Below are positions 1 through 64,000 of a stretch of DNA of 64,000 nt, piece after piece (the stretch's first letter is position 1; each line of letters starts with the position of its first letter). The position numbers and the translations under genes were made by a program. The notes beneath the pieces were generated by a model that was not told where the DNA came from, made no database searches, and was given only the letters and a program-made list of their open reading frames with translations. The stretch is from Nesterenkonia ebinurensis. GTDB taxonomy: Bacteria > Actinomycetota > Actinomycetes > Actinomycetales > Micrococcaceae. The DNA lies in contig NZ_VWNF01000011.1 in the NCBI RefSeq assembly GCF_008711175.1, positions 434,001 to 498,000 on the forward strand. Reading direction: 5' to 3'.

Positions 1-621
1 GCGCCATATGGTGGCTGGCAAGCCGCCACCGGGCAGCAGCACCGGGGCGGTCTGTGGTGCAGGCTCCGGTGCTTTCCGGATCGCCCAGCCGACAGCAGCC
101 AGCAGGGCGAAGGCTGCCGGCAAGGCGAGTGCGCCCTCCCAGCCAAACCAGTCAGCCAGCGGCACAGCACCACCGGAGAACACCGCGGCTGCAGCCACCA
201 GGGAAGCCGTGTAGAGGCCGGTCATCAGCGGCACCCGGTCCGGAAAGTCCCGTTTGACCACTGCGGGCACCAGCACGTTGCCCACACCGATCGCAGCCGC
301 TAGAAGCGCAGTGCCTGCGTAGAGGGCAGCCTCACCCCCGGCAGAGCGCAGCAGAGTGCCGGCCGTCAGCACCAGCAATGAGACGAAGATGGCCCGTTCC
401 AACCCGAGCCTGCGGCCCAGCAGGTGCACGAACGGGGAGACCATCCCGAAGGCCACGATCGGCACTGAGCCTAGGGCTCCTAAAGCCAGAGGGCTGAGCC
501 CGGTCTGGCTGCCGAGGCGTTCCAGCAAGGGACCCACCACAGTGATGGCCGGGCGAAGATTGGCAGCAACCAGCAGCACGGTGACCACCAGCATCAGTCG
601 ACCAGAGGAGCGCGAAGGCAT
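1..621 (-). CDS. MFS transporter, CynX/NimT-like (partial, cut by left edge)
   Basis: The reading frame is open from an ATG at 621 to the window edge (207 codons), so the C-terminal half is missing. The visible protein starts MPSRSSGRLMLVVTVLLVAA and shows successive hydrophobic helices with the early NLRPAITVVGPLL stretch typical of the CynX/NimT branch of the major facilitator superfamily, whose characterised members carry cyanate or 2-nitroimidazole. The family is read from memory of these motifs; the substrate cannot be told from the sequence. It runs in the same direction as the ATP-grasp genes, 54 bases downstream of them, and could be co-transcribed. Confidence 0.75.
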   Translation of the reverse strand, partial: MPSRSSGRLMLVVTVLLVAANLRPAITVVGPLLERLGSQTGLSPLALGALGSVPIVAFGMVSPFVHLLGRRLGLERAIFVSLLVLTAGTLLRSAGGEAALYAGTALLAAAIGVGNVLVPAVVKRDFPDRVPLMTGLYTASLVAAAAVFSGGAVPLADWFGWEGALALPAAFALLAAVGWAIRKAPEPAPQTAPVLLPGGGLPATIWR

Positions 622-675
622 AGGTCTCAGCCTATCGATTTTCCGCAGATCAGAAATCTCTGGTGGACGGGTGGA

Positions 676-1848
676 TCACCGGGAAGCTCGCTCGAGAATC
701 TCTTCCATAATGGCGTCGTTGACCTTCCGAGGCTCCCCGTAGCTGGGGTAGTGGAACTGCATGATGTTAGCGTAGGGGTTGACCTCCAGCACCACCGCAT
801 CCTCAGCAGTGCTCAGGTCGGGGACCAACAGGTCCACTGCGGCCGCACCCAGTCCGGGGATGGCCCATAAGCCGTCTACGGCAAGTTCTTTGAGCTCATC
901 GCTGACCAGGTCCAGCACATCCACCGCGACTCCGCCGCCGCGGGTAGTGTCTGCAATCGGGGTCAGGAACTGCAGCTTACCTGCCGACAGCACCGAGTCA
1001 CGAGTCAGCTCCATCGGTGCCAGGAAGGAGTCGGTCACCTCAGGCTGCCTAGGCTTGAGGTATTCATTGGGCTTGCGCCTGGCGATCTCGTCGTCAGCCA
1101 GTTTGCCCACACTGGTGATGCCGTCACCCACCACATAGAGCGGCAGCCGGGCCACCGCACCCACCACCTGTCCGCCCACCACATAGCAGCGCACATCCAG
1201 GCCTGGGGTGTACTCCTCGATGACGATCAGGTACCGGGACTCCGAGGTGGCCGACCGGGCAGCCATCGCTGCCTGCCAAGCGGCCCGCAGCTGGCTCTCA
1301 CGGGTCACATTCACGGTGATGCCCTTGGCGGCCCGGCCGGCGGAGGGCTTGACTGCCACCTGCTTGCCCAGGGCCTTCATATACTTCACCGCGCGGGAGA
1401 AGTCGGTGGGGTTGATGGCCTTGCCCTTAGGCGTAGGAACCTCTGCGGAGCTGAGGTACCGCTTGGTCATCGCCTTGGACCGGTAGACCCGCCGGGCCTG
1501 ATGGCTGACCAGGGAGGTGATCACCCCGTCGGTCCCACCCACCAGCACACCGGAGAGGAAGAACAGCTGATTGGACTCGGTGATCTTCTTGATGGTCATC
1601 CGCTTGCGCCGAGCTGCCCGCTGCAGCAGCTCATCGTGAGGCAGCGTAGAGCTCCACCGGCGCAGCTGATCGTACTTGGGCTCCACATGCTCAACGACGA
1701 ATCGGGCCGTGACCGAAGGATCCTTCCCCAGTTCCACTGCTGGCCGTGATGCACCCCGGGGTGCAGGGGGCGGCGGTGGCGGGGCCGGCGGCTGAGGTCC
1801 CGGGCCGCGCCGGGCACCTCCGGGAGCAGGAAAATAGGTCTCAGGCAT
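676..1848 (-). CDS. ATP-grasp ligase-like protein (cyanophycin synthetase/GshAB C-domain type)
   Basis: 390 aa. After a proline-rich N-terminus (about residues 18-30, PPPPPPAP), the protein has an ATP-grasp core: a nucleotide-binding strand VAVKPSAGRAAKGITV, an acidic strand YLIVIEEYTPGLDVRCYV and a metal-binding VVLEVNPYANIM near the C-terminus. The layout resembles the ATP-grasp part of cyanophycin synthetase and of bifunctional glutathione synthetase, enzymes that ligate an amine to a carboxylate through an acyl phosphate. The substrate is unknown. No clear ribosome binding site precedes the ATG at 1848, so the low-complexity N-terminus may not be fully translated. It lies 17 bases downstream of a shorter paralogue (1866-2591) that lacks these catalytic residues; the two are probably one operon and may form a heteromer. 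Confidence 0.7.
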   Translation of the reverse strand: MPETYFPAPGGARRGPGPQPPAPPPPPPAPRGASRPAVELGKDPSVTARFVVEHVEPKYDQLRRWSSTLPHDELLQRAARRKRMTIKKITESNQLFFLSGVLVGGTDGVITSLVSHQARRVYRSKAMTKRYLSSAEVPTPKGKAINPTDFSRAVKYMKALGKQVAVKPSAGRAAKGITVNVTRESQLRAAWQAAMAARSATSESRYLIVIEEYTPGLDVRCYVVGGQVVGAVARLPLYVVGDGITSVGKLADDEIARRKPNEYLKPRQPEVTDSFLAPMELTRDSVLSAGKLQFLTPIADTTRGGGVAVDVLDLVSDELKELAVDGLWAIPGLGAAAVDLLVPDLSTAEDAVVLEVNPYANIMQFHYPSYGEPRKVNDAIMEEILERASR

Positions 1849-1865
1849 CGGTAGTCAGAATAGCC

Positions 1866-2591
1866 CTATAGCGCCGCGGTGAAGAGGATATGCTCGGCCA
1901 GCGCATCGGCCACCGGCCGGCCCTCCCCCAGGCTCGGGTAGTGGTGCGGGACGATGCTTGCGGTCTCATTCACGCTGATGACCACCCCGCCGGCAGCACC
2001 GTCCAATGAGCCCACCCGCAGGTTCACCGCACCGGCCAGCAGTCCTGGCACCGCCCGCAGCCCATCCACTGCCAGTTGGCGGATCTCCTCGACCACGCGT
2101 TCGGTGAGGTCTACGGTGAGGCTCTTGCCGCTCTGCGCATCCGGCACTGCGGTGATCACGCTGACTGCGGTCTTGCCCACGCAGTAGGCCTGCAGTAACA
2201 CTGAGTCCTCGCCCTTGTCCTGGGCGAGTTCGACCTCGATGGGCAGCGGTGGCTGGAACTGGTCGGCGGCCCCGTCGTACTGGATCCCATGCGGGACTTC
2301 CATCAGATCCAGGTGAGCGGTCAGCTGAGCGGGATCGCGCAGCACTCGCCTAGAATGCGCGCTGACCAGTGTAGTGACCCGATTGGCGAACCCGCCGATC
2401 ACATTGCCCCTGAACTCGAAGACCCATCTGCCCTGAGCGATCCGCCTGGGCCTGATCCCGCGGGCCGCCAGAGCGCGGGCCAGCAGCTGCGAGTCACTCA
2501 GCGGTGCCTCGGTGCGCACCGGCTGCTCAATAGCCTCCAGATGCTCGGCGAGCGCCTGTGCGGCGGTCAGGATGGGGGACTCTGCGGACAT
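1866..2591 (-). CDS. Degenerate ATP-grasp paralogue (putative pseudoenzyme)
   Basis: 241 aa, with a GAGAGG ribosome binding site just before the ATG. It aligns by eye with the 390-aa neighbour at both ends: VIGGFANRVTTLVSAHSRRV matches VGGTDGVITSLVSHQARRV, and the C-terminal LAVDGLRAVPGL...HHYPSLGEGRPV matches LAVDGLWAIPGL...FHYPSYGEPRKV. The central nucleotide-binding segment is missing, and the metal-binding LEVNPYAN of the neighbour is replaced by ISVNETAS, so the key Glu is lost. It is therefore unlikely to be a ligase alone. A structural or regulatory partner of the downstream paralogue is the simplest inference. The frame is intact, with no stop or frameshift, which argues against a decaying pseudogene. 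Confidence 0.6.
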   Translation of the reverse strand: MSAESPILTAAQALAEHLEAIEQPVRTEAPLSDSQLLARALAARGIRPRRIAQGRWVFEFRGNVIGGFANRVTTLVSAHSRRVLRDPAQLTAHLDLMEVPHGIQYDGAADQFQPPLPIEVELAQDKGEDSVLLQAYCVGKTAVSVITAVPDAQSGKSLTVDLTERVVEEIRQLAVDGLRAVPGLLAGAVNLRVGSLDGAAGGVVISVNETASIVPHHYPSLGEGRPVADALAEHILFTAAL

Positions 2592-2645
2592 AACCTCTCA
2601 AGGATAGCCGCCCGAGTCCCGCATTACTTCATCTGATCTTCCTGA

Positions 2646-4067
2646 CTAATCCCTCCGGCGGCGCAGCTGGAACTGAGCGGCGTGATGGTTCTCCGGCAGG
2701 TGGTCGCCGCGGCCGAACAGCTTGTTGCGCAGCGTGCCCGGGGCATACTCGGTCTTGTAGCGGCCCAGCTTCTGCAGCTCGGGCACCACGTACTCAACAA
2801 TGTCCTCAAAAGTGCCCGGGGTGATGTGGTAAGCCAGGTTGAAGCCATCCACGTCCGTCTCCTCCTGCCACTCGATCAGCTGCTGGGCGGCGGTGGGCCC
2901 GTCCCCGATGATGACTGGGCCGAAGCCGCCGACGCCGACCCACTCGGCCAGTTGCCGGACCGTCCATGCCTCATCTTCCCGGCCTGAGGCTTTCTGAAAG
3001 GTTTCGACGGTTGACTGGATGGCGTTGGACTCGACATCCCCGATGGGCTGGTCGAGGTCGAACTGAGAGAGGTCGATGCCCATCCAGCCGGACATCAGCA
3101 CCAGGCCTCCCTCGGGGTCGATGTACTTGGTCAGCTCTTCGTACTTGGCCTGGGCGACGTCGTGGTCTTCTCCGGTGACGATGGTCTGCATGGCGAAGAT
3201 GCGGACGTCGTAGGGGTCCCGGCCGGCGTCTGCGACTGCCTGGCGAATCTTCTGTACCGAGGCTTTGGCCAGCTCCTTGGTGGGCGGGTTGATGAACACA
3301 GCCTCAGCATGCTTTCCGGCGAAGGACCGGCCGCGGGTCGAGGCCCCTGCCTGGTAGATCACCGGCATGCGCTGCGGAGAGGGTTCGACCACGCCGATGC
3401 CGGGGGTCTTGAAAAACTCGCCGTGGTGCTCAATCCGGTGGATCTTGCTCGGATCGGTGAAGACGCCGGTCTCCTTGTCAGCGACCACAGCGTCGTCCTC
3501 CCAGGAGCCCTCCAGCAGTTTGTAGACCACATCCATGTACTCATCGGCGTGGTCGTAACGCTTGTCATGCTCCATCTGGTCGTCCTGGCCCATGTTCTGG
3601 GCGGCGGAGGGCAGATAGCCGGTCACCACGTTCCAGCCCACCCGACCGCCGGTGAGATGGTCAAGGGTGCCCAGCCGCCGAGAGAACGGATAAGGGTGCT
3701 CGTAGGCGGTGCCGGCGGTGATGCCGAAGCCGAGACTCTCGGTCACCGCAGCCATGGCTGAGACCAACAGGAACGGGTCCTGCAGCGGGATCTGCGCCCC
3801 AGAGCGCAGGGCGGCCTCCGGGTTTGCCCCGAACACATCGTAGGGACCGAGCACATCGGCGATGAACAGTCCGTCGAACAGGCCCTTCTCCAAGGTCTGG
3901 GCGATGTGGGTCCAGTAGCCGATGGTGTTGTAGTTCCGCGCCCGATCCTCCGGGTGACGCCACAGGCCGGGCGACTGGTGCACTACGCAGTTCATATCGA
4001 AAGCGTTGAACAGGATCTCACGCTTACCTGAGGAGGTGGTGGGTGGTGCTCCATGTGTACTAGTCAT
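2646..4067 (-). CDS. LLM-class flavin-dependent monooxygenase, DmoA/NtaA family
   Basis: 473 aa, full length for the NtaA/SnaA/DszA/DmoA family of FMNH2-dependent monooxygenases. Family landmarks include LFNAFDMNCVVHQSPGLWRH at the N-terminus, TLDHLTGGRVGWNVVTGYL, WEDDAVVADKETGVFTDP and the FMN-site SPQRMPVIYQAGAS. The N-terminal motif and the INxxxHxGxxFKxPG region are closest, from memory, to dimethyl sulfide monooxygenase DmoA, which oxidises DMS to methanethiol and formaldehyde with reduced flavin from a partner reductase. The start has an AAAGGA about 11 bases upstream. It is the last gene of a riboswitch-led operon with a substrate-binding protein and two permeases, and the flavin reductase at 15929 could serve it. 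The exact substrate is inferred, not proven. Confidence 0.8.
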   Translation of the reverse strand: MTSTHGAPPTTSSGKREILFNAFDMNCVVHQSPGLWRHPEDRARNYNTIGYWTHIAQTLEKGLFDGLFIADVLGPYDVFGANPEAALRSGAQIPLQDPFLLVSAMAAVTESLGFGITAGTAYEHPYPFSRRLGTLDHLTGGRVGWNVVTGYLPSAAQNMGQDDQMEHDKRYDHADEYMDVVYKLLEGSWEDDAVVADKETGVFTDPSKIHRIEHHGEFFKTPGIGVVEPSPQRMPVIYQAGASTRGRSFAGKHAEAVFINPPTKELAKASVQKIRQAVADAGRDPYDVRIFAMQTIVTGEDHDVAQAKYEELTKYIDPEGGLVLMSGWMGIDLSQFDLDQPIGDVESNAIQSTVETFQKASGREDEAWTVRQLAEWVGVGGFGPVIIGDGPTAAQQLIEWQEETDVDGFNLAYHITPGTFEDIVEYVVPELQKLGRYKTEYAPGTLRNKLFGRGDHLPENHHAAQFQLRRRRD

Positions 4068-4094
4068 CAGTTGGTTTTTCCTTTCAGGAACTCG

Positions 4095-4985
4095 TCATTG
4101 TTTCACCGCGCCGGTCGTCAGACCCTCAATGAGGTAGCGCTGCAGGAGGACGGCGATGGTGAAGACCGGGATAACCGCCATCAGGGACGATGCGGCGAGG
4201 CGGCCGAAGTCCTGGACCCGTTCACTGAGCATCCCCGCCAGCAGAACAGGGACGGTCTGAGTGTCCTGGCTCTGAGTCAGAAACGTCGCGAAGAGGAACT
4301 CGTTGTAGTTCAGGATGGCGACGATCACTCCTACGGCAATGAGCGCAGGGATCAGCATCGGCACGACGACGCGGGTCAGCAGCTGCCATTCATTTGCACC
4401 GTCAATGCGCCCAGCTTCCTCGACCTCGATGGGGATACGTCGGATGAACCCGTCGAGGAGCCATATCGCCACCGGAACATTGATGAGCGCATAGATAAGC
4501 GTGAGGCCCTCCAGGGTATTCGTCAGACCCAGGATGCGCAGCAGAGTGAGCAGCGGGATGATCGCCACAATCGGTGGAAGCAGCCATGGGCTGAGGATGA
4601 GTCCGCTCAGAGCTTTTCCTCCAGTGCGGTGCCGTGCAATGGTCCAAGCCCCGGGAAGCGCGAAGGTGAGCGTGAGAATCGCGCCACCGGCGGCCGCAAT
4701 CAGGGAGTTCAGAACCCCTTGCGGAATGGGTGAGTGCCATGCGTTGGCCCAGTTCCTGAAAGCCGGCTCCGTGGGGAGCAGAATCCCAGCGGCGATCTGC
4801 CCTTGAGTCATGAATGAGATCGACAGGAGGTACAGCAGCGGCACCAGTGCCGCGACGAGACTCAGCAGCACCCAGCCGCTGGCCAACAGGGAGGGTTTCT
4901 GCTGACAGGGCTGTGGAATCTCCTTGCGAAAGCGTCGGCTGCTCAGCGCCTTGGCAGCGTTGGTGGTGTTGATCGTACTAGTCAT
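4095..4985 (-). CDS. ABC transporter permease, MalG-like
   Basis: 296 aa inner-membrane permease with six predicted hydrophobic helices and the EAA loop EVEEAGRIDGANEWQLLTRV that docks the ATPase. This is the carbohydrate (CUT1, binding-protein-dependent) permease type. It overlaps the end of the MalF-like gene by 8 bases, so the pair is translationally coupled. It shares an operon with a binding protein and a DmoA-like monooxygenase under a SAM riboswitch, which suggests that the imported molecule contains sulfur. No ATPase is encoded in the operon; a shared MsmX/UgpC-type ATPase from elsewhere, or the SsuB-like ATPase at 14710, would have to energise it. Confidence 0.85.
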   Translation of the reverse strand: MTSTINTTNAAKALSSRRFRKEIPQPCQQKPSLLASGWVLLSLVAALVPLLYLLSISFMTQGQIAAGILLPTEPAFRNWANAWHSPIPQGVLNSLIAAAGGAILTLTFALPGAWTIARHRTGGKALSGLILSPWLLPPIVAIIPLLTLLRILGLTNTLEGLTLIYALINVPVAIWLLDGFIRRIPIEVEEAGRIDGANEWQLLTRVVVPMLIPALIAVGVIVAILNYNEFLFATFLTQSQDTQTVPVLLAGMLSERVQDFGRLAASSLMAVIPVFTIAVLLQRYLIEGLTTGAVKQ

Positions 4986-5937
4986 CGCGCAGCCTCTTGG
5001 TGATCAGGAAGATGGGAATGGTCACCACTGTTACGACCACAGCCAGCAGCAGTGTGATGGTCGCGGCTATGCCGACATCGAAGTTCTGCAGCGCCGAGCG
5101 CCAGATCAGGTAGGCGGGGACCTGCGTAGAGGAACCAGGGCCGCCTGAGGTCATGACGTAGACCAGGTCGAAGACTTTGAAAGCCAGAATCAGCCTGATG
5201 AGGAAGGCGGCGACGATCGTTCCTGCCACCATGGGCAAAGTGATGTGCCTGAACAGCTGGAAACCACTAGCCCCGTCGAGTTGAGCGGCTTCTGTGATTT
5301 CGGGGTCCTGACTGAGCAGGGCGGTGAAGACCAGCAGAACTACCAGCGGGGTCCACTCCCAAACGTCTGCCAGCGCCACCCCGAAGATCGCCCAGGTCGT
5401 GTCCGAGAGTATCGCGTAAGTGCCAGAGCCTGGAGTGAAGCGGCGGATCAAGGTGTCAAGAAGCCCCCCGGAGGGGCTGAAGATGAAGCTCCAGAGAATA
5501 CCGACGATCACCGGTGGAACGATCATAGGAAGCAGCAGAACAGTGCGTACGAAAGCACCGGCACGCAGCGACCGCCACAGAGCCAGCGCTGTCGCCGTGC
5601 CCAGCGCGGTGCTGGCGGCAGCGACGCCGAAAGCATAGCCGGTGCCCAATGTCAGCGAATTCTGCACGGCGGAGGAAGTCAGCGCTGTCTGGAAGTTCTC
5701 CGTGCCGACGAACTCCTGAAAGGGGTTACCCAGGCTGGACTGAGTGAGGGCTGCGGAGGCGATGAACACCAGAGGATAGGCGGCCAGGACCAGCAGCACC
5801 AGGACACTGGGCGCGATGAAGAGCCTGTGATGGAAGCGCTCGGAGATGCGCGGACGGCGCCGAAAGGTCTGAGATTTCTCAGGAGCCTCTGGCGGGGCAA
5901 CCGCAGCCTCAGCTCTCTGCAAGGTGTCAGTCGACAA
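4978..5937 (-). CDS. ABC transporter permease, MalF-like
   Basis: 319 aa with a TTG start at 5937. The frame stays open upstream, but that extension lies inside the preceding binding-protein gene; TTG at 5937 has GGGAGAG five bases before it and overlaps the binding-protein stop by 11 bases. A first helix at about residues 38-60 (APSVLVLLVLAAYPLVF) and later helices follow the MalF plan, and the EAA loop reads EITEAAQLDGASGFQLFRHI. It forms the heterodimeric channel with the MalG-like protein at 4095-4985. In substrate class it follows the sugar-type importers, although the SAM-riboswitch control points to an organosulfur ligand, possibly a sulfonated sugar or glycoside. Confidence 0.85.
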   Translation of the reverse strand: MSTDTLQRAEAAVAPPEAPEKSQTFRRRPRISERFHHRLFIAPSVLVLLVLAAYPLVFIASAALTQSSLGNPFQEFVGTENFQTALTSSAVQNSLTLGTGYAFGVAAASTALGTATALALWRSLRAGAFVRTVLLLPMIVPPVIVGILWSFIFSPSGGLLDTLIRRFTPGSGTYAILSDTTWAIFGVALADVWEWTPLVVLLVFTALLSQDPEITEAAQLDGASGFQLFRHITLPMVAGTIVAAFLIRLILAFKVFDLVYVMTSGGPGSSTQVPAYLIWRSALQNFDVGIAATITLLLAVVVTVVTIPIFLITKRLRDD

Positions 5938-7267
5938 GGAGTCTCTCCCATTCGGACTGAACAGTGTCCAACGTCTCCTGGGCGGAGTCCCGCTGACCGG
6001 AAAGGTAGGCGGCCAGCTCGTCGGTGAGGATCTGAGCGGCCTCAGTGGCGTTAGGACCAGTGGGCCAGGCCAGTGCACCGTGCAGAGTCGACTCGTTGAC
6101 CTCCTGCAACTCGGGGAAGTCCGAAGCGTACGTCTGGTCCTCCAAGGACGAGAGACGGTTGGGGTCGATACCCGTGGGCGGCAGAGCGGTCAGAAGAGCT
6201 GAGTTGACCTCAGTGGAGGCCGCCCAGGCGATGAACTGCTGAGCGAGGTCGGCGTTGTCGGTGTTTCCTGCCACGACCCAGCTGAATCCGGCGACGAGTG
6301 AGGCGCGTGGATCCTCGCCCTCGCTCTCGCGGGGGAGATAGGTGACGCCCCACTGGTCAACTACTTCAGAGCCTGAGTCAGGGTCCTGGGAGCGGACGCC
6401 GAGGTCCGTCCAGTTCTCGATGAACGCCACATTGCCTGCGAACCAGGCTGAGTTGCCGGCACCGAAGTCAGTTTCTGCAGGGGTCGGCAGGGCATAGTTC
6501 CAGATCTCTTCCAACGCTTCGAGGGAGGCCACTGCCTCGGGAGAGTTGATCACTGGATTTCCGTTCTCGTCGAGGAACTCGCCGCCGTAACCGGCAAGCC
6601 GGTTGGCGAAGCTGGCACCCAGAATCAGCGGGGACTGCTCGCCGAACACTGCTGCACCGTAGATCCCGTCAGAGCTTTCGTTCTCAGTGATGGTCTGCAC
6701 CTGTTGGGCGTACTCCTCCCAAGTTGCCGGCGGCTCATCAAACCCGTTGCGCTCGAGGATTTCGGTGTTGTAGAAGAGAGCATGGATATCACCGTCGAAA
6801 GGCAGCCCGTAGATCTCGTCGTCAACATAGGCGTAGGGCTCCCAGATCGTGGGGATGAAATCGTCGACGTCGATCTCGGGGGTGTCTTCTACGAACTCGG
6901 TGATCGGTTGGATGCTTCCGTCAGCTGCCAGATCGCCCAGCGAGACGTACCAAGGCGCTGAGACGTCGTAGACGTTGGCCCCGGACTGCTGGTCCAGGGT
7001 CAGCTGCGAGGCGATCTCGTCGTAGGGAACCGTGGTGACGTTGACGGTGACGCCGGTCTCCTCCTCGAACTGCTCAGCAAGCCAGTCACCGGCCCCCTCA
7101 TGTGAGGCGTTGAGCAGAATATTCAGCTCCTCGCCCTCGTGCTCTCCTTCGAAAGCATCTCCTTCTGCTCCCCCGCCGCCTGCACCGCAGGCTGACAGTG
7201 CCAGCGTCATGGCCGCGACCCCAGTCGCTGACCTGCTCGCTTTTCGCTGTGTGTTTGTGATGCTCAT
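5927..7267 (-). CDS. ABC transporter substrate-binding lipoprotein (family 1, sugar type)
   Basis: 446 aa with a lipoprotein signal: TLALSACG places the lipidated Cys at about residue 27, followed by a Gly/Glu-rich linker. The body is a family-1 extracellular solute-binding protein (LNILLNASHEGAGDWLAEQFEEETGVTVNV is split here only by description), the class that binds sugars, glycerol phosphate and related compounds. A GAGGAGT sits before the ATG. It heads the operon and is preceded by a SAM-I riboswitch about 108 bases upstream. The ligand is unknown; a sulfur-containing compound is inferred from the riboswitch and from the monooxygenase at the end of the operon. The sugar-type fold is unusual for a sulfur-starvation transporter, where TauA/SsuA folds are the rule. 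Confidence 0.85.
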   Translation of the reverse strand: MSITNTQRKASRSATGVAAMTLALSACGAGGGGAEGDAFEGEHEGEELNILLNASHEGAGDWLAEQFEEETGVTVNVTTVPYDEIASQLTLDQQSGANVYDVSAPWYVSLGDLAADGSIQPITEFVEDTPEIDVDDFIPTIWEPYAYVDDEIYGLPFDGDIHALFYNTEILERNGFDEPPATWEEYAQQVQTITENESSDGIYGAAVFGEQSPLILGASFANRLAGYGGEFLDENGNPVINSPEAVASLEALEEIWNYALPTPAETDFGAGNSAWFAGNVAFIENWTDLGVRSQDPDSGSEVVDQWGVTYLPRESEGEDPRASLVAGFSWVVAGNTDNADLAQQFIAWAASTEVNSALLTALPPTGIDPNRLSSLEDQTYASDFPELQEVNESTLHGALAWPTGPNATEAAQILTDELAAYLSGQRDSAQETLDTVQSEWERLLVD

Positions 7268-7375
7268 CGGCGGACTCCTCAGTCATTCAGTGCTCAGTCC
7301 CGGACCGACCGGGATCTGGATGATGGTGAAGTTCCCGCAGCGCATCAACAGTGCAGCACAGGGGTGTGTGGAACT

Positions 7376-7465
7376 CCCATCGGTTCTGGCGGTAGCACCT
7401 TTCACACATGGTGATGGTTGCTGCGGCGTCAACGATCCAGATCTCTCAGCCGCTCGAGATGGTTA
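7376..7465 (-). promoter_or_regulatory. SAM-I (S-box) riboswitch, copy A
   Basis: On the minus strand the conserved S-box blocks appear in order: P1 strand CCATC, GAGAGATCTGG, GCCGCAGCAACC, AGGTGCTACCGCCAG, and the closing P1 strand GATGG. The ligand is S-adenosylmethionine, and binding normally shuts expression off. Unlike the other three copies, the aptamer ends about 108 bases before the ATG at 7267. The leader between holds a TCCCGG/CCGGGA hairpin (7298-7314) that could act as the expression platform. It controls the sugar-type transporter and DmoA-like operon. Confidence 0.85.
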
Positions 7466-7531
7466 CTCGGACACTCTAGGCGGGTTGAGGTCCAAATGAA
7501 CATAACTGCGATACAGAACGTAACAATCGGC

Positions 7532-8980
7532 TCAGAAGCCCTTGGCTTTCAGAAACTCCTCAGCTGGGATTTCCGTCGCTTCAGCGGAGGAGTCCGTGAA
7601 CGCTCTGCAGTAGCCAGCCGCTGGGTGGGTCACTGGCAGTCGATCGGATCCAGTGAGTCTGCCACGAAGTGTCCTCTTCCCAGACTCCTCATCAGCAGAC
7701 CGGGCAAGACCGCGTCCACGGAGTTCGGGGAGCAGGTGCTGGATGAATTCGTCATAGGAGCCGGGGATCGTTGAGTTCATGACATTGATGCCGTCAATAC
7801 CAGCATCCTGCCAAGTCTCCAGTGCGTCGGCGATCTGCTCCGGCGTTCCGGTCACGCGCGTGGACTGTGCCCGGAATTGAGCCAGGTCTCGCAGCGTTAC
7901 TTTCCCGTTCGGGGCCATGCGTTTAATCTCCGAGAGATGCCCCTGTGCCTGCTCCGTATGCTCCAGCTCCTCCAAAGGAGTGTCGATGGGCAGGTGGCCG
8001 ACGTCGATCCCAAGACTTCCTGCAGTATGGGCGATCAGTGCGTGGTCGTCAATGGACTCATCGAGTTCCTTGGCTTTGGCCTGTGCTTCTTCCTCCGTTG
8101 ATCCAATGACGAAAGAAAGCCCTTGGATGAACTTCAGATCCTCAGGACCGCGGCCGAACTTTCGGGTTCTTTCTTTGACGTCGCGTGCATGCTCTGCAGC
8201 GATGTCTCTGCGCGGCGCCATCGAGAAAGTGGCCTCTGCATGCTGCGCGGCCACATCTCGACCCCTCTGCGAGGAACCTGCCTGGAAGAGGAATGGAGTA
8301 CGCTGCGGAGAGGGAGCCGAGAGGTGTGGGCCCTCGACTCGGTAGCGGTCACCCTGATGATGGATCTTCGCGACTTTCGCCGGATCAGCGTGCAGCCCTT
8401 GCCCACGATCATGCTGCCGGGTCTTGTCTTGAACGAGTGCATCGTCTTCCCATGATCCTTCCCACAGCTTGTAGCAGACGTCCAAGTACTCTTCCGCCCA
8501 GGAATAGCGGTCATCGTGCTTGGCAAGTCCTTCTCCACCGAAGTTTCGATGAGCATTCTCCTGGGAGTTGGTCACTACGTTCCAGCCGACCCGGCCTCCG
8601 GAGAGATGGTCAAGGGTAGAAATCTGCCGTGCGAAATTGAAAGGGTGGGCCTGGATGACCGAAGAGGTGAGGGCCAGGCCGATCCGGTCGGTCACAGCCG
8701 CGAGCGCCGAGATCAGCACGAGCGGATCATTGGAGGGAATCTGGAGCCCTTTGCGCACATGTGAGGCCCAACCGCCCTCGTGATCTCCGTAGAGTCCCAC
8801 CACATCTGCGAAAAAAGCAATGTCGAAGCCCGCAGCTTCAAGCTTCTGGACCAGGGAGACCCAATGGGGAAGCTCGTTGAACCGATGCTGCTCGGCATCT
8901 GGGCGCCGCCACGCACCACCGATGATATGGCTGGTGGTGTTCATCAGGAAAGCGGACAGGATAAGTGGTTGGCGGGACAA
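7532..8980 (-). CDS. LLM-class flavin-dependent monooxygenase, NtaA/SnaA/DszA family
   Basis: 482 aa. The start is TTG at 8980, supported by a near-perfect AAGGAGG five bases upstream that lies in the gap after the aldo-keto reductase. Family landmarks are STLDHLSGGRVGWNVVTNSQ, WEGSWEDDALVQDK and SPQRTPFLFQAGSSQRGRDV, which contribute to the FMN pocket. Relatives include the DszA sulfone monooxygenase and nitrilotriacetate monooxygenase; all need FMNH2 from a separate reductase. The sequence differs clearly from the DmoA-like copy at 2646 (SAFLMNTTSH at the N-terminus), so the substrate is likely different. It is the last gene of the riboswitch B operon. C-S bond cleavage of an organosulfur compound is inferred. 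Confidence 0.8.
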   Translation of the reverse strand: MSRQPLILSAFLMNTTSHIIGGAWRRPDAEQHRFNELPHWVSLVQKLEAAGFDIAFFADVVGLYGDHEGGWASHVRKGLQIPSNDPLVLISALAAVTDRIGLALTSSVIQAHPFNFARQISTLDHLSGGRVGWNVVTNSQENAHRNFGGEGLAKHDDRYSWAEEYLDVCYKLWEGSWEDDALVQDKTRQHDRGQGLHADPAKVAKIHHQGDRYRVEGPHLSAPSPQRTPFLFQAGSSQRGRDVAAQHAEATFSMAPRRDIAAEHARDVKERTRKFGRGPEDLKFIQGLSFVIGSTEEEAQAKAKELDESIDDHALIAHTAGSLGIDVGHLPIDTPLEELEHTEQAQGHLSEIKRMAPNGKVTLRDLAQFRAQSTRVTGTPEQIADALETWQDAGIDGINVMNSTIPGSYDEFIQHLLPELRGRGLARSADEESGKRTLRGRLTGSDRLPVTHPAAGYCRAFTDSSAEATEIPAEEFLKAKGF

Positions 8981-8990
8981 TCAAGCCTCC

Positions 8991-10061
8991 TTAAAGGTCG
9001 GATGAGACCGACCAGATGTTGATCCCTGACTCGCCCCGGGTGATCTGGTCTATGTCAGAGAGCTCTGCTTCTGTGAAACTGGTGTTGTTGACCGCGGCGA
9101 GGTTCTCGTCGAGCTGCGTGGTGGACGAGGCACCGAGCAGCACGGAGGTGACACCGCCCTCGCGGAGCAGCCAGGCGATGGCGAGCTGAGCCAGAGTCTG
9201 GCCTCGGTGCTCTGCGATCTCATGGAGCCGGCGCACGCGGTTGATGTTGTCATCGCCAAGATGGTGCTGGAACAGAGTGGAGCGGCTGCCGGCGGGTTGA
9301 GCTTTGGGATCCTCCAGGTATTTGTTGGTGAGCAGCCCCTGCGCCAAGGGAGTGAAAGCAATCGAACCCAGTCCGGTCGCCTGCAGAGTGTCCAGCAGTC
9401 CGTCTTCCACCCACCGGTTGAGCAGTGAATAGGCGGGCTGGTGGATGACCAGCGGTGTGCCCAGATGGTCAGCGATCTCTGCCGTCGCGCGGGTGCGTTC
9501 CGCTGAGTAAGACGAGATGCCCACATACAGCGCCTTGCCCTGCCGGACGGCGGTGTCGAGCGCACCGATGGTCTCCTCAAGAGGGGTATCCGGATCCACG
9601 CGGTGGGAGTAGAAGATGTCGACATAGTCGGTGCCAAGCCGTTGCAGAGACTCTTCAAGGCTGGTTAGCAGGTACTTCCGGGACCCGAAGTTCCCGTACG
9701 GACCTCGCCACTGGTCCCAGCCCGCCTTGGACGAGATGATCAGCTCGTTGCGATAGGGTTTGAAGTCCTTGGCGTATATCCGGCCGAAGTTCTCCTCTGC
9801 GGCCCCGTAGGGCGGGCCGTAGTTGTTCGCCAGGTCGAAGTGGGTGATTCCAGAGTCGAAAGCGTGCCGGATGATCTCCCGCTGGGCGGCGAACGGAGTG
9901 GTGTCGCCGAAGTTCCACCACAGTCCCAGTGAGATCGGGGGAAGCAGAAGGCCGGTTCTGCCCACACGGCGATACTCGAACTGTTCGTAACGAGTGTCAG
10001 CTGCTGCGTAGGGCGTGTTGACCTCGGTCCCGGATTGGGAGACATCGACGGAGTGGCTCAT
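8991..10061 (-). CDS. Aldo/keto reductase, YghZ/Kvbeta type
   Basis: 356 aa from ATG 10061, chosen because GGAAGGA lies 9 bases upstream and an earlier ATG would run into the preceding gene. The protein is a TIM-barrel NAD(P)H oxidoreductase; FDLANNYGPPYGAAEENFG contains the catalytic Asp/Tyr pair and IISSKAGWDQWRGPYG the catalytic Lys region of the YghZ (AKR14)/potassium-channel beta branch. Close relatives reduce methylglyoxal and other aldehydes. In this operon it follows two DszC/SfnB-like oxygenases and precedes a DszA-like monooxygenase. It may therefore reduce the aldehyde or ketone left after oxidative C-S cleavage; this role is inferred from context only. Confidence 0.85.
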   Translation of the reverse strand: MSHSVDVSQSGTEVNTPYAAADTRYEQFEYRRVGRTGLLLPPISLGLWWNFGDTTPFAAQREIIRHAFDSGITHFDLANNYGPPYGAAEENFGRIYAKDFKPYRNELIISSKAGWDQWRGPYGNFGSRKYLLTSLEESLQRLGTDYVDIFYSHRVDPDTPLEETIGALDTAVRQGKALYVGISSYSAERTRATAEIADHLGTPLVIHQPAYSLLNRWVEDGLLDTLQATGLGSIAFTPLAQGLLTNKYLEDPKAQPAGSRSTLFQHHLGDDNINRVRRLHEIAEHRGQTLAQLAIAWLLREGGVTSVLLGASSTTQLDENLAAVNNTSFTEAELSDIDQITRGESGINIWSVSSDL

Positions 10062-10092
10062 GAACGATATTCCTTCCAGGGTGCTAGCTTTC

Positions 10093-11331
10093 TCAGGTGT
10101 AGAGGGAGAGGGGTTGGAACTCGCCGTTGAGGTAATGAGCACCTACCTCAAGCTTCTTATAGTCGACGGGATCGTGGAGCGAATGGGTGCGAATGTTGCG
10201 CCAGTAGAGGTCGAAGCCGATCTTCGAGGCTGTGCTGGAGGTGCCTGTCGCCTCGAAGATCCGATGGGTCAGGTCTGTGGCCACATCCGAGGAGATAACT
10301 TTCAGCTCTGCGATCTCAATGGCGAGCTCTCCGCGCAGCTCCGCCGTCACCTCGTACCCCAGGCCGATCACTTGGTCGAATCTGCGATTGACTTTCTCCA
10401 CCAGGGCGGCCACCGCTGCGACTTTGGACTTCAGCTCCCCGTAGAGCCGCTGAACGAACGGGTCATGGCGGTACTGCTCCGCCTGCGAGAGGAACCACGC
10501 GTTGGGCCGGCGGTTGGTGAGGTCCCGCCCCCTGGCCAGCGCTCCCTCAGCTATCCCTAGGTAGAGATTCCCAAAGGCGAGCTGGATGCCAGGAGTCACC
10601 AGTGTGGAGAAAGGCTCCTCGCCCAGAAAGCCGAGAATGTCCTGCTCTGCCACCTGAACATCGTGGTAGAGGACAGTGTTGGAGGATGAGAGCCGCTGGC
10701 CGAGAAAGTCCCAGTCGTCCACATACTCCACCCCTTCACGTCCGTTCTCTAGGACAAAAGAGAGCACTTTGCCCTCGTCCGGCCCTTCGGCAATGGTGGC
10801 ATTGACCAGCAGCGCATCTCCGACGGCAGAACCGGTGGAGTAGCGCTTCTTGCCGGTGAGTCGGTAGCCCTCAGCGTGGGGAATGAGTTTGAGGTCAGGG
10901 TCGGTGGGGTTGACCGAGTCCCCCCAGATCCAGGAGCCTGAGACCGTTGCCCGGTGCCATCTCTGCCGGTCGGCGGGGGCTTGGATGTTCAGCACAATAT
11001 TGGCGACGTTGATGTAGTGGTAGGCCAGCAGTTGAGCAATGGACGCGTCAGCTCGGGCGATGATCCTCACGGCGAGGAAAGCCGTCTCCCAGTGGCCACC
11101 TCCCCCGCCGAACTCCGCCGGTTCCAGGAGGGTCACCAGCCCAGAGTCCTTGAGCAGCTGGGCCTCTTCGAACGGTGTGTTGTTGGCGTGGTCACGCTCT
11201 ACAGCATCCTTTGCCAGGGTCTCGGCCACACGTTGAGCCGCTCCGGCCCAGTACTTGATCTCCTCGGCTGAGGCGGTGCCGCTCCAGTGCGAGCGGGGGT
11301 GCCCTGCTTCTGCAGGAGTTTCTGCCTTCAT
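10093..11331 (-). CDS. Acyl-CoA dehydrogenase-fold flavin monooxygenase (DszC/SfnB-like)
   Basis: 412 aa from ATG 11331, whose ATGA overlaps the stop of the upstream paralogue by four bases. The fold is that of acyl-CoA dehydrogenases with an N-terminal helical domain (EEAQLLKDSGLVTLLEPAEFGGGGG), a middle beta domain (YRLTGKKRYSTGSAVGDALLV) and a C-terminal four-helix domain. The catalytic Glu and CoA contacts of true dehydrogenases are not obvious. This group includes DszC, DBT monooxygenase, and SfnB, which use reduced flavin and oxygen on sulfur compounds. It is coupled to the SfnB-like gene at 11328 and belongs to the riboswitch B operon. Substrate unknown. Confidence 0.8.
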   Translation of the reverse strand: MKAETPAEAGHPRSHWSGTASAEEIKYWAGAAQRVAETLAKDAVERDHANNTPFEEAQLLKDSGLVTLLEPAEFGGGGGHWETAFLAVRIIARADASIAQLLAYHYINVANIVLNIQAPADRQRWHRATVSGSWIWGDSVNPTDPDLKLIPHAEGYRLTGKKRYSTGSAVGDALLVNATIAEGPDEGKVLSFVLENGREGVEYVDDWDFLGQRLSSSNTVLYHDVQVAEQDILGFLGEEPFSTLVTPGIQLAFGNLYLGIAEGALARGRDLTNRRPNAWFLSQAEQYRHDPFVQRLYGELKSKVAAVAALVEKVNRRFDQVIGLGYEVTAELRGELAIEIAELKVISSDVATDLTHRIFEATGTSSTASKIGFDLYWRNIRTHSLHDPVDYKKLEVGAHYLNGEFQPLSLYT

Positions 11332-12530
11332 TTGTTTGCTCCTTCGGGCTCTCCGACGCTCCACAGGCGAACGGGGGCGGTGCCGTTGACGCGATAATCA
11401 CCAGCGATTCGGGCTTTGTAGATCCACGGATTATGGCTGGCCACTGTCCTGGCGTTCCTCCAATGGCGATCCAACGCCTTGGCACGGTCAGTACCGGATG
11501 CTCCAAGCACATCGAAAATCCGGGTCACCGCCTCCAGGACGGGTCGGTGCAGCGCGACCTGGGCACGACCGGTGGCAAGCTCCGCCTGTTCAGCCGCATT
11601 GATCTGTGCTGCTTCGTCCTGGCCTCGGGTGGCGAAAGCTACGTCCATTGAGCGAGCTGTCTCTAGTACCTGCGCACGCGCCAGTGCTGCGGTGGCATCG
11701 ACCTCTCCCACTGCTTGCAGCAGCTGCGGATCAGTGCGAGGTGTTCCTGTATTGGCATGGGAGTAGGTGCGTTTCCGGGTCTTCAGCGCCGCAGCGGCAT
11801 CCCGTGCAGCGGCCTCGGCGATGCCTGCCAGCACGATCAGCAAAATGTGCTGATAGAGCGCAGTCTGGTAGGGGAAACGATCGGCCAGCAGCCTGATTTC
11901 GAGCTCTTCCACCGCCGCATTCTCCAGCGTAGCTGTTCCGGAGCCGGTGGTTCGCTGGCCGAAGCCGTTCCAGTCGTCGCTGACGGTCACACCCGGCTGG
12001 TCTCTTTTGACCAGCACCCCGAGTTCGTTGCCCTCCTCGTCCCTGGCAGTGACGTCCAACCAGTCGGCGAAGATCGAACCGGTGGTGTAGTACTTGACGC
12101 CATTGACCACAGGTCCCTCAGGGGTCCGGGAGACAACAGTTCCGGAGCGGTGGTATGTGCCTTTGCCAGGCTCAGTCCACCCGTTGCCGGAAATCTCTCC
12201 CCGGGCCAGGCGCTCGAACCACCGTCGGGCGGCGTCGTCGTCTGCTCCTCTCCAGAGAGCGTCTTCCTGAACGGCCAGGTGAGCGCGCAGAGCCTGCGGG
12301 AGGTTGCTGTCCTGCGCGGCCAGTTCCAGAAACACCTCGGTGGTCTGCACCCAGTTCAGTCCGAATCCGCCGAACTCCTCTGGTATTCGCAGCCGTCCGA
12401 TGCCATCGGCTGCCAGCGCGCTGATCTCCTGGTGGGGAAGGGCGCGTTCCTGCTCCCGAATCAGGGCACTTTTGCCGACGGCAACGATAGCTTCCTGCAG
12501 CTCCGGCGGCACGGGCAATACTTCAGTCAT
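11328..12530 (-). CDS. SfnB-family sulfur acquisition flavoprotein (acyl-CoA dehydrogenase fold)
   Basis: 400 aa from ATG 12530 with GGAGG four bases upstream. Motifs include FGGFGLNWVQTTEVFLELA, NGWTEPGKGTYHRSG, GVKYYTTGSIFADWLDVTAR and the C-terminal LDRHWRNARTVASHNPWIYK, which match the SfnB/DszC-like group of flavoenzymes tied to sulfone and sulfonate use. It is the first gene of an operon with the DszC-like paralogue, an aldo/keto reductase and a DszA-like monooxygenase. The ribosome binding site shares bases with the P1 helix of SAM riboswitch B. The assignment to SfnB is by motif and context; the precise substrate (dialkyl sulfone, thiophene or other) cannot be read from the sequence. 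Confidence 0.75.
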   Translation of the reverse strand: MTEVLPVPPELQEAIVAVGKSALIREQERALPHQEISALAADGIGRLRIPEEFGGFGLNWVQTTEVFLELAAQDSNLPQALRAHLAVQEDALWRGADDDAARRWFERLARGEISGNGWTEPGKGTYHRSGTVVSRTPEGPVVNGVKYYTTGSIFADWLDVTARDEEGNELGVLVKRDQPGVTVSDDWNGFGQRTTGSGTATLENAAVEELEIRLLADRFPYQTALYQHILLIVLAGIAEAAARDAAAALKTRKRTYSHANTGTPRTDPQLLQAVGEVDATAALARAQVLETARSMDVAFATRGQDEAAQINAAEQAELATGRAQVALHRPVLEAVTRIFDVLGASGTDRAKALDRHWRNARTVASHNPWIYKARIAGDYRVNGTAPVRLWSVGEPEGANK

Positions 12531-12537
12531 TGATCCT

Positions 12538-12622
12538 CCATCGATTCTGGCGTTAGCACCTTGCCCTATGGCCGGTTGCTGCGACGTCCTCGGGCCAGAC
12601 CCCTCAGTCGCTCTTGATGGTT
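12538..12622 (-). promoter_or_regulatory. SAM-I (S-box) riboswitch, copy B
   Basis: Minus-strand blocks in order: CCATCAAGAGCGACTGAGGG, GGCCCGAGGACGTCGCAGC, AACCGGCC, AGGTGCTAACGCCAG and GATGG closing P1. The Shine-Dalgarno GGAGG (12535-12539) of the SfnB-like gene uses the last two bases of the P1 3' strand, so SAM-stabilised P1 should hide it without any extra expression platform. A CACAGT -10-like element at 12640-12645 would place the transcript start just upstream. Confidence 0.9.
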
Positions 12623-12695
12623 GGTTGTTGAGAAAACTCACTGTGCGCAGAGAGTCGGCGGGGCAGTCACGCTCCATTCACAAAGCGTCACGTGC

Positions 12696-13577
12696 TCAGG
12701 CCCACCGCTTGAGGGCTCGGCGCTCGATCATCCCGAGCAGAGCATCGGTCAGCTTGCCGAGAATCGCCAGCAGCACGATGGCCAGCAGGAGCCGGTCGGT
12801 CCGGCCGTTGTTCTGCGACTCAGTGAGCAGGAAGCCCAGCCCCATCGAGGAGGCGATGAGCTCAGCGGCCACCAGGAACAGCCAGGCCTGGGCCAGAGCC
12901 AGTCGCAGCCCGGAGAAGACGCTGGGCACCACCGCAGGCAGCTGGACGGTGCCCAGCAGTCGGAATCCGTGAAAGCCGAAGGCACGTCCTGCCTCCACCA
13001 GATGCGGGTCCACATGACGCAGGGCGGCGTGCACTGAGGTGAAGACGGGGAAGAAGGCGCCGATGGCAATCAGCGTGACCTTCGAGTCCTCGTAGATGCC
13101 CATCCACAGAATCAGTAGCGGCACCCAAGCCAGAGAAGGCACCGCGCGGAACGCCCCGATGGTGGGGTGGAGCAGTGCGTCGGCGATCTTCGACAGGCCC
13201 AGCACGGACCCCAGGAACAATCCGCAGCCGGCTCCGATGGCGAACCCGGTCAGCACCCGCTGCACCGAGATCGCAATGTGCTGATACAGCTCACCGCGGT
13301 TGAGCAGTTCGACTCCGGCGTCGAAGACCGACTGCGGGGCAGGTAACTGCACCGGGCGAAAGAGACCGAGAACATCAGTGGCCAGCCACCACAGCAGCAG
13401 AAGCAGTAATGGGACGACAGCACCGATCAGGACTTTGCCGCCGGGAATCCGCTTCAGAGCTTTCGGGCCGGCGATCTTGGCAGGAGTGAACTTCCCGGCG
13501 GCCCGCTGCTCTGCAGCGATGGAGACCGCAGTGCCGCTGGCTGATTCAGGCGGGGTGTGCAGGGATGTCTGGCTCAT
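12696..13577 (-). CDS. ssuC: ABC transporter permease, SsuC/TauC-like
   Basis: 293 aa membrane permease of the nitrate/sulfonate/taurine family, with six predicted helices and the docking loop EAGRAFGFHGFRLLGTVQLP. A cytoplasmic N-terminus of about 45 residues precedes the first helix (VLIGAVVPLLLLLLWWLA). Its ATG shares one base with the stop of the binding-protein gene (TGATG), indicating coupling. With SsuA-like 13577-14644 and SsuB-like 14710-15549 it forms a complete importer in the order BAC. The gene symbol follows family resemblance; aliphatic sulfonates or related sulfur compounds are the expected cargo because the operon starts with a SAM riboswitch. Confidence 0.85.
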   Translation of the reverse strand: MSQTSLHTPPESASGTAVSIAAEQRAAGKFTPAKIAGPKALKRIPGGKVLIGAVVPLLLLLLWWLATDVLGLFRPVQLPAPQSVFDAGVELLNRGELYQHIAISVQRVLTGFAIGAGCGLFLGSVLGLSKIADALLHPTIGAFRAVPSLAWVPLLILWMGIYEDSKVTLIAIGAFFPVFTSVHAALRHVDPHLVEAGRAFGFHGFRLLGTVQLPAVVPSVFSGLRLALAQAWLFLVAAELIASSMGLGFLLTESQNNGRTDRLLLAIVLLAILGKLTDALLGMIERRALKRWA

Positions 13578-14644
13578 CAGTCCTCGTCCTCTTGGATATT
13601 GGCCTCATCGGCACCGCCCTCGGAGCCTTCAGCAGTGGTCGCCTCACGGTTCTCAGCGAACTCCGGGGAGAAGAGAGACTCCAGCGCCTCATCAATACTG
13701 TCCTGGGAGGAGACATCCCCGGTGTCGATGAAGATCGGCCCGATCTCGCTCAGCACCTGGTACTGGGCATCACCCGGCACCGGGTCCACCTCGAAGTTCG
13801 AACGCTCCTGGATCACTGTCTCAGCGACCTCCAGATCGATGTTTCCGTACTCGGCCAGGATCTCTGCGGTGCCCTCGGGGTTCTCCAGCGCCCACTCACG
13901 TGCCTGTTCGTAGACATTGACCACGATCTGGGCAACATCGGGGTGGTTCTCGATGAAGTCCTCGGTCGCGTTGATCACACTATAGGTGTTGAAGTCCACA
14001 TTGCGGTAGAACAGCTCAGCTCCATCGGCTTCGGCAGAAGCCATAATCGGATCCAGTCCGGCCCAGGCGACCACGTCATCATTGGCCAGAGCGGCACGGC
14101 CGTCAGCATGCTGAAGGTTCTGAACCTCCACAGCTGAGGGATCCTGGCCGGCTTCCTGCAGGGCCTGGATGAGGAAGAAGTAGGGGTCTGTGCCCAGCGT
14201 GGCAGCCACCGACGCGCCCTCGAGATCCTCGACGGAACTCACCCCTGAGTCAGGGTTGGCGACCAGGGCCGCCCATTCGGGCTGGTTCTCAATGAGGATG
14301 GTGTGGATCGGTGAGCCGTTGGACCGGGCCAACAACGCAGCTGAGCCGGCTGTGGAGCCGACATGGATCGCCTCAGCCCTGAGTTTCTCATTGGCGTCGT
14401 TGGAGCCCTGGGACTGGATCCATTCCACCTCGGTGCCGAGTTCTTCAAGCTCCTCTTCGAGCCAGCCGTGTTCCAGGATGATCAGGCTCAGCGGATTGTA
14501 GGTGGCGAAGTCGATGGTCAGAGTCTCAAGCTCTCCGTCGGAGCCTGAGCCGGGGCCCTCACCCTCCACACATGCGCTGGCCATCAGCAGCGCTGCGGCT
14601 GCGGAGGCGGCGATGATGGGCTGGGCAAGCCGTGAGCTGGACAT
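13577..14644 (-). CDS. ssuA: Aliphatic sulfonate-type substrate-binding lipoprotein (SsuA-like)
   Basis: 355 aa from ATG 14644 (AGAAAGG six bases upstream). The signal peptide ends in MASACVEG, giving a lipidated Cys at about residue 25. The body follows the SsuA/NMT1 fold: TIDFATYNPLSLIILEHGWL, then EKLRAEAIHVGSTAGSAALL and the domain-crossing VAATLGTDPYFFLIQALQEAG. The C-terminus ends in an acidic tail (EGGADEANIQEDED). It captures the ligand outside the membrane and hands it to the SsuC-like permease encoded directly downstream. A small GCCCG/CGGGC hairpin (14686-14703) separates it from the ATPase gene. The ligand is inferred to be an organosulfur compound from riboswitch control. Confidence 0.85.
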   Translation of the reverse strand: MSSSRLAQPIIAASAAAALLMASACVEGEGPGSGSDGELETLTIDFATYNPLSLIILEHGWLEEELEELGTEVEWIQSQGSNDANEKLRAEAIHVGSTAGSAALLARSNGSPIHTILIENQPEWAALVANPDSGVSSVEDLEGASVAATLGTDPYFFLIQALQEAGQDPSAVEVQNLQHADGRAALANDDVVAWAGLDPIMASAEADGAELFYRNVDFNTYSVINATEDFIENHPDVAQIVVNVYEQAREWALENPEGTAEILAEYGNIDLEVAETVIQERSNFEVDPVPGDAQYQVLSEIGPIFIDTGDVSSQDSIDEALESLFSPEFAENREATTAEGSEGGADEANIQEDED

Positions 14645-14709
14645 AGAGGGCCTTTCTGGAATGGGAGAAGGGTGAAAGTAAAGGGGCCCGCTCATCAACG
14701 GGCGGCAAT

Positions 14710-15549
14710 TCAGTGGGAGTCCACGCCGAGACCGACGTAGAGCTCTCCGCGCAGTCTGGCAAGCTCTGCTGAGGCACGGTCCCGGGGACGTTCGCCCGGT
14801 ACGGTCAGCAGCTGCTTGACGCTGGCGCCTTCGGCGGAGGATGAGCCGCCGTGACCCAGCAGCAGGATCCGATCGGCCAGCTGCAGAGCCTCGTCGACGT
14901 CGTGGGTCACCAGCAGCACCGTGGTGCCGGTCTGAGCGTGGATGTCCAGCAGCAGGTCCTGCATCTTCAGCCGGGTCAGCGCATCGAGCGCGCCGAAGGG
15001 CTCGTCGAGCAGCAGCACACCGGGACGCCGGGCCAGGGCGCGGGCCAGCGAGGCCCGCTGCGCCATTCCGCCGGATATTTCCCGGGGGCGAAGGTGGGCG
15101 CGCTCGGCCAGTCCCACCAGCTTCAGCAGTTCATCGACCCGGGCTCTGCCAGCCTCTTTGCTGAGTGTGCGCGGCAGTCCCAACTCAATGTTCTTGCGCA
15201 CTGAGCGCCAGGGCAGCAGGCGCGGCTCCTGGAACCCGACCGCGGTGCGCTCATCGTAGGGTGTCACCGAGCTGTCCCCGATCAGGATTTCGCCGGTGAA
15301 ACCGCTGTCCAGACCGCCGACGGCGCGCAGCAGGGTGGATTTTCCGCAGCCGGAAGCACCGACGATGGCTACCACCTCGCCAGGTGTGACCTTCAGGCTG
15401 ACATCGCGTAGCACGGTGCGGGCGTCGAAGCTCCGGCCCACATTCCTGAAGGTGACGGTCAGCGAGCCGTCGGGCACCGCCCGCTCCTCTGGCGCGTCAT
15501 CCAGAGCTGCAGGTGCCTTGACCGGCTCAAGCACGGGTGCAGAAGTCAT
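14710..15549 (-). CDS. ssuB: ABC transporter ATP-binding protein, SsuB-like
   Basis: 279 aa. Walker A GASGCGKST lies at residues 64-72, the signature ISGGMAQRASLARAL follows, Walker B is GVLLLDEPFGALD, and the switch His is in LLVTHDVDEAL. This is the SsuB/TauB group of importer ATPases. An N-terminal extension of about 28 residues precedes the first strand. The ATG at 15549 is 16 bases below the P1 helix of SAM riboswitch C, with GTGAG and GGGAG as alternative ribosome binding sites. It leads the SsuBAC operon. As the only transporter ATPase in the sulfur region, it might also energise the ATPase-less sugar-type permeases at 4095-5937, but that pairing would be unusual. Confidence 0.88.
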   Translation of the reverse strand: MTSAPVLEPVKAPAALDDAPEERAVPDGSLTVTFRNVGRSFDARTVLRDVSLKVTPGEVVAIVGASGCGKSTLLRAVGGLDSGFTGEILIGDSSVTPYDERTAVGFQEPRLLPWRSVRKNIELGLPRTLSKEAGRARVDELLKLVGLAERAHLRPREISGGMAQRASLARALARRPGVLLLDEPFGALDALTRLKMQDLLLDIHAQTGTTVLLVTHDVDEALQLADRILLLGHGGSSSAEGASVKQLLTVPGERPRDRASAELARLRGELYVGLGVDSH

Positions 15550-15565
15550 CGAGAAATACTCACTC

Positions 15566-15651
15566 CCATCGGTTCTGGCGTTAGCACCTTGCCTGATAGG
15601 CCGGTTGCTGCGACGTCCTCGGGCCAGATCCCTCAGTCGCTCTTGATGGTT
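15566..15651 (-). promoter_or_regulatory. SAM-I (S-box) riboswitch, copy C
   Basis: Nearly identical to copy B: CCATCAAGAGCGACTGAGGG, ATCTGGCCCGAGGACG, TCGCAGCAACCGGCC, AAGGTGCTAACGCCAG, then GATGG. The GGGAG after the aptamer (15563-15567) shares two bases with P1 and may be part of the ribosome binding site of the SsuB-like gene. The similarity to copy B extends through the variable P3/P4 parts, which suggests that one arose by duplication. Confidence 0.92.
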
Positions 15652-15668
15652 GGTTGTTGCGAGAGCCT

Positions 15669-15699
15669 ACTGTACGCGGTGAACATATCTATCCGTCAA
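15669..15699 (-). promoter_or_regulatory. Candidate sigma-70-type promoter for the SsuBAC operon
   Basis: On the minus strand TTGACG (15694-15699) and TACAGT (15669-15674) are separated by 19 bases. Transcription would start about 10 bases before the 5' edge of riboswitch C, as expected. The spacer is longer than ideal. Confidence 0.45.
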
Positions 15700-15778
15700 A
15701 CCGTGGTCACAAAACGTCACGCAGCCCGGGCCGGCACGGCGGGGACGGTGCGGAATGTCTCGAAATATGACACGGGCT

Positions 15779-15808
15779 TTGCTGCCTCGCCCAGCGGCGT
15801 CGTACGGT
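15779..15808 (+). promoter_or_regulatory. Candidate sigma-70-type promoter for the flavin reductase-metY operon
   Basis: TTGCTG (15779-15784) and TACGGT (15803-15808) are separated by 18 bases. The predicted start, about 7 bases further on, coincides with the first base of riboswitch D, which supports the assignment. Confidence 0.45.
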
Positions 15809-15816
15809 GGAGGGGT

Positions 15817-15920
15817 CCATCCCGAGCGGCCGAGAGATCTGGCTCTGTGACGCCGCAGCAACCCGGGAGGCTCGGTGTACGCCGGGCCCACGCAGGGTGC
15901 TACCGCCAGGATCGATGGGA
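15817..15920 (+). promoter_or_regulatory. SAM-I (S-box) riboswitch, copy D
   Basis: Plus-strand blocks: CCATCCCGAGCGG, CGAGAGATCTGGCTC, GACGCCGCAGCAACCCGG, CAGGGTGCTACCGCCAGG, and GATGG closing P1 (15914-15918). The ribosome binding site GGGAGAG (15917-15923) begins inside the P1 3' strand, so SAM binding should block initiation at ATG 15929 directly. It controls the flavin reductase, acyl-CoA synthetase, metY and CoA-binding protein operon. Confidence 0.9.
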
Positions 15921-15928
15921 GAGTCTCT

Positions 15929-16447
15929 ATGAGCTTGTCCGCCGCTACCCTTGCACGGCCCGATGCCCCTGCCGACCCGCTGGCCCTGCGTGCCGCATTC
16001 GCCCAGTTCCCCCAGGGCGTGGTGGTGGTCGGCGCTGAGATCGACGGCGCCCCCGAGGGACTGGTGGCCTCCACCTTCACCGTCGGCGTCTCGCTGGACC
16101 CGCCGCTGGTGACCTTCGCCGTCCAGCACTCCTCCAAGACCTGGCCCCGGCTGCGCGAGAGCGCCACCCGCCTGGGGGTCTCGGTGCTGGGCGCTGATCA
16201 GCAGGGGCTCTGCCGGCAGATCGCTTCCAAGGATCGGGCGCAGCGGTTCACCGGGGTGGAGTACACCGCCGACGGCGGCGGGGCCTTGACCATTGCTCAC
16301 TCTCCTCTGCAGCTGGGCACCTGCATCTACAGCCAATTCACCGCTGGGGATCACGATGTGGTGGTCTTGGAAGTTCTGGACCTGAACGTGGATGAGACCC
16401 GCACCGGTCTGGTCTTCCACCAGAGCGCGTTCAAACCGCTGCCGTGA
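15929..16447 (+). CDS. Flavin reductase (HpaC/DszD-like, flavin_reduct domain)
   Basis: 172 aa from ATG 15929. An upstream in-frame ATG exists, but it lies inside the SAM riboswitch, and GGGAGAG serves 15929. The protein is a split-barrel flavin reductase: LRAAFAQFPQGVVVVGAEI, LVASTFTVGVSLDPPLVTFAV and a late HDVVVLEVLDL match the family that reduces FMN with NAD(P)H and releases it to partner monooxygenases. It is the only such reductase in the window and can be expected to feed the LLM and DszC-like enzymes at 2646, 7532, 10093 and 11328. Its stop overlaps the GTG of the next gene (GTGA). Confidence 0.88.
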   Translation: MSLSAATLARPDAPADPLALRAAFAQFPQGVVVVGAEIDGAPEGLVASTFTVGVSLDPPLVTFAVQHSSKTWPRLRESATRLGVSVLGADQQGLCRQIASKDRAQRFTGVEYTADGGGALTIAHSPLQLGTCIYSQFTAGDHDVVVLEVLDLNVDETRTGLVFHQSAFKPLP

Positions 16448-18492
16448 CCGCTGATGTGCACCGCTGGGCCGAGCCCCGGACTGAAGAGGAACGACTGCGC
16501 TTCTGGGAGCGCGCCGCCGAGTTGCTCAGCTGGGAGGCCCCCTGGCACACCACGCACACCTGGACTCCACCAGATCCCGAGACTCGCCGCGGCCCGGAGA
16601 TCCGCTGGTTTGAGGGCGGGCGGCTCAATGCCGCAGTCAACTGTGTGGATCGGCACGTGGCCGCCGGACTCGGCGATCGCGTGGCCCTGCACTTTGAGGG
16701 GGAACCCGGTGACCGAGCCGATATCACCTACGAGCAGCTGCAGGACAGGGTGAACCAGGCCGCCAACGCCTTAGAAGCTTTGGGCCTCACCTCCGGAGAC
16801 CGTGTGGTGATCTACCTGCCGGTGCTGGTGGAGACCATTGTGATCACCCTGGCCTGCGCGCGCATCGGGGCAGTCCACCAACTGGTCTTCGGCGGGTTCT
16901 CCGCTGAGGCGCTGCGCTTCCGGGTCCAGGACACCGGGACCAAACTGGTGGTCACCACCGATGGTCAGTACCGGCGGGGAAAGGCCGTGCCGGTGAAGGA
17001 GAACGTCGATACCGCAGTCGCCGGGCTCACCACCGATGCCGGCGGCACCGTCGAGCACGTGCTGGTGATCCGGCGGACCGGCTCTGAGATCCCGTGGACC
17101 GGCAGGGATCTCAACGGGGACGGCTTAGGCCGCGACCTGTGGTGGCATGAGGTGGTGGAGACCGCTTCCACCGAGCATGCCGCGGAGTTCTTCGACGCCG
17201 AGACCCCACTGTTCATCATGTACACCTCCGGGACCACCGGGAAGCCGAAGGGTCTGGTCCACACCACCGGCGGCTACCTCACCGGCGCCCTGTTCAGCTA
17301 CCTGCGGCTCTTCGCCCACCCGGACCCTGAGCAGCGCAAGCAGGACGTGCACTGGTGCACCGCGGACCTGGCCTGGGTCACCGCGCACACCTATGAGATA
17401 TACGGACCGCTGGCCGCCGGGGCCACCCAGGTGATCTACGAGGGCGTGCCCAATGTCCCACACCCGGGCCGCCACTTAGAGATCATCGCCCGCCATCGGG
17501 TGACCAGCTACTACACCGCCCCCACCCTGGTCCGCTCCCTGATGGGCTGGTTCCCTGACGGTGTGCCCGCCGACTATGACCTCAGCTCGGTCCGGTTGGC
17601 CGGCACCGTGGGCGAGGCGATCAACCCGGAGGCGGCCCGCTGGCTGCGCACTCAGATCGGCAGAGACCGCCACGATGAGCACGGCAGACCCGGCCTGCCC
17701 CTGGTGGATACCTGGTGGCAGTCCGAATCCGGCTCCACGGTGCTCTCCCCACGCCCGGAGTCCCCCGGGTTCAAACCCGGCAGCGTGGCACGTGAGCTGC
17801 CGGGCTGGCGGGCTGACGTCGTCGACGATCAGGGCCGCCCCACTTCCCCCGGTGTGCAGGGCAATGTGGTCATCACCCGCCCCGGTCCTTCGATGGCCCG
17901 GACAGTGTGGGGGAATCCGGAACGCTATTACAGCAGCTACTGGGAGAAGTACGCGCATGCTGAGAACGGCCGCGGCTGGTTCTTGGCCGGAGACGCCGGA
18001 CAGTACGACCCCGAGGGGGACATCTGGATTCTGGGCCGGATCGATGATGCGATCAACATCTCCGGGCATCTGCTCTCCACCATCGAGATCGAATCCGCCC
18101 TGGTCAGCCACCCGGATGTAGTCGAGGCCGGGGTCGCCCCAGTCTATGACCCCACCACCGGGCATGCCGCGGCCGCATTCGTGGTGCTCACTGCTGCCGC
18201 CCGCGAGCGCATCCCACACCACAGCGCCGCCGAGTCTGATCTGATCAGCCGACTGCGGGCCCACGTGGGGCAGGTGATCGGTCCGGTGGCCAAACCGCGT
18301 ACCGTCATCCCGGTCCCCGAGGTGCCCAAGACCAGGTCTGGGAAGATCATGCGCCGGCTGCTGACCCAGCTCCACGACGGTCAGCGCCTGGGCGACACCA
18401 CGAGCCTGCAGAACGAACCCTGCGTGCCGAAGATCCAACAAATCTGTCAGACTCTAGGCACAGCACCTGTGAAGGAGAACGCACCACAATGA
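16444..18492 (+). CDS. acs: Acetyl-CoA synthetase-like AMP-forming ligase
   Basis: 682 aa with GTG start overlapping the flavin reductase stop. The ANL-superfamily motifs are complete: YTSGTTGKPKG at about residue 260, VDTWWQSESGS carrying the Trp that limits the acyl pocket to small acids, the ILGRIDDAINISGHLLS hinge, and RSGKIMRR with the acetylatable Lys at about 634. Acetate or another short acid is activated to its CoA ester. The canonical TETGG after the Trp is SESGS here, so substrate preference may be shifted. In a SAM-riboswitch operon next to metY it might provide acetyl-CoA for O-acetylhomoserine, or salvage the carbon acid left after desulfurisation. Both are inferences. Confidence 0.85.
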   Translation: MTADVHRWAEPRTEEERLRFWERAAELLSWEAPWHTTHTWTPPDPETRRGPEIRWFEGGRLNAAVNCVDRHVAAGLGDRVALHFEGEPGDRADITYEQLQDRVNQAANALEALGLTSGDRVVIYLPVLVETIVITLACARIGAVHQLVFGGFSAEALRFRVQDTGTKLVVTTDGQYRRGKAVPVKENVDTAVAGLTTDAGGTVEHVLVIRRTGSEIPWTGRDLNGDGLGRDLWWHEVVETASTEHAAEFFDAETPLFIMYTSGTTGKPKGLVHTTGGYLTGALFSYLRLFAHPDPEQRKQDVHWCTADLAWVTAHTYEIYGPLAAGATQVIYEGVPNVPHPGRHLEIIARHRVTSYYTAPTLVRSLMGWFPDGVPADYDLSSVRLAGTVGEAINPEAARWLRTQIGRDRHDEHGRPGLPLVDTWWQSESGSTVLSPRPESPGFKPGSVARELPGWRADVVDDQGRPTSPGVQGNVVITRPGPSMARTVWGNPERYYSSYWEKYAHAENGRGWFLAGDAGQYDPEGDIWILGRIDDAINISGHLLSTIEIESALVSHPDVVEAGVAPVYDPTTGHAAAAFVVLTAAARERIPHHSAAESDLISRLRAHVGQVIGPVAKPRTVIPVPEVPKTRSGKIMRRLLTQLHDGQRLGDTTSLQNEPCVPKIQQICQTLGTAPVKENAPQ

Positions 18493-19778
18493 CCACTGAT
18501 CGGCAGTTCGGCTTCCGTACCCGGGCCCTGCACGCCGGGGCTATCCCGGATGCTACCTACGGCACCCGGGCGGTGCCGATCCACCAGTCCACCAGCTTCG
18601 TGTTTCAAGACACCGACGACGCCGCCAACCTCTTTGCCCTGCAGAAGTTCGGAAATATCTACTCCCGTATCGGCAACCCCACAGTGGCCGCCCTGGAGGA
18701 GCGGATCGCCTCCCTGGAGGGCGGCATCGGAGCAGTGGCCACCGCCTCCGGGATGAGCGCGGAGTTCCTGGTCTTCGCCGCCCTGTGCCAGCAGGGCGAC
18801 CATATCGTGGCCAGCTCCAAGCTCTACGGCGGCACGGTCACCCAGCTGGATGTCTCACTGCGCCGGTTCGGCATCGAGACCACTTTTGTGAACTCAGACG
18901 AGGCCGCGGACTTCAAGGCAGCACTTCAGGAGAACACCAAACTGATCTTCACCGAGGTGGTCTCCAACCCAGCCAGCGATATCGTGGACCTCCCAGGTCT
19001 GGCTGAAGTGGCCCATGCGCACAGCATCCCGCTGGTGGTCGATTCCACTCTGACTACCCCGTTCCTGTTCCGTCCGCTGGAGCACGGGGCTGATATCGTG
19101 ACCCATTCGGTGACCAAGTTCCTGGGCGGACACGGGACCACTCTGGGCGGCGTCGTGGTCGAATCGGGGAAGTTCCCCTGGGACAACGGCCGGTTCCCGC
19201 AGATGACCGAGCATGTGGAGTCCTACGGGGGGCTGTCCTGGTGGGGTAATTTTGCCGAGTACGGGTTCCTGACCAAGCTACGCGCTGAGCAGCTGCGCGA
19301 CTTCGGGCCGAGCCTGACCCCGCAGGCGGCCTTCCAGCTGATCCAGGGCATTGAGACTCTGCCGCAACGGATGGTCGAGCATGTGACCAATGCGCAGAAG
19401 GTGGCGCAGTGGCTTGAGGCTGATCCGCGCGTGGACTATGTGAACTTTTCCGGACTGCCCAGCCACCGACACCATGCCCGGGCCAAGGAGCTTCTGCCCG
19501 AGGGAGTGAGCTCGGTGTTCAGCTTCGGGATCTCCGGCGGCCGGGAGAATGGGGTCCGGTTCATCGAGTCTCTGCAGCTGGCTAGCCATCTGGCCAATGT
19601 GGGCGATGCCCGCACCCTGATCCTGCACCCGGCCTCCACCACCCACCAGCAGCTGAATGCTGAGCAGCTGGTGGCCGCAGGCGTACCTGATGACCTGATC
19701 AGGATTTCTGTGGGCCTGGAAGATGTTGAAGACATCATCTGGGACCTGGACCAAGCCCTTGAGGAGGCAACCCGATGA
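18489..19778 (+). CDS. metY: O-acetylhomoserine aminocarboxypropyltransferase (sulfhydrylase)
   Basis: 429 aa, ATGA overlap with the preceding gene and a good AAGGAG upstream. It is a Cys/Met-metabolism PLP enzyme (fold type I) with [21 protein letters not shown] as the N-terminal cofactor region and the PLP Lys at about residue 210 in [10 protein letters not shown]. The long insertions and total length of about 430 aa fit MetY/Met17, which joins O-acetylhomoserine with sulfide to form homocysteine, rather than the shorter MetB or MetZ. It sits in a SAM-riboswitch operon, so it is the point at which scavenged sulfide would enter methionine and SAM synthesis. It is coupled to a CoA-binding protein downstream (ATGA). 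Confidence 0.92.
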
Positions 19779-20305
19779 GCACCGCGACACCCACCACCTC
19801 AGAACACCCCAATGGGCTCTGGGATGAGCCCGGCCCGGCCCGCCGGCTGCAGCTGCTGCGCTCCGCGGAGTCAGTGGCGATCATCGGGATGAGCGATAAG
19901 CCCTCCCGGGCCAGCTACTTTGTGGCCACCTATTTGAAGTCTGACTCCAGCTACCGGCAGTACTTTGTGAACCCCCGCCTGGTGGGCAAGACTGTGCTGG
20001 GCGAGCCTGGCTATGCCACGCTGAAGGATCTTCCGGAGGCCCCTGACATTGTGGTGGCCTTCCGCAAACCTGCCGATCTTCCTGACCTGGCCCGGGAGGC
20101 CGCTGAGGCGGGTGCGAAGACCCTGTGGGTGCAGCTGGGCATCCACTCGGAGGAGGCCATGCAGGTGGCCACCGATCTGGGGCTGAATGCAGTGCAGAAC
20201 CGGTGCATCAAGATCGAGCACGGCCGCTTCCACGGCAATCTGCACCTGGGTGGCTTTGATACCGGCGTCATCTCCGCCAAGCGCCAGCTGCGGGACTCTA
20301 CTTAG
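19775..20305 (+). CDS. CoA-binding domain protein (YccU type)
   Basis: 176 aa, starting within the metY stop (ATGA). The Rossmann-like CoA-binding domain shows VAIIGMSDKPSRASYFVATY near residue 30, PDIVVAFRKPADLP, and VQNRCIKIEHGRFHG with a conserved Cys near the end. YccU-family proteins bind CoA but their function is not settled. The tight coupling to metY suggests a role in the sulfhydrylation step, for example as a sulfur or thiol carrier using the conserved Cys, but this is speculative. Last gene of the riboswitch D operon. Confidence 0.85.
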   Translation: MSTATPTTSEHPNGLWDEPGPARRLQLLRSAESVAIIGMSDKPSRASYFVATYLKSDSSYRQYFVNPRLVGKTVLGEPGYATLKDLPEAPDIVVAFRKPADLPDLAREAAEAGAKTLWVQLGIHSEEAMQVATDLGLNAVQNRCIKIEHGRFHGNLHLGGFDTGVISAKRQLRDST

Positions 20306-20419
20306 CATCCATCCCAGGGATTGCCCAGGAATCGTCTAGGTGAGACTCCGAAAAGTACCGTAAACCTGGTGACTGCCTTGGCTATGACTCAAAATTCAGG
20401 ACGGATCAGGACCGACTCC

Positions 20420-21136
20420 ATGACTTTCACCACCGTGCACCCCGCTACCCGCAGCCTCACCGCCCTGCTGGGCGTCGGAGCACTCACCTTCACCCTGGCA
20501 GCCTGCGGCGATGACGATGACCGCACCCCCGGCCAGCTCGGCCAGGAGCCTGAGACCCACGACGAAGAAGTCGACGCGCCCGCCGACGATCCTGAAGGGG
20601 ACGACGACGAGGAGCCTGAGGACCAGGATGACCCCCTCGACCAAGAGGATGACGACGGCGCCCTGGATGATGACAGCGAAGACCCCTTTGACAATGACAA
20701 CAGCAGCTACACCGGCGACTTTGCTGCCTGCGACCTGCTGAGCGAGGACGAGCTGGACGGGATCCTCGGCGGCGGATATGACATTGAGATCGAAGAGCTC
20801 GATTACAGTCAGACCCGCGACCAGTGCGAGTGGGAGTGGGAGCACCCCGATGACATGTGGGACTTCGGGTTCCTGAGCATCAGCCTGACCGGTCCTGACG
20901 ACCGGGTCTCCAATGCTGATGTCTATGAAGGCATCCTGGAGACTGAGGAGAGCCTGGGCGAGGTCCAGGAGCTGGCTGGGATCGGTGATGCCGCCTTCTA
21001 CCGTACCGACGGCTACTCCATGGAGATCCTCTTCGATGACCATCTGATTGCGGTCAACGGCGCTGGTGTGCACGGTGAGAACGACTGGCAGGACATCGCC
21101 GAGGAGGTCGCCGAGGTCATCAACGCCAACCTCTGA
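20420..21136 (+). CDS. Secreted lipoprotein with acidic linker (DUF3558-like, tentative)
   Basis: 238 aa from ATG 20420, chosen because it is followed at once by a signal peptide (SLTALLGVGALTFTLAACGD, lipidated Cys at about residue 29); an in-frame frame continues upstream without a signal. A segment of about 65 residues made largely of Asp, Glu and Pro follows. The C-terminal domain begins CDLLSEDELDGILGG and contains a second Cys in RDQCEWEWEH, a spacing reminiscent of DUF3558 lipoproteins of actinobacteria. Function unknown; it is exposed on the outer face of the membrane. It stands alone, convergent with purA. The very acidic linker is shared in style with PhnD and may reflect adaptation to salt. 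Confidence 0.75.
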   Translation: MTFTTVHPATRSLTALLGVGALTFTLAACGDDDDRTPGQLGQEPETHDEEVDAPADDPEGDDDEEPEDQDDPLDQEDDDGALDDDSEDPFDNDNSSYTGDFAACDLLSEDELDGILGGGYDIEIEELDYSQTRDQCEWEWEHPDDMWDFGFLSISLTGPDDRVSNADVYEGILETEESLGEVQELAGIGDAAFYRTDGYSMEILFDDHLIAVNGAGVHGENDWQDIAEEVAEVINANL

Positions 21137-21263
21137 GCACATTTCGCCCTAGCGGCGGCGCGGGCCTCCACTGCCTGGATGACGATCCAAGCACCCCCGG
21201 TGTCCATGCCCGCTGGATCATTGCTGAAAAGTGGCTGGAAGGTTGCCCGAGGTCTGTGGGGCG

Positions 21264-22550
<1,287 letters not shown>

Positions 22551-22677
22551 ATGGTGTCCTCTCACGCGGTCAAAGGCCGGCTCTGAGTCTATCAACGCGG
22601 AAGTCCAGCCAGCGTTGAGGCTCCCTGGCTAGGGTGAACAGTGAACATGGATACGCAGCTCAGGTAGTAAGGAGTAC

Positions 22678-22824
22678 ATGATGGCACTGCGCAGCATTCC
22701 GCGCATCGCTCTGCGCCACGCGCCCAAAGTTCTAGCCCCCAAGGCTTATGCAGGCTACTACGCCGTCTCCCGCGGAGCGCGCATCGCCCGCCGCGTGGTC
22801 GGCCCGGGGCGGGGCCGCCGATGA
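22678..22824 (+). CDS. Small basic protein of unknown function (48 aa)
   Basis: A short frame starts at tandem ATGs (22678 and 22681) with AAGGAG five to eight bases upstream and ends in a TGA that overlaps the next ATG (ATGA at 22821). The peptide, starting MMALRSIPRIALRHAPKVL and ending in GPGRGRR, is rich in Arg and Lys with a Tyr-Tyr pair in the middle, and could form an amphipathic helix. The strong ribosome binding site and coupling to the 489-aa gene make it a credible gene. Not recognised as a known family. Confidence 0.65.
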   Translation: MMALRSIPRIALRHAPKVLAPKAYAGYYAVSRGARIARRVVGPGRGRR

Positions 22825-24290
22825 ACCTCAGCGGAGCGCGCACTGTCACCGATTTCGAATCTTCCATCAACGCAGTCCGGGCGGTCTCCGGGTTCCTGAA
22901 GGGCACCGGCCACCCGGCCATGGGCACCGGGCCCAGCTCCTCCCTGCTGGCCAAGGCCGCAGCTCTGCCCCCGCGCGGGGTGCGGGAGAAGCTCTACGAG
23001 CTCGCCGGGCGCAGTGAGGCCCTCCCGGAGCGGAAAGTGCCCCAGATTGACGTGGATGCCATTGACCGCTGGGTGGTCAAAGAGTACGACCGCGCCAGCT
23101 CACCTCATCAGACCTACCCGGCAGTGATGGTGGGGGCGGTCTCCGGTGCGGCGTTCTTTCTGGCCACCGCACTGGGGGTGCCGTTCCTGCCGCAGACTAC
23201 CTTGGTCTCGGTGCGCGACGGCACCACTCATCCTGATGACATCGCCGGGGCGATGCGCCGCTGGGCGCCGGCAGCCCGGCAGATCGCGGCCAATAATCCC
23301 CGGGTCAATGTCTACCATATGCACGATCCGGCCCAGGACCGGCCGATGATGGCTCAGGCCGCGTTCTTCCGGCTCAAGCGAAAGTCTCTGGGCCCGGTCT
23401 ACGCCCAGTTCCTGCGCGAGCGCCTGGACCCCGGCGGAGTCATCATCACACTGGACAGCACACGCACCTGGCGCTCCACCCAGACCGGGGAACGCAGTCT
23501 GTTCCAGTTCGGCTGCCTGGGCGGCATCCCTGAGGAGGAGTACAGCACCGGCAGTGAGCGGATCACCGAGTTCTTAGCCGACCAGGGTTCGGAGTACACC
23601 AGCTGGCAGCCCCCCGAGCCCACTGACCGCACTCCGGACGGAGAATGGGGCTTTGATCCGCAGCTCGGTGCTGCTGTGGACCAGCTGACAGCTGAGGCGG
23701 GGTGGCGGCGTCGTACCCTGCACCAGAATGAGCCGCAGGACAGCTCAGCGTTCATCGCCGAGCTCTACCGCCACTGGTACCGGCAGCTGGGGTGGCAGGA
23801 CAGCCGCTTGCTGGCCCAGACCTATAATCACCTGGACCCCTGGTACACCCTGACCACCGGCTCGGTGCCGTTCTGGAACAGGTTCCACATGCGGCCCAGC
23901 TTCGAGGTGCTCTCCGAGTACCTATCCGCCGCGGATGCCTATGACGAGGTGCTGATCAGCCTGTTCTCGCACGGACTGGACTCCCCCGGCCTGGTGGAGG
24001 TACCCGAATGGGACGAGCTGGCGCGCGCTTCAGCCACAGACCGGGGCGAGGTGATCGGTGTGGACAAGCAGGCCTATCCCGCCGATACCGGAGCCGCCTT
24101 CCGCTACCAGGAGGCCTTCAAGGACCTGGGCCCGCACCGAGAGCTTCCCGAGCCGCTGACTGTGGAGGAAATGGACGCGTTTGCGCAGAGCTATGGGACT
24201 GCCTACGACGACGCCGGCTCACTTCCCGAACACACTGACGACGTCACTGGCAAGGGCATCAGGAACCCGATCGCTTGGGTGCAGCCTTGA
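22821..24290 (+). CDS. Conserved-looking protein of unknown function (489 aa)
   Basis: 489 aa, translationally coupled to the small basic protein upstream. I do not recognise a family. The protein is cytosolic in composition, with one hydrophobic stretch at about residues 100-125 (PAVMVGAVSGAAFFLATALG) that reads more like a buried glycine-rich core than a membrane helix. Notable segments are VNVYHMHDPAQDRPMMAQAA, GGVIITLDSTRTWRST, and an aromatic-rich RHWYRQLGWQDSRLLA in the C-terminal half. His and Asp clusters could form an active site. A nested hairpin follows the stop within two bases. Codon use matches the neighbours, so no sign of recent transfer. Confidence 0.6.
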   Translation: MNLSGARTVTDFESSINAVRAVSGFLKGTGHPAMGTGPSSSLLAKAAALPPRGVREKLYELAGRSEALPERKVPQIDVDAIDRWVVKEYDRASSPHQTYPAVMVGAVSGAAFFLATALGVPFLPQTTLVSVRDGTTHPDDIAGAMRRWAPAARQIAANNPRVNVYHMHDPAQDRPMMAQAAFFRLKRKSLGPVYAQFLRERLDPGGVIITLDSTRTWRSTQTGERSLFQFGCLGGIPEEEYSTGSERITEFLADQGSEYTSWQPPEPTDRTPDGEWGFDPQLGAAVDQLTAEAGWRRRTLHQNEPQDSSAFIAELYRHWYRQLGWQDSRLLAQTYNHLDPWYTLTTGSVPFWNRFHMRPSFEVLSEYLSAADAYDEVLISLFSHGLDSPGLVEVPEWDELARASATDRGEVIGVDKQAYPADTGAAFRYQEAFKDLGPHRELPEPLTVEEMDAFAQSYGTAYDDAGSLPEHTDDVTGKGIRNPIAWVQP

Positions 24291-24292
24291 AC

Positions 24293-24360
24293 AACTACAC
24301 GGCCTTTTCTTAAGTACACCGGGTTATAAGGCGGTGTAGACAAGAAAACGCCGTGTAGTT
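24293..24360. terminator. Nested inverted repeat after the 489-aa gene
   Basis: Three concentric arm pairs: AACTACACGGC/GCCGTGTAGTT (outer, perfect), TTTTCTT/AAGAAAA (middle) and TACACCG/CGGTGTA (inner), with a 10-base loop. It begins two bases after the TGA at 24288-24290. A transcription terminator between the convergent gene ends is the likely role, though no run of T follows. Confidence 0.65.
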
Positions 24361-24422
24361 ATGCGGAGTTGGGAGGCGGTGGGGTTGAGCTGAGCAGATC
24401 CGGCACCCACCCCGGTGCGGCT

Positions 24423-25076
24423 TTAGCCTAGGCGGCCGCCGCTGGCTTCGAGGTAGCAAGCCGCGCAGAGGGACTGGTACCAGACGTCGGTGCCGTCGAT
24501 GGCCACCTGGTCTCCGTCAAAGATGATCTTCTCACCCTGCCGCCGCGTGTTGAACACAGCTTTGCGCCCGCAGTGACAGATGGTCTTCAGCTCCTCCAGG
24601 GAGTGAGCTAAGTCCATCAGTCGCGCTGAGCCGGGGAAAGCTCTGGTGCGGAAATCAGTACGGATGCCGTAGGCCAGCACGGGCACATCGTCCAGCACGG
24701 CGATGCGCAGCAGATCATCCACCTGATCCGGGGTGAGGAACTGTGCCTCGTCGATCAGCAGGCAGGATACGGGTTTGACCTGGACTGGTGCGGGGGCGGC
24801 GTCGTCGCTTTCCAGGTCCTCCAACAGGGTGCCTTCCGGGTCAGCGGCAGCCTGGCGGTGGAAGAGCTCGCGCAATGCGGCCTGGGGCGGGATGAGGAAG
24901 TCCGCACTGCGGATCATCCCGAGCCGGGAGACGATCTGGTCATCACCTTTGGTATCCACGGCGGGCTTGCCCAGCAGCACACGCTGGTTCCGTTCCTCGT
25001 AGTTGAAGGCGGCTTGGAGCAGTCCGGTGGACTTGCCGGAGTTCATCGCCCCGTAGCGGAAGTAGAGCTTGGCCAC
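24423..25076 (-). CDS. tdk: Thymidine kinase
   Basis: 217 aa from GTG 25076; the frame is open further upstream but that extension overlaps the DUF3151 gene and does not look like kinase. The type II thymidine kinase pattern is complete: P-loop GAMNSGKST at residues 9-17, the Walker B-like CLLIDEAQFLTPDQVDDL, the LAYGIRTDFRTRAFPGS strand, and zinc ligands in CHCGRKA and LCAACY. It phosphorylates thymidine (and deoxyuridine) with ATP in nucleotide salvage. It follows DUF3151 by 13 bases in the same direction. Confidence 0.93.
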   Translation of the reverse strand: MAKLYFRYGAMNSGKSTGLLQAAFNYEERNQRVLLGKPAVDTKGDDQIVSRLGMIRSADFLIPPQAALRELFHRQAAADPEGTLLEDLESDDAAPAPVQVKPVSCLLIDEAQFLTPDQVDDLLRIAVLDDVPVLAYGIRTDFRTRAFPGSARLMDLAHSLEELKTICHCGRKAVFNTRRQGEKIIFDGDQVAIDGTDVWYQSLCAACYLEASGGRLG

Positions 25077-25089
25077 GTCTGAGTTGTGT

Positions 25090-25515
25090 TCAGCCTCGCA
25101 GGGCGCGGATCTGCTCGGCGGCGGTGGGATCAGAGTCGTTGAGGAGCTTGCCGATGCGGTCCACCTCATTGACCTCGCCGATGGCGGCGGCGGCCTGGCC
25201 CAGTGCGGCCAGGGCGCGCAGGAAGCCGCGGTTAGGCTCGTGGCTCCACGGGACCGGGCCCTGCCCGCGCCAGCCGTTGGCACGCAGGGTGTCCAGGCCG
25301 CGGTGATAGCCCACCCGGGCGTAGGCGTAACCCTCTACGGTGTAGCCGGCGTCCAGGGCTTCCTCGGCCAGCAACGCCCACACCAGAGATGAGGTGGGGT
25401 GTTTGGCAGCCAGGTCCACCGGCTCCTCGCCGGCAGCCAGGGACTCAGTGACCTCCGGCTCAGCCGGCAGCAGGGTCGGATCAGGCTCCATGAGATTACG
25501 TCCAACTACGCTCAT
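25090..25515 (-). CDS. DUF3151 family protein
   Basis: 141 aa. The actinobacterial DUF3151 pattern is recognisable: NLMEPDPTLLPAEPEV at the N-terminus, KHPTSSLVWALLAEEALDAG, and YARVGYHRGLDTLRANGWRG with the later FLRALAALGQAAAAIGEVNE. Function unknown; the helical make-up recalls tetratricopeptide proteins. The ATG at 25515 has GGATG upstream; a second ATG eight codons in is possible. It is followed by tdk. Confidence 0.85.
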   Translation of the reverse strand: MSVVGRNLMEPDPTLLPAEPEVTESLAAGEEPVDLAAKHPTSSLVWALLAEEALDAGYTVEGYAYARVGYHRGLDTLRANGWRGQGPVPWSHEPNRGFLRALAALGQAAAAIGEVNEVDRIGKLLNDSDPTAAEQIRALRG

Positions 25516-25569
25516 GGGGACATCCTATGCTCTGCCGTGCCATCAACAGGTTTTAATCCCGTCACTGTC

Positions 25570-25641
25570 GTTCGGTGGCCGCAAATGACGACGTTCCTGG
25601 GCAGATTTCTGCCGATTTATGGTCATTCGTGACCACCGAAC
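25570..25641. terminator. Nested inverted repeat between phnE2 and DUF3151
   Basis: Outer arms GTTCGGTGG/CCACCGAAC, middle arms AATGAC/GTCATT and inner arms GGCAG/CTGCC. The gap 25516-25729 contains no other gene. It lies downstream of the phosphonate transporter operon and upstream of DUF3151, so termination of the phn transcript is the likely role. Confidence 0.55.
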
Positions 25642-25729
25642 AGCAAAAGACTGCCCGTGGCTCATCGCGCGCTGGCCTCAGCCGGGCGTTGGGGGCTCGG
25701 ATCGGGCATCGCCGGGACTTACACGGGAC

Positions 25730-26893
25730 TTACACCGGTACGGCGGCTACCTTCGGGTCGGAGTCATCCTTCCTGCGTTTCTTCTGCTTGACGGTCTTGC
25801 CGTGGATGACCCGGTGCCGGACGAATCCTGAGATCTGGTCCACCACAATGGTGATCGCGATGATCACGAACAGGGTGATGCCGATGGCCTCCCAGTCGTA
25901 GGGGCGCTGGCCGAACAGGCCGTTGGGCGGGCTGATCAGCCGGCCGATACCGCCGGCGCCCAGGGCACCCAGGATGGCTGAGGCGCGGATGTTGACCTCG
26001 AAGCGGTAGAGCCAGATGGCAAGCACCTCGGGCAGCACCTGCGGCAGCACGGCCCAGCGGATCATCTGAGTGTGGGTGGCCCCTGAGGCCCGTGAGGCTT
26101 CCAGAGGGCCGGGGTCCACGCCCTCGATGGCCTCGGAGATCAGCTTGGAGAGGGTGCCGATAGAACTGATGCCCAGGGCGAAGGCGCCAGCCATCGCGCC
26201 GCCCATTTGGGCCGGTCCCACACCCAGCAGCGGGATGAAGATAGCCACAGCGAAGACGATCTCCGGCACCGCGCGGATCACTGAGAGGATGAACCGCATG
26301 GGGAGGTAGATGGCCAGCGGCGTCATGTTGCGAGCCGCAAGGATGCCGCAGGGCAGTGAGAAGAGCGCACCCACGATGGTGCCGATCCAGGCGATGGCCA
26401 CCGACTCCAGCATGGCATCGAAGGCGTTCGACCAGTCCCCTCTGGCCTCTTCATCCGGGATCTGGGCCACGCCGGCGATCATCTGCACGGTGTAATCCCA
26501 CATCCGGGCTGGCATCTCCAGGAGGGCACTGAGCGACATGCCGGTGCCGGCCGCGGAGCCGACGAACAGCACCCCGACGAAGATCAGGGCCATGTTGTAC
26601 CAGAACTTCGACGGCTTGACCGGACGCATATCCAGCCGGTCCGGGGCATAGCCGGTCCGGCCTGAGTCCAGGCGCTGCTGGGCCTCGGCCCGCTGCCTGG
26701 CGGTGCCCAGGTAGGCCAGGCCGTAGACGGCCACGGCCACGACGACCACGGTCGCGGCGACGGCCAGGCCCCACATCATCCGGCGGAAGACCTCGGAAGC
26801 CTCGGCTACCGAGGTATAGGTCATCAGGAAGGCCAGGGCGGCAACCAGCACTGAGCCGACGACGCCGGCGGAGATCTTGTACCCATAGCTCAC
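25730..26893 (-). CDS. phnE: Phosphonate-type ABC transporter permease
   Basis: 387 aa from GTG 26893, which overlaps the stop of the first permease (GTGA). Two helices at the N-terminus precede a core permease with the docking loop EASRASGATHTQMIRWAVLP and the family signature FEVNIRASAILGALGAGGIG. PhnE-type permeases pair with PhnC and PhnD to import phosphonates, phosphite or related compounds. It ends the phnDCEE operon. The C-terminus is basic and charged (KKRRKDDSDPK). No C-P lyase or phosphonatase gene lies nearby in the window, so the fate of the imported compound is not visible. Confidence 0.88.
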   Translation of the reverse strand: MSYGYKISAGVVGSVLVAALAFLMTYTSVAEASEVFRRMMWGLAVAATVVVVAVAVYGLAYLGTARQRAEAQQRLDSGRTGYAPDRLDMRPVKPSKFWYNMALIFVGVLFVGSAAGTGMSLSALLEMPARMWDYTVQMIAGVAQIPDEEARGDWSNAFDAMLESVAIAWIGTIVGALFSLPCGILAARNMTPLAIYLPMRFILSVIRAVPEIVFAVAIFIPLLGVGPAQMGGAMAGAFALGISSIGTLSKLISEAIEGVDPGPLEASRASGATHTQMIRWAVLPQVLPEVLAIWLYRFEVNIRASAILGALGAGGIGRLISPPNGLFGQRPYDWEAIGITLFVIIAITIVVDQISGFVRHRVIHGKTVKQKKRRKDDSDPKVAAVPV

Positions 26894-27954
26894 AGCAGCT
26901 TCCTCCGGATCCACATGGAGAGCAGGTCGACCAGCAGCACCACCAGCACCAGGGCCCAGAGGATGGCGCCGACGTTCTCGTAGCCCTGAGACATCCGGCC
27001 GATCTGGCGGGAGAGCTCGCCGCCGATGCCGGCCACGCCGACCACACCGAGCGCGGCGGAGGCCCGGATATTGAGTTCGAAGACGTAGAGGCTGTAGGAG
27101 ACGAAGCTGGGCATCACTGCCGGCAGCACGGCAACGCGGTCACGCTGCAAGAGGTTGGCGCCTGTGGCATCGGCGGCCTCCAACGGGCCGGGGTTCACAG
27201 CGTCAATGGACTCGCCGAGCAGCTTGGCCACAATCCCGATGTTGAACATGATCAGTGCCAGCACTGCGGCCAGGGCGCCCAGACCGTAGGCGGTACCGCC
27301 GATGAAGGCGGCGAAGAGCAGCGCCCAGCCGACGTCAGGAATGGAGCGGACCACCGAGTTGACGGCCTTCACCGTCTGACTGGTGGCTTTGTTGAAGCTG
27401 GAGACTGGCGAGGCCAGCATGGCCAGCAGCAGGCCGATGAAGCAGCCGATAATCGTGGCTACCACGGCCATGCACAGGGTGATCAGCCATTCGCCCCAGA
27501 TCGGCCGGGAGGTGCCGGCCACGTTACTGAACAGCAGGTAGCTCCAGTCGGGGTTGAAGTAGCCGATGAGCTGGTCACGGGTGTTGCCTCCGGTCAGCCG
27601 GGAGGGCACGTCAATGATCCGGTCGATGAAGTAGATATTGGAGCCGGCCCAGTAGCTGAAGACCACCACGCTCAGGGCTCCGAAGGCGGCCATAGGGCTG
27701 GTGCGGGTGAACCAGCAGAGGGCCAGCACGGCAAGCATGGTGAGGAACCCGATGAGCGGCCACTGAGGTGCCCACAGGGTGATGAAGCCCAGCGGCAGGA
27801 AGAGCACGGAGGTGTCTTCGCGGGTCCACCAGAAGAAAGCGAAGGCAGCCATGGCGATGACCACCAGGCCCAGGTAGTTGGCCAGCGGCGGCTTGGGCGG
27901 CTCCGGACGTTTGACTGCGCTTGCAGCGGAGGGGCGTTCAGCCACAGCAGTCAC
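26890..27954 (-). CDS. phnE: Phosphonate-type ABC transporter permease
   Basis: 354 aa from GTG 27954, one base past the stop of phnC. Extra N-terminal helices (LVVIAMAAFAFFWW; VLALCWFTRTSP region) precede a core permease with the loop EAADATGANLLQRDRVAVLP and FELNIRASAALGVVGVAGIG. It is a paralogue of the permease encoded downstream; two PhnE subunits would form a heterodimeric channel. Residues 65-150 include a periplasm-facing segment (DRIIDVPSRLTGGNTRDQL). Start choice is fixed by the close spacing to phnC. Confidence 0.88.
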   Translation of the reverse strand: MTAVAERPSAASAVKRPEPPKPPLANYLGLVVIAMAAFAFFWWTREDTSVLFLPLGFITLWAPQWPLIGFLTMLAVLALCWFTRTSPMAAFGALSVVVFSYWAGSNIYFIDRIIDVPSRLTGGNTRDQLIGYFNPDWSYLLFSNVAGTSRPIWGEWLITLCMAVVATIIGCFIGLLLAMLASPVSSFNKATSQTVKAVNSVVRSIPDVGWALLFAAFIGGTAYGLGALAAVLALIMFNIGIVAKLLGESIDAVNPGPLEAADATGANLLQRDRVAVLPAVMPSFVSYSLYVFELNIRASAALGVVGVAGIGGELSRQIGRMSQGYENVGAILWALVLVVLLVDLLSMWIRRKLL

Positions 27955-27955
27955 G

Positions 27956-28801
27956 TCAGGAGTTCCCGTCAGGCTCGCCGGCAGCGACTGCTTCCGCCTC
28001 CGCTTCTGCCGGGATGTCCTCCAGGCTGACCGGCACGTTGACGGTGGCGATGTCCTCGGCGGTCAGTGAGCGCTGATAGACATCCTCGATCACTGCGTCG
28101 ATGGCCTCTCCGGTGGGGCCGTCGAAGACCACTTTGCCGGCGCGCATGCCGATGATCCGATCGGCGTAGTCGCGGGCAAGGTCTAAGTGGTGCATGTTCA
28201 CGATGCAGGTGATGCCCAAATCCTGCTGAATCCGGCGCAGGTCACCGAGGACTTTCCGAGCGGTGGGCGGGTCCAGCGAGGCCACCGGCTCATCGGCCAG
28301 GATGACCTCCGGGTCCTGGGCGAGCACGCGGGCGATGGCCACACGCTGCTGCTGGCCGCCGGAGAGCGCGGAGGCCCGGTTGTAGGCCTTGTCCACAATC
28401 CCGACCCGCTCCAGGGACTGGAAGGCGACCTCTTTGTCCTCGGCCCCGTACCAGCCGATCAGGGACCGCCAGGTGGAGGTGAAGGCTGAGCGGCCGATGA
28501 GCACATTGTTGAGAACGCTGATGCGCCCGACATTGTTGAACTGCTGGAAGATCATGCCGACTCGTGCGCGCAGCTTCCGCAGCTTGGACTTGTTCCTGGG
28601 GTCCACCACGGTCTCGCCCACGGTCAGCGTGCCGCCGGTGTAGGGGACCAGTCCGTTGACTGCGCGGATCAGGGTGGACTTGCCGGCCCCGGAGAGCCCA
28701 ATGATGGCCACGAACTCGCCCTTGGTGATATTCAGGTTGATATTGTCCAGACCCTTGAAACCGTTGGGGTAGACCACATCGACGTTCTCGAAAGTAATCA
28801 T
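27956..28801 (-). CDS. phnC: Phosphonate-type ABC transporter ATP-binding protein
   Basis: 281 aa. Walker A GLSGAGKST at residues 35-43, Q-loop in GMIFQQFNNVGR, signature ALSGGQQQRVAIARVL, Walker B EVILADEPVASLD, and IVNMHHLDLARDYADRI carrying the switch His, all in the PhnC pattern. It drives import through the two PhnE permeases. The C-terminal 25 residues are acidic. A strong GC-rich hairpin (28824-28860) lies between it and phnD. Confidence 0.92.
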   Translation of the reverse strand: MITFENVDVVYPNGFKGLDNINLNITKGEFVAIIGLSGAGKSTLIRAVNGLVPYTGGTLTVGETVVDPRNKSKLRKLRARVGMIFQQFNNVGRISVLNNVLIGRSAFTSTWRSLIGWYGAEDKEVAFQSLERVGIVDKAYNRASALSGGQQQRVAIARVLAQDPEVILADEPVASLDPPTARKVLGDLRRIQQDLGITCIVNMHHLDLARDYADRIIGMRAGKVVFDGPTGEAIDAVIEDVYQRSLTAEDIATVNVPVSLEDIPAEAEAEAVAAGEPDGNS

Positions 28802-28823
28802 GTCAGGAGAATCCTTGGACGGG

Positions 28824-28860
28824 GGCGCGGCCCCGGGCTGGAGCAGTCCGGGGCCGCGCC
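28824..28860. terminator. Intercistronic hairpin between phnD and phnC
   Basis: Perfect 13-bp stem GGCGCGGCCCCGG/CCGGGGCCGCGCC with an 11-base loop and no T-run. Placed after the binding-protein gene, it probably acts as a partial terminator or 3' stabiliser that keeps PhnD in excess over the membrane subunits. Confidence 0.6.
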
Positions 28861-28891
28861 GTCAGTCAATCAGTCGACAATCAGCCAGTGA

Positions 28892-29986
28892 TCACTGGTC
28901 GTCGCCGAAGTCGTTGTAGACCTGGCGGGCCAGATCCAGGGCCTCCTGGTCGGCCAGTGCCAGACCGTTGATCTCGTAGACGTCGTAGAGCGGGTCGCCC
29001 TCGTCCAAGTCACCGGACTCGGAGAAGCTCAGCCATGCCTCGGTCAGGATATCCAGCTCTTCGTCGGTGAACTCTCCGGAGGCCACGATGCCGTCGTTCG
29101 GGATCGGTCCGGCCCAGGCGAAGACCACCAGCTCCTCACCCACGTCGGGGTTCTCCTCAACGATGTTGCCGCGGGCGTCGTCGAAGGAGGTGCCGATGGT
29201 GAACTCACCGTTGTAGACCGCTTCAACAGCCTGGTCATGGCCACCGGCGAACTGCGGGTCGACCTCCACGCCGAGCTCGTTGAGCTGGGTCTGCGGGAAG
29301 TAGAAGCCGGAGGCAGAGCCCTCCTGCACATAGGCCACCGCGGTGCCGTCCTCGATCAGCTCCAGTGCGTCCTCACCCATCGGGCCGTATTCGGCGAGCT
29401 CACCGGCCTCCTCATCGTAGATGCCGTTGCAGAAGGAGAAGCCCTCCTCATCCTGCACCACGTCGTCTAGGCAGTAGGTGTCGGGATCGTTGGTGAACCA
29501 CTGGGTGACGTACTGCTCAGAGCCGAAACGGATGGACTGCAGGATCGGGGTGCCGCCTGCCTCGTCCTCAGCCTGGATCATGCCGACCGGGCCGGACATC
29601 AGCAGCTGCACGTCGCCAGACTGCATGCCCTGGATCACGCCCAGATAGCTGTCGGCGAAGAAGATGTCCACCTCGAAGCCGCCCAGGGACTCGGAGAGCT
29701 GCTCGGCCAGAGACTCGGCGTTCTCCTCCTCAGCCTCAGTGGCGGAGTCGGTGGCCGGAACCAAGCCGATGGTGATGGAGTCGACAGAGGTGATCTCGCC
29801 AGCAGCGGTATCCTCATCGTCCTCGTCTTCATCACCGTCATCGGTGGTCTCGGTGTCATCGACCTCAGAGGTGTCGTCGTCATCCTCGTCATCGCCGGTG
29901 ACATCTTCCTCATCACCGGCGCAGGCGGCCAGGGTCAAGGTCAGAACAGATGCCAGCGCGAATGCTGACTTGGTGTTCATGCGCAT
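28892..29986 (-). CDS. phnD: Phosphonate-type substrate-binding lipoprotein
   Basis: 364 aa from ATG 29986 (GGAAG seven bases upstream; ATG 29980 is an alternative). Signal peptide LASVLTLTLAACAG gives a lipidated Cys at about 22. A linker of some 45 residues, almost all Asp, Glu, Thr and Ser, follows before the PhnD fold: ITIGLVPATDSATEAEE, FADSYLGVIQGMQSGDVQLL, and SFDDARGNIVEENPDVGEEL. It captures the ligand outside the cell for PhnCEE. First gene of the operon. Confidence 0.88.
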   Translation of the reverse strand: MRMNTKSAFALASVLTLTLAACAGDEEDVTGDDEDDDDTSEVDDTETTDDGDEDEDDEDTAAGEITSVDSITIGLVPATDSATEAEEENAESLAEQLSESLGGFEVDIFFADSYLGVIQGMQSGDVQLLMSGPVGMIQAEDEAGGTPILQSIRFGSEQYVTQWFTNDPDTYCLDDVVQDEEGFSFCNGIYDEEAGELAEYGPMGEDALELIEDGTAVAYVQEGSASGFYFPQTQLNELGVEVDPQFAGGHDQAVEAVYNGEFTIGTSFDDARGNIVEENPDVGEELVVFAWAGPIPNDGIVASGEFTDEELDILTEAWLSFSESGDLDEGDPLYDVYEINGLALADQEALDLARQVYNDFGDDQ

Positions 29987-30162
29987 GTGGGAACTTCCTT
30001 CGAGCTCATCAAGATGTAGGTGCGGTTGCTGATCGGAGACTGGTTGGCCCCCGCCCAACAGTCCCGCAGGTCGGAAAACCCGCGAGTCTGGGACTTACTC
30101 TAAGCGGCCTGCGAACCCGGTCACAACCTGAGACCACCCAATTCGGCAAGCTGTCACCTATT

Positions 30163-30192
30163 GTTAACGTTTGGCCCCAGACGGACGTTAAC
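30163..30192. promoter_or_regulatory. GTTAACGT/ACGTTAAC inverted repeat upstream of phnD
   Basis: Perfect 8-base arms separated by 14 bases. One arm overlaps the TAA stop (30188-30190) of the HAD gene. It may be the terminator of the HAD gene or an operator for the phn promoter, which must lie in 29987-30187. I cannot decide between these. Confidence 0.35.
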
Positions 30193-31120
30193 TAAACTGC
30201 TTCCAGCCTGACCAGCGGCGGATCAAAGGAGCTGCTTCGGCAAAACTGCCCACCCGGTGAGCGGGTTCCCCCAGGCCGGTGTCGAACCGGTCGATCAGGA
30301 TGGTGCTCCCACCGCGGGCGCGCACATGGGCCAGGTCGTTGGCCCAGATATCGCCCACTGAGAGGACGTTCTCCTCCGGCACTGGCTCCGGACTGGCTGC
30401 GCGTGCTTGTTCCACCGCCGCAGGCATCCCGAAGGGCTTCTGTGCGGAGTTGAGCACCGCATCGAAGCTGTCCTGCAGGCCCAGTGCCTCAAGCCAGGCG
30501 GCAAACCCCTCCGCTGGTGCATTGGTGATAAGTACGCCGCTGATGGACTTCTCTGCCCTTAACTCGGCAAGCAGCTCTGCGGCGCCTTCTGGGGCGTGCA
30601 GGTCCGTGTTCTGCAGGCCCCGGCCCACCAGCTGACGTCGCGCCGCCCGGAACGCGGTACCGGCCTCCTCATTGCTCAGTCCAGCTTGGACGGCCAGCAG
30701 TTGCACCAGCTGGTACCCGTCCTGCAGCGGCCAGGAGTTGGGGTGGGCTTTCGCAGTGCTGGTCCCGGCGGCGGGCACAGGTCCCGTTCGCTCCCCGACA
30801 TGACCCGCACCGACGTCAGACGTTGGCACGGGTCCCTGACCGGCCGCGTTGCCGCGGTCTTCGCGCCTCAAAGTCGCCACATCGCTACGCTCGTGACTCA
30901 GGGCAGTGGGCAGCCCCTCGTCGCCATACTCAATGTCCGGAACCAGGAGGGTGTCCCGGGCGAAGGCATCCGCCACGATCTCTGCCACCGGGCGCGGCAG
31001 GTTCTCGGGCAGCCCCTTCAGGCCCAGGGCTTCGTCCACAGTACGGGCATACTCCAGCACCGGGTCATCACCCAGGCACAGCGTGCCGTCAAAGTCCAGC
31101 AACACAAGTTTGCTTGGCAT
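30188..31120 (-). CDS. HAD-superfamily hydrolase with a repeat-derived insertion
   Basis: 310 aa from ATG 31120 (GAGG upstream; ATG 31129 is also possible). HAD motifs are clear: nucleophile and general acid in LLDFDGT (Asp 9 and 11), motif II GVLITNAPAEG, and motif IV GDIWANDLAHVRARG. HAD phosphatases cleave phosphate esters; the substrate is unknown. Between about residues 70 and 120 the protein has a low-complexity stretch (SHERSDVATLRRED to AAGTSTAKAH) that does not belong to the fold. Its DNA contains the palindromic CGCTACGCTCG core found in intergenic repeats elsewhere in this window, so the segment looks like an in-frame repeat insertion in the cap region. Confidence 0.82.
   Translation of the reverse strand: MPSKLVLLDFDGTLCLGDDPVLEYARTVDEALGLKGLPENLPRPVAEIVADAFARDTLLVPDIEYGDEGLPTALSHERSDVATLRREDRGNAAGQGPVPTSDVGAGHVGERTGPVPAAGTSTAKAHPNSWPLQDGYQLVQLLAVQAGLSNEEAGTAFRAARRQLVGRGLQNTDLHAPEGAAELLAELRAEKSISGVLITNAPAEGFAAWLEALGLQDSFDAVLNSAQKPFGMPAAVEQARAASPEPVPEENVLSVGDIWANDLAHVRARGGSTILIDRFDTGLGEPAHRVGSFAEAAPLIRRWSGWKQFS
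30876..30900. repeat. Dispersed palindromic repeat core inside the HAD gene
   Basis: CCACATCGCTACGCTCGTG, related to the cores at 33691, 42211 and 43207 (pattern CGCTWCGCTC within a short imperfect palindrome). It is read in frame as part of the HAD protein insertion. Confidence 0.4.
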
Positions 31121-31142
31121 TTTCCTCATTCCCCCTCAAACA

Positions 31143-31209
31143 CAACGCACCCAGAACTTTTCACAAGCTGACCAGAATCGGCCGTAGATGAAAAGAACCG
31201 GGTGCGTTG
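31143..31209. terminator. Inverted repeat between fba and the HAD gene
   Basis: Arms of 21 bases at 31143-31163 and 31189-31209: outer CAACGCACCC/GGGTGCGTTG is perfect and inner CTTTTCA/TGAAAAG is perfect, with three mismatches between. Likely terminator for fba, which ends at 31253 on the minus strand. Confidence 0.6.
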
Positions 31210-31252
31210 AAGTGCGGATCGGAGAGGAGCCCGAGCCCGCGGCGTCGTATGT

Positions 31253-32275
31253 TTACTTGATCGACTTACCGGCCGAGCCCAACTGCTGGGCTGCCTCCAC
31301 TACGCGGGCGGCCATATTCTCCTCGGCGGCCTTGCCCCAGACGCGCGGGTCGTAGGTCTTCTTATTGCCCACCTCGCCGTCCACCTTGAGCACGCCGTCA
31401 TAGTTGGTGAGCATGTGGCCGGCCACCGGACGGGTGAAGGCGTACTGGGTGTCAGTATCGATGTTCATCTTGATCACCCCGTAGCTGACGGCATCGGCGA
31501 TCTCCTGCTCGGTGGAGCCAGAGCCGCCGTGGAACACCAGGTCGAAGGGGCTGTCCTTGCCGTATTTGGCGCCAGCCTGCTCCTGGATGTCTTTGAGTAT
31601 CTCCGGGCGCAGCTTCACGTTGCCGGGCTTGTAGACTCCGTGCACATTGCCGAAGGTCAGGGCGGTGATGTAGCGGCCGTTCTCGCCCAGTCCGAGGGCC
31701 TCGATGGTGGCCACGGCGTCCTCCACGGTGGTGTAGAGCTTCTCATTGATCTCGTTCTCCACACCGTCCTCCTCGCCGCCTACAGTGCCGATCTCGACCT
31801 CCAGAATCTGCTTGGCCGCGGCAGAGCGGGGCAGCAGCTCGGCGGCGATCCGCAGGTTCTCCTCCAAGGTCTCAGCGGAGCCGTCCCACATGTGTGAGTT
31901 GAAGATGGGGTCGCGGCCGGCCTTAACCTCGGCCTCAGAGGCCTCCAGCAGCGGCAGCACAAATCCGTCCAGCTTGTCCTTGGGGCAGTGGTCGGTGTGC
32001 AGGGCGATGTTCACGCCGTAGTTCTTGGCGACCTCCTTGGCGAAGGCGGCGAAGCCCAGGGAGCCGGCCACCATGTCCTTGACGAAGGGTCCGGACCAAT
32101 AGGCGGCACCGCCGGTGGAGACCTGGATGATGCCGTCGGACTCAGCGTCGGCGAAGCCTTTGACGGCCGCGTTGAGCGTCTGTGAGCTGGTGACGTTCAC
32201 CGCGGGGAATGCGTAGCCGCCGGACTTGGCGGCGTCGATCATCTCGTTGTACTTCTCTGGTGTTGCGATGGCCAC
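31253..32275 (-). CDS. fbaA: Class II fructose-bisphosphate aldolase
   Basis: 340 aa from GTG 32275 (AAAGGAG seven bases upstream), the standard length. Zinc ligands and catalytic groups lie in ALHTDHCPKDK, SHMWDGSAE, EVEIGTVGGEEDG and DLVFHGGSGST, followed by GVIKMNIDTDTQYA. It interconverts fructose 1,6-bisphosphate with dihydroxyacetone phosphate and glyceraldehyde 3-phosphate in glycolysis and gluconeogenesis. Transcribed alone, with hairpins on both sides. Confidence 0.97.
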   Translation of the reverse strand: MAIATPEKYNEMIDAAKSGGYAFPAVNVTSSQTLNAAVKGFADAESDGIIQVSTGGAAYWSGPFVKDMVAGSLGFAAFAKEVAKNYGVNIALHTDHCPKDKLDGFVLPLLEASEAEVKAGRDPIFNSHMWDGSAETLEENLRIAAELLPRSAAAKQILEVEIGTVGGEEDGVENEINEKLYTTVEDAVATIEALGLGENGRYITALTFGNVHGVYKPGNVKLRPEILKDIQEQAGAKYGKDSPFDLVFHGGSGSTEQEIADAVSYGVIKMNIDTDTQYAFTRPVAGHMLTNYDGVLKVDGEVGNKKTYDPRVWGKAAEENMAARVVEAAQQLGSAGKSIK

Positions 32276-32417
32276 GCTGTGCTCCTTTGTGGTGGGGTAC
32301 GGTGGGCAGCGTCGTTGATGCCCGCGCTGAGGCCGGTGAGGCCTGCGCGCTCTGTGACCATACTAACGACGACGCCGCTCACTTTCAGCCACTCAGCAGC
32401 AGCATAGATGCGATTGA

Positions 32418-32474
32418 CCCAATCGATGTTGCAGAATTGCTTGCTTTCCGGGGCGGAATGCAACATCGACTGGG
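32418..32474. terminator. Inverted repeat between the stress-protein gene and fba
   Basis: Arms CCCAATCGATGTTGCA (32418-32433) and TGCAACATCGACTGGG (32459-32474), 15 of 16 paired, with a 25-base loop. It lies downstream of the minus-strand stress-protein gene (ends 32518) and upstream of fba. Confidence 0.55.
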
Positions 32475-32517
32475 TATTTCCACTTCACCTGGCTGCATGC
32501 GGGTCAGCCCGGCCCGG

Positions 32518-33531
32518 CTACCAGGCTGCCGGGGCGTCCTGGAGGCGGGAGTCCTCCAGGTGGGGCACCACCATCACCGGGCCCTCGGCGTTGTAGAGCA
32601 CGCTGCGGGAGACCGAGCCCAGCAGGGCGCTAGCCACCCCGCCGCGGCCGCGAGTGCCGACCACGGTGAGCTGGGCCTCCCGGCTGGCGGAGGTCAGCAC
32701 GGTGATAGCTTCACCGAGCTCAACGCTACGGATGATCTCCAGGTCCGGGAAGTGCCGGGAGACCCATTCGGCCTCGGCCTCCAGAGTGCCGCTGAGTTCG
32801 CGTTGACGGACCTCGCTGACCTCAGCGCCGCGTGGGGCAAGTTCCGGGTACCACATCAGGGCCCCGTCCAGAGGCGGAAGCGAGACAATCATCCGCAGCG
32901 GGGCTTGGCGGTCCTGGGCGGCCTGGGCCGCCTGCAGCACTGCGATCCGAGAATCCGGGGAGCCGTCTGTTCCCACTGTCACCGGCTGGTCAGAGACTGC
33001 GGGAGCGAACCGTTCCGGGCCCTCCGCCTCAGGCAATGGGTAGTGGCGGGGCACCACCACGGTGGGCGCTTTGGCATGGGCGGGCAGGGCGGTGGCCACC
33101 GAGCCGAGCACCCGGCCGATGAACCCGCCGCGGCCGCGGGCGCCGACCACCACCAGTTCTGCGGAGGCGGAGAGATCCACCAGCACTCCGGAGGCATCGC
33201 CGTGCTCAGCCCGGTAGGTGACCTCACCGGGGTATCCGGATAGGTAGTCCCGGGCGCTGTCGAGGGTCTTCTCGGCCATCTGGCGCTTGACGTCCTCCTG
33301 AGAGATGTCGGGGACTCCTACAGTATTTGCGTAGAGACCCACGGGAAGGGTGAAGGCGGTGACCACGGTGAGCTTGGTGCCACGCCGCTGGGCGGCCCGG
33401 GCCGCATAGTGCAGGGCTCGGGTGGCCTGCTCGGAGCCGTCGAAGCCGACCACGACGCCGAGATCGCGCTCAGCAGGGTCGAAGGGGATGGTGTTTCCGG
33501 TGGGAGCTGGGGTGTGAACGCCGTTGTTCAT
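32518..33531 (-). CDS. Universal stress protein, tandem UspA domains
   Basis: 337 aa from ATG 33531 (AGGG five bases upstream); an earlier ATG at 33558 lacks a good site. Two UspA domains are joined head to tail. The first begins LGVVVGFDGSEQATRALHYA and has the ATP-binding GARGRGGFIGRVLGSVATAL; the second has GTDGSPDSRIAVLQAA and GTRGRGGVASALLGSVSRSV. Such proteins bind ATP and help survival under stress or stasis. A paralogue of the same plan lies at 62177-63214. A palindrome overlaps its likely promoter. Confidence 0.93.
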   Translation of the reverse strand: MNNGVHTPAPTGNTIPFDPAERDLGVVVGFDGSEQATRALHYAARAAQRRGTKLTVVTAFTLPVGLYANTVGVPDISQEDVKRQMAEKTLDSARDYLSGYPGEVTYRAEHGDASGVLVDLSASAELVVVGARGRGGFIGRVLGSVATALPAHAKAPTVVVPRHYPLPEAEGPERFAPAVSDQPVTVGTDGSPDSRIAVLQAAQAAQDRQAPLRMIVSLPPLDGALMWYPELAPRGAEVSEVRQRELSGTLEAEAEWVSRHFPDLEIIRSVELGEAITVLTSASREAQLTVVGTRGRGGVASALLGSVSRSVLYNAEGPVMVVPHLEDSRLQDAPAAW

Positions 33532-33622
33532 GACTGCCCTTATCCGGGGGTCTTTCACCTATGGGGCTGACGAGTGCGGCGACCCCCTTTGTGATTGAGT
33601 GATTCCGTCCTCGTCGGTTTCA

Positions 33623-33652
33623 GTATACCCCTTTTCTACAACGTGTAGAAAA
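33623..33652 (-). promoter_or_regulatory. Candidate promoter with operator-like palindrome upstream of the stress-protein gene
   Basis: Minus-strand TATACT (-10-like, just below 33631) and TTCTAC 17 bases before it. The spacer and -35 lie within a perfect 9-base inverted repeat, TTTTCTACA/TGTAGAAAA with a 3-base centre (33632-33652). The position suggests a repressor site, but a weak terminator for the hydrolase gene upstream is also possible. Confidence 0.35.
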
Positions 33653-33690
33653 AAGTTTTGCGATTTTCTCCCCCTCCCCATCGGTTCAGA

Positions 33691-33737
33691 AGAGCGTGAG
33701 CAAGCTCAGCTCTGCACTGGCTTCAATTCGATCGCAG
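33691..33737. repeat. Dispersed palindromic repeat
   Basis: AGAGCGTGAGCAAGCTCAGC is a short stem-loop related to the reverse complement of the core at 42211 (GCGTGAGCGAAGC), followed by GGCTTCAATTCGATCGC, which resembles the flank of the copy at 43190-43245. It lies between the hydrolase and stress-protein genes. Confidence 0.4.
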
Positions 33738-33763
33738 AAGTTACGCTGGGCGAGCTGCGGGGT

Positions 33764-34513
33764 TCACCCGGAGATACCTGAGTGCTCAAGGATCAGTCGG
33801 GCCGCTGGCTGCGGACTCTTGATGACGGCCTCATGGCCGCAACCCGGGATCTCCTCCATCCGCCCGGCGGGGATGAGCCCGGTGATCTCCTCGATCCAGG
33901 GTCGTGGGCAGACCCGGTCCCGGTCTCCGCGCAGCACCAGCACATCGGCCCGAATCTGCGGACAGGTCTCCTCCAGTCGGTGGGCGAGCATATGGCGCAT
34001 CTTGGACAGGAACCAGCCTAGCCCCGCTTTGGCGTACTGCCAGCTGCCCAGCAGGAGCACCTTGGGGCTCTCCCCGGCCAGGTCCTGGACCATGCGCAGC
34101 CCCTGCCGGAAAACCGTACGCTCGGCCCGGTTCACGGAGGGGGCGATCAGCACCCCGCAGCTGCTGACCTCCGGATGCCTGGCCAGAGCCTCCGCCACCA
34201 CCTGGCCGCCCATGGAATGCCCCACAAGCACCGGGTCCACCAGCTTCTTCAGGCGGATAAACTCGGCCAGGAAGTCCCCGGTCTGCGCCATCGGCAGCGG
34301 GGACTCCGGCCTCGGAGACTCCCCGAAGCCCGGCAGGTCCACCGCGTAGACCGTGCCATGCCGGGCCAACTCCGCGGCGAGCTCCGTGTAGATCTTCCGG
34401 CCCATGCCAATGCCATGGACCAGGACAAAGGCCCGCTCACCGGGCCCCTCCAGCCGGTCGTAGACCATCTGCCGGCCTTCATGCTCAAAGAATCCGGTCT
34501 TCTCCTGCACCAT
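33764..34513 (-). CDS. Alpha/beta hydrolase
   Basis: 249 aa. Alpha/beta-hydrolase fold with oxyanion-hole motif VLVHGIGMG, nucleophile elbow VGHSMGG (Ser at about 100), acid residue near VLRGDRDRVCP, and catalytic His in IPGCGHEA near the end. An ester or other carbonyl compound is the expected substrate class; no closer assignment is possible. It is followed, in the same direction, by the stress-protein gene after a gap of more than 200 bases. Confidence 0.88.
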   Translation of the reverse strand: MVQEKTGFFEHEGRQMVYDRLEGPGERAFVLVHGIGMGRKIYTELAAELARHGTVYAVDLPGFGESPRPESPLPMAQTGDFLAEFIRLKKLVDPVLVGHSMGGQVVAEALARHPEVSSCGVLIAPSVNRAERTVFRQGLRMVQDLAGESPKVLLLGSWQYAKAGLGWFLSKMRHMLAHRLEETCPQIRADVLVLRGDRDRVCPRPWIEEITGLIPAGRMEEIPGCGHEAVIKSPQPAARLILEHSGISG

Positions 34514-34546
34514 CTGACCACGATAGCGCCAAGCCGTCGCCGAGCA

Positions 34547-34837
34547 CTATGCCGACTCCCAGCGGTAGCGCCTCAGGTTCACCCGGTGCCCCTCGGCCAG
34601 CACTCCTTCGGCCCGCAACCGCTCAAGCTGCTCAGCGCGCAGGTGCGGGGCCGGGACGCCGTTCGCACGGATGATCCTGTGCCAGGGAAGGTCGCCGCCG
34701 TCCTCGCGCAGCACCCGACCCACCAGCCGAGGGGTAGGCAGATCGGCCAACGCCGCGATATCCCCGTAGGTGGCCACTCTGCCCGCCGGCACCGAAGCGA
34801 TGACCTCCCGCACCCGCTCATGGGTCTGCTCATCCAC
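34547..34837 (-). CDS. Alkyltransferase-like protein (ATL)
   Basis: 96 aa from GTG 34837 (GAGGGA upstream; the open frame extends further but into the lrp end). The sequence is the DNA-binding domain of O6-alkylguanine methyltransferase: VPAGRVATYGDIAALADLP and GRVLREDGGDLPWHRIIRANG. The active-site PCHR is replaced by PWHR, with Trp at about residue 52. Proteins with this change bind O6-alkylguanine in DNA, flip it and flag it for nucleotide excision repair without removing the alkyl group. It lies 7 bases after the stop of the Lrp-type gene. Confidence 0.92.
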   Translation of the reverse strand: MDEQTHERVREVIASVPAGRVATYGDIAALADLPTPRLVGRVLREDGGDLPWHRIIRANGVPAPHLRAEQLERLRAEGVLAEGHRVNLRRYRWESA

Positions 34838-34844
34838 GGCTCCC

Positions 34845-35279
34845 TCACCCCTTGAGGCGGCGCATGGTCTGGTGGGAGAGCAGCCGGCTGACTGCCGGCA
34901 GCTGGGAGAGGGTCCGGATGGCCAGGATCTCATAAGCCTCCCCATCGGCCACCTGCACCCGGAGGAAGTAGTCGGGCTGGCCGAACATCCTGCGCACCTC
35001 AGTCACCTCCGGCACCTGCACCACTGCGGACTCGAAGTCCTCAATGGTCACACTGTTGTTCACCGCAATATCGATGGCCACGATCACCTCAAAGCCCCGT
35101 CCTGCAGCTTTGGGGTTCAGCTCCGCATGATACCCCTCGATCACGCCTTCGCGCTCCAGTCGCTGCACCCGGCGCAGGCCCACGCGCCTGGCCAGCTCCG
35201 TGTTGCTCAGCCGAGCATCCTCAGTGAGTTCAGCAATGATCGCGCGGTCCAGAGCATCAACCCTAAAATCATTGCGCAT
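34845..35279 (-). CDS. Lrp/AsnC-family regulator with a shortened helix-turn-helix
   Basis: 144 aa from ATG 35279 (GGAG six bases upstream). The N-terminal domain DALDRAIIAELTEDARLSN is typical, and the C-terminal RAM ligand domain is intact (FEVIVAIDIAVNNSVTIEDF, PDYFLRVQVADGEAY). The helix-turn-helix reads RRVGLRRVQRLEREGVI, whereas family members have about six more residues (SPxxxL) between VGL and RRV. This removes the turn and start of the recognition helix and is an in-frame loss. The gene is divergent from azlCD, which such regulators usually control. DNA binding may be reduced or altered. Confidence 0.85.
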   Translation of the reverse strand: MRNDFRVDALDRAIIAELTEDARLSNTELARRVGLRRVQRLEREGVIEGYHAELNPKAAGRGFEVIVAIDIAVNNSVTIEDFESAVVQVPEVTEVRRMFGQPDYFLRVQVADGEAYEILAIRTLSQLPAVSRLLSHQTMRRLKG

Positions 35280-35305
35280 ATGTGGCTCCAGACTATGTGT
35301 TTCGA

Positions 35306-35338
35306 CAATATTTTTCTGACATATTTTCACTAATATTG
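35306..35338. promoter_or_regulatory. AT-rich operator-like region between lrp and azlC
   Basis: CAATATT (35306-35312) and AATATTG (35332-35338) form an inverted repeat in the 63-base gap between the divergent genes, which is far more AT-rich than its surroundings. Lrp proteins favour such sites, so it is a likely operator and shared promoter region. Confidence 0.5.
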
Positions 35339-35342
35339 CGCT

Positions 35343-36077
35343 GTGAGCAAGACCACCCGCCGCACTGCCTCATCCAGGGCCTCCCAGCGATTCACTCCGG
35401 CTGTGAAGATGGGTGCCTCGGTCTCTGCTGCTGTGGCGCTCTTCGGCATCTCCTTCGGCGCACTCGCAGTGGCGGCAGGTCTCAGCGTATGGCAGACCGT
35501 GGCGCTGAGCGCCCTGATGTTCACCGGAGGCTCCCAGTTCGCCTTCATCGGGGTGCTCGCCTCCGGCGGGGCACCCGCGGCCGCCACCGCTGGTGCCACC
35601 CTGCTGAGCGTGCGCAACAGCATCTACGCCGTGCAGCTGAAGGCGCTGCTGAACCCCACCGGAGTCAAGAAGTATGTCGCCGCCCAGGTGACCATCGATG
35701 AGTCCATGGCGGTGTCCACCGCCCAGCAGGACCCTGATGAGCAGCACCGGGGGTTCTGGGTCACCGGAATCGGGGTGTACCTCGGATGGAACCTCGCCAC
35801 GCTCATCGGTGCAGTGCTCGGCGACTTCATCGCTGAGCCCGAGGCTCTCGGTCTGGACGGGGCCGTGGTGGCAGCCTTTCTCGGCCTGCTCTGGCCCCGG
35901 CTGCGCGGCAGAGAGCCCTGGGCTCTGGCTGTGGTCGCCGCCCTGGTGACGGTGCTCACCACCCCGGCAGTCCCGGCCGGCATCCCGATCCTGATCGCCG
36001 CAGCGGTGGCTGTGGTCTGGTCTCTGGCCTCCCAGAAGCCTAAGCAGAGCAAGAATCCGGAGGTGAGCCGGTCATGA
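35343..36077 (+). CDS. azlC: Branched-chain amino acid exporter, large subunit AzlC
   Basis: 244 aa from GTG 35343. Family features include SVSAAVALFGISFGALAVAAG, FTGGSQFAFIGVLASGG and LLSVRNSIYAVQLKALL, with multiple hydrophobic helices and a basic C-terminal tail. AzlC works with the small protein AzlD to export branched-chain amino acids or analogues. The stop overlaps the azlD start (ATGA). An Lrp-type regulator is divergently encoded 63 bases away. Confidence 0.93.
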   Translation: MSKTTRRTASSRASQRFTPAVKMGASVSAAVALFGISFGALAVAAGLSVWQTVALSALMFTGGSQFAFIGVLASGGAPAAATAGATLLSVRNSIYAVQLKALLNPTGVKKYVAAQVTIDESMAVSTAQQDPDEQHRGFWVTGIGVYLGWNLATLIGAVLGDFIAEPEALGLDGAVVAAFLGLLWPRLRGREPWALAVVAALVTVLTTPAVPAGIPILIAAAVAVVWSLASQKPKQSKNPEVSRS

Positions 36078-36385
36078 GCCTCTGGGGCTGGGTGCTGCTG
36101 GCCTGTGCTGCGGCCTATGCCACCAAGATCATCGGCTATCTGGTGCCTGCCAGTTGGCTGAGCCACCCGCTGGTCCCGCGGATCTCCGCAGCGCTGACCG
36201 TGGCGCTGCTGGCCGCCCTGGTGGCGATGAACACCTTCTCGGGCGAGGGCGGCGTCAGTTTCGACGCCAGGCTCGGCGCCCTCACCGCGGCAGCCGTGGC
36301 CCTGCTGCTGCGGGCCCCGTTCATCGTGGTGGTGATCGCCGGTGCGGCCGCAGCCGCCGGTCTCAGGCTGCTGGGCGTTCCCTGA
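36074..36385 (+). CDS. azlD: Branched-chain amino acid exporter, small subunit AzlD
   Basis: 103 aa with four predicted helices, beginning MSLWGWVLLACAAAYATKI and including PRISAALTVALLAALVAMN. It is translationally coupled to azlC and completes the two-component exporter. Confidence 0.92.
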   Translation: MSLWGWVLLACAAAYATKIIGYLVPASWLSHPLVPRISAALTVALLAALVAMNTFSGEGGVSFDARLGALTAAAVALLLRAPFIVVVIAGAAAAAGLRLLGVP

Positions 36386-36406
36386 GTCGCCGAGCGCCCC
36401 TCAGGT

Positions 36407-37063
36407 TCAATGCCCCCTGCTCTCCGCGGCGTGCTGGCGGATCCAGGCGTGCATGGCGATCCCGGCGGCCACTCCGGCGTTGATGCTGCGGGTGGAGCCG
36501 AACTGCGCGATCGACAGGGTCGCCTCAGCGGCCTGCCTGATCTCCTCGCTCAACCCTGGACCCTCCTGCCCGAAGACCAGCACACAGTTCTGCGGCAGGT
36601 CATAGGTCTCCAAGGGGACTGAGTCTGGAAACAGGTCCACACCGAGTACGACGACGCCCACCTCACCCGCCCAGCCCACGAACTCCTCAACAGTGGGGTG
36701 GTGGCGGATGTGCTGGTACTTATCGGTCACCATGGCGCCGCGGCGGTTCCACCGCTTCTTGCCGATGATGTGCACCTCTTGGGCCAGGAACGCGTTGGCA
36801 GTGCGCACCACGGTGCCGATGTTGAAGTCGTGCTGCCAATTCTCGATCGCCACATGGAAGCTGTGCCGCTTCGCGTCCAGGTCAGCGACAATCGCCTCGT
36901 GCCTCCAGTAGCGGTAGGTGTCCACCACATTGCGGCGGTCCCCGTGAGCCAGCAGCTCGGGGTCGTAGTGCTCGGCCTCGGGCCAGGGCCCCTGCCACGG
37001 CCCGAGGCCGATCTCACGATCACTGCCCCAGACTTCAGTCGCTTCCGCCGGCTCATTCTCCAC
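36407..37063 (-). CDS. SpoU/TrmH-family RNA 2'-O-methyltransferase
   Basis: 218 aa. The knotted SPOUT fold is shown by HSFHVAIENWQHDFNIGTVV with the conserved Asn-Ile-Gly, motif 2 VFGQEGPGLS, and motif 3 QFGSTRSINAGVAAGIAMH. These enzymes methylate the 2'-OH of a tRNA or 23S rRNA nucleotide using SAM. The exact target cannot be assigned. Convergent with azlD, 21 bases away. Confidence 0.9.
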   Translation of the reverse strand: MENEPAEATEVWGSDREIGLGPWQGPWPEAEHYDPELLAHGDRRNVVDTYRYWRHEAIVADLDAKRHSFHVAIENWQHDFNIGTVVRTANAFLAQEVHIIGKKRWNRRGAMVTDKYQHIRHHPTVEEFVGWAGEVGVVVLGVDLFPDSVPLETYDLPQNCVLVFGQEGPGLSEEIRQAAEATLSIAQFGSTRSINAGVAAGIAMHAWIRQHAAESRGH

Positions 37064-37212
37064 CCGACCAGCCTACTGGCCGGTGAGTGCGGGCAGGTGA
37101 GGTGGCGGCGTCGTGCGCTGTTTCATGTCCGTAATGCGGACCGGGGTAATGTTGACCCAGCTCACCACAATGGGGTGGTGGGCGTTGAAGAGACCTCGGA
37201 GGGCATTGACTG

Positions 37213-40200
37213 ATGTTTTCGAAGATTCTGGTGGCCAATCGCGGTGAGATCGCGATCCGGGCCCTGCGCGCCGGCGTGGAGCTGGGTGCGCGCACTGTTG
37301 CTGTGTACCCGCATGAGGACCGCAACTCCTTGCACCGGCAGAAGGCTGATGAGTCTTACCGGATCGGCGAGGAGGGGCATCCGGTCCGCGCCTATCTCGA
37401 TATCGCTGAAATCATCCGGGTGGCCCAGCATGCCGGGGCTGAGGCGATCTACCCCGGCTACGGGTTCCTCTCGGAGAATCCGGCCCTGGCCCGGGCCGCG
37501 GAAGAGGCCGGTATCGCCTTTGTGGGCCCGCCGGCTGATGTGTTGGAGTCCACCGGGGACAAGGTCAAGGCGTTGCGCGCTGCCAGGGCGGCCGGGATCC
37601 CGGTGCTGGAGAGCTCCGAGCCCTCTCAGGATGTGGCGGAGCTCGCTGCTGAGGCAGAGCGGATCGGGTTCCCGGTGTTCGTCAAAGCTGTGGCCGGAGG
37701 TGGCGGTCGCGGGATGCGCCGTGTGCAGCGGCGTGAGGACCTCCGCGGTGCGCTGAAGGCGGCGATGAACGAGGCCGATACCGCCTTCGGCAACCCCACG
37801 GTGTTCATTGAGCAGGCAGTGCTCCGTCCCCGGCACATTGAAGTGCAGATCCTCGCCGACGCGCAGGGCAATGTGGTGCACCTGTTTGAGCGTGACTGCT
37901 CCCTGCAGCGCCGCCATCAGAAGGTGGTGGAGATCGCCCCGGCCCCCAATCTGGACGAAGCGGTCCGTCAGGCCCTGCACGCCGATGCGGTGGCTTTCGC
38001 CAAAGCGATGAGCTACCGCAATGCCGGGACCGTGGAGTTCCTGTTGGAGACCGCTGGCGAGCGCGCCGGCCAGCATGTGTTCATCGAGATGAACCCCAGG
38101 ATCCAGGTGGAGCACACCGTGACTGAGGAGATCACTGATGTGGATCTGGTGGCCTCCCAGATGCGGATCGCCGCCGGGGCCACTCTGGATGAGCTGGGCA
38201 TCGCCCAGGATGGGCTGCGGGTGCGCGGGGCGGCCATGCAGTGCCGGATTACTACTGAGGACCCGGCCAATGACTTCCGGCCTGATGTGGGCACTATCAC
38301 CGCCTACCGCTCCGCCGGCGGCTCGGGGATCCGACTGGATGGCGGCACCGCCTACACCGGCGCGGAGATCAGCCCGCACTTCGACTCGATGCTGGTCAAG
38401 CTGACCTGCCGGGGCCGGGACTACCTCACCGCGGTGACCCGGGCCCGCCGTGCGCTGGCTGAGTTCCGCATCCGCGGGGTGGCCACCAATATTCCGTTCC
38501 TGCTCAATGTGCTGGGCTCTGAGGAGTTTTTGGCCGGCGACGTCGCCACCGACTTCATCGATAAGCACCCTGAGCTGGCCACCGCCAACCGGTCCCAGGA
38601 CCGTGGCTCAAAAGCTCTGCAGTATCTGGCTGATGTCACCGTCAATCAGCCGCATGGGCCCCGGGTTCAGGGCATCGACCCGCGCGATAAGCTGCCCAAG
38701 TTCCCCGGGGACAAGCGCGACGAGCCGGACCGCTCCCCCTTTGACGGGCCTTCGGAGCAGCCTAAGCCCCCGGGCTGGCGGGACCTGCTGGTTGCAGAAG
38801 GGCCGGAGGTCTTTGCCAGGAAGTTGCGTGAGACCAAGGCTCTGGCGGTCACTGACACCACGTTCCGGGATGCCCACCAGTCACTGCTGGCCACCCGGGT
38901 GCGCACTCGTGATCTGCTGGCCGCCGCACCGGCAGTGGCGCATGTGACCCCTGGCCTGTTCTCCGCTGAGGTGTGGGGCGGGGCCACCTATGATGTGGCC
39001 CTGCGGTTCCTCTCCGAGGATCCCTGGGATCGGCTGGCCTGGCTGCGCGCTGAGATGCCGAACATCCCGCTGCAGATGCTGCTGCGCGGGCGTAACACGG
39101 TGGGTTACACCCCTTACCCGCTGAAGGTCACCCAGGCCTTCGTGGAGGAGGCAGCGATCACCGGGGTGGATATCTTCCGGATCTTTGACGCGCTCAACGA
39201 CGCCGACCAGGTCATCCCGGCCATTGAGGCGGTCCGGGCCACCGGCACCGCTGTGGCCGAGGCCGCGCTGTGCTACACCGGCAACCTCACCGATCCGGCT
39301 GAGGATCTCTATACCCTGGATTACTACCTTGACCTGGCCCAGCGGTTCGTGGATGCCGGGGCACATATCCTGGCGATCAAGGATATGGCCGGGCTGCTGC
39401 GTCCGGCCGCTGCTAAAACCCTGGTCAGCGCGCTGCGCGAGCGTTTCGAGCTGCCGGTGCACCTGCACACCCATGACACTGCCGGAGGTCAGCTGGCCAC
39501 CCTGCTGGCTGCCGCCGAGGCCGGGGTTGATGCGGTGGATGTGGCCACCGCCTCGATGGCTTCGACCACCTCCCAGCCGCCAGCCTCAGCCCTGGTGGCC
39601 GCCCTGGAGAACACCGAACGGGACACCGGGCTGGGCCTGGAGGCGGTAGCCTCCCTGGAACCGTACTGGGAGATTGTGCGCGGCATCTACGCCCCCTTCG
39701 AGTCCGGGCTGCCCGGCCCCACCGGCCGGGTCTACCGGCACGAGATTCCCGGCGGTCAGCTCTCCAACCTGCGCCAGCAGGCCATCGCCCTGGGGCTGGG
39801 CGAACGGTTCGAGCAGATCGAGGACATGTACTACGCCGCTGACAAGATGCTCGGCAGGCTGGTCAAGGTCACCCCGTCCTCCAAGGTGGTGGGAGACCTC
39901 GCCCTGCAGCTGGTGGGTGCTGGTGCTGATCCGGAGGAGTTCGAGGCCAATCCGCAGAGCTTCGACCTGCCCGACTCGGTGATCCAGTTTCTGGCCGGCC
40001 AGCTGGGTGACCCGCCCGGCGGCTGGCCTGAGCCCTTCCGCACCAAAGCCCTGGAAGGCCGCAGCATCAAACCGGTGGCCGAGGATCTCTCAGCGGACGA
40101 TGCCGCGGCGCTGGACTCCGACTCCACCACCCGGCGGGCCGCCCTGAACCGGCTGCTCTTCCCCAGCCCCACCAAGGACTTCGAGGCCGCCCGTCAGATG

Positions 40201-40656
40201 TACGGGGACATTCATGTGCTGCACACCCGCGACTATCTCTACGGCATGACCCCCGGGTATGAGCATGTGATCTCCCTGGGCAAGGGGGTGCGGCTGCTGG
40301 TGACCCTGCAGACCATCTCAGAGCCGGACGAGAAGGGCATGCGCACGGTGATGTGCACGCTTAACGGCCAGGCCCGCCAGGTGATGGCCCGCGATGAGTC
40401 CGTGGAGTCCAAGGTGGCCGCTGCGGAGAAGGCTGACCCCGCCGACCCCAGCCATGTGGCTGCCCCCTTCGCCGGGGCGGTCTCGGTACAGGTGGCCGTC
40501 GGCGAGACGGTGGAGGCCGGGCAGAGCGTGGCCAGCATCGAGGCGATGAAGATGGAGTCCTCGATCACCGCACCCAGGGCGGGCACGGTGGCCCGGCTGG
40601 CCGTCAACGGTGTCCAGCCGGTGGAGGGCGGGGATCTCATTCTGGTTCTGGAGTAG
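37213..40656 (+). CDS. pyc: Pyruvate carboxylase
   Basis: 1147 aa, full length, with GGAGG ten bases before the ATG. Biotin carboxylase domain at about 1-450 (KAVAGGGGRGMRRV, EMNPRIQVEHTVTEEITDVD), carboxyltransferase at about 530-820 (VTDTTFRDAHQSLLATRVRT; metal site HLHTHDTAGG), and C-terminal biotinyl domain with the biotinylated Lys in EAMKMES at about residue 1113. It makes oxaloacetate from pyruvate, bicarbonate and ATP to refill the TCA cycle. Residues about 470-520 form a charged linker. Confidence 0.97.
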   Translation: MFSKILVANRGEIAIRALRAGVELGARTVAVYPHEDRNSLHRQKADESYRIGEEGHPVRAYLDIAEIIRVAQHAGAEAIYPGYGFLSENPALARAAEEAGIAFVGPPADVLESTGDKVKALRAARAAGIPVLESSEPSQDVAELAAEAERIGFPVFVKAVAGGGGRGMRRVQRREDLRGALKAAMNEADTAFGNPTVFIEQAVLRPRHIEVQILADAQGNVVHLFERDCSLQRRHQKVVEIAPAPNLDEAVRQALHADAVAFAKAMSYRNAGTVEFLLETAGERAGQHVFIEMNPRIQVEHTVTEEITDVDLVASQMRIAAGATLDELGIAQDGLRVRGAAMQCRITTEDPANDFRPDVGTITAYRSAGGSGIRLDGGTAYTGAEISPHFDSMLVKLTCRGRDYLTAVTRARRALAEFRIRGVATNIPFLLNVLGSEEFLAGDVATDFIDKHPELATANRSQDRGSKALQYLADVTVNQPHGPRVQGIDPRDKLPKFPGDKRDEPDRSPFDGPSEQPKPPGWRDLLVAEGPEVFARKLRETKALAVTDTTFRDAHQSLLATRVRTRDLLAAAPAVAHVTPGLFSAEVWGGATYDVALRFLSEDPWDRLAWLRAEMPNIPLQMLLRGRNTVGYTPYPLKVTQAFVEEAAITGVDIFRIFDALNDADQVIPAIEAVRATGTAVAEAALCYTGNLTDPAEDLYTLDYYLDLAQRFVDAGAHILAIKDMAGLLRPAAAKTLVSALRERFELPVHLHTHDTAGGQLATLLAAAEAGVDAVDVATASMASTTSQPPASALVAALENTERDTGLGLEAVASLEPYWEIVRGIYAPFESGLPGPTGRVYRHEIPGGQLSNLRQQAIALGLGERFEQIEDMYYAADKMLGRLVKVTPSSKVVGDLALQLVGAGADPEEFEANPQSFDLPDSVIQFLAGQLGDPPGGWPEPFRTKALEGRSIKPVAEDLSADDAAALDSDSTTRRAALNRLLFPSPTKDFEAARQMYGDIHVLHTRDYLYGMTPGYEHVISLGKGVRLLVTLQTISEPDEKGMRTVMCTLNGQARQVMARDESVESKVAAAEKADPADPSHVAAPFAGAVSVQVAVGETVEAGQSVASIEAMKMESSITAPRAGTVARLAVNGVQPVEGGDLILVLE

Positions 40657-40689
40657 GGCGCCGTCGGTGTCACAGCCCGCACCCGAGCC

Positions 40690-40746
40690 CTCGATCGCCT
40701 CAGGATGCTCTGCACCGTGCAGGTCTCCGTTCGGCTCAATCGGGCA
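40690..40746. repeat. Dispersed repeat, weak copy between pyc and dnaG
   Basis: The stretch containing CTCGATCGCCTCAGGATGC, CTGCACCGTGCAG and CTCAATCGGGC resembles, by eye, the sequence inside dnaG at 42231-42290 (TTCGATCGCCTCGGAAGCC ... CTCAATCGGGC). The shared blocks keep their order and approximate spacing. Confidence 0.4.
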
Positions 40747-40770
40747 CCGTACCGGTAGTAGCCTTGACTC

Positions 40771-42783
40771 ATGGCAGGTCTGATCCGGCGCGAGGACATC
40801 GACGCAGTGCGCGAGCGTGCCGATCTGCGCGAGGTGGTGGAGCAGTACGTCACCCTGAAGACCGCCGGGATCGGCAGCTTCAAGGGGCTGTGCCCCTTCC
40901 ACGATGAGCGCTCTCCCAGCTTCAACGTGCGCCCGCAGGTCGGCACCTACCACTGCTTCGGCTGCGGGGAGTCCGGGGATGTGATCGCCTTCCTGATGGC
41001 CATGGAGCACACCAGCTTCGCCGAGACCGTGGAAAAGCTGGCCGCCCGCTACGGGATTGAGCTGCGCTATGAGGAGGGCTCAGGTCCGGATAAGGCCGAG
41101 ACCGGGCGGCGTCAGCGGCTGCTGGATGCCCATAAGATCGCCGATGAGTTCTTTCAACGCTGCCTGACCATCCCGGAGGCGCAGATCGCCCGGGACTTCC
41201 TCACCGGGCGCGGCTTCACCCGGGAGCATGCTGAGACCTACGGTGTGGGCTATGCGCCCCAGGGCTGGGACCACTTGGTGGGGCATCTGCGCAATAAGGG
41301 GTTCCGGGATGATGAGCTGAAGCTCACCGGCCTGTTCTCCGAGGGCCGCCGCGGGATCTACGACCGGTTCCGCGGCCGGCTGCTCTGGCCGATCAAAGAC
41401 ATGACCGGCAATACCGTGGGCTTCGGCGGCCGGCGGCTCTATGAGGACGACCAGGGGCCGAAGTATCTGAACTCTCCGGAGACTCAGATCTATAAGAAGT
41501 CCCAGGTGCTCTACGGAATCGAGCACGCCAAACGGAACATAGCTAAGAAGCGACAGCTGGTGGTGGTGGAGGGCTATACCGATGTGATGGCCTGCCACTT
41601 GGCCGGGGTAGACACTGCGGTGGCCACCTGCGGCACCGCTTTCGGGGAGGGGCACATCAAGATCGCCCGTCGGCTGCTCTCCGATGACGGCACCCCGGCC
41701 GAGGTGGTGTTCACCTTTGACGGCGACAAGGCCGGGCAGCAGGCCGCGGTCAAGGCATTCAACGAGGCCCACCAGTTCAACGCCCAGACCTTCATCGCAG
41801 TGGGCCCCGACGGCATGGACCCTTGCGATGTGCGCCAACACCGCGGCGATGAGGCGGTCCGTGGTGTGATCGAGTCCAAGACCCCGCTGGTGGAGTTTGT
41901 GATCCGCCGCCGGCTGCACGACTGGGACTTGGGCTCCATTGAGGGCCGGCTGGGTGCGCTGCGTGCCACGGCGCCGGTAGTGGCAGTGATTCGTGACGGC
42001 TCCCTGCGAGAGGCCTATGTGCGGGAGTTGGCCGGCTGGCTGGGCTCGGACATCGGCGAAGTGGCCTCTGCAGTTGCCCAGGCCGGCAAGTCCGGGTCCA
42101 GCCGCAGCAGAGCGCAGAGTACGACGCCGCAGCAGGGCTCTGCACCGCAGGGCTACCGAGGTGCCGGGCCAGCAAATAGCCAATATTCAGGGGCAGCTGG
42201 CCAGGGGGGCGACGTCGCTTCGCTCACGCCCTTCGATCGCCTCGGAAGCCCTGGAACCGACTCCGGTCTCCACTCGACTCAATCGGGCGAGGTGCCTTCC
42301 CCCCAGTATCAGCGGCCAGACACCCGAGATCCGGCAGTGATGATGGAGCGGCAGGCTCTGGAGGTGGTGCTGCAGCACCCCACCCGGCTGACCGCCGAAC
42401 AGTGGGAGGAGATCTTTGCGGTGCGGTTCACTGCGCCTGCGCATCAGGCGTTGCATGACGGGATCCGGATTGCTGCTGCGGAGGCCTCGGACCCCAAACT
42501 GTGGGTGGAGTCGGTGCGCCGGGAGGTGCCTCAGCCGTTGCGCGGGTTTGTCTCGGAGCTGGCGGTGACTCCCCTGCCAGCAAAGACGGAGGAGCATCTT
42601 GACCGGTACTGTCAGGAGATTCTCAACCGACTGGTGGAGCTGAAGATCCAGCATGAGAAGGCGAATCTGCTGGGTCAGCTGCAGCGGATGGACCCGGCTG
42701 AGCCTCCGGAGGAGTTCCGCCGGCTGCAGTCTGAGCTGAAGGACCTGGAGCGCCGCCGCCGCGCCCTGCTCGCAGTGGACTGA
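40771..42783 (+). CDS. dnaG: DNA primase
   Basis: 670 aa. N-terminal zinc ribbon with Cys 41, His 44, Cys 62 and Cys 65 (CPFHDE, CFGCGES); catalytic core with IYDRFRGRLLWPI, the TOPRIM strand LVVVEGYTDVM and FTFDGDKAGQQAAV. The C-terminal helical domain (from about 520) should bind the DnaB helicase. Between about 440 and 520 is a Ser/Gly/Gln-rich linker containing GGDVASLTPFDRLGSPG, whose DNA carries a copy of the dispersed palindromic repeat. It synthesises RNA primers at the replication fork. Confidence 0.95.
   Translation: MAGLIRREDIDAVRERADLREVVEQYVTLKTAGIGSFKGLCPFHDERSPSFNVRPQVGTYHCFGCGESGDVIAFLMAMEHTSFAETVEKLAARYGIELRYEEGSGPDKAETGRRQRLLDAHKIADEFFQRCLTIPEAQIARDFLTGRGFTREHAETYGVGYAPQGWDHLVGHLRNKGFRDDELKLTGLFSEGRRGIYDRFRGRLLWPIKDMTGNTVGFGGRRLYEDDQGPKYLNSPETQIYKKSQVLYGIEHAKRNIAKKRQLVVVEGYTDVMACHLAGVDTAVATCGTAFGEGHIKIARRLLSDDGTPAEVVFTFDGDKAGQQAAVKAFNEAHQFNAQTFIAVGPDGMDPCDVRQHRGDEAVRGVIESKTPLVEFVIRRRLHDWDLGSIEGRLGALRATAPVVAVIRDGSLREAYVRELAGWLGSDIGEVASAVAQAGKSGSSRSRAQSTTPQQGSAPQGYRGAGPANSQYSGAAGQGGDVASLTPFDRLGSPGTDSGLHSTQSGEVPSPQYQRPDTRDPAVMMERQALEVVLQHPTRLTAEQWEEIFAVRFTAPAHQALHDGIRIAAAEASDPKLWVESVRREVPQPLRGFVSELAVTPLPAKTEEHLDRYCQEILNRLVELKIQHEKANLLGQLQRMDPAEPPEEFRRLQSELKDLERRRRALLAVD
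42211..42290. repeat. Dispersed palindromic repeat inside the dnaG linker
   Basis: GACGTCGCTTCGCTCACGCC forms a short palindrome and is followed by CTTCGATCGCCTCGGAAGCC and, later, CTCAATCGGGC. These blocks recur between pyc and dnaG and next to tRNA-Glu. The insertion keeps the dnaG frame. Confidence 0.45.
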
Positions 42784-42897
42784 GTATGCCGACACCGATC
42801 CTGCCGCACCAACACTGGGAACCAGGCCTACTCAGCAACACGAATCCGACCTATAACCCATAACCCCTGAGCTGGGCGGCTACGGGGCCGGATACGC

Positions 42898-42927
42898 AGA
42901 GAACCCCCGATTCCTCGGGGGTTCTCT
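42898..42927. terminator. Bidirectional terminator after dnaG and the tRNA cluster
   Basis: Perfect 13-bp stem AGAGAACCCCCGA/TCGGGGGTTCTCT with a TTCC loop, followed on the plus strand by GTTT. It separates dnaG (plus) from the convergent tRNA genes (minus). Confidence 0.85.
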
Positions 42928-42946
42928 GTTTCAAGCGTTCGGTTCG

Positions 42947-43019
42947 TGGCTCCGACCGGCGTCGATCCGGTGACCTTTCGATTTTCAGTCGAACGCTCTA
43001 CCAACTGAGCTACAGAGCC
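42947..43019 (-). tRNA. tRNA-Phe (GAA)
   Basis: 73 bases on the minus strand. Acceptor stem GGCTCTG pairs with CGGAGCC, discriminator A; D-loop TAGCTCAGTTGGTAGAGC; anticodon loop CTGAAAA in TTCGACTGAAAATCGAA; T-arm GGATCGACGCC. The CCA end is not encoded. Last gene of the Glu-Asp-Phe transcript. Confidence 0.97.
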
Positions 43020-43040
43020 TGGTTCAACCAAACACTTTTG

Positions 43041-43114
43041 CGACCCTGACGGGACTTGAACCCGCGACCTCCGCCGTGACAGGGCGGCGCGCTAACCAAC
43101 TGCGCCACAGGGCC
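43041..43114 (-). tRNA. tRNA-Asp (GTC)
   Basis: 74 bases. Acceptor GGCCCTG pairs with CAGGGTC, discriminator G; D-arm GGCGCAGTTGGTTAGCGC; anticodon GTC in CCGCCCTGTCACGGCGG; T-arm CGGGTTCAAGTCCCG. Twenty-one bases separate it from tRNA-Phe. Confidence 0.97.
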
Positions 43115-43189
43115 TTGATGAAGTTGTCTGCGCCATTTGGCACGATGTGAAACCCTACCAGACGCCTCGCGTCAGCGCCACTTGATGCA

Positions 43190-43245
43190 GGGCTCAATCG
43201 CAGTGGCCAGAGCTTACGCTCTGGCTTGCTTCAATCGCCTCAAGC
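43190..43245. repeat. Dispersed palindromic repeat between tRNA-Glu and tRNA-Asp
   Basis: CCAGAGCTTACGCTCTGG forms a 7-bp stem with a 4-base loop and is flanked by CTCAATCGC and CTTCAATCGCCTCAAGCG. The flanks match the copies near and inside dnaG. It lengthens the tRNA spacer to 135 bases. Confidence 0.5.
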
Positions 43246-43249
43246 GCAG

Positions 43250-43322
43250 TACCCCCAACGGGATTCGAACCCGTGCCGCCGCCGTGAAAGGGCGGTGTCC
43301 TAGGCCGCTAGACGATGGGGGC
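43250..43322 (-). tRNA. tRNA-Glu (TTC)
   Basis: 73 bases. Acceptor GCCCCCA pairs with TGGGGGT (first pair G-U), discriminator A; D-arm TCGTCTAGCGGCCTAGGA; anticodon TTC in CGCCCTTTCACGGCG; T-arm CGGGTTCGAATCCCG. First gene of the tRNA transcript. Confidence 0.97.
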
Positions 43323-43346
43323 CCGATCCCAATGTTGGGAAGACAC

Positions 43347-43399
43347 GTTCCCGCGAGGGAACCTGTAAGAGTGTAGTTGCTGGCGCGGCACCCCGGCAA
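43347..43399 (-). promoter_or_regulatory. Promoter and leader hairpin of the tRNA cluster
   Basis: On the minus strand TTGCCG (43394-43399) and TACACT (43370-43375) with an 18-base spacer make a good sigma-70-type promoter. The leader before tRNA-Glu contains the perfect stem-loop GTTCCC-TCGC-GGGAAC (43347-43362). Confidence 0.6.
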
Positions 43400-43511
43400 G
43401 TTCAGGATTCCACGCATCCGGCAGGGATCTTTCGGTGTCCTTCAAGGAACACTGAGGTAAGTTATGGAGCATGGTTGAACGGACCATTCCTACACCACAG
43501 GAGGACAGAGC

Positions 43512-43964
43512 ATGACACAGCCACCCAACGGAGATCAGAACCCTCAGTACGGGCAGCCGCCCCAGGACCCCTCCCAGCAGTATCAGCAGCCACCGCAGGG
43601 CTACCCGCAGCAAGGATACGGCGACCAGGGGCAGCAGGGATATCAGCAGCCTCCCCAGAACTTCCCGAAGGGGGGCCCCTCTGAGCCCAATGTGTTCAGC
43701 GCACTGTTCACCCCGGACTTCTCCGCCCTGCAGGTGCAGAAGTTCGCCAAGGCGTTCCTCTACCTCATTATTGCTGTGGCCGCGCTCTGGTGGCTGAGCA
43801 GCATCATCAGCGGCATCGTCCTGGCTTCCAGCTATGGCAGCTTCGATGCGTGGAGCCTGCTGAGGCCGATCCTCTTCGGATGGATTGTCCCGGTGCTGAC
43901 CATCATCTTCGCCCGGCTGGGCCTGGAGGTCATTGTGCTGCTGTCTAAGAACGTCAAGGCCTGA
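43512..43964 (+). CDS. DUF4282 membrane protein with Gln/Pro-rich N-terminus
   Basis: 150 aa, AGGAGG seven bases before the ATG. Residues 1-55 are a low-complexity tail rich in Gln, Pro, Tyr and Gly (QQYQQPPQGYPQQG), then a domain with two membrane helices (AFLYLIIAVAALWWLSSIIS; ILFGWIVPVLTIIFARLGLE) in the DUF4282 pattern. Function unknown; the cytosolic tail resembles those of actinobacterial envelope proteins. It stands alone, convergent with xthA. Confidence 0.8.
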   Translation: MTQPPNGDQNPQYGQPPQDPSQQYQQPPQGYPQQGYGDQGQQGYQQPPQNFPKGGPSEPNVFSALFTPDFSALQVQKFAKAFLYLIIAVAALWWLSSIISGIVLASSYGSFDAWSLLRPILFGWIVPVLTIIFARLGLEVIVLLSKNVKA

Positions 43965-43992
43965 GGCCTTACCGCACTACCCGTTTCAATGG

Positions 43993-44016
43993 GGGTCTGG
44001 CCAGCTGGTCAGACCC
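43993..44016. terminator. Terminator between the DUF4282 gene and xthA
   Basis: GGGTCTGGCC/GGTCAGACCC stem (one G-T pair) around AGCT, in the 63-base gap between convergent genes. Confidence 0.6.
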
Positions 44017-44027
44017 TCATCTGCATA

Positions 44028-44834
44028 TCAGCCTGCCAGCTCCGCCACCACCGGGGCGTGGTCTGAGGCGCCTTTGCCGCGGCGTTCGTCCTTATCCACA
44101 TAGGCGTTCCGCACCCGCTGGGCCAGCGCGGGCGAGCCAAGCAGAAAGTCAATACGCATGCCTTGTCGCTTCTGGAAGCGCAGGGAGGTGTAGTCCCAGT
44201 AGGTGTAGATCCCGGGGTCCGGTGTGTGGGGCCTGACGATATCGGTCAACCCTGCCTCGATGAACTCCGCAAAGGCCTCCCGCTCAGGCTTGGTCACATG
44301 TGTCATCTGGTTCTCCTCGAAGAACTCGATGTCCCAGACGTCAGTGTCCAGCGGCGCGATGTTCCAGTCACCGGCCAGCACAAACTGCGCCTGCTGGTCC
44401 TCGGCCAACCATGATGAGGCCTGCGCGCGCAGCTGCCGCAACCAGGCCAGCTTATAGACCATATGCTCATCCTCACGGGCGCGGCCATTGGGCACATAGA
44501 GGCTCCAGACCCGCACATCTGCACAGGTGGCACCGATCGCCCGGGCCTCCTGCACCGGATCTTTGCCGTTTTTCCCAAAGGGCGGCTGATTGGTGAAGGT
44601 CCGCTCCACATCCTTCAGTCCCACCCGGGAGGCGATCGCCACCCCGTTCCACTGGTTGAACCCGAAGTGGGCCACGCTGTACCCGCTGCGTTCAAAGATC
44701 TCCCAGGGGAAGTTCTCGTCCTTGCACTTGGTCTCCTGGATAGCCAGGACGTCCACGTCTGACTTCTCCAGCCAGGCCTCCACCCGGTCAGCCCGGGCCC
44801 GCAGCGAGTTCACATTCCAGGTCGCAATCCGCAT
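44028..44834 (-). CDS. xthA: Exodeoxyribonuclease III
   Basis: 268 aa. EEP fold with MRIATWNVNSLRARADRVEA, metal-binding Glu in LAIQETKC, catalytic Tyr-Asn region VWSLYVPNG, FVLAGDWNIAP, and the C-terminal GASDHAPVVAEL. XthA removes nucleotides 3' to 5' from duplex DNA and cuts abasic sites in base-excision repair. Confidence 0.95.
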   Translation of the reverse strand: MRIATWNVNSLRARADRVEAWLEKSDVDVLAIQETKCKDENFPWEIFERSGYSVAHFGFNQWNGVAIASRVGLKDVERTFTNQPPFGKNGKDPVQEARAIGATCADVRVWSLYVPNGRAREDEHMVYKLAWLRQLRAQASSWLAEDQQAQFVLAGDWNIAPLDTDVWDIEFFEENQMTHVTKPEREAFAEFIEAGLTDIVRPHTPDPGIYTYWDYTSLRFQKRQGMRIDFLLGSPALAQRVRNAYVDKDERRGKGASDHAPVVAELAG

Positions 44835-44871
44835 GCGTTTTACGCTACCAGCCGCTCCCCGCTGATGAGCA

Positions 44872-45480
44872 TCAGATCAGGGTTCCCAGCAGCTGCAGCT
44901 GAGCGGAGTCCTCCAATGCAGAGCCAACCGCCACCACACTGACCCCCACGTCTAAGAAACTCTGGGCGTTCCTTCCGTTGAGCCCCCCCGTGGCCACAAA
45001 CTTCACGTCAGGGAACGGCCCCCTCATCAGGGAAAACCACTCAGGGCTGAGCCACCGGGCAGGGAAGGCCTTCACCCAGGTAAGGCCCAGTGCCTGGGCA
45101 GTCTGAAGTTCGGAGGGAGTGGCGATTCCGGGCAGGAACGGCATGCCAGTGTCATAGGCCTGAAGCACCAGATCGCGGTCCAGACCCGGTGAGACGAGAT
45201 AGGAGGCTCCCACCTCTTTGGCAATGTCAATCTCCTCCGGGTAGATGATGGTCCCGGCTCCAACGGACTTTCCACGGGAGGCTCCAAGAGTGACGACTTG
45301 CCGGATAGCCTCTGCATCCTCATCGTTCTGCAGTGGCAGCTCGACAGAATCAATACCCAGGTCCCAGGCGGTGGCGGCCAGTTCGAGAGAGCGCTCAACC
45401 CCCAGTCCCCGAAGAATCGCCATCACCGGTGTCTTGGCGAAAGCGGTGTCGAACCAGGCGTTATCAACAAGAGGGCTCAC
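44872..45480 (-). CDS. eda: KDPG/KHG aldolase
   Basis: 202 aa from GTG 45480, overlapping the kinase stop (GTGA). Class I aldolase residues of the KDPG family are present: Arg 24 in AILRG, Glu 47 in DSVELPLQ, GAGTIIYPEE, and the Schiff-base Lys 137 in VKAFPA. It cleaves 2-keto-3-deoxy-6-phosphogluconate to pyruvate and glyceraldehyde 3-phosphate (related enzymes also use 4-hydroxy-2-oxoglutarate). The adjacent KDG kinase supports the KDPG role. Last gene of the seven-gene operon. Confidence 0.9.
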   Translation of the reverse strand: MSPLVDNAWFDTAFAKTPVMAILRGLGVERSLELAATAWDLGIDSVELPLQNDEDAEAIRQVVTLGASRGKSVGAGTIIYPEEIDIAKEVGASYLVSPGLDRDLVLQAYDTGMPFLPGIATPSELQTAQALGLTWVKAFPARWLSPEWFSLMRGPFPDVKFVATGGLNGRNAQSFLDVGVSVVAVGSALEDSAQLQLLGTLI

Positions 45481-46385
45481 GGCGTGGCTCCGTTCTGATC
45501 AGTGAAGTCTGTAGTGGTTTGGAGGGTGAGGGCGGCTCGCTGATGTCCGGCGCGCAGGCGCTGTGCTGGTGACTTCCCGCTAAGCAGACCCGAGAGATAG
45601 CCCGCGGCGAAGGCGTCACCGGCTCCAACCGCTTCGACAACCTGTACCTGCTCGGAGGGTTCGAAAACACTGGTTCCGGCGCTGAACTCGGTGGCCCCAA
45701 GTGAACCATCCTTGACCACCAGCAGAGGAAGTTCTGGCAAGAGTTCAAGGACATCATCCGCCGTTTCAGTACCCCAGAGGGTCTCCGCCTCGTCACGACC
45801 AACAAAAACCAGGTCAGCCTGCTCTGCGAGGCGTTTCAACGATGGGGCAGCAGCTGCTGGGCTCCACAGAGGAGCCCTGTAGTTCACATCGAAGCTGATC
45901 CGTACATTGCGTTCCCGAGCAGTGTGCATTGCCTGGGCAAGGAATTCGGCAGCCGAACCGGACAGTGCAGCGGTGATCCCGGAGACATGGAGGGCTGCTG
46001 CGGAGGAGAGGTCCATGGCCACGGCGTCCTGCGCTGAGAGCAGCGAGGCAGCAGATGCTGTTCTGTAGTACAGCACTCCGTGACCAGGATCTTTGAAGTA
46101 CACACCCGTGGGAGCGGCAGCATCGAAGCAGACCGCGGAGACGTCGACTCCTCGGCCGGAGACTGTGTCAGCAACTCTCCTGCCCAGCTCATCGGCACCG
46201 AGACGACTGAACCACACCGCACGGTGACCCAGAGCGGCCAGATGCGCTGCCACGTTTGACTCGGCCCCGGCGGCGTCGAGATGAAAGAGAGTCGCCTGGC
46301 GCAACCGCTGAGTAGAGGCGGGGGTGACCAGTGCCATGGTCTCACCTGCACATAGAACGGTCCCGTTCTGCCAATCCTTGTTCAT
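45477..46385 (-). CDS. kdgK: PfkB-family sugar kinase, probable 2-keto-3-deoxygluconate kinase
   Basis: 302 aa from ATG 46385 (GGTGGAAAG upstream); a GTG at 46400 overlapping the previous stop is the alternative. Ribokinase fold: GAESNVAAHLAALGHRAVWF near the N-terminus, ISFDVNYRAPLWS, and the anion hole with catalytic Asp in VEAVGAGDAFAAGYL. With the KDPG aldolase immediately downstream, phosphorylation of KDG at O6 is the expected reaction. Other PfkB sugars cannot be excluded by sequence alone. Confidence 0.82.
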   Translation of the reverse strand: MNKDWQNGTVLCAGETMALVTPASTQRLRQATLFHLDAAGAESNVAAHLAALGHRAVWFSRLGADELGRRVADTVSGRGVDVSAVCFDAAAPTGVYFKDPGHGVLYYRTASAASLLSAQDAVAMDLSSAAALHVSGITAALSGSAAEFLAQAMHTARERNVRISFDVNYRAPLWSPAAAAPSLKRLAEQADLVFVGRDEAETLWGTETADDVLELLPELPLLVVKDGSLGATEFSAGTSVFEPSEQVQVVEAVGAGDAFAAGYLSGLLSGKSPAQRLRAGHQRAALTLQTTTDFTDQNGATP

Positions 46386-46396
46386 TCTTTCCACCT

Positions 46397-47557
46397 TCAC
46401 AGACCTTTGAAGATTCGGGTCAGCCCCTCGAGCAGCAGATGAGTCTCTGTTGCCAACGAAACCCGGATGTACCCCTCCCCGGCACTGCCGAAGGCCGTAC
46501 CGGGTGCTACTGCCACTTGTTTCTCCAGCACAGCACGACGGGCGAAGTCAGATGCCGAGTCTGTGAACCGGTGGACATCAACCCACAGGAAGAAGCTGCC
46601 CCGTGGTAAGAGATAGGAGACACCCAGCTCATCGAGAAGGTGGCAAGCAGCATCCCTGCGTTCCTGGTAGCTCTGCCGAGCGCGGAGAATGCTTCCAGAA
46701 GCATGGCGCAGTGCCGCCAGAGCAGCGTACTGCGCCGGTGCATTGACACAGGAGAGCACCGGCTCCTGCATTTTTGCCAGGACAGGACCGGTACCCTCCG
46801 GCGCTAAGACGTAGCCGACCCTCATTCCGGTCATCGAGTAGGTCTTGGAGAAGCTGAAGCAAGAGAGGACACGGCCTGTGGTGTCGAAGGCGGCCGGGCT
46901 AAGATGAGGATGTTCGAAGGTGATCGCGTCATAGCATTCGTCGGAGATCACCCAGAGGTCGTTCTTCACGGCCCACTCCAGTACCTGGACAATTGTTCTC
47001 TCATCGAAGACTGAGCCCAGGGGATTCGACGGCGTATTGAGGATGAGTAGTCTGGTCTTCGAGGTCAGCTGCCTGTCCAGTTCCTCCACGGTGGGCAGGA
47101 ACTCATTCTCTGGCGACAACCTATACGGGCGGGGCAGGCAGTTCAGCAGCTGAGCGGCCATAGCGAAGTTCGGCCAGCCGGGATCAGGCACCAGAACTTC
47201 ATCTCCTGGCCAAAGTACTGCGAGCATCGCCAGGGAGAGCGCCTGCATACCGCCAGCGGTGACGATGATGTCATCGGCAGAAGCCTGTATGGAGTTGTGG
47301 GTGCGCAGCTTATCGCCGATGGCCTCCCTGAGTTCAGGTATGCCGGCATTAGGAACATAGCTGGTATGCCCGGCGTCCAGTGCTTCATGAGCTCCTTGAA
47401 GAGCTTCGGAAGGTACCGGGAAGCTGGGTTCCCCCACATGCAGCCCGATGACCGGGGCATCGGCCTGCCAGACCAGGTCCATGACTTCGCGAATGCCCGA
47501 GCGCGGCATCGAAGTGGCGGCTTCAGATAATGCAGGTTCTCTGCTCTGGTGTGCCAA
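46397..47557 (-). CDS. Class I aminotransferase (PLP, fold type I)
   Basis: 386 aa if read from TTG 47557, which has GGAGAG nine bases upstream; an in-frame GTG at 47599 lacks a ribosome site. Aspartate-aminotransferase family motifs: GLHVGEPSFPVP, LILNTPSNPLGSVF, ISDECYDAITFEH with the PLP Asp/Tyr, and the PLP Lys in SCFSFSKTYSMTGMRVGY. It would transfer an amino group between an amino acid and a keto acid, or catalyse a PLP lyase reaction. Its role next to a D-serine dehydratase-like enzyme is unclear; it may dispose of the amino group. Confidence 0.85.
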   Translation of the reverse strand: MAHQSREPALSEAATSMPRSGIREVMDLVWQADAPVIGLHVGEPSFPVPSEALQGAHEALDAGHTSYVPNAGIPELREAIGDKLRTHNSIQASADDIIVTAGGMQALSLAMLAVLWPGDEVLVPDPGWPNFAMAAQLLNCLPRPYRLSPENEFLPTVEELDRQLTSKTRLLILNTPSNPLGSVFDERTIVQVLEWAVKNDLWVISDECYDAITFEHPHLSPAAFDTTGRVLSCFSFSKTYSMTGMRVGYVLAPEGTGPVLAKMQEPVLSCVNAPAQYAALAALRHASGSILRARQSYQERRDAACHLLDELGVSYLLPRGSFFLWVDVHRFTDSASDFARRAVLEKQVAVAPGTAFGSAGEGYIRVSLATETHLLLEGLTRIFKGL

Positions 47558-47648
47558 TAGGTAACTCTCCAAAGGTATACTTAAATAGGTTCTGATCACG
47601 TTCGAGGAGGGTGCAGAAGAACTGTGCCTCCGCCGCCGATATGCGAAA

Positions 47649-48917
47649 TTAGAAATACGTTCTGACTGCTCCGACGAGCTGGTTCTTCTCCATCAGGAGG
47701 ACAGAGCGCCATTTGTCGAACATGGTGCACGGATGCGAGAGCCCCAGCCGCACCAGATCACCTACCTTCAAAGCTGCCTGGTCCACACGGACGTAGGCGT
47801 GCTGATCATCGGTCTTGAACACCTCCGCCGAGACCTCCCGCCAAGTTCCGCGGGCGAAGACCCCAAGAACTCGGGGCAGATCGATATCGTAGGGAATGTC
47901 TCTCTTGCCCGCATCGAGAACGACAAGCCCGTCCTCTGGGGCCGAGAGCACCCGAGCGTAGGAGAACGCTGAAGGAACAAAACGAGGCCCCGTGCGGGTG
48001 CGGCCCGGCGTCACCCGCTCATAGTGTCCATGGTCATGGATGGCGAATGCACCCGAGCGAAGGATCACCTCGGTGCCAGGAACCTCCTGTGCTGAAGGTG
48101 CCAGCTGTTCTGCCACGATGTCGAACCATGCGCTGCCGCCGCAGGTAAGGATGGGACCTGCGGTCTCGTAGATATCAGACAGGTCTGTGAAGACCGCTCT
48201 GACCTTCTGCACGTAACGCGCTACGGCGGAGGCGTGGTCGCCCTCGACGGGGGCAGGAACACTGCCCTCATAGGCTGCAACACCTCGCAGCTGCAGAACT
48301 TCCGAGGCAGCGATGCGTTCGGCCACCGCCCTGGCCTCCGCCGCGGCACGGATGCCCGTGCGGCCGTGCAGGGCACCTATTTCCACGCACACCCCAAGCG
48401 GACGGTTAGCCCCAGAAGCTGTGAGCTGTTTCTCCATCAGCTCCACACCCGCCACGGAATCCGCCCAGCACACCACGTCGAAGGTCTCTGCACTGGTGAT
48501 GGACAGAGTCTCGCTCAACCACTGCAGTCCCCCCGGTGAGAGGAATTCGTTGGCCACGAGGACACGGGGGATCCCCACGTGATGGGCGACCCGCAGCTGA
48601 AAGAAGTTAGCCACAGATATTCCCCATGCCCCGGCATCCACCTGCCAGTGCCACAGGCCTGGCGCCATGGTGGTCTTACCGTGGGGGGCCAGACGAACCC
48701 CTACCTCGGTGGTCCACTCACGCATGTTCTGAAGGTTCCGTGTGAGGGCATCAACGTCCAGAATCAGGTTGGGAGTGGGCAGGTCTTCCACCGACAGCTG
48801 TACTTCGCCCTGTGCGGAGAAGGCAGGGGACCAGTGTTTGTCCAAGGGGTCCGGCTCGATGAGCCAGGGCCCCATGCTTGTCTGCCACGCTGGTACAGAG
48901 TTTTCCTGGGAGCTCAT
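47649..48917 (-). CDS. D-serine dehydratase/D-threonine aldolase-like PLP enzyme (fold type III)
   Basis: 422 aa. N-terminal alanine-racemase-like barrel with the PLP Lys at about residue 81 (APHGKTTMAPGLW), then a C-terminal beta domain with the metal-site pair in LSHPCTMFDKW (about 397-401). Members include eukaryotic-type D-serine dehydratase, D-threonine aldolase and, to my recollection, the D-glucosaminate dehydratase of Pseudomonas. Here KDG kinase, KDPG aldolase and RidA are in the same operon, so elimination of ammonia from a 2-amino-2-deoxy sugar acid to give KDG is the best-fitting reaction. That substrate is an inference. Confidence 0.8.
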   Translation of the reverse strand: MSSQENSVPAWQTSMGPWLIEPDPLDKHWSPAFSAQGEVQLSVEDLPTPNLILDVDALTRNLQNMREWTTEVGVRLAPHGKTTMAPGLWHWQVDAGAWGISVANFFQLRVAHHVGIPRVLVANEFLSPGGLQWLSETLSITSAETFDVVCWADSVAGVELMEKQLTASGANRPLGVCVEIGALHGRTGIRAAAEARAVAERIAASEVLQLRGVAAYEGSVPAPVEGDHASAVARYVQKVRAVFTDLSDIYETAGPILTCGGSAWFDIVAEQLAPSAQEVPGTEVILRSGAFAIHDHGHYERVTPGRTRTGPRFVPSAFSYARVLSAPEDGLVVLDAGKRDIPYDIDLPRVLGVFARGTWREVSAEVFKTDDQHAYVRVDQAALKVGDLVRLGLSHPCTMFDKWRSVLLMEKNQLVGAVRTYF

Positions 48918-48925
48918 GGCAGCAT

Positions 48926-49309
48926 TCAGGAGGCAGGGCGCATCGCGACGGCGTCAATCTCCACCAGGATATTCGCCAGTGTGCTGCCAACTGTGGTGCG
49001 CACCGGGAAAGGCTTAGGGAAGCGCTCACCATAGACCTTGTTGAAGCCCTGGAAATCTCGATCCAACCGTTCCAGATGGACGGTTGTCTTCACCACATCG
49101 GCGAAGGTCAGCCCGACAGCTGCCAGTGCGGTCTCTAAGTTGTTGAGCACCTGGGTCGTCTGGGCCTCGATGCCCTCTGACACCTCCCCGGTCTTCGGGT
49201 CCTGCGGACCGAAGCCGGCGGTGAACACGAAGTCCCCGGCCTCGACAACTTGACTGTACGGACCGGCCGGAGCGGGGAGTTCCTCGAGGACGTGAGCTTT
49301 CTTCATCAT
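48926..49309 (-). CDS. RidA family enamine/imine deaminase
   Basis: 127 aa (a second ATG directly follows the first; GGAAG upstream serves either). RidA features: GPYSQVVEAGDFVFTAGF, EAQTTQVLNNLETALAAVG, TTVHLERLDRDFQGFNKVYG, and PVRTTVGSTLANILVEIDAVA, which carries the Arg that binds the keto-acid carboxylate. RidA hydrolyses the enamine or imine released by PLP dehydratases. The PLP enzyme encoded 8 bases downstream should produce just such an intermediate. Confidence 0.92.
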   Translation of the reverse strand: MMKKAHVLEELPAPAGPYSQVVEAGDFVFTAGFGPQDPKTGEVSEGIEAQTTQVLNNLETALAAVGLTFADVVKTTVHLERLDRDFQGFNKVYGERFPKPFPVRTTVGSTLANILVEIDAVAMRPAS

Positions 49310-49353
49310 GATCTTCCTTTCGGGTCAGTGGTAGGACTTTCAGGGGTAGGTGG

Positions 49354-50058
49354 TCAGTCAAAACGCTCGACTTCTGTGACGATTTCGTATCGGTCAGCGC
49401 GGTAAAAGGAATCGGCCAGATAGAGCGGCTCCGCCTTGCTGTCACGGAACGTATGCTTAACCCGCAGTGCCGGCGCGTCCGCGGAACTGCCCAACAGAGC
49501 AGCCACCTTCCGAGGGAACAAGGCGGCCGAGGTGTGCCGGGTCGCGCTCACCGGGGCGGCACCTTGACTGCGCAGGGCGGCGTGTATGGACTGCTCATAG
49601 TCGGAGGCTGAAAGTGCGCTGGCAAGCTGAGGCGGAAGATAGACCGTCTCGTGGCAGATTGCCTCCTCCGCTCCGTAGCGCAGACGCTCGGCTCGGACCA
49701 GCGCCGCACCAGGACCAAGCCCAAATTCCCGGGACTGCTCCGTGGTGGAGGTGACTTCGTCCAGGCGAACCAGACGGGTCGAGGCGGGGATGCCCCGGGC
49801 ATGCATGTCTTCGGTGAAGGAGGTGAGCTGCTGATTCTTGGTGACCCGAGGCCGCTGCACGAAGGTTCCGCGGCCAGGGCTGCGGGTAACAACCATGTTC
49901 TCGTTGAGCCGCTCAAGCGCCTGGCGCACAGTCATCCGGCTGACGCTGAATTCCTCAGCCAAGATCTTCTCTGGAGGCAGCCGTGTGCCCGGCGGGAGGC
50001 TGGCGCACCGCTCGGCCAACTCCTCTGCTATGCGTTCGTACTTGGGGGCAGGGGTCAT
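49354..50058 (-). CDS. GntR/HutC-family regulator (UTRA domain)
   Basis: 234 aa. Winged helix at 1-70 (YERIAEELAERCASLPPGTRL, ILAEEFSVSRMTVRQALERL, RSPGRGTFVQRP), followed by a UTRA effector domain (TSFTEDMHARGIPASTRL, YGAEEAICHETVYLP, KVAALLGSSADAPALRVKHT). HutC-type regulators such as NagR and DasR recognise GTCTAGAC-like sites and respond to phosphorylated amino sugars or related compounds. Such sites lie at 51287 and 51354. Its ATG overlaps the M20 gene stop (ATGA). It probably represses both divergent operons until inducer is present. Confidence 0.92.
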   Translation of the reverse strand: MTPAPKYERIAEELAERCASLPPGTRLPPEKILAEEFSVSRMTVRQALERLNENMVVTRSPGRGTFVQRPRVTKNQQLTSFTEDMHARGIPASTRLVRLDEVTSTTEQSREFGLGPGAALVRAERLRYGAEEAICHETVYLPPQLASALSASDYEQSIHAALRSQGAAPVSATRHTSAALFPRKVAALLGSSADAPALRVKHTFRDSKAEPLYLADSFYRADRYEIVTEVERFD

Positions 50059-51236
50059 ATAACTCTCTCCTGCAAATAGTTTTCGGCCAGAGCCTGGTAG
50101 AGGTCAACTGACTGATAGAGCTGGTCCACGCCTACACACTCATTGGGGCCATGAGCCACGCTGAGCCAACCAGGACCCAGACTGGTGACTGTCGGGATTC
50201 CGGCCTGGCGCATGAAGTATGTAGCGTCTGTTCCACCAGGGTATCCCCTGAAGTTCAAGTTCTTACCGAGGACCTGCGCCGCCGCACGCTGACAGGCTTC
50301 CACCACGTCATGGCCGGGATCAAGCTCAATTCCTGGCATCCAGCCAAGAGATCCAGGGCGGTACTGGACCTCCACGTGGGCGCTGTCTCCAGCTATCTGA
50401 TCCACCACGTCTTGGATTTCTTGCTTGACCACCGTCTCGTCCATGCCCGGGGCAAGCCGAAGCTCAATACCGATCCGGCAGTGTCCCGGCCAGGTTCCGA
50501 AGGCAACACCGCCTTCGACCAGCATGCCAGGATTGACCGTCACCTCGCAGGGAACAGCTCCCGGATGACTGACAGTGGGGCTGAAGCTCTCAAACGCCTT
50601 CAGCAGGTCTGCGGCCACCAGAACGGCGTTCCTGCCCAAAGCTGGTGAGAGCCCACTGTGCCCCTGCTTGGTCCAGATCTCGAGCTCCACACAGCAGATG
50701 CCCCGTGAGACGAGATGTAGAGCTTCCCAGGGCTCTTCCACCCCGCTGGGTTCACAAATCACCATGGCATCGATCTCCGGCAAGAGGTTCTGCTCGGTGA
50801 GCGCCTGCGCACCGGCGCCTGAGCCCTGTTCCTCATCCGCTGTCAGAACTGCACTCAGTTTTCCCGCCCCTGGTCCCTGACTGTATCGCTGGAGTGCCAG
50901 CAGGGAGGCAGCTACAGCACCTTTCATATCAGAGCTGCCAAGGCCATATGCCAGGTTCCCGATGGTGGTGAGCGTGAACGGGTCAGTCTGCCACTGATCT
51001 GCTGCATCGCCGATCGGTTTAGTGTCCACGTGTCCGGAGAGGGCAAGATGCCTGCCTGGCCCTTTGTCGACGGTCACCACTAAGTTTGGCCGACCAGCCA
51101 CAGGCTCGATGCGTTGAAAGGGGAGGTTGAGCTCACGGCAGAGGTCCTCCAGCCGATCTACCACGGCCTGCTCCCCCACTCCAGGGTTGGAGGAGTCAAT
51201 CGCGACAAGCTCCGCGGTCAATGACAAGACATCCAC
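50055..51236 (-). CDS. M20-family metallohydrolase (ArgE/DapE type deacylase)
   Basis: 393 aa from GTG 51236 (GGAG five bases upstream). The frame is open further upstream, but that extension lacks a ribosome site and covers the operator region. Zinc ligands of the M20 family: HVDTKPIG (His 69, Asp 71), SSDMKGAV (Asp), and TADEEQGSG with the catalytic Glu pair. Relatives remove N-acyl groups from amino acids. In this operon, deacetylation of an N-acyl amino-sugar acid before the PLP step is a plausible role. First gene of the minus-strand operon. Confidence 0.88.
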   Translation of the reverse strand: MDVLSLTAELVAIDSSNPGVGEQAVVDRLEDLCRELNLPFQRIEPVAGRPNLVVTVDKGPGRHLALSGHVDTKPIGDAADQWQTDPFTLTTIGNLAYGLGSSDMKGAVAASLLALQRYSQGPGAGKLSAVLTADEEQGSGAGAQALTEQNLLPEIDAMVICEPSGVEEPWEALHLVSRGICCVELEIWTKQGHSGLSPALGRNAVLVAADLLKAFESFSPTVSHPGAVPCEVTVNPGMLVEGGVAFGTWPGHCRIGIELRLAPGMDETVVKQEIQDVVDQIAGDSAHVEVQYRPGSLGWMPGIELDPGHDVVEACQRAAAQVLGKNLNFRGYPGGTDATYFMRQAGIPTVTSLGPGWLSVAHGPNECVGVDQLYQSVDLYQALAENYLQERVI

Positions 51237-51285
51237 ACTGGCTCCGTTCTTCAGGTACCGGACATGTAACCGGACTGTAACAAAA

Positions 51286-51360
51286 GGTCTAGACAATGAG
51301 AGTACAAGAAGGCATGATAGTCGGCAATTCCTTGAATTTACCGCAAAATTGGACTAGACC
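51286..51360. promoter_or_regulatory. GTCTAGAC-type operators between the divergent operons
   Basis: GTCTAGAC (51287-51294) is a perfect palindrome preceded by GG; a second site, GGACTAGACC, lies at 51351-51360. These match the core of NagR/DasR-like HutC regulator sites and lie between the M20-gntR operon and dctP, where a repressor could control both. TGTAAC repeats sit just outside. Confidence 0.6.
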
Positions 51361-51409
51361 ATATGATATCGTTCACAAATCTTCACCACTCGACTCACCA
51401 GGAGGACTC

Positions 51410-52462
51410 ATGAAATCACTCACCTTTCGCAGTAACGGTCGGAAAGCCGGTGCCCTACTCACCGCTTCTGCTCTGCTTCTTGTCGCCTCCTGCGGCGACA
51501 ATGGGGATAACGGAAACGACGACGCCGGAGGAGGGGAGACCTATGAGTGGCAGTTGGGCTATAACACCAACGAAGAGTCCGTCCGAGGCCTCGCAGCCGA
51601 ACGGTTCAAAGAGATCGTTGAGGAGGAGAGCGACGGTCGTATCACGGTAGACATCTATCCTGCCGAAGCATTGGGCAGTGAGCAGGAGATGCTCAACGGA
51701 ATCCGCACCGGCAGCTTGGATCTTCAGATGGCAGGTGGCGGGGCACTGCAGAATGCGGTGCCTGAGTATGCCATCCCTGCCCTGCCCTTTATGATCGAGA
51801 ACTTCGATGAGGCATATGCGCTGCTAGACGGGCCGGTGGGCGAGTCGTGGAAGGAAGCCGCGTACGAAGAGGGCTATTTCGTACTCTCCCACCACGATCT
51901 TGGCTTTGCCCAGGTCACCAACAACGTCCGCCCGATCCAGGAGCCCGGCGACTTCCAGGGCGTGACGATGCGCAGCCCAGACGAGCCCAGTTCCATTGCG
52001 ACCTTCACAGCCCTGGGTGCCGGTGTTGACACTATGCCCTTCACGGAGGTCTATCCGGCTCTTCAGCAGGGAGTCATCGATGGTCAGTTCAACCCGCTGG
52101 ATGCCATCTACGAGACGAACTTCCATGAAGTTCAGGACTACCTGACCATCATGAACATCTTTTACTACCATGTGAACTTCATCATGAATCCGGAGGTTTG
52201 GGAGAGTCTTGATCCTGAGCTCCAGGAGGTCGTGCAGCACGCCGCCGATGAAGCCCAGACCCTATCCCGGGAACAAACCCAGCAAAATCATGAAGAGATG
52301 CTGGAGCTGCTCTCCGACGAGTTCGAAGAGATCGTTGAAGACCCCGATATTGACGGTTTCCGAGAGACTGTCGAACCAGCCTTCGGGCAGTTCGAGGATC
52401 TCATCGGCTCGGAGAGCATTGCCGAGGCCCAGGAGTTCCTCGACGAATACCGCAGCGAATAG
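51410..52462 (+). CDS. dctP: TRAP transporter substrate-binding protein DctP
   Basis: 350 aa from ATG 51410 (GGAGG four bases upstream); an in-frame ATG further up would add a non-signal sequence. Signal peptide with lipobox LLLVASCGD, Cys at about 28. DctP fold: NEESVRGLAAERFKEIVEEE, TGSLDLQMAGGGALQNAVPE, VTMRSPDEPSSIATFTALGA with the carboxylate-binding Arg, and ALQQGVIDGQFNPLDAIYE. TRAP binding proteins usually take organic acids, including sugar acids. It is followed by DctQ and DctM. Confidence 0.93.
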   Translation: MKSLTFRSNGRKAGALLTASALLLVASCGDNGDNGNDDAGGGETYEWQLGYNTNEESVRGLAAERFKEIVEEESDGRITVDIYPAEALGSEQEMLNGIRTGSLDLQMAGGGALQNAVPEYAIPALPFMIENFDEAYALLDGPVGESWKEAAYEEGYFVLSHHDLGFAQVTNNVRPIQEPGDFQGVTMRSPDEPSSIATFTALGAGVDTMPFTEVYPALQQGVIDGQFNPLDAIYETNFHEVQDYLTIMNIFYYHVNFIMNPEVWESLDPELQEVVQHAADEAQTLSREQTQQNHEEMLELLSDEFEEIVEDPDIDGFRETVEPAFGQFEDLIGSESIAEAQEFLDEYRSE

Positions 52463-52473
52463 ACCAGTAGGGC

Positions 52474-52500
52474 GGCGGCACCCCAGGCAGGAGTGCCGCC
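52474..52500. terminator. Intercistronic hairpin between dctP and dctQ
   Basis: GGCGGCAC/GTGCCGCC stem with an 11-base loop, right after the binding-protein gene. Its place matches that of the hairpin after phnD and may set a high ratio of binding protein to membrane subunits. Confidence 0.5.
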
Positions 52501-52536
52501 GTCTTGCTGCTGGACTTCTTAAAGAGAAGAGGACTG

Positions 52537-53085
52537 ATGGACAGAGTGGTACGCGTCGTCGATCGCAGCGTCGACGCATTGGCAACCCTGGCCGGCATCC
52601 TGATGGTGGCCCTGACGACAGTGGTGATGGCCGCGGTCATCAGCCGTTATCTGCTGCAGACCCCGATCCAGACCACCACGGGCATGTCCGGACTGATCTT
52701 TGCCTGGTTGGTGTTTTTGGCGGCCATCTCCGTCACTCACCGCCAGGACAACATCGCCGTGACGTACTTCCGTGACAAGCTGCCGGGCAAACTGCCCGAA
52801 GTTGCAGAAGTACTGATGAAGATCATCATGCTGAGCTTCTGCCTGGTTCTGGCCTGGTCCAGCTTACAGCTCACCACAGCGGTGATGGATCAGCGGCTAC
52901 CCTCCCTGCAGATCTCCACAGCCTGGCTCAACGCCTCAGTGGCAGTCACTTTTGCGGTGATCAGCGTTGTGCTGCTGCTGCAGATCATCACAGACATATT
53001 CTTCCGCCACCTGCGCAAGCCCGTTGGCGAGACAATCGACCCCTCGGAACTGGCTGAGGGAACAATCAAAGGTGGAGCCGAATGA
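52537..53085 (+). CDS. dctQ: TRAP transporter small permease DctQ
   Basis: 182 aa from ATG 52537 (AGAGGA upstream). Four predicted helices with the family motif around TTTGMSGLIFAWLVFLAAIS and VTHRQDNIAVTYF. It partners DctM in the membrane. The stop overlaps the dctM start (ATGA). Confidence 0.93.
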   Translation: MDRVVRVVDRSVDALATLAGILMVALTTVVMAAVISRYLLQTPIQTTTGMSGLIFAWLVFLAAISVTHRQDNIAVTYFRDKLPGKLPEVAEVLMKIIMLSFCLVLAWSSLQLTTAVMDQRLPSLQISTAWLNASVAVTFAVISVVLLLQIITDIFFRHLRKPVGETIDPSELAEGTIKGGAE

Positions 53086-54356
53086 TCTGGGTAATGATCA
53101 TAGTCTTTGTTCTTCTGCTGATCCTGGGCATGCCCGTAGCCTTCGCGATGGGTGCCTCTGCCCTGCTCTACGTGCTGGTAGAAGGCATCACTTTGGACAT
53201 CGTGGCCCAGAGGTTCTTGTCCAATACTCAGTCATTCGCATTCCTCGCCGTTCCGTTCTTCATTCTGATGGGCAACATCATGGTCGAAAGCGGAATCGCC
53301 CAGCGCCTCATCAACGTGGTGCACGCCGGAGTGCGCCAACTGCCCGGCGGCCTGGGCTGTGTCTCCGTGGTCACCAGTATGGGCATGGCTGGGGTTTCAG
53401 GTTCATCGGTGGCTGATGCCTCCTCAGTGGGCTCGGTACTCATTCCCGAAATGAAACGAAAGGGGTACACCGCCTCCTTCTCGGCAGCGATCAACGCCTC
53501 CAGCTCGGTGGTGGGCATCATCATCCCGCCCAGTAGCACGATGATCATCATCGCCTGGCTGGCCAATCTCTCTGTCGCCGAGATGTTCCTGGCCGGAATC
53601 ATCCCCGGCATCCTGATTGGAGTCGCCTACCTGGCACTGACCATCGCCATCTCCATCAAACGAGGCTACCCGCGGGAGACGCGCCCAAGCCTCAAGGAGT
53701 TCACCACTGCTGCGGTCAAAGCCTTCTGGGCACTGCTCCTGCCGATCGTACTGATCGTTGTGATCGTCGCCGGTATCGCCACCCCTACAGAGGCGGCAGC
53801 TGTCGCAGCCGTCTACGCCTTCCTCATCTCAGTGTTCATCTACCGGTCGCTGAACTGGAGGGGAATGGTACGTGCGGTCAAGGGTGCGGCCTATGGCACC
53901 ACAGTGGTGATGCTGATTGTCTGCACCTCGACCATTTTCAGCTACGTACTCATCTCGGAACGGGTTCCGCAGCTGATCTCCGACGCGCTGATGGGCCTGG
54001 GCCTGCCTGCATGGGGGATCAAACTAGCCCTGGTGCTGATCCTGCTGTGCGCAGGAATGGTGATGGACCTGGTGCCTAACCTCTTCATCTTCATTCCGAT
54101 CTTCTTCCCCATCGCGCTTGAACTGGGCATGGATCCCACCCACTTCGGGATCGTCATGCTCTGCGCGCTGGCCCTGGGGCTGTTCACTCCGCCGATCGGC
54201 ACCACATTGTTCATCTCCTGCCACCTGGCCAAAATCAAAATGGAAGACGCCGTTAAGGACTTGATTCCATACTTCCTGGTGGGAGCCGCGATGGTGCTCC
54301 TGCTGACCTTCGTCCCAGGGCTGACCATGTGGATCCCGAATCTGATCAATGGATGA
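53082..54356 (+). CDS. dctM: TRAP transporter large permease DctM
   Basis: 424 aa. Hydrophobic throughout, with MIWVMIIVFVLLLILGMPVA, the conserved GVSGSSVADASSVGSVLIPE, and PPSSTMIIIAWLANLSV motifs of the DctM channel subunit, and a C-terminal TPPIGTTLFISCHLAKIKME. It imports the ligand with a sodium or proton gradient. The next gene starts 8 bases before its stop. Confidence 0.94.
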   Translation: MIWVMIIVFVLLLILGMPVAFAMGASALLYVLVEGITLDIVAQRFLSNTQSFAFLAVPFFILMGNIMVESGIAQRLINVVHAGVRQLPGGLGCVSVVTSMGMAGVSGSSVADASSVGSVLIPEMKRKGYTASFSAAINASSSVVGIIIPPSSTMIIIAWLANLSVAEMFLAGIIPGILIGVAYLALTIAISIKRGYPRETRPSLKEFTTAAVKAFWALLLPIVLIVVIVAGIATPTEAAAVAAVYAFLISVFIYRSLNWRGMVRAVKGAAYGTTVVMLIVCTSTIFSYVLISERVPQLISDALMGLGLPAWGIKLALVLILLCAGMVMDLVPNLFIFIPIFFPIALELGMDPTHFGIVMLCALALGLFTPPIGTTLFISCHLAKIKMEDAVKDLIPYFLVGAAMVLLLTFVPGLTMWIPNLING

Positions 54357-55476
54357 GCCCTCAATGGCTGAAACACCCGAGAAGATGCGCAGTCTCTTCC
54401 CCGCCGAGGCCGCCCGTTATCTGGATACCCCCAGTATGGGGGTGCCGCCGAAGCCCACCACCGAGGCAGTTCGGCAGGCCGTAGAAGCCTGGGCGAGCGC
54501 CTCGGCGCGCTTCGAGGACTGGGACCAGATCCGGGAGGAATGCCGTCCCCTGATTGCCGCCGAGTTCGCCGTGGACCCGGAGCATATCGCCCTGATCCCT
54601 TCGGTGGTGCCCGCTGTCGCCTACGTGGGTGAGCAGGTCTCGCGGAGGAGGGGTCTGCTATTGGCCCACCGCAGCGAGTTCCGCTCTCTGCTGCTTCCGC
54701 TCATGCAGGCCTTCGGCGAAGACCGGCTCCGCTGGGTCAGCGGCCCCTATACCACCGAAACCTTCCTCCACGCCCTGGACGAGAACGTGGCAGCAGTGGC
54801 CGTTTCCACCGTGAGCTCTCATGACGGTGCTCGGCCTGATCTGACCCGACTGAGCGAAGCGTGCCGTACCGCGGGGGCCGAACTGCTGGTGGACGCCACT
54901 CAGTCGATGGGCGTCGTCGAACTGGGGTTTGACCCCCAGGAGGCTGCACTGGTCGCTAGCGCCGGATACAAGGGACTGCTTGCTCCTCGTGGCACCGGAT
55001 ACGCGGTGATTCGCCCCGACTTCTCTACTGAAGCGCCGTCATCAGCCAGTCCCTACGGCATGGTGGACACCCCGCAGGTGGGATCCTACGGACCACCGCT
55101 GCTGCCGCGTCAGGGCGGAGCACGACTGGATCAGTCCCCAGCCTGGCTGAGCTGGGTGGGTGCCCAGACCAGCCTGGCTGCCTTGGGCCGATTCTCACTC
55201 CAGGACCGCCAGCAGTACGTACTCAGCCTCGCGGAGCGGCTCCGGCACGGGCTGCAGCAGGCAGACCTGCCGGTTCCGGCCAGCGATCTGTCCAGCCCGA
55301 TCATCACCTATGCGACCAAGGAGCCGCGGCCCGTGCTGGCTGCCCTGGAACGTGCCGGAGTGCGTGCTTCAGTCCGGCGGGGAGCGCTGCGTTTCGGCTT
55401 CCACATATACGTGGAGGATGAGACCGTGGATCTGGTCCAGGAGATTCTGCTGCGTGAACAGGGTCAGATCCTGTGA
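54349..55476 (+). CDS. Class V aminotransferase-fold PLP enzyme
   Basis: 375 aa from ATG 54349 (8-base overlap with dctM) or ATG 54364. PLP site: AELLVDATQSMGVVELGF with the cofactor Asp, and SAGYKGLLAPRGTGYAV with the Lys. The spacing matches the class V group (cysteine desulfurase, isopenicillin N epimerase-like, kynureninase). A desulfurase active-site Cys loop is not evident, so a lyase, epimerase or transaminase role is more likely. It belongs to the TRAP operon; the substrate is probably related to the transported compound. Confidence 0.82.
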   Translation: MDEPSMAETPEKMRSLFPAEAARYLDTPSMGVPPKPTTEAVRQAVEAWASASARFEDWDQIREECRPLIAAEFAVDPEHIALIPSVVPAVAYVGEQVSRRRGLLLAHRSEFRSLLLPLMQAFGEDRLRWVSGPYTTETFLHALDENVAAVAVSTVSSHDGARPDLTRLSEACRTAGAELLVDATQSMGVVELGFDPQEAALVASAGYKGLLAPRGTGYAVIRPDFSTEAPSSASPYGMVDTPQVGSYGPPLLPRQGGARLDQSPAWLSWVGAQTSLAALGRFSLQDRQQYVLSLAERLRHGLQQADLPVPASDLSSPIITYATKEPRPVLAALERAGVRASVRRGALRFGFHIYVEDETVDLVQEILLREQGQIL

Positions 55477-56264
55477 CCCCCGGTCCAGCAGCCTCCGCTT
55501 CCCAACGCTACGCAGCCCTGGTCTCCCCGGATCACCGGAGCAGAGGACCCTATGCGGTGCTGGTACCGATCGGTGCCGTGGAGCAGCACGGCCCGCACCT
55601 GCCGGTGGGAACAGACACCTGGATCGCCACCGAGATCGCCGAGCGAGTGGCTGCCGGCAGAAGCCGAGTCCTGGTGGCCGAGCCTATTCCGGTGGGAGCC
55701 TCCGGGCACCACCTGTCCTTCGCTGGAACGCTCAGCCTCCGGCCCAGCACCCTGGTCTCAGTCCTGGTGGACCTCGCCGCCAGCATCGCCGCCCACGGGG
55801 ATACGCCGGTGTTCCTCAACGGTCACGGGGGAAATCGGCCGGCATTGTCCCTGGCACTCCAGGAACTGCTGCTGGAAGGGGTACGTGCCTGGTCCCTCAG
55901 CTACTTCGATGAGCTTGCCGATGTGCTCGCAGAGGTCTTCCCGGATGCCAGCCGGGCGGCCGGGCACGCCTGTGCCATGGAGACCTCCATTCTGTCGCAC
56001 CTGTGGCCAGAGGCAGTGTCGGCTGAGACCGTCCCCGCCGCAGGCGGTCAGGCTGTTTGGCCCGATCCATCCCTGTTTCCGGATGCCCACCCCCAGACCA
56101 ACCGGCCCTTCGAGGAGCTCAATCCGGTCGGTGTGGTCGGTCAGCCAGGTCTCTACCACCCGGAGGCGGGCAGACGGCTGGTCTCTGCGGCAGTCAGCCG
56201 GGTCGGAGCAGCTGTGGACCAGATCCTGGCTCAGTGCGGATCAGCTTCTCCAGCCGAGGACTAG
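55473..56264 (+). CDS. Creatininase-family amidohydrolase
   Basis: 263 aa from GTG 55473 (overlaps the previous stop). Metal-site motifs of the creatininase family are complete: IGAVEQHGPHLPVGTD, GASGHHLSFAGTLSL, FLNGHGGNRPAL and GHACAMETSILSHL. Members hydrolyse cyclic amides or lactam-like bonds (creatininase, formamide hydrolase, 3-dehydro-scyllo-inosose hydrolase). In this locus it might open a lactam or lactone of the amino-sugar acid. This is inferred; the family fit is firm. Confidence 0.88.
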   Translation: MTPGPAASASQRYAALVSPDHRSRGPYAVLVPIGAVEQHGPHLPVGTDTWIATEIAERVAAGRSRVLVAEPIPVGASGHHLSFAGTLSLRPSTLVSVLVDLAASIAAHGDTPVFLNGHGGNRPALSLALQELLLEGVRAWSLSYFDELADVLAEVFPDASRAAGHACAMETSILSHLWPEAVSAETVPAAGGQAVWPDPSLFPDAHPQTNRPFEELNPVGVVGQPGLYHPEAGRRLVSAAVSRVGAAVDQILAQCGSASPAED

Positions 56265-56274
56265 TCGAACAGGC

Positions 56275-57102
56275 TCACCTGCTCTGCCACCAGTCATCGA
56301 GCAGGGTCACAGGGATGGTGCGCTTGTGCCGGGTAGTGAGATAGCGGTGCTCCAGGCGGGCTGCGGCGTCGTCGTCGATCTGGCGCCCCTCCAAATAGTC
56401 GTCGATCTGGTCGTAGGTGATGCCCAGCTCGGTCTCGTCCAGCTGACCCGGGTTGTCATCCAGCAGATCCGCAGTGGGCACCTTGGACCAGATCCGCTCA
56501 TCAGCACCCAGGTGCTTGAGAATCTGGCGGATCTGGCGCTTGTTCAGCGTGAAGTTGGGCAGGATGTCCGCGCCGCCGTCGCCGAACTTGGTGAAGAACC
56601 CGGTGATCGACTCCGCGCCGTGGTCCGTACCGACCACCAAAGCTCTGTTCTCTCCGGCCACCGCATACTGGGCAGTCATCCGCAGCCGGGCCTTGACGTT
56701 GCCCCGGTGGTAGTCAGCCAGCCGGGTGCCGAAAGTCTCCTTGAACGCCACATCCACACCGGTCACCGCCTTCTCAATATTGAAGGCGTGGGTGTGATCA
56801 GGCTGAATGAACTCCAATGAGCTCTGTGCGTCAGCCTCGTCCTGCTGGGTGCCATGGGGCAGTCGCATGGCGTGGAAACGGGCATCGATGCCATCCTCGC
56901 GCAACTTCTGGGCAGCCTTCTGGGACAGGTAGCCGGCCAGAGTCGAGTCCACCCCTCCGGAGATGCCCAGCACAAAGCCCTGGGCCCCGGCATACTTTGC
57001 ATAGGCGGCCAGAAAATCGCTGCGGCGCTCGACCTCCTCATCAGGGTCAACCTGCGGCTTGACGCCCATTTCCTCAACAATCGTCTTCTGAAGCTCACGC
57101 AT
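56275..57102 (-). CDS. nadE: NAD+ synthetase, ammonia-dependent
   Basis: 275 aa from ATG 57102, the same length and N-terminus style as E. coli NadE (MRELQKTIVEEMGVKPQ). ATP-pyrophosphatase loop SGGVDST at residues 48-54; later GTDHGAESITGFFTKFGDGG and KRQIRQILKHLGA. No glutaminase domain, so free ammonia is the nitrogen donor for amidation of deamido-NAD. A longer open frame upstream is not supported by a ribosome site. Divergent from pyrE. Confidence 0.95.
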   Translation of the reverse strand: MRELQKTIVEEMGVKPQVDPDEEVERRSDFLAAYAKYAGAQGFVLGISGGVDSTLAGYLSQKAAQKLREDGIDARFHAMRLPHGTQQDEADAQSSLEFIQPDHTHAFNIEKAVTGVDVAFKETFGTRLADYHRGNVKARLRMTAQYAVAGENRALVVGTDHGAESITGFFTKFGDGGADILPNFTLNKRQIRQILKHLGADERIWSKVPTADLLDDNPGQLDETELGITYDQIDDYLEGRQIDDDAAARLEHRYLTTRHKRTIPVTLLDDWWQSR

Positions 57103-57210
57103 AACGATCAGTCTAGTCAGCGACATGTAACCGGCAGGTGAATCTCCGCTGAAGGGCAGCTTGGAGTCATGCCCGCCCGCTGCGGTTGGCCGGGCCATAA
57201 GATGGAAGTC

Positions 57211-57798
57211 ATGACTTCCTACGCATCCGCCCTGCTGGAACAGAACCACGACGTCGCCACCCGCCTCCGCGACCTGATCAACCAGCTCGCAGTAGAACAC
57301 GGCAGCTTCATTCTGAGCTCCGGACAGCAGGCCAACTTCTATGTGGACATGCGCCCGCTCACCCTGCACCACGAAGGGTCACCGCTGGTGGGACAGCTGG
57401 TGCTGGGCATGCTCGACGCCGCCGGAATCGAGTTCGAAGCCATCGGCGGGCTCACCATGGGGGCCGACCCCGTGGCTACCGCAGTGCTGCACACTGCTGC
57501 GGCTGATGACCGGGCAGTTGACGGTTATGTGGTGCGCAAGCAGCCCAAGGGCCACGGCAAGGGCCGCCAGGTGGAGGGCCCCGGTATTGAGGGGCGCAAG
57601 GTGGTGGTGGTGGAGGACACCTCCACCACCGGGGGCTCAGCCATGCAGGCGGTCAGGGCAGTACGTGAAGTGGGCGGTGATATCCAGGCCGTGGCGGTGA
57701 TCGTGGATCGGGACACCGGGGCCAAGGAGCATATTGAGGCTGAGTCTGGGGTTCCCTATCTCTACGCCTATTCCAAGACGGACCTCGGGCTGGCCTAA
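57211..57798 (+). CDS. pyrE: Orotate phosphoribosyltransferase
   Basis: 195 aa from ATG 57211 (GGAAG close upstream; ATG 57202 possible). PRPP-binding motif VVVVEDTSTTGGS at about 131-143, orotate-site RDLINQLAVEHGSFILSSGQ, and KQPKGHGKGRQVEG loop. It makes OMP from orotate and PRPP in pyrimidine synthesis. Its stop is followed by a long hairpin. Confidence 0.95.
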   Translation: MTSYASALLEQNHDVATRLRDLINQLAVEHGSFILSSGQQANFYVDMRPLTLHHEGSPLVGQLVLGMLDAAGIEFEAIGGLTMGADPVATAVLHTAAADDRAVDGYVVRKQPKGHGKGRQVEGPGIEGRKVVVVEDTSTTGGSAMQAVRAVREVGGDIQAVAVIVDRDTGAKEHIEAESGVPYLYAYSKTDLGLA

Positions 57799-57864
57799 GA
57801 CACTCCCCGGCTGAGGGATCCCGCCACTCGGTCATACCTGTTGCGCCTCTCGGCGGAACCTCTT

Positions 57865-57926
57865 ATCAGGGGGTTATTGGAAAATCTGCACCCCATGAGA
57901 TGCCGATAATCCAATAACCGCCTGAT
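57865..57926. terminator. Inverted repeat between pyrE and the MalY/PatB-type gene
   Basis: Twenty-two-base arms (57865-57886 and 57905-57926) pair at 19 positions, including GGTTATTGGA/TCCAATAACC, around an 18-base loop. It sits between convergent gene ends. Confidence 0.65.
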
Positions 57927-57952
57927 TTCGCAGGTGAGTTGAGCTGGAGTAA

Positions 57953-59131
57953 TTACTTAAGCGCAGCACCGATGCGCTGGACGGCCTCAGTGAGGATCGC
58001 CTGACTGGTGGCGAAGTTCAGCCGGGCGTGCCGCTCCCCGCCGGTGCCGAAGGAATGCCCCCCAGTCAGGGCGACCTTCGCCTCCTTCACGAGGTGCTTG
58101 GCCGGTCCCTGGATAGGTGTCTCTGCTCCGCCGTTAGGGGCGTCGTCGTACCCGAACTCACTGAAGTCAAGCCAGCCGAAATAGGTGGCCTCCGGCACCG
58201 AGTAGGCGACACCGGGGACGTGCTCAGCCAATAGCTCACTCAGCAGACGGCGGTTGGCGTCCAGGCCCTGGAGCACCGCATCCAGCCAGGGTGTCGCCTC
58301 GGCGTAGGCGGCGGTCTGAGCCAGCACACCGATATGGCTGGCCCCGATGGGTGCCTCCGGGGGCAGCTCCGCAAGCTCAGCACTGACCTCTTCACCGGCG
58401 ATGAGCAGCCCTGCTTTGAATGCCGCCAGGTTCCAGCCCTTGGAACCGGAAGTGACCGCGTAGCCGCGCGGATCCACCGTCAGATAGGGGGTGAAGGTGG
58501 AGTCCTGGTAGACCAGGGGCGCGTGGATCTCATCAGCGATGACCCGGACTCCGTAGTCGGCGGCCAGCTGGGCAAGCTGCTCGAGCTCTTCACGGGTATG
58601 AACCGCGCCGGTGGGGTTATGCGGGTTGGCCAACAGGTAGGCAGCCTGGCCACCGGCAGTCCGCAGGTTGAAAGCCTCGTCCAGCATCTCAAAGTCCAGT
58701 CTGCCGTCGGCACCCAGCGGGGCCTCGACCACTCGGCGGCCGGCGGTGACCGGGTAGTTGAAGAACGGTGGGTAGACCGGGGATGAGACGATTACGGTGT
58801 CCCAGAGCTCACCGACTAGTCGGAGGGCCTCCACCATACCGGTCATCACATCGCGGACCGTTCGGATCTGGGCGGCGGCCGGTTCCCATTCCCAACGCTG
58901 GGCGGCGAAGCTGCGGAATGCCTCGATATAGGGCCCTGAGGAGGGGTAGCCGGCGTCGCCGAGCTCCACAGCCCGGCTCAGCGCCTGGACCACAGGCTCC
59001 GCCAAGGGGGTGTCCATCTCAGCCACCCACAGGGGAAGCACGTCATCTCCGAAAGCTCGCCATTTGATGGACTGGCGGCGGCGAAGCGTCTCGAGACTAA
59101 AGGTTTCCAGCGGATTCTGCGTCTCTCCCAT
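57953..59131 (-). CDS. MalY/PatB-type aminotransferase-fold C-S lyase
   Basis: 392 aa. Motifs: KWRAFGDDVLPLWVAEMDTP at the N-terminus is diagnostic of MalY/PatB; LLANPHNPTGAVHTREEL; VIADEIHAPLVY with PLP Asp; and the PLP Lys in SGSKGWNLAAFK. Characterised relatives have cystathionine beta-lyase activity and give homocysteine, pyruvate and ammonia, which would link to the sulfur region of this window. A transaminase role remains possible. Confidence 0.88.
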   Translation of the reverse strand: MGETQNPLETFSLETLRRRQSIKWRAFGDDVLPLWVAEMDTPLAEPVVQALSRAVELGDAGYPSSGPYIEAFRSFAAQRWEWEPAAAQIRTVRDVMTGMVEALRLVGELWDTVIVSSPVYPPFFNYPVTAGRRVVEAPLGADGRLDFEMLDEAFNLRTAGGQAAYLLANPHNPTGAVHTREELEQLAQLAADYGVRVIADEIHAPLVYQDSTFTPYLTVDPRGYAVTSGSKGWNLAAFKAGLLIAGEEVSAELAELPPEAPIGASHIGVLAQTAAYAEATPWLDAVLQGLDANRRLLSELLAEHVPGVAYSVPEATYFGWLDFSEFGYDDAPNGGAETPIQGPAKHLVKEAKVALTGGHSFGTGGERHARLNFATSQAILTEAVQRIGAALK

Positions 59132-59191
59132 ACACCGAGCCTATCGAACCAGGTCCGATAGTCCGATAGCTCAGCCCGTAGACTCTCTGCC

Positions 59192-59557
59192 ATGACCGTT
59201 CGGATGAGCGATGAACAGTTCGACGCCGCAGTCACCGACGCTCTGGAGCTCATCCCGGATCAGCTGGCGGCCAAGATCGACAATGTGGCGGTGTTTGTGG
59301 AGGACCGCTATCAGCCTGAGCCCTGGGAGAACCCGAATACGGTGCTGCTGGGGCTGTATGAGGGGACTCCGCTGACCGAGCGCGGCGAGGAGCCCTGGGC
59401 GATGCCGGACCGGATCACGCTGTACAAGGAAGCAATTCTGGAGATCTGTCAGAGCGAGCATGAGGTGGTGGAGCAGGTGACCGTCACCGTAGTTCACGAG
59501 GTGGCGCACTTCTTCGGCATCGGCGACGACACCCTCCGCCGCCTCGGCTGGGCGTAA
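59192..59557 (+). CDS. Zincin-like metallopeptidase family protein
   Basis: 121 aa. The zinc-binding HEVAHFFGIGDD is at residues 102-113, following a DRYQPEPWENPNTVLLGLYEG stretch typical of the small actinobacterial zincin_1 (DUF1025-like) family. No signal peptide, so cytosolic. Activity is unproven for the family. Divergent from the MalY/PatB-type gene and followed by a terminator. Confidence 0.88.
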   Translation: MTVRMSDEQFDAAVTDALELIPDQLAAKIDNVAVFVEDRYQPEPWENPNTVLLGLYEGTPLTERGEEPWAMPDRITLYKEAILEICQSEHEVVEQVTVTVVHEVAHFFGIGDDTLRRLGWA

Positions 59558-59561
59558 ACAT

Positions 59562-59603
59562 ACGACGACGCCCCAGGCATCTGGGTGCCAAGGGCGTCGT
59601 CGT
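59562..59603 (+). terminator. Terminator after the zincin gene
   Basis: Twelve-base arms ACGACGACGCCC (59562-59573) and GGGCGTCGTCGT (59592-59603), inner GGCA/TGCC, then TATTCTGTTCT. It also lies at the end of the convergent NlpC/P60 gene. Confidence 0.8.
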
Positions 59604-59618
59604 TATTCTGTTCTGCTA

Positions 59619-61751
59619 TCAGCCGACGCGGCGGACCTGGCTGATGTTGTGCGACTGGAAGATCGGACGAATGCTGACCCCGGAGGAGGGGGAGCCGGCA
59701 TCAGCGATCATTCCGCCACCCAGGTAGATGGCCACATGGTAGTTGCCCCAGAAGATCAGATCGCCGGGCTGGCGGTCGCTCCAGGAGACCTGTCGGCCCT
59801 GGGTGAGCTGGGCGTAGGTGGTGCGGCCCAAGCTCACCCCGGCCCGGGCGTAGGCTGCCTGCACGAAGCTGGAGCAGTCCCAGGCGTTGGGACCATTGGC
59901 GCCCAACACGTAGCTGGTGCCCGACCGGGTGGCCTCGTTGCGGGCCCAGCTGAGGGCGATCTGGGCTGCGCCGCTGCTTCCGCTGTTGCCGGCGGGCTGG
60001 TTCCCAGAGCTCTGCGTGGGACGCGGAGTCGAAGTCTGCGTCTGGGTGGGGCTCGGGCTGGGGCTAGACGATGAGCTGCTGCGCAGCCCGCTCAGGTGGG
60101 TGGCCAGCCTGGAGGTGGAGACCGTACCGTCACTGTTGAGCAGATCAGGTCGGTTGGCCGGGATCCACCGCCAGTAGTCTCCGCCGGAGCCTCCGTCGAA
60201 CCTCGGGTCGATGTTGCTGCCCTCCACCAGCAGGCCTCGCAATTCCTGGCTCAGGTCATCCCAGTGCGGGATCCGCGGGGTCTGCGAGGGACTGGAGCTC
60301 GGGCTGGAGGTCTGGGTAGGCGTAGAGCTCGGGGCAGAGGTCTGGCTGGGCGTGGAACTCGGGGTAGGGGTGGGAGTCGGCGTCGGGCTCGGTGAGGAGC
60401 TCGGCGATGAACTCGGTGCAGAGGATGAAGACTGGCTCGGGCTGGGGCTGGGTGATGAGCTGGCCTCAGCCTCGGCCTCAGCTGCTTGGTTCCGCAGCCG
60501 GGTGACCTCACCTTCCACCACGGTCCAGCTGGCGCTGCCGCTGCTGGTGGTGAACAGATCGTTGTCCAGAATCAGCTGGTAGTAGTCCCGGGCACCACCG
60601 TCGAAGTTGGTGTCCAGCTCAGCGGCCTCAGCCAGCAGATCCTTCTGCTCTGAGCTCAGCGAGTCGTAACTGGCCGCACTTGACTCAGTGGGGGACTCTG
60701 AGGGGCTCGGGGTGGGAGTAGCCGAGGGGGTGGCGCTCGGGCTCGGAGTGGAGGTTGCGGTCTCGCTCGGGCTAGGGCTCGGAGAGTCGGAGGGGGTGAC
60801 CTCAGACTCTTCGGACGATTCGGCTTCCCCTTCCGCTTCGTCCGAAGAGTCCTCGGTGGTCTGGTTGCTGGCCGCGGTGCCAGCCTCATCGGTCTCAGCC
60901 GAGGCAGGTGTACGCAGCTGGCTGATCCGGGCGGTGACGGCATCGCAGTCGATGGCACCGTCTTCAGCGAAGTAGCCGGTCCCGGTCTCGGAGAGCTCCT
61001 CACGGTTGTAGAGCCAGAGCAGGAAGTCGTCCAGTGAGCCTTCGAAGCTCTCTTCCTCCTGGAGGGTCTCCAGGAGCTCGCAGGTGCGCTGGTCTGCTTC
61101 ACGACGCTGCTGGAGGATCCGAGCTTCCTCTGCTCCGAGGTCACCCAGGGAGGCGGCGGCCACCTCGTCTTGTGCCTCGGCGCGGTCTTCAGCCTCGCGC
61201 TGGCGCTGCAGCGCTGCCGCGGCATCCTGCTCAGCCTGTTCGTCAAGCTGCTGGTCGGTGGCGTCATCGGCCAGAGTGTCGCCCTCGCCCAGCAGGACAT
61301 CTGCTGCAGAGGTGTCGGAGCTCTGGTAGTCGTCGGAGGCGTCAAGGGCCATGGCCGCCTCAGCCTCACGCTGTGCTTGTTCGGCCTCTTCGCGAAGCTC
61401 GGAGGCCTCTTCCAGCTCGGCGATGGCTAGGGAGTGCTGACGCATCAGCTCGAGCTCGAGTTCCTCGGCGCGGTCCACGGCCTGATCAATCCGGCCCACG
61501 ATGTCGATGATCATCTGGTCCCGGGCGTCAGCAGACTCGGCGGCGGTGGAGATCTCCTCGACGGAGAGCACCTCAGGAAGGTCAGTGCGGACGAGGGTCT
61601 CATCAGAGAGGTTCTGGTCGTTGGTCTGCTCCACGGCGGAGCCGTCAGAGGTGCGATCAGCGACCAGGCCGGGCAGAGTGGTCCCGACGAGCGCTGTAGT
61701 CACGATGGCGGCGGTGACGGCCGCCACCGCAAGATTGCGACGGTGCTTCAC
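59619..61751 (-). CDS. Secreted NlpC/P60 cell-wall hydrolase with coiled coil and repeated modules
   Basis: 710 aa from GTG 61751 (GAGGAAG upstream). A signal peptide (LAVAAVTAAIVTTALVG) leads an acidic, Ala/Glu-rich coiled coil (about 60-210). Then come three copies of a ~55-residue module with the pattern FdGg..DYy..I..N..L......G (near FEGSLDDFLLWLYNREEL, FDGGARDYYQLILDNDLF and FDGGSGGDYWRWIPANRPDL), separated by Ser/Pro/Thr linkers (SPSPSPSE type). The NlpC/P60 domain ends the protein: Cys at about 626 (WDCSSFVQ) and His at about 672 (NYHVAIYLG). Peptidoglycan stem-peptide cleavage is expected. A long leader precedes it. Confidence 0.9.
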   Translation of the reverse strand: MKHRRNLAVAAVTAAIVTTALVGTTLPGLVADRTSDGSAVEQTNDQNLSDETLVRTDLPEVLSVEEISTAAESADARDQMIIDIVGRIDQAVDRAEELELELMRQHSLAIAELEEASELREEAEQAQREAEAAMALDASDDYQSSDTSAADVLLGEGDTLADDATDQQLDEQAEQDAAAALQRQREAEDRAEAQDEVAAASLGDLGAEEARILQQRREADQRTCELLETLQEEESFEGSLDDFLLWLYNREELSETGTGYFAEDGAIDCDAVTARISQLRTPASAETDEAGTAASNQTTEDSSDEAEGEAESSEESEVTPSDSPSPSPSETATSTPSPSATPSATPTPSPSESPTESSAASYDSLSSEQKDLLAEAAELDTNFDGGARDYYQLILDNDLFTTSSGSASWTVVEGEVTRLRNQAAEAEAEASSSPSPSPSQSSSSAPSSSPSSSPSPTPTPTPTPSSTPSQTSAPSSTPTQTSSPSSSPSQTPRIPHWDDLSQELRGLLVEGSNIDPRFDGGSGGDYWRWIPANRPDLLNSDGTVSTSRLATHLSGLRSSSSSSPSPSPTQTQTSTPRPTQSSGNQPAGNSGSSGAAQIALSWARNEATRSGTSYVLGANGPNAWDCSSFVQAAYARAGVSLGRTTYAQLTQGRQVSWSDRQPGDLIFWGNYHVAIYLGGGMIADAGSPSSGVSIRPIFQSHNISQVRRVG

Positions 61752-62176
61752 AGTTCTTCCTCACTTTTCCTCTTTGGGCGCAGCGGTCACGCCAACCTAG
61801 GTCTCGTAGTATGAGAGACCCTGCTGCGGCTCCAGCCGGGACACGGACGCTTACCTGCGGAGGCTGAGTGAACCCCTCGGGCGAGCGACTGAGATGGGAA
61901 ACGTGTCTGGATTGGAACCCTTCGCGGTGCTGCTGGCGTTCACAATAATTGCGAAAAGGTCACGGAGGCAATAGCCCTCAAGGTTTCTGTGATGAATCTG
62001 TGAAACAAAAAACCGCGTCATTCCGCGGAAGTAGGGTCACAAATCAGCATCGTCAAACCTTCAAGTAGGTTGAAGGTTAAGCTCTGCACAACTTTGTCAC
62101 AGAGTCTCAGCGTGGAGTGTCACCTATATATTGCACAGCAGATCTGATACAGACCCATGTGCCCCGCTGCGGGACA
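61752..62176. promoter_or_regulatory. Long leader region of the NlpC/P60 gene (no gene)
   Basis: 425 bases without a credible gene. A sigma-70-like promoter is visible on the minus strand: TTGCCT (61966-61971), 18-base spacer, TATTGT (61942-61947). This would give a leader of about 180 bases containing a GGTCTC/GAGACC hairpin (61801-61821) before the GTG. Upstream lie TTCCGCGGAA and the hairpin at 62056. The leader is long enough for RNA-level control; I could not match it to a known riboswitch. Confidence 0.4.
62056..62078. terminator. Short hairpin after the second stress-protein gene
   Basis: Perfect stem AACCTTCAA/TTGAAGGTT with loop GTAGG, about 100 bases past the minus-strand stop at 62177. 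Terminator or operator; not followed by a T-run. Confidence 0.4.
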
Positions 62177-63214
62177 TTACAGCACGGGACCGAACTCAGC
62201 GCGGTTCTGGATGCGCTGGTCCTCCCCTTCAGGCACCACCATCAGGGGACCTTCGGCGTGCTGGAGCACTCCCTGGGAGGTAGAGCCCAGCAGCATTCCG
62301 GCGAATCCGCCGCGTCCGCGGGTGCCCAGCACCGTCAGCTGGGCGTGACGGGTCTCTGCAACCAGCACATCGACTGCGGTGCCGTCGATGACCTCAACAT
62401 CGATCTCAAGCTCCGGGTAGTGGCTGTTGATCCAGAGCCGGCCGGCATTGAGCTTCTCCTGCAGTTCAGCCAGTGCGTCGGAGTCTTCAATGTGGGTGGG
62501 GATCCACACCAGGGTGGAGCCCAAGGGAGGCAGAGCACAGACCAGTCTGAGTGTGGTGCCGCGCTCGGCAGCCTCCTGGGCTGCGGTCAGGGCGGCCACC
62601 CTGCCGTAGTCGGAGCCGTCCACTCCGGCCACCACAGGGCGCTTGTCCCGAGTCCGGATGGGATGGGCTCCCTCTTCGATGAGCGAGGCCGGGGCCGGTG
62701 CACCCGGCTCATCGGCGGCGGAGACGATCGGGATGGCCCCGGTAGCGGTGGTCACAGCGTTCTCCTGCTTGGATGAGAACTTCAGCGGCACCAAAACCGT
62801 GGGGCATTTGGCATGTGCAGGCAGTGCGGAGGAGACCGATCCGAGCAGCCGTCCGAAGAACCCTCCCCTGCCGCGGGAGCCCACCACCAGCACTGCAGCG
62901 GACTCAGAGTATTCCAGCAGCACCGCAGCGGGATCCCCGGATTCGATGCGGTAGTCCACCTCGCCGGGATAGTCGCGCAGGAACTGCTTGGCTTCTTCCA
63001 GCACTTTCTCCGCGCCAGCACGCAAGGAGGAGTCATCCATCATGGCGTAGCCGCCGTCCATGGAGGAGGCGGCGAAGGCTGGGATCGAATAAGCCGTCAC
63101 CACGGTCAGCGGCAGCTCGCGGCGGTGGGCCTCGGCGGCTGCCCAGTGGGCTGCCCGCAGGGACTGTTCTGAGCCGTCCACGCCAACGACGACGCCGGGG
63201 TTCTCGGGGATCAT
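62177..63214 (-). CDS. Universal stress protein, tandem UspA domains
   Basis: 345 aa, GGAGG before the ATG. Domain 1 starts GVVVGVDGSEQSLRAAHWA with GSRGRGGFFGRLLGSVSSAL; domain 2 has VVAGVDGSDYGRVAALTAAQ and GTRGRGGFAGMLLGSTSQGV. The Gly-rich ATP loops are intact in both. Paralogue of 32518-33531 with the same architecture and inter-domain linker type. Probable role in stress or dormancy. Confidence 0.93.
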   Translation of the reverse strand: MIPENPGVVVGVDGSEQSLRAAHWAAAEAHRRELPLTVVTAYSIPAFAASSMDGGYAMMDDSSLRAGAEKVLEEAKQFLRDYPGEVDYRIESGDPAAVLLEYSESAAVLVVGSRGRGGFFGRLLGSVSSALPAHAKCPTVLVPLKFSSKQENAVTTATGAIPIVSAADEPGAPAPASLIEEGAHPIRTRDKRPVVAGVDGSDYGRVAALTAAQEAAERGTTLRLVCALPPLGSTLVWIPTHIEDSDALAELQEKLNAGRLWINSHYPELEIDVEVIDGTAVDVLVAETRHAQLTVLGTRGRGGFAGMLLGSTSQGVLQHAEGPLMVVPEGEDQRIQNRAEFGPVL

Positions 63215-63590
63215 GGCGGACCTCCTGGGATGTGGTTTCCCGACATCCTACAGTGCTGGTCCCACCCACGGGGAGACCCCGCTCGGCTCTCGGCCGGCTG
63301 CAGCGGCGCCGGCCTTCGCACCTAAAGGTCCGTTCAGAACTCGCCGGTGTTACGCAGACAGGTGCTGGACGAGTCGAGCCGGGTATGCTCGGGGAACAGC
63401 GCGGAGACGCACCGGTGCGCAAAGACCCATGTCCGGCGGGGTCATGATGTGCTGGAGGCAGTGTCAAAATCCTCGGGAACCCACTGCAGGCTGATGCTCA
63501 TGCCCACAGATTAGGAGCTCCGGACCAACCCGTGACCACCTGGAGACCGAATGTCCACCCGACGACTCTGCGTGAATACTGCGTAAATTG
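63215..63590. other. Intergenic region, no gene recognised
   Basis: 376 bases without a supported gene. A 19-codon frame (63442-63501, minus, starting MSISLQWVPEDFD) has only a weak ribosome site and is probably chance. No repeat or tRNA was seen. It must hold the promoter of the stress-protein gene at its left end. Confidence 0.4.
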
Positions 63591-64000
63591 TCAGGCAGAG
63601 AACTCCCCGGGCAGCGCCAGATTCTCAGAGGACGACGACACCCGCTCAGCTGCGCGGAGGGCCTTGGCCTCTTTCCGGCTTGCCTTGGAGGCTGTTCGGA
63701 GTTCTTTCTTCTTCACCCGGCGCTCTTTACGGTCAGCCCGCAGCTTCTCGCGCTCCAGGCCCCGCTTGAAGTCCTCCACCAGAGCTGCCGGGGTCTGCTC
63801 TGGCAGCTCCCCGAAGATGCTGTGCGCAGTGGAGGTGATGTGGTGTGCCAGCACCCGGTTGCCCACTCCCCCGATGATCGCCCCGATGCCGTAGGGCACG
63901 GCACGGGCGAACATGGAGGTCCCCTGCCGGATGAAGAACCGGCGCACAAACTGCTTCTTCAGCTGATTGGTGATCAGGTTGGCCATAGTGGAGGATCCGG
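63591..64000 (-). CDS. EcsC-family protein, C-terminal part (cut by right edge)
   Basis: The frame is open from the window edge to the TGA at 63591 (136 codons). An internal ATG at 63986 has no good ribosome site, so the start probably lies outside. The segment RAVPYGIGAIIGGVGNRVLAHH resembles the glycine-rich C-terminal motif of EcsC proteins (PxxGAxxGAxxN). It is followed by a highly charged tail of about 70 residues (REKLRADRKERRVKKKELR) that may be a coiled coil. EcsC function is not well defined; the name comes from the Bacillus ecsABC locus. Confidence 0.6.
   Translation of the reverse strand, partial: GSSTMANLITNQLKKQFVRRFFIRQGTSMFARAVPYGIGAIIGGVGNRVLAHHITSTAHSIFGELPEQTPAALVEDFKRGLEREKLRADRKERRVKKKELRTASKASRKEAKALRAAERVSSSSENLALPGEFSA

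Follow-up and report, generated by a model that had tools for sequence, protein, structure and literature searches.

SAM-I riboswitch-led organosulfur units in Nesterenkonia ebinurensis that may free sulfur as thiol for capture by MetY

The ssu/seuABC genes of Corynebacterium glutamicum join LLM and DszC-like oxygenases to an Ssu transporter, are controlled by protein regulators and need sulfite reductase. The Sulfo-SMO sulfoquinovose pathway combines a CUT1 importer, an LLM monooxygenase, an aldo-keto reductase and a flavin reductase, and releases sulfite. The name seuA also occurs for Brevibacterium in the available text of PMC6706770. In Acinetobacter baylyi, the available account of dimethyl sulfide (DMS) assimilation describes three group D enzymes that make DMSO and DMSO2 and a pathway with sulfite as its end product; of nine TIM-barrel enzymes, none produced DMSO from DMS, in a screen that did not measure methanethiol (PMC13352529). 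The genes for DmoA of Hyphomicrobium and for its reductase DmoB are neighbors in a methylotroph, as far as the accessible parts of PMC9259527 and PMC13352529 tell. Candidatus Pelagibacter ubique is described as having no sulfate assimilation and as carrying ribosome-binding-site-occluding SAM riboswitches on metY, bhmT and mmuM, many in a hypervariable genome region; it joins methanethiol to O-acetylhomoserine, and MetY can use methanethiol (PMC5069961, available sections). SAM-I direct translation attenuators, in which the 3′ side of P1 contains the ribosome-binding site, have already been described for Actinobacteria (Barrick and Breaker 2007, PMC2258182, in the part available).

The window analyzed here is a 64,000-nucleotide stretch of the Nesterenkonia ebinurensis genome, and it holds a block that shares features with each of these systems. 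Like ssu/seuABC it is an actinobacterial set of LLM, DszC-like and Ssu transporter genes. It also has the gene types of the Sulfo-SMO pathway, but a Sulfo-SMO reading of its CUT1, LLM and aldo-keto reductase genes was rejected because the similarity of its CUT1 binding protein to SmoF is weak (47 bits against 88 for trehalose/maltose-binding protein) and an SsuD-type enzyme was not found in the genome. As in the available A. baylyi account, several two-component flavin monooxygenases would be fed by one flavin reductase, whereas the SfnG-type enzyme and SsuD that lead to sulfite there, and the sulfite reduction that follows, were not found (PMC13352529). Unlike dmoAB, LLM_A lies in a SAM-riboswitch island and the HsaB/HpaC-like reductase in another unit. 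Pelagibacter and the block have in common a metY under a SAM riboswitch that occludes, or here is predicted to occlude, the ribosome-binding site, and an apparent lack of assimilatory sulfate reduction; in the available description of Pelagibacter, SAM-V and SAM-II act on methionine-forming steps and not on import, whereas here SAM-I precedes importers and oxygenases (PMC5069961). The predicted mechanism matches that of the SAM-I attenuators of PMC2258182, but the accessible part of that account contains no four-gate organosulfur island.

Three units of the block lie on the minus strand. One encodes a CUT1-type solute-binding lipoprotein (5927..7267; PF01547/PF13416), two CUT1-type ABC permeases, both PF00528 (4978..5937; and 4095..4985, MalG-like, MalG model 105 bits, below the cut-off of 261), and LLM_A (2646..4067), an NtaA/DmoA-family FMN monooxygenase (TIGR03860 543 bits, cut-off 280; DmoA structure 6ak1 526 bits). 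The start of the first permease was placed at TTG 5937 with the frame checked (listed ORF to 6078), and this unit has no transporter ATPase. The next unit encodes DszC2 (11328..12530), an SfnB/MsuC-like group D flavin monooxygenase; DszC1 (10093..11331), an acyl-CoA-dehydrogenase-fold (group D) flavin monooxygenase whose start overlaps the DszC2 stop (ATGA); an AKR14/YghZ-type aldo-keto reductase (8991..10061; PF00248; 4aub 417 bits), its start placed at ATG 10061 with the frame checked (listed ORF from 10142); and LLM_B (7532..8980), a second NtaA/DmoA-family FMN monooxygenase (TIGR03860 484 bits; 6lr1 419, LadA 348, DmoA 340). The SfnB (TIGR04022, cut-off 430.9) and DszC (NF043015, cut-off 850) models gave 256 and 112 bits for DszC2 and 234 and 249 bits for DszC1, all below cut-off; MsuC 6u76 matched DszC2 at 134 bits, and 8cda and MsuC matched DszC1 at 255 and 233 bits. 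By these scores the two proteins would be relatives of SfnB/DszC and not curated members.

The remaining minus-strand unit encodes an SsuB-like ATPase (14710..15549; PF00005; NF008420 223 bits, below the cut-off of 395), an SsuA-family substrate-binding protein (13577..14698; TIGR01728 179 bits, above the cut-off of 163.5) and an SsuC-like permease (12696..13577; NF008470 179 bits, below 347). The plus-strand unit encodes an HsaB/HpaC-like flavin reductase (15929..16447; PF01613; HsaB model 77 bits, below 230), an acetate-CoA ligase family enzyme, Acs (16444..18492; NF001208 752 bits, above 657; TIGR02188 707.5, just below 725), the O-acetylhomoserine sulfhydrylase MetY (18489..19778; TIGR01326 583.9 bits, above 495.1) and a CoA-binding-domain protein (19775..20305; PF13380). 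The Pfam and NCBIfam families agree with a sequence-only reading of this DNA, which had assigned organosulfur-type oxygenases, a flavin reductase, an Ssu-like transporter and MetY to these units. Its statement that the block encodes no protein regulator also held, with no DNA-binding family among the Pfam matches of the 15 block proteins at E ≤ 0.001.

Each unit follows its own SAM-I aptamer, as that reading had proposed with coordinates right to within 3 nt. A cmscan search against Rfam 15 at gathering thresholds placed all four RF00162 matches above 44.4 bits: S3 (15563..15652, minus strand; SsuBAC-like unit) at 65.4, S2 (12535..12623, minus strand; DszC2-DszC1-AKR-LLM_B unit) at 62.9, S1 (7374..7465, minus strand; CUT1/LLM_A unit) at 53.1 and S4 (15814..15921, plus strand; flavin reductase-Acs-MetY-CoA-binding unit) at 47.8 bits. 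The E-values run from 5.8e-13 to 7.3e-8 and each match is full length (model positions 1-108). S1-S4 all lie within 8.55 kb and are the only RF00162 matches at E ≤ 0.001 in the whole 3.74 Mb genome; cmscan of the window returned no SAM riboswitch class other than SAM-I. Leader folding energies were not diagnostic against shuffles (z from -0.23 to +0.58), and covariation was therefore taken as the test of structure. In a set of 23 S-boxes (the four of the window and 19 of the family), base pairing is kept in 97.0% of 597 cells, compared with 28-53% when the partners are slid. Eight pairs of the P1-P4 fold are changed on both sides, including one pseudoknot pair and one P1 pair. Covariation as high was reached by 0 of 500 shuffles on four of five measures and by 93 of 500 on the fifth.

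In S2 (GGAGG), S3 (GGGAG) and S4 (GGGAG) the Shine-Dalgarno sequence shares nucleotides with the 3′ strand of P1, and the start codon follows just downstream, at ATG 12530, 15549 and 15929, which lie 7, 16 and 10 nt past GATGG, respectively. This is the geometry of a direct translation attenuator. S1 does not have it: 106 nt separate the aptamer from the start codon, and no long ORF was found to start right after P1. A start codon 3-18 nt past GATGG that opens at least 130 codons occurs at 39 of 43 pattern-found S-boxes in 14 loci, compared with 1509 of 11200 random positions; these loci are the window and 13 others, with the near-duplicates L037, L040, L185 and L189-L191 and the S-boxes that the text pattern misses left out. 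Of the 42 S-boxes that cmscan finds in the window and in ten named Nesterenkonia/Garicola loci, a set that overlaps the former, 38 have the P1-Shine-Dalgarno geometry. The -10 hexamer examined at the S-box leaders was picked post hoc from the sequences themselves. A transcription-terminator platform was rejected: the stretch 2000-21300 has 11 terminator-like sites where 8.7 are expected, and none of them separates an aptamer from the gene that follows. The sequence GTGACGTTTTGTGA, which precedes both S2 and S3, was considered as a shared protein-binding motif and also set aside (three window matches against 2.45 expected); a duplicated S2/S3 cassette accounts for it better than a regulator site does. 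In k-mer enrichment over the window and the same 13 loci, the signal mixes promoters with related loci.

SAM control of block-type genes is normal in the Micrococcaceae. The first identified gene is a block-gene homologue at 43 of 89 sampled family S-boxes, a sample of 29 loci plus 60 S-boxes chosen among the best matches listed and thus biased to high scores. The text pattern misses S-boxes at 22 of the 89 loci, so this count was made with covariance-model coordinates. The homologues counted share 23% to 77% identity with the window proteins, and the gene at 23% (L158), one of two counted as LLM_B, is probably an SfnG-type enzyme. In other family members, SAM riboswitches have homologues of LLM_A, LLM_B and DszC as their first gene, MetN-, MetF- and MetQ-like genes are also led by sampled S-boxes, and an S-box leads SfnG in one relative (L182, 597 bits). 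A cmscan of ten Nesterenkonia/Garicola loci added a fifth S-box in L041 and DszC2-led ones in L034, L042 and L049, among others. The DszC1-DszC2 pair has a SAM-I leader in Nesterenkonia and a SAM-IV leader (90.7-99.7 bits, cut-off 38) in seven of seven Arthrobacter loci; the switch class changes at this pair while SAM control stays. S-box control of such oxygenases, which the sequence-only reading had called less usual, is thus the usual state in this family.

The suggestion that the block is self-contained is not supported: MetX lies on another contig (L117), the unit with the CUT1 transporter encodes no ATPase for it, and sulfite reductase was not found in the genome. No PF01077/NIR_SIR match for a siroheme sulfite reductase was obtained in the organism's own genome at E ≤ 0.001, and 11 of 14 control genomes gave one. 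The sole PAPS_reduct match there is CysD, so CysH was not found, and neither SsuD (TIGR03565, best 75.3 bits against a cut-off of 518.2) nor SfnG (TIGR04021, best 65.9 against 382.95) was found above cut-off; LLM_B and LLM_A of the block itself score best with these models. A second MetY adjoins MetX, and the whole-genome RF00162 search gave no S-box there. Among 30 genus genomes, nine have no NIR_SIR match, nine have only a longer, weaker-scoring type taken to be NirB-like, 11 have a full assimilatory-type reductase and one has it in pieces. An LLM_A orthologue (at least 85% identity) is present in 15 of 18 genus genomes without an assimilatory-type reductase and in nine of 12 with one; the module is also kept alongside the reductase and is therefore independent of its absence. 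A wider association of S-boxes with loss of the reductase (78 of 82 genomes without an assimilatory-type match have an S-box, against 84 of 115 with one; Fisher p 4.5e-5, ignoring ancestry and counting NirB-like-only genomes as without) was given no weight because ancestry is ignored and the genus shows no such dependence.

We favor, by somewhat more than even confidence, a SAM-gated island that frees sulfur as thiol rather than sulfite and captures it with MetY. The aptamers, the P1-Shine-Dalgarno geometry, the gene families and the failure to find the named sulfite-route families were computed directly, and we infer the SAM response, the substrates, thiol release, the MetY donor and the role of Acs. 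With SAM plentiful, the SAM-bound aptamer would keep P1 closed, and since in S2, S3 and S4 the Shine-Dalgarno sequence begins in the P1 3′ strand, translation of those units would be blocked; as SAM falls, P1 would open and they would be translated. The same direction of control is assumed for S1. The SsuABC-like importer and the CUT1 importer, which must borrow an ATPase, would form the supply side, and one flavin reductase, four flavin-dependent oxygenases, the aldo-keto reductase, the acetate-CoA ligase and MetY would supply the other parts. Because sulfite reductase, CysH, SsuD and SfnG were not found, the useful sulfur most likely leaves as thiol. LLM_A, and perhaps LLM_B, would hydroxylate a thioether carbon in the manner of DmoA to give a thiol, which MetY would join to O-acetylhomoserine, made by the MetX encoded elsewhere, to form methionine if methanethiol is the donor, or homocysteine if sulfide is. 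DmoA is the closest solved relative of LLM_A (232 of 450 residues identical, 51.6%), and 17 of 20 listed DmoA binding residues are kept, with S137G, G231T and L367F differing.

The Pelagibacter precedent, as far as PMC5069961 is available, counts for thiol release. Against it count the chemistry of group D enzymes like DszC1 and DszC2, which oxidize sulfur and not carbon, the naming of the SsuA subfamily model for aliphatic sulfonates, the S-box-led SfnG of L182, the presence of the module in genomes with sulfite reductase, the second MetY beside MetX without an S-box, the nine TIM-barrel enzymes of PMC13352529 that gave no DMSO, and a draft genome whose gaps may hold genes. The sequence-only reading had sulfonates, sulfones or DMS imported, oxidized to sulfite, reduced to sulfide and passed by MetY to homocysteine. 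We judge this improbable: SsuD, SfnG and sulfite reductase were not found in the organism's own genome, and genus genomes with no NIR_SIR match or a presumed NirB-like type only (nine of 30 each) argue against it, although the above-cut-off SsuA-family score, the DszC/SfnB/MsuC-like enzymes, the L182 SfnG and the A. baylyi pathway, whose enzymes share a single flavin reductase (PMC13352529, available part), speak for it. The A. baylyi group D route ends in sulfite and would thus be a dead end in this genome. Adjoining homologues of DszC2 (41%) and LLM_A (53%) occur in an A. baylyi genome. Sulfite reductase, CysH, SsuD and SfnG may instead have fallen in assembly gaps and left a conventional sulfur metabolism, which a completeness of 98.65% in 50 contigs allows and the 11 genus genomes with a full assimilatory-type reductase, and one more with it in pieces, favor; four separate families would all need to be missing, however, and G012 (100% complete) and G066, G107 and G138 (99%) also have no NIR_SIR match, so we consider this unlikely.

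YtnJ/CmoJ and YxeK cleave larger thioethers. Thiol release from such a substrate (S-alkylcysteine, S-succinocysteine or an S-glycoside), taken up through the CUT1 or the Ssu-like system and split by LLM_A/LLM_B, is a possible but doubtful variant: volatile DMS would have no need of two importers, the CUT1 binding protein is similar to proteins that bind sugars, and both LLMs match YtnJ (234-252 bits), but LLM_A has DmoA as its best solved match and keeps most of the listed binding residues. Also in favor of this variant, CUT1 genes keep company with LLM_A, DszC1 and DszC2 in L051, L055 and L063, and with AKR too in L051 and L063, in a gene-content comparison of L034-L073 of 80 loci; cmscan found no SAM riboswitch at these three loci. 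Use of the oxygenases on carbon sources or xenobiotics (LadA, hexachlorobenzene or nitrilotriacetate type), with the S-boxes reflecting only MetY/SAM demand, draws on the best solved matches of LLM_B, hexachlorobenzene dehalogenase and then LadA. The LLM_A, LLM_B and DszC homologues that themselves come first after SAM riboswitches in other family members, and the riboswitch-led MetN-, MetF- and MetQ-like genes, make it very improbable.

More tentatively than thiol release itself, we propose a sulfite-free sulfur economy in those Micrococcaceae without sulfite reduction, in which interchangeable SAM cassettes would gate the flow from thioethers through thiols and MetY to methionine. Promoter-plus-aptamer cassettes would have been copied to sites ahead of the genes in polycistronic units, and even to sites between those genes, and since they act on translation, each would gate its own stretch of one transcript. 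SAM-I would be exchangeable for SAM-IV with the control logic kept, and SAM would close the loop on its own precursor without a protein regulator.

These results point to a SAM-riboswitch regulon that spans the family and covers organosulfur oxygenases and importers, with two switch classes serving related genes in the same way. They also point to Gram-positive bacteria that, like SAR11, may live without reducing sulfite. S-boxes that are internal or duplicated provide a natural setting in which to test whether translational riboswitches gate parts of one transcript separately. The block is a direct test case for whether, in organisms that are not methylotrophs, DmoA-like enzymes supply methionine synthesis via thiol, a question that bears on DMS and thioether turnover.

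A covariance search with the SAM-I riboswitch model (RF00162, gathering score 44.4 bits) identified four aptamers in the window: S1 (7374-7465, minus strand, 53.1 bits), S2 (12535-12623, minus strand, 62.9 bits), S3 (15563-15652, minus strand, 65.4 bits) and S4 (15814-15921, plus strand, 47.8 bits). The four S-boxes claimed by the sequence-only reading were all recovered above the gathering score, and they are the sole matches (E ≤ 0.001) in the whole genome, which was searched as 3.74 Mb in 50 contigs at 98.65% completeness. The window aptamers were aligned with 19 from the family (Micrococcaceae, to which this Nesterenkonia genome belongs) on a hand-written structure of P1-P4 and the pseudoknot. 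Pairing was present in 97.0% of 597 cells of this 23-aptamer alignment, with 8 pairs altered on both sides, and fell to 28-53% when the partners were slid by 1-3 columns.

Pfam and NCBIfam matches assigned the proteins of the block (2646-20305) to four units. The S1 unit encodes a CUT1 binding protein, two CUT1 permeases and the NtaA/DmoA-family FMN monooxygenase LLM_A (2646-4067), without an ATPase. The S2 unit encodes the group D flavin monooxygenases DszC2 (11328-12530) and DszC1 (10093-11331), an aldo-keto reductase and a second NtaA/DmoA-family enzyme, LLM_B (7532-8980). The S3 unit encodes SsuB-, SsuA- and SsuC-like proteins, and the S4 unit a flavin reductase, an acetate-CoA ligase (Acs, 16444-18492), MetY and a CoA-binding protein. 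The acetate-CoA ligase may provide MetX with acetyl-CoA or, alternatively, activate an acid that contains sulfur. The DszC2/DszC1 junction and all three S4-unit junctions have overlapping stop and start codons. S1 lies 66 nt past the LLM_B stop and S2 lies 72 nt past the SsuC stop; with such gaps a single long transcript carrying S3, S2 and S1 could exist as an alternative to separate units. The block was also said to encode no protein regulator, and the Pfam matches of its 15 proteins include no regulator family. Two neighboring genes at 676-2591 have partial cyanophycin synthetase matches, and the first of them is kept beside the block in Garicola koreensis (locus L041). A 489-residue ORF at 22821-24290 matches nothing in Pfam or NCBIfam at E 0.001.

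The 3′ strand of P1 (GATGG) is continuous with the Shine-Dalgarno sequence in S2, S3 and S4, and the start codon follows 7, 16 and 10 nt past GATGG, respectively. A text pattern identified 43 S-boxes across the window and 13 related loci; at 39 of them a start codon lies 3-18 nt past GATGG and begins an ORF of at least 130 codons, compared to 1509 of 11,200 random positions in those loci. A P1-adjacent start was found by cmscan coordinates at 38 of 42 S-boxes in the window and ten named loci, a set that overlaps the first and, like it, includes some closely related loci. This placement of the Shine-Dalgarno sequence within P1 is an already known switch mechanism. The same four exceptions occur in both sets: S1 and the LLM_B-leading S-boxes of L042 (18579-18699, N. 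haasae), L049 (18589-18708) and L034 (13957-14076). No long ORF lies directly past P1 in these cases, and the gene is preceded by about 110-210 nt of leader that contains short ORFs. A 29-codon ORF beginning (V/M)NISA occupies the expected gene start position in L042 and L049, and the S1 leader contains candidate ORFs, one of which terminates just ahead of the binding-protein Shine-Dalgarno sequence. These short ORFs possibly encode a leader peptide. The Garicola S-box at the place of S1 (L041 15126-15210) precedes the CUT1 binding protein and is of the direct type, with the start 9 nt past GATGG. A −10-like hexamer, chosen only after the sequences were inspected, lies 4-34 nt 5′ of P1 at 24 of the 43 pattern-identified S-boxes versus 1.7 expected.

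S2 and S3 are identical at 83 of the 90 positions of the aptamer and at 47 of the 80 positions upstream of it (12535-12703 versus 15563-15732), and their alignment score of 14 compares with a shuffled maximum of −7. Judged from this similarity, S2 and S3 are copies of a single cassette that includes the 80 nt of upstream DNA. Three of the five S-boxes in Garicola L041 sit within gene runs (5844-5940, 9870-9976 and 15126-15210), at the flavin reductase/Acs, SsuC/DszC2 (12 nt past the SsuC stop) and LLM_B/CUT1 binding protein junctions. Such positions make sense with translational gating, and suggest that the Garicola S-boxes are separate translational gates along one transcript.

The sequence-only reading joined the block into a chain in which imported organosulfur compounds are oxidized at the C-S bond with reduced flavin and the released sulfur is fixed by MetY. 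This interpretation is partly supported: the four S-boxes on which it was built were observed; against it, the sulfite reductase, SfnG and SsuD were not found. The chain requires a reduction of sulfite ahead of the MetY step. The siroheme sulfite/nitrite reductase family PF01077 has no match in the genome, and is matched in 11 of the 14 controls and in 134 of the 197 genomes from the family. The single PAPS_reduct match is CysD rather than CysH. The best genome scores for SfnG (66 bits, cut-off 383) and SsuD (75 bits, cut-off 518) belong to LLM_A and LLM_B of the block. Among 30 genomes of the genus, 11 encode an assimilatory-type reductase, one (62% complete) has a reductase in pieces, nine have only a longer, weaker-scoring type taken to be NirB-like, and nine have none. 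An LLM_A orthologue is encoded by 15 of the 18 genomes without an assimilatory-type reductase and by 9 of the 12 with one, and the module is thus kept where sulfite appears useless. CysD (contig C13, 20067-20750) is retained in the genome beside a gene that we take to be CysQ-like; the pair may be a relic or a source of PAPS for sulfation.

Thiol release is preferred over sulfite release as the chemistry, with confidence about evenly balanced, because the sulfite enzymes were not found, LLM_A resembles DmoA and Pelagibacter MetY provides a precedent. LLM_A is identical to DmoA (6ak1) at 232 of 450 positions and keeps 17 of the 20 DmoA residues listed as binding in the available text of PMC9259527. 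Hyphomicrobium DmoA converts DMS to methanethiol and formaldehyde according to the text available from PMC13352529, and a figure legend there says DMSO. Pelagibacter lacks assimilatory sulfate reduction, carries SAM riboswitches on metY and uses MetY to capture methanethiol onto O-acetylhomoserine, as described in the accessible part of PMC5069961. MetX is encoded on another contig, adjoining a second MetY without an S-box. The DszC1/DszC2 fold is one that oxidizes sulfur, the SsuA subfamily model matched in the block is named for sulfonates, and an S-box leads SfnG in a relative (L182), all of which count against thiol release. The available portion of PMC13352529 also reports that three DszC-fold enzymes of A. 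baylyi form DMSO and DMSO2 in a pathway ending in sulfite, and that none of nine TIM-barrel enzymes makes DMSO from DMS. A DszC2 homologue (41%) adjoins an LLM_A homologue (53%) in an A. baylyi genome, and the pair is therefore not confined to Actinobacteria. The CUT1 importer is a hint that the substrate is larger and perhaps resembles a sugar.

Searches with PF01717 and PF02574 found no full MetE or MetH-sized protein in the genome. The only PF01717 match is a 411-residue protein (L122 880-2115, 36.6 bits) far under every methionine-synthase cut-off, and the only PF02574 match is a 349-residue homocysteine-methyltransferase-like protein (L123 1387-2436) matched by betaine- and MetH-type models below cut-off. 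The 411-residue protein is 59% identical to a protein downstream of an S-box in L151, whose relatives (64-96%) adjoin an S-box in L138, L140, L142 and L152 in other genera. This neighborhood suggests that the 411-residue protein may be a methionine synthase of an uncharacterized type. With such a candidate the conversion of homocysteine to methionine is possible, and the absence of MetE and MetH is no proof of a methanethiol route. A 58% relative of the MetE-like protein in L023 is coded on the strand opposite the S-box of that locus.

The closest named relatives of DszC2 are from Nesterenkonia (66-75% identity) and one Garicola (73%); gene order is rearranged across the Nesterenkonia and Garicola loci, yet the leading genes are preceded by S-boxes. 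The DszC1-DszC2 pair is led by a SAM-IV riboswitch (RF00634, 90.7-99.7 bits, cut-off 38) in 7 of 7 Arthrobacter loci (L044-L048, L052 and L053, about 8294-8627, plus strand), 26-80 nt ahead of the first long start, and LLM_A or MetN-like genes in those loci carry SAM-I. Related genes have thus exchanged one SAM-sensing class for another, with SAM-I before the DszC pair in Nesterenkonia and SAM-IV in Arthrobacter. No SAM riboswitch was found by cmscan in 11 loci of other groups (L050, L051, L054-L059, L063, L066 and L067). CUT1 genes, LLM_A, DszC1 and DszC2 occur together in three of these, from Mycetocola and an actinobacterial MAG (L051, L055 and L063), with the aldo-keto reductase in L051 and L063. 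Co-occurrence of CUT1, LLM_A and DszC1/DszC2 suggests one common substrate.

RF00162 has matches in 162 of the 197 family genomes (this one counted), spread over 27 of the 32 genera. For 89 sampled S-boxes, a sample biased to high scores, the gene identified first within 330 nt was MetN-like (17), LLM_A (13), SsuB (13), DszC2 (6), Acs (5), MetY (4) or LLM_B (2), with none of these in the other 29. Six representatives of the 29 were analyzed by NCBIfam; SfnG scored above cut-off (L182), and the others gave sub-threshold matches to MetF, MetQ, an MFS transporter, a peptide/nickel-type binding protein and a MetE-like protein. The first-gene counts thus identify SAM control of organosulfur genes as a habit of the family. 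No title or abstract start among the papers listed from an open-access library, which lacks most subscription papers, reports such family-wide control. The system differs from known ones in its regulon content, the switch-class swap and the apparent sulfite-free setting.
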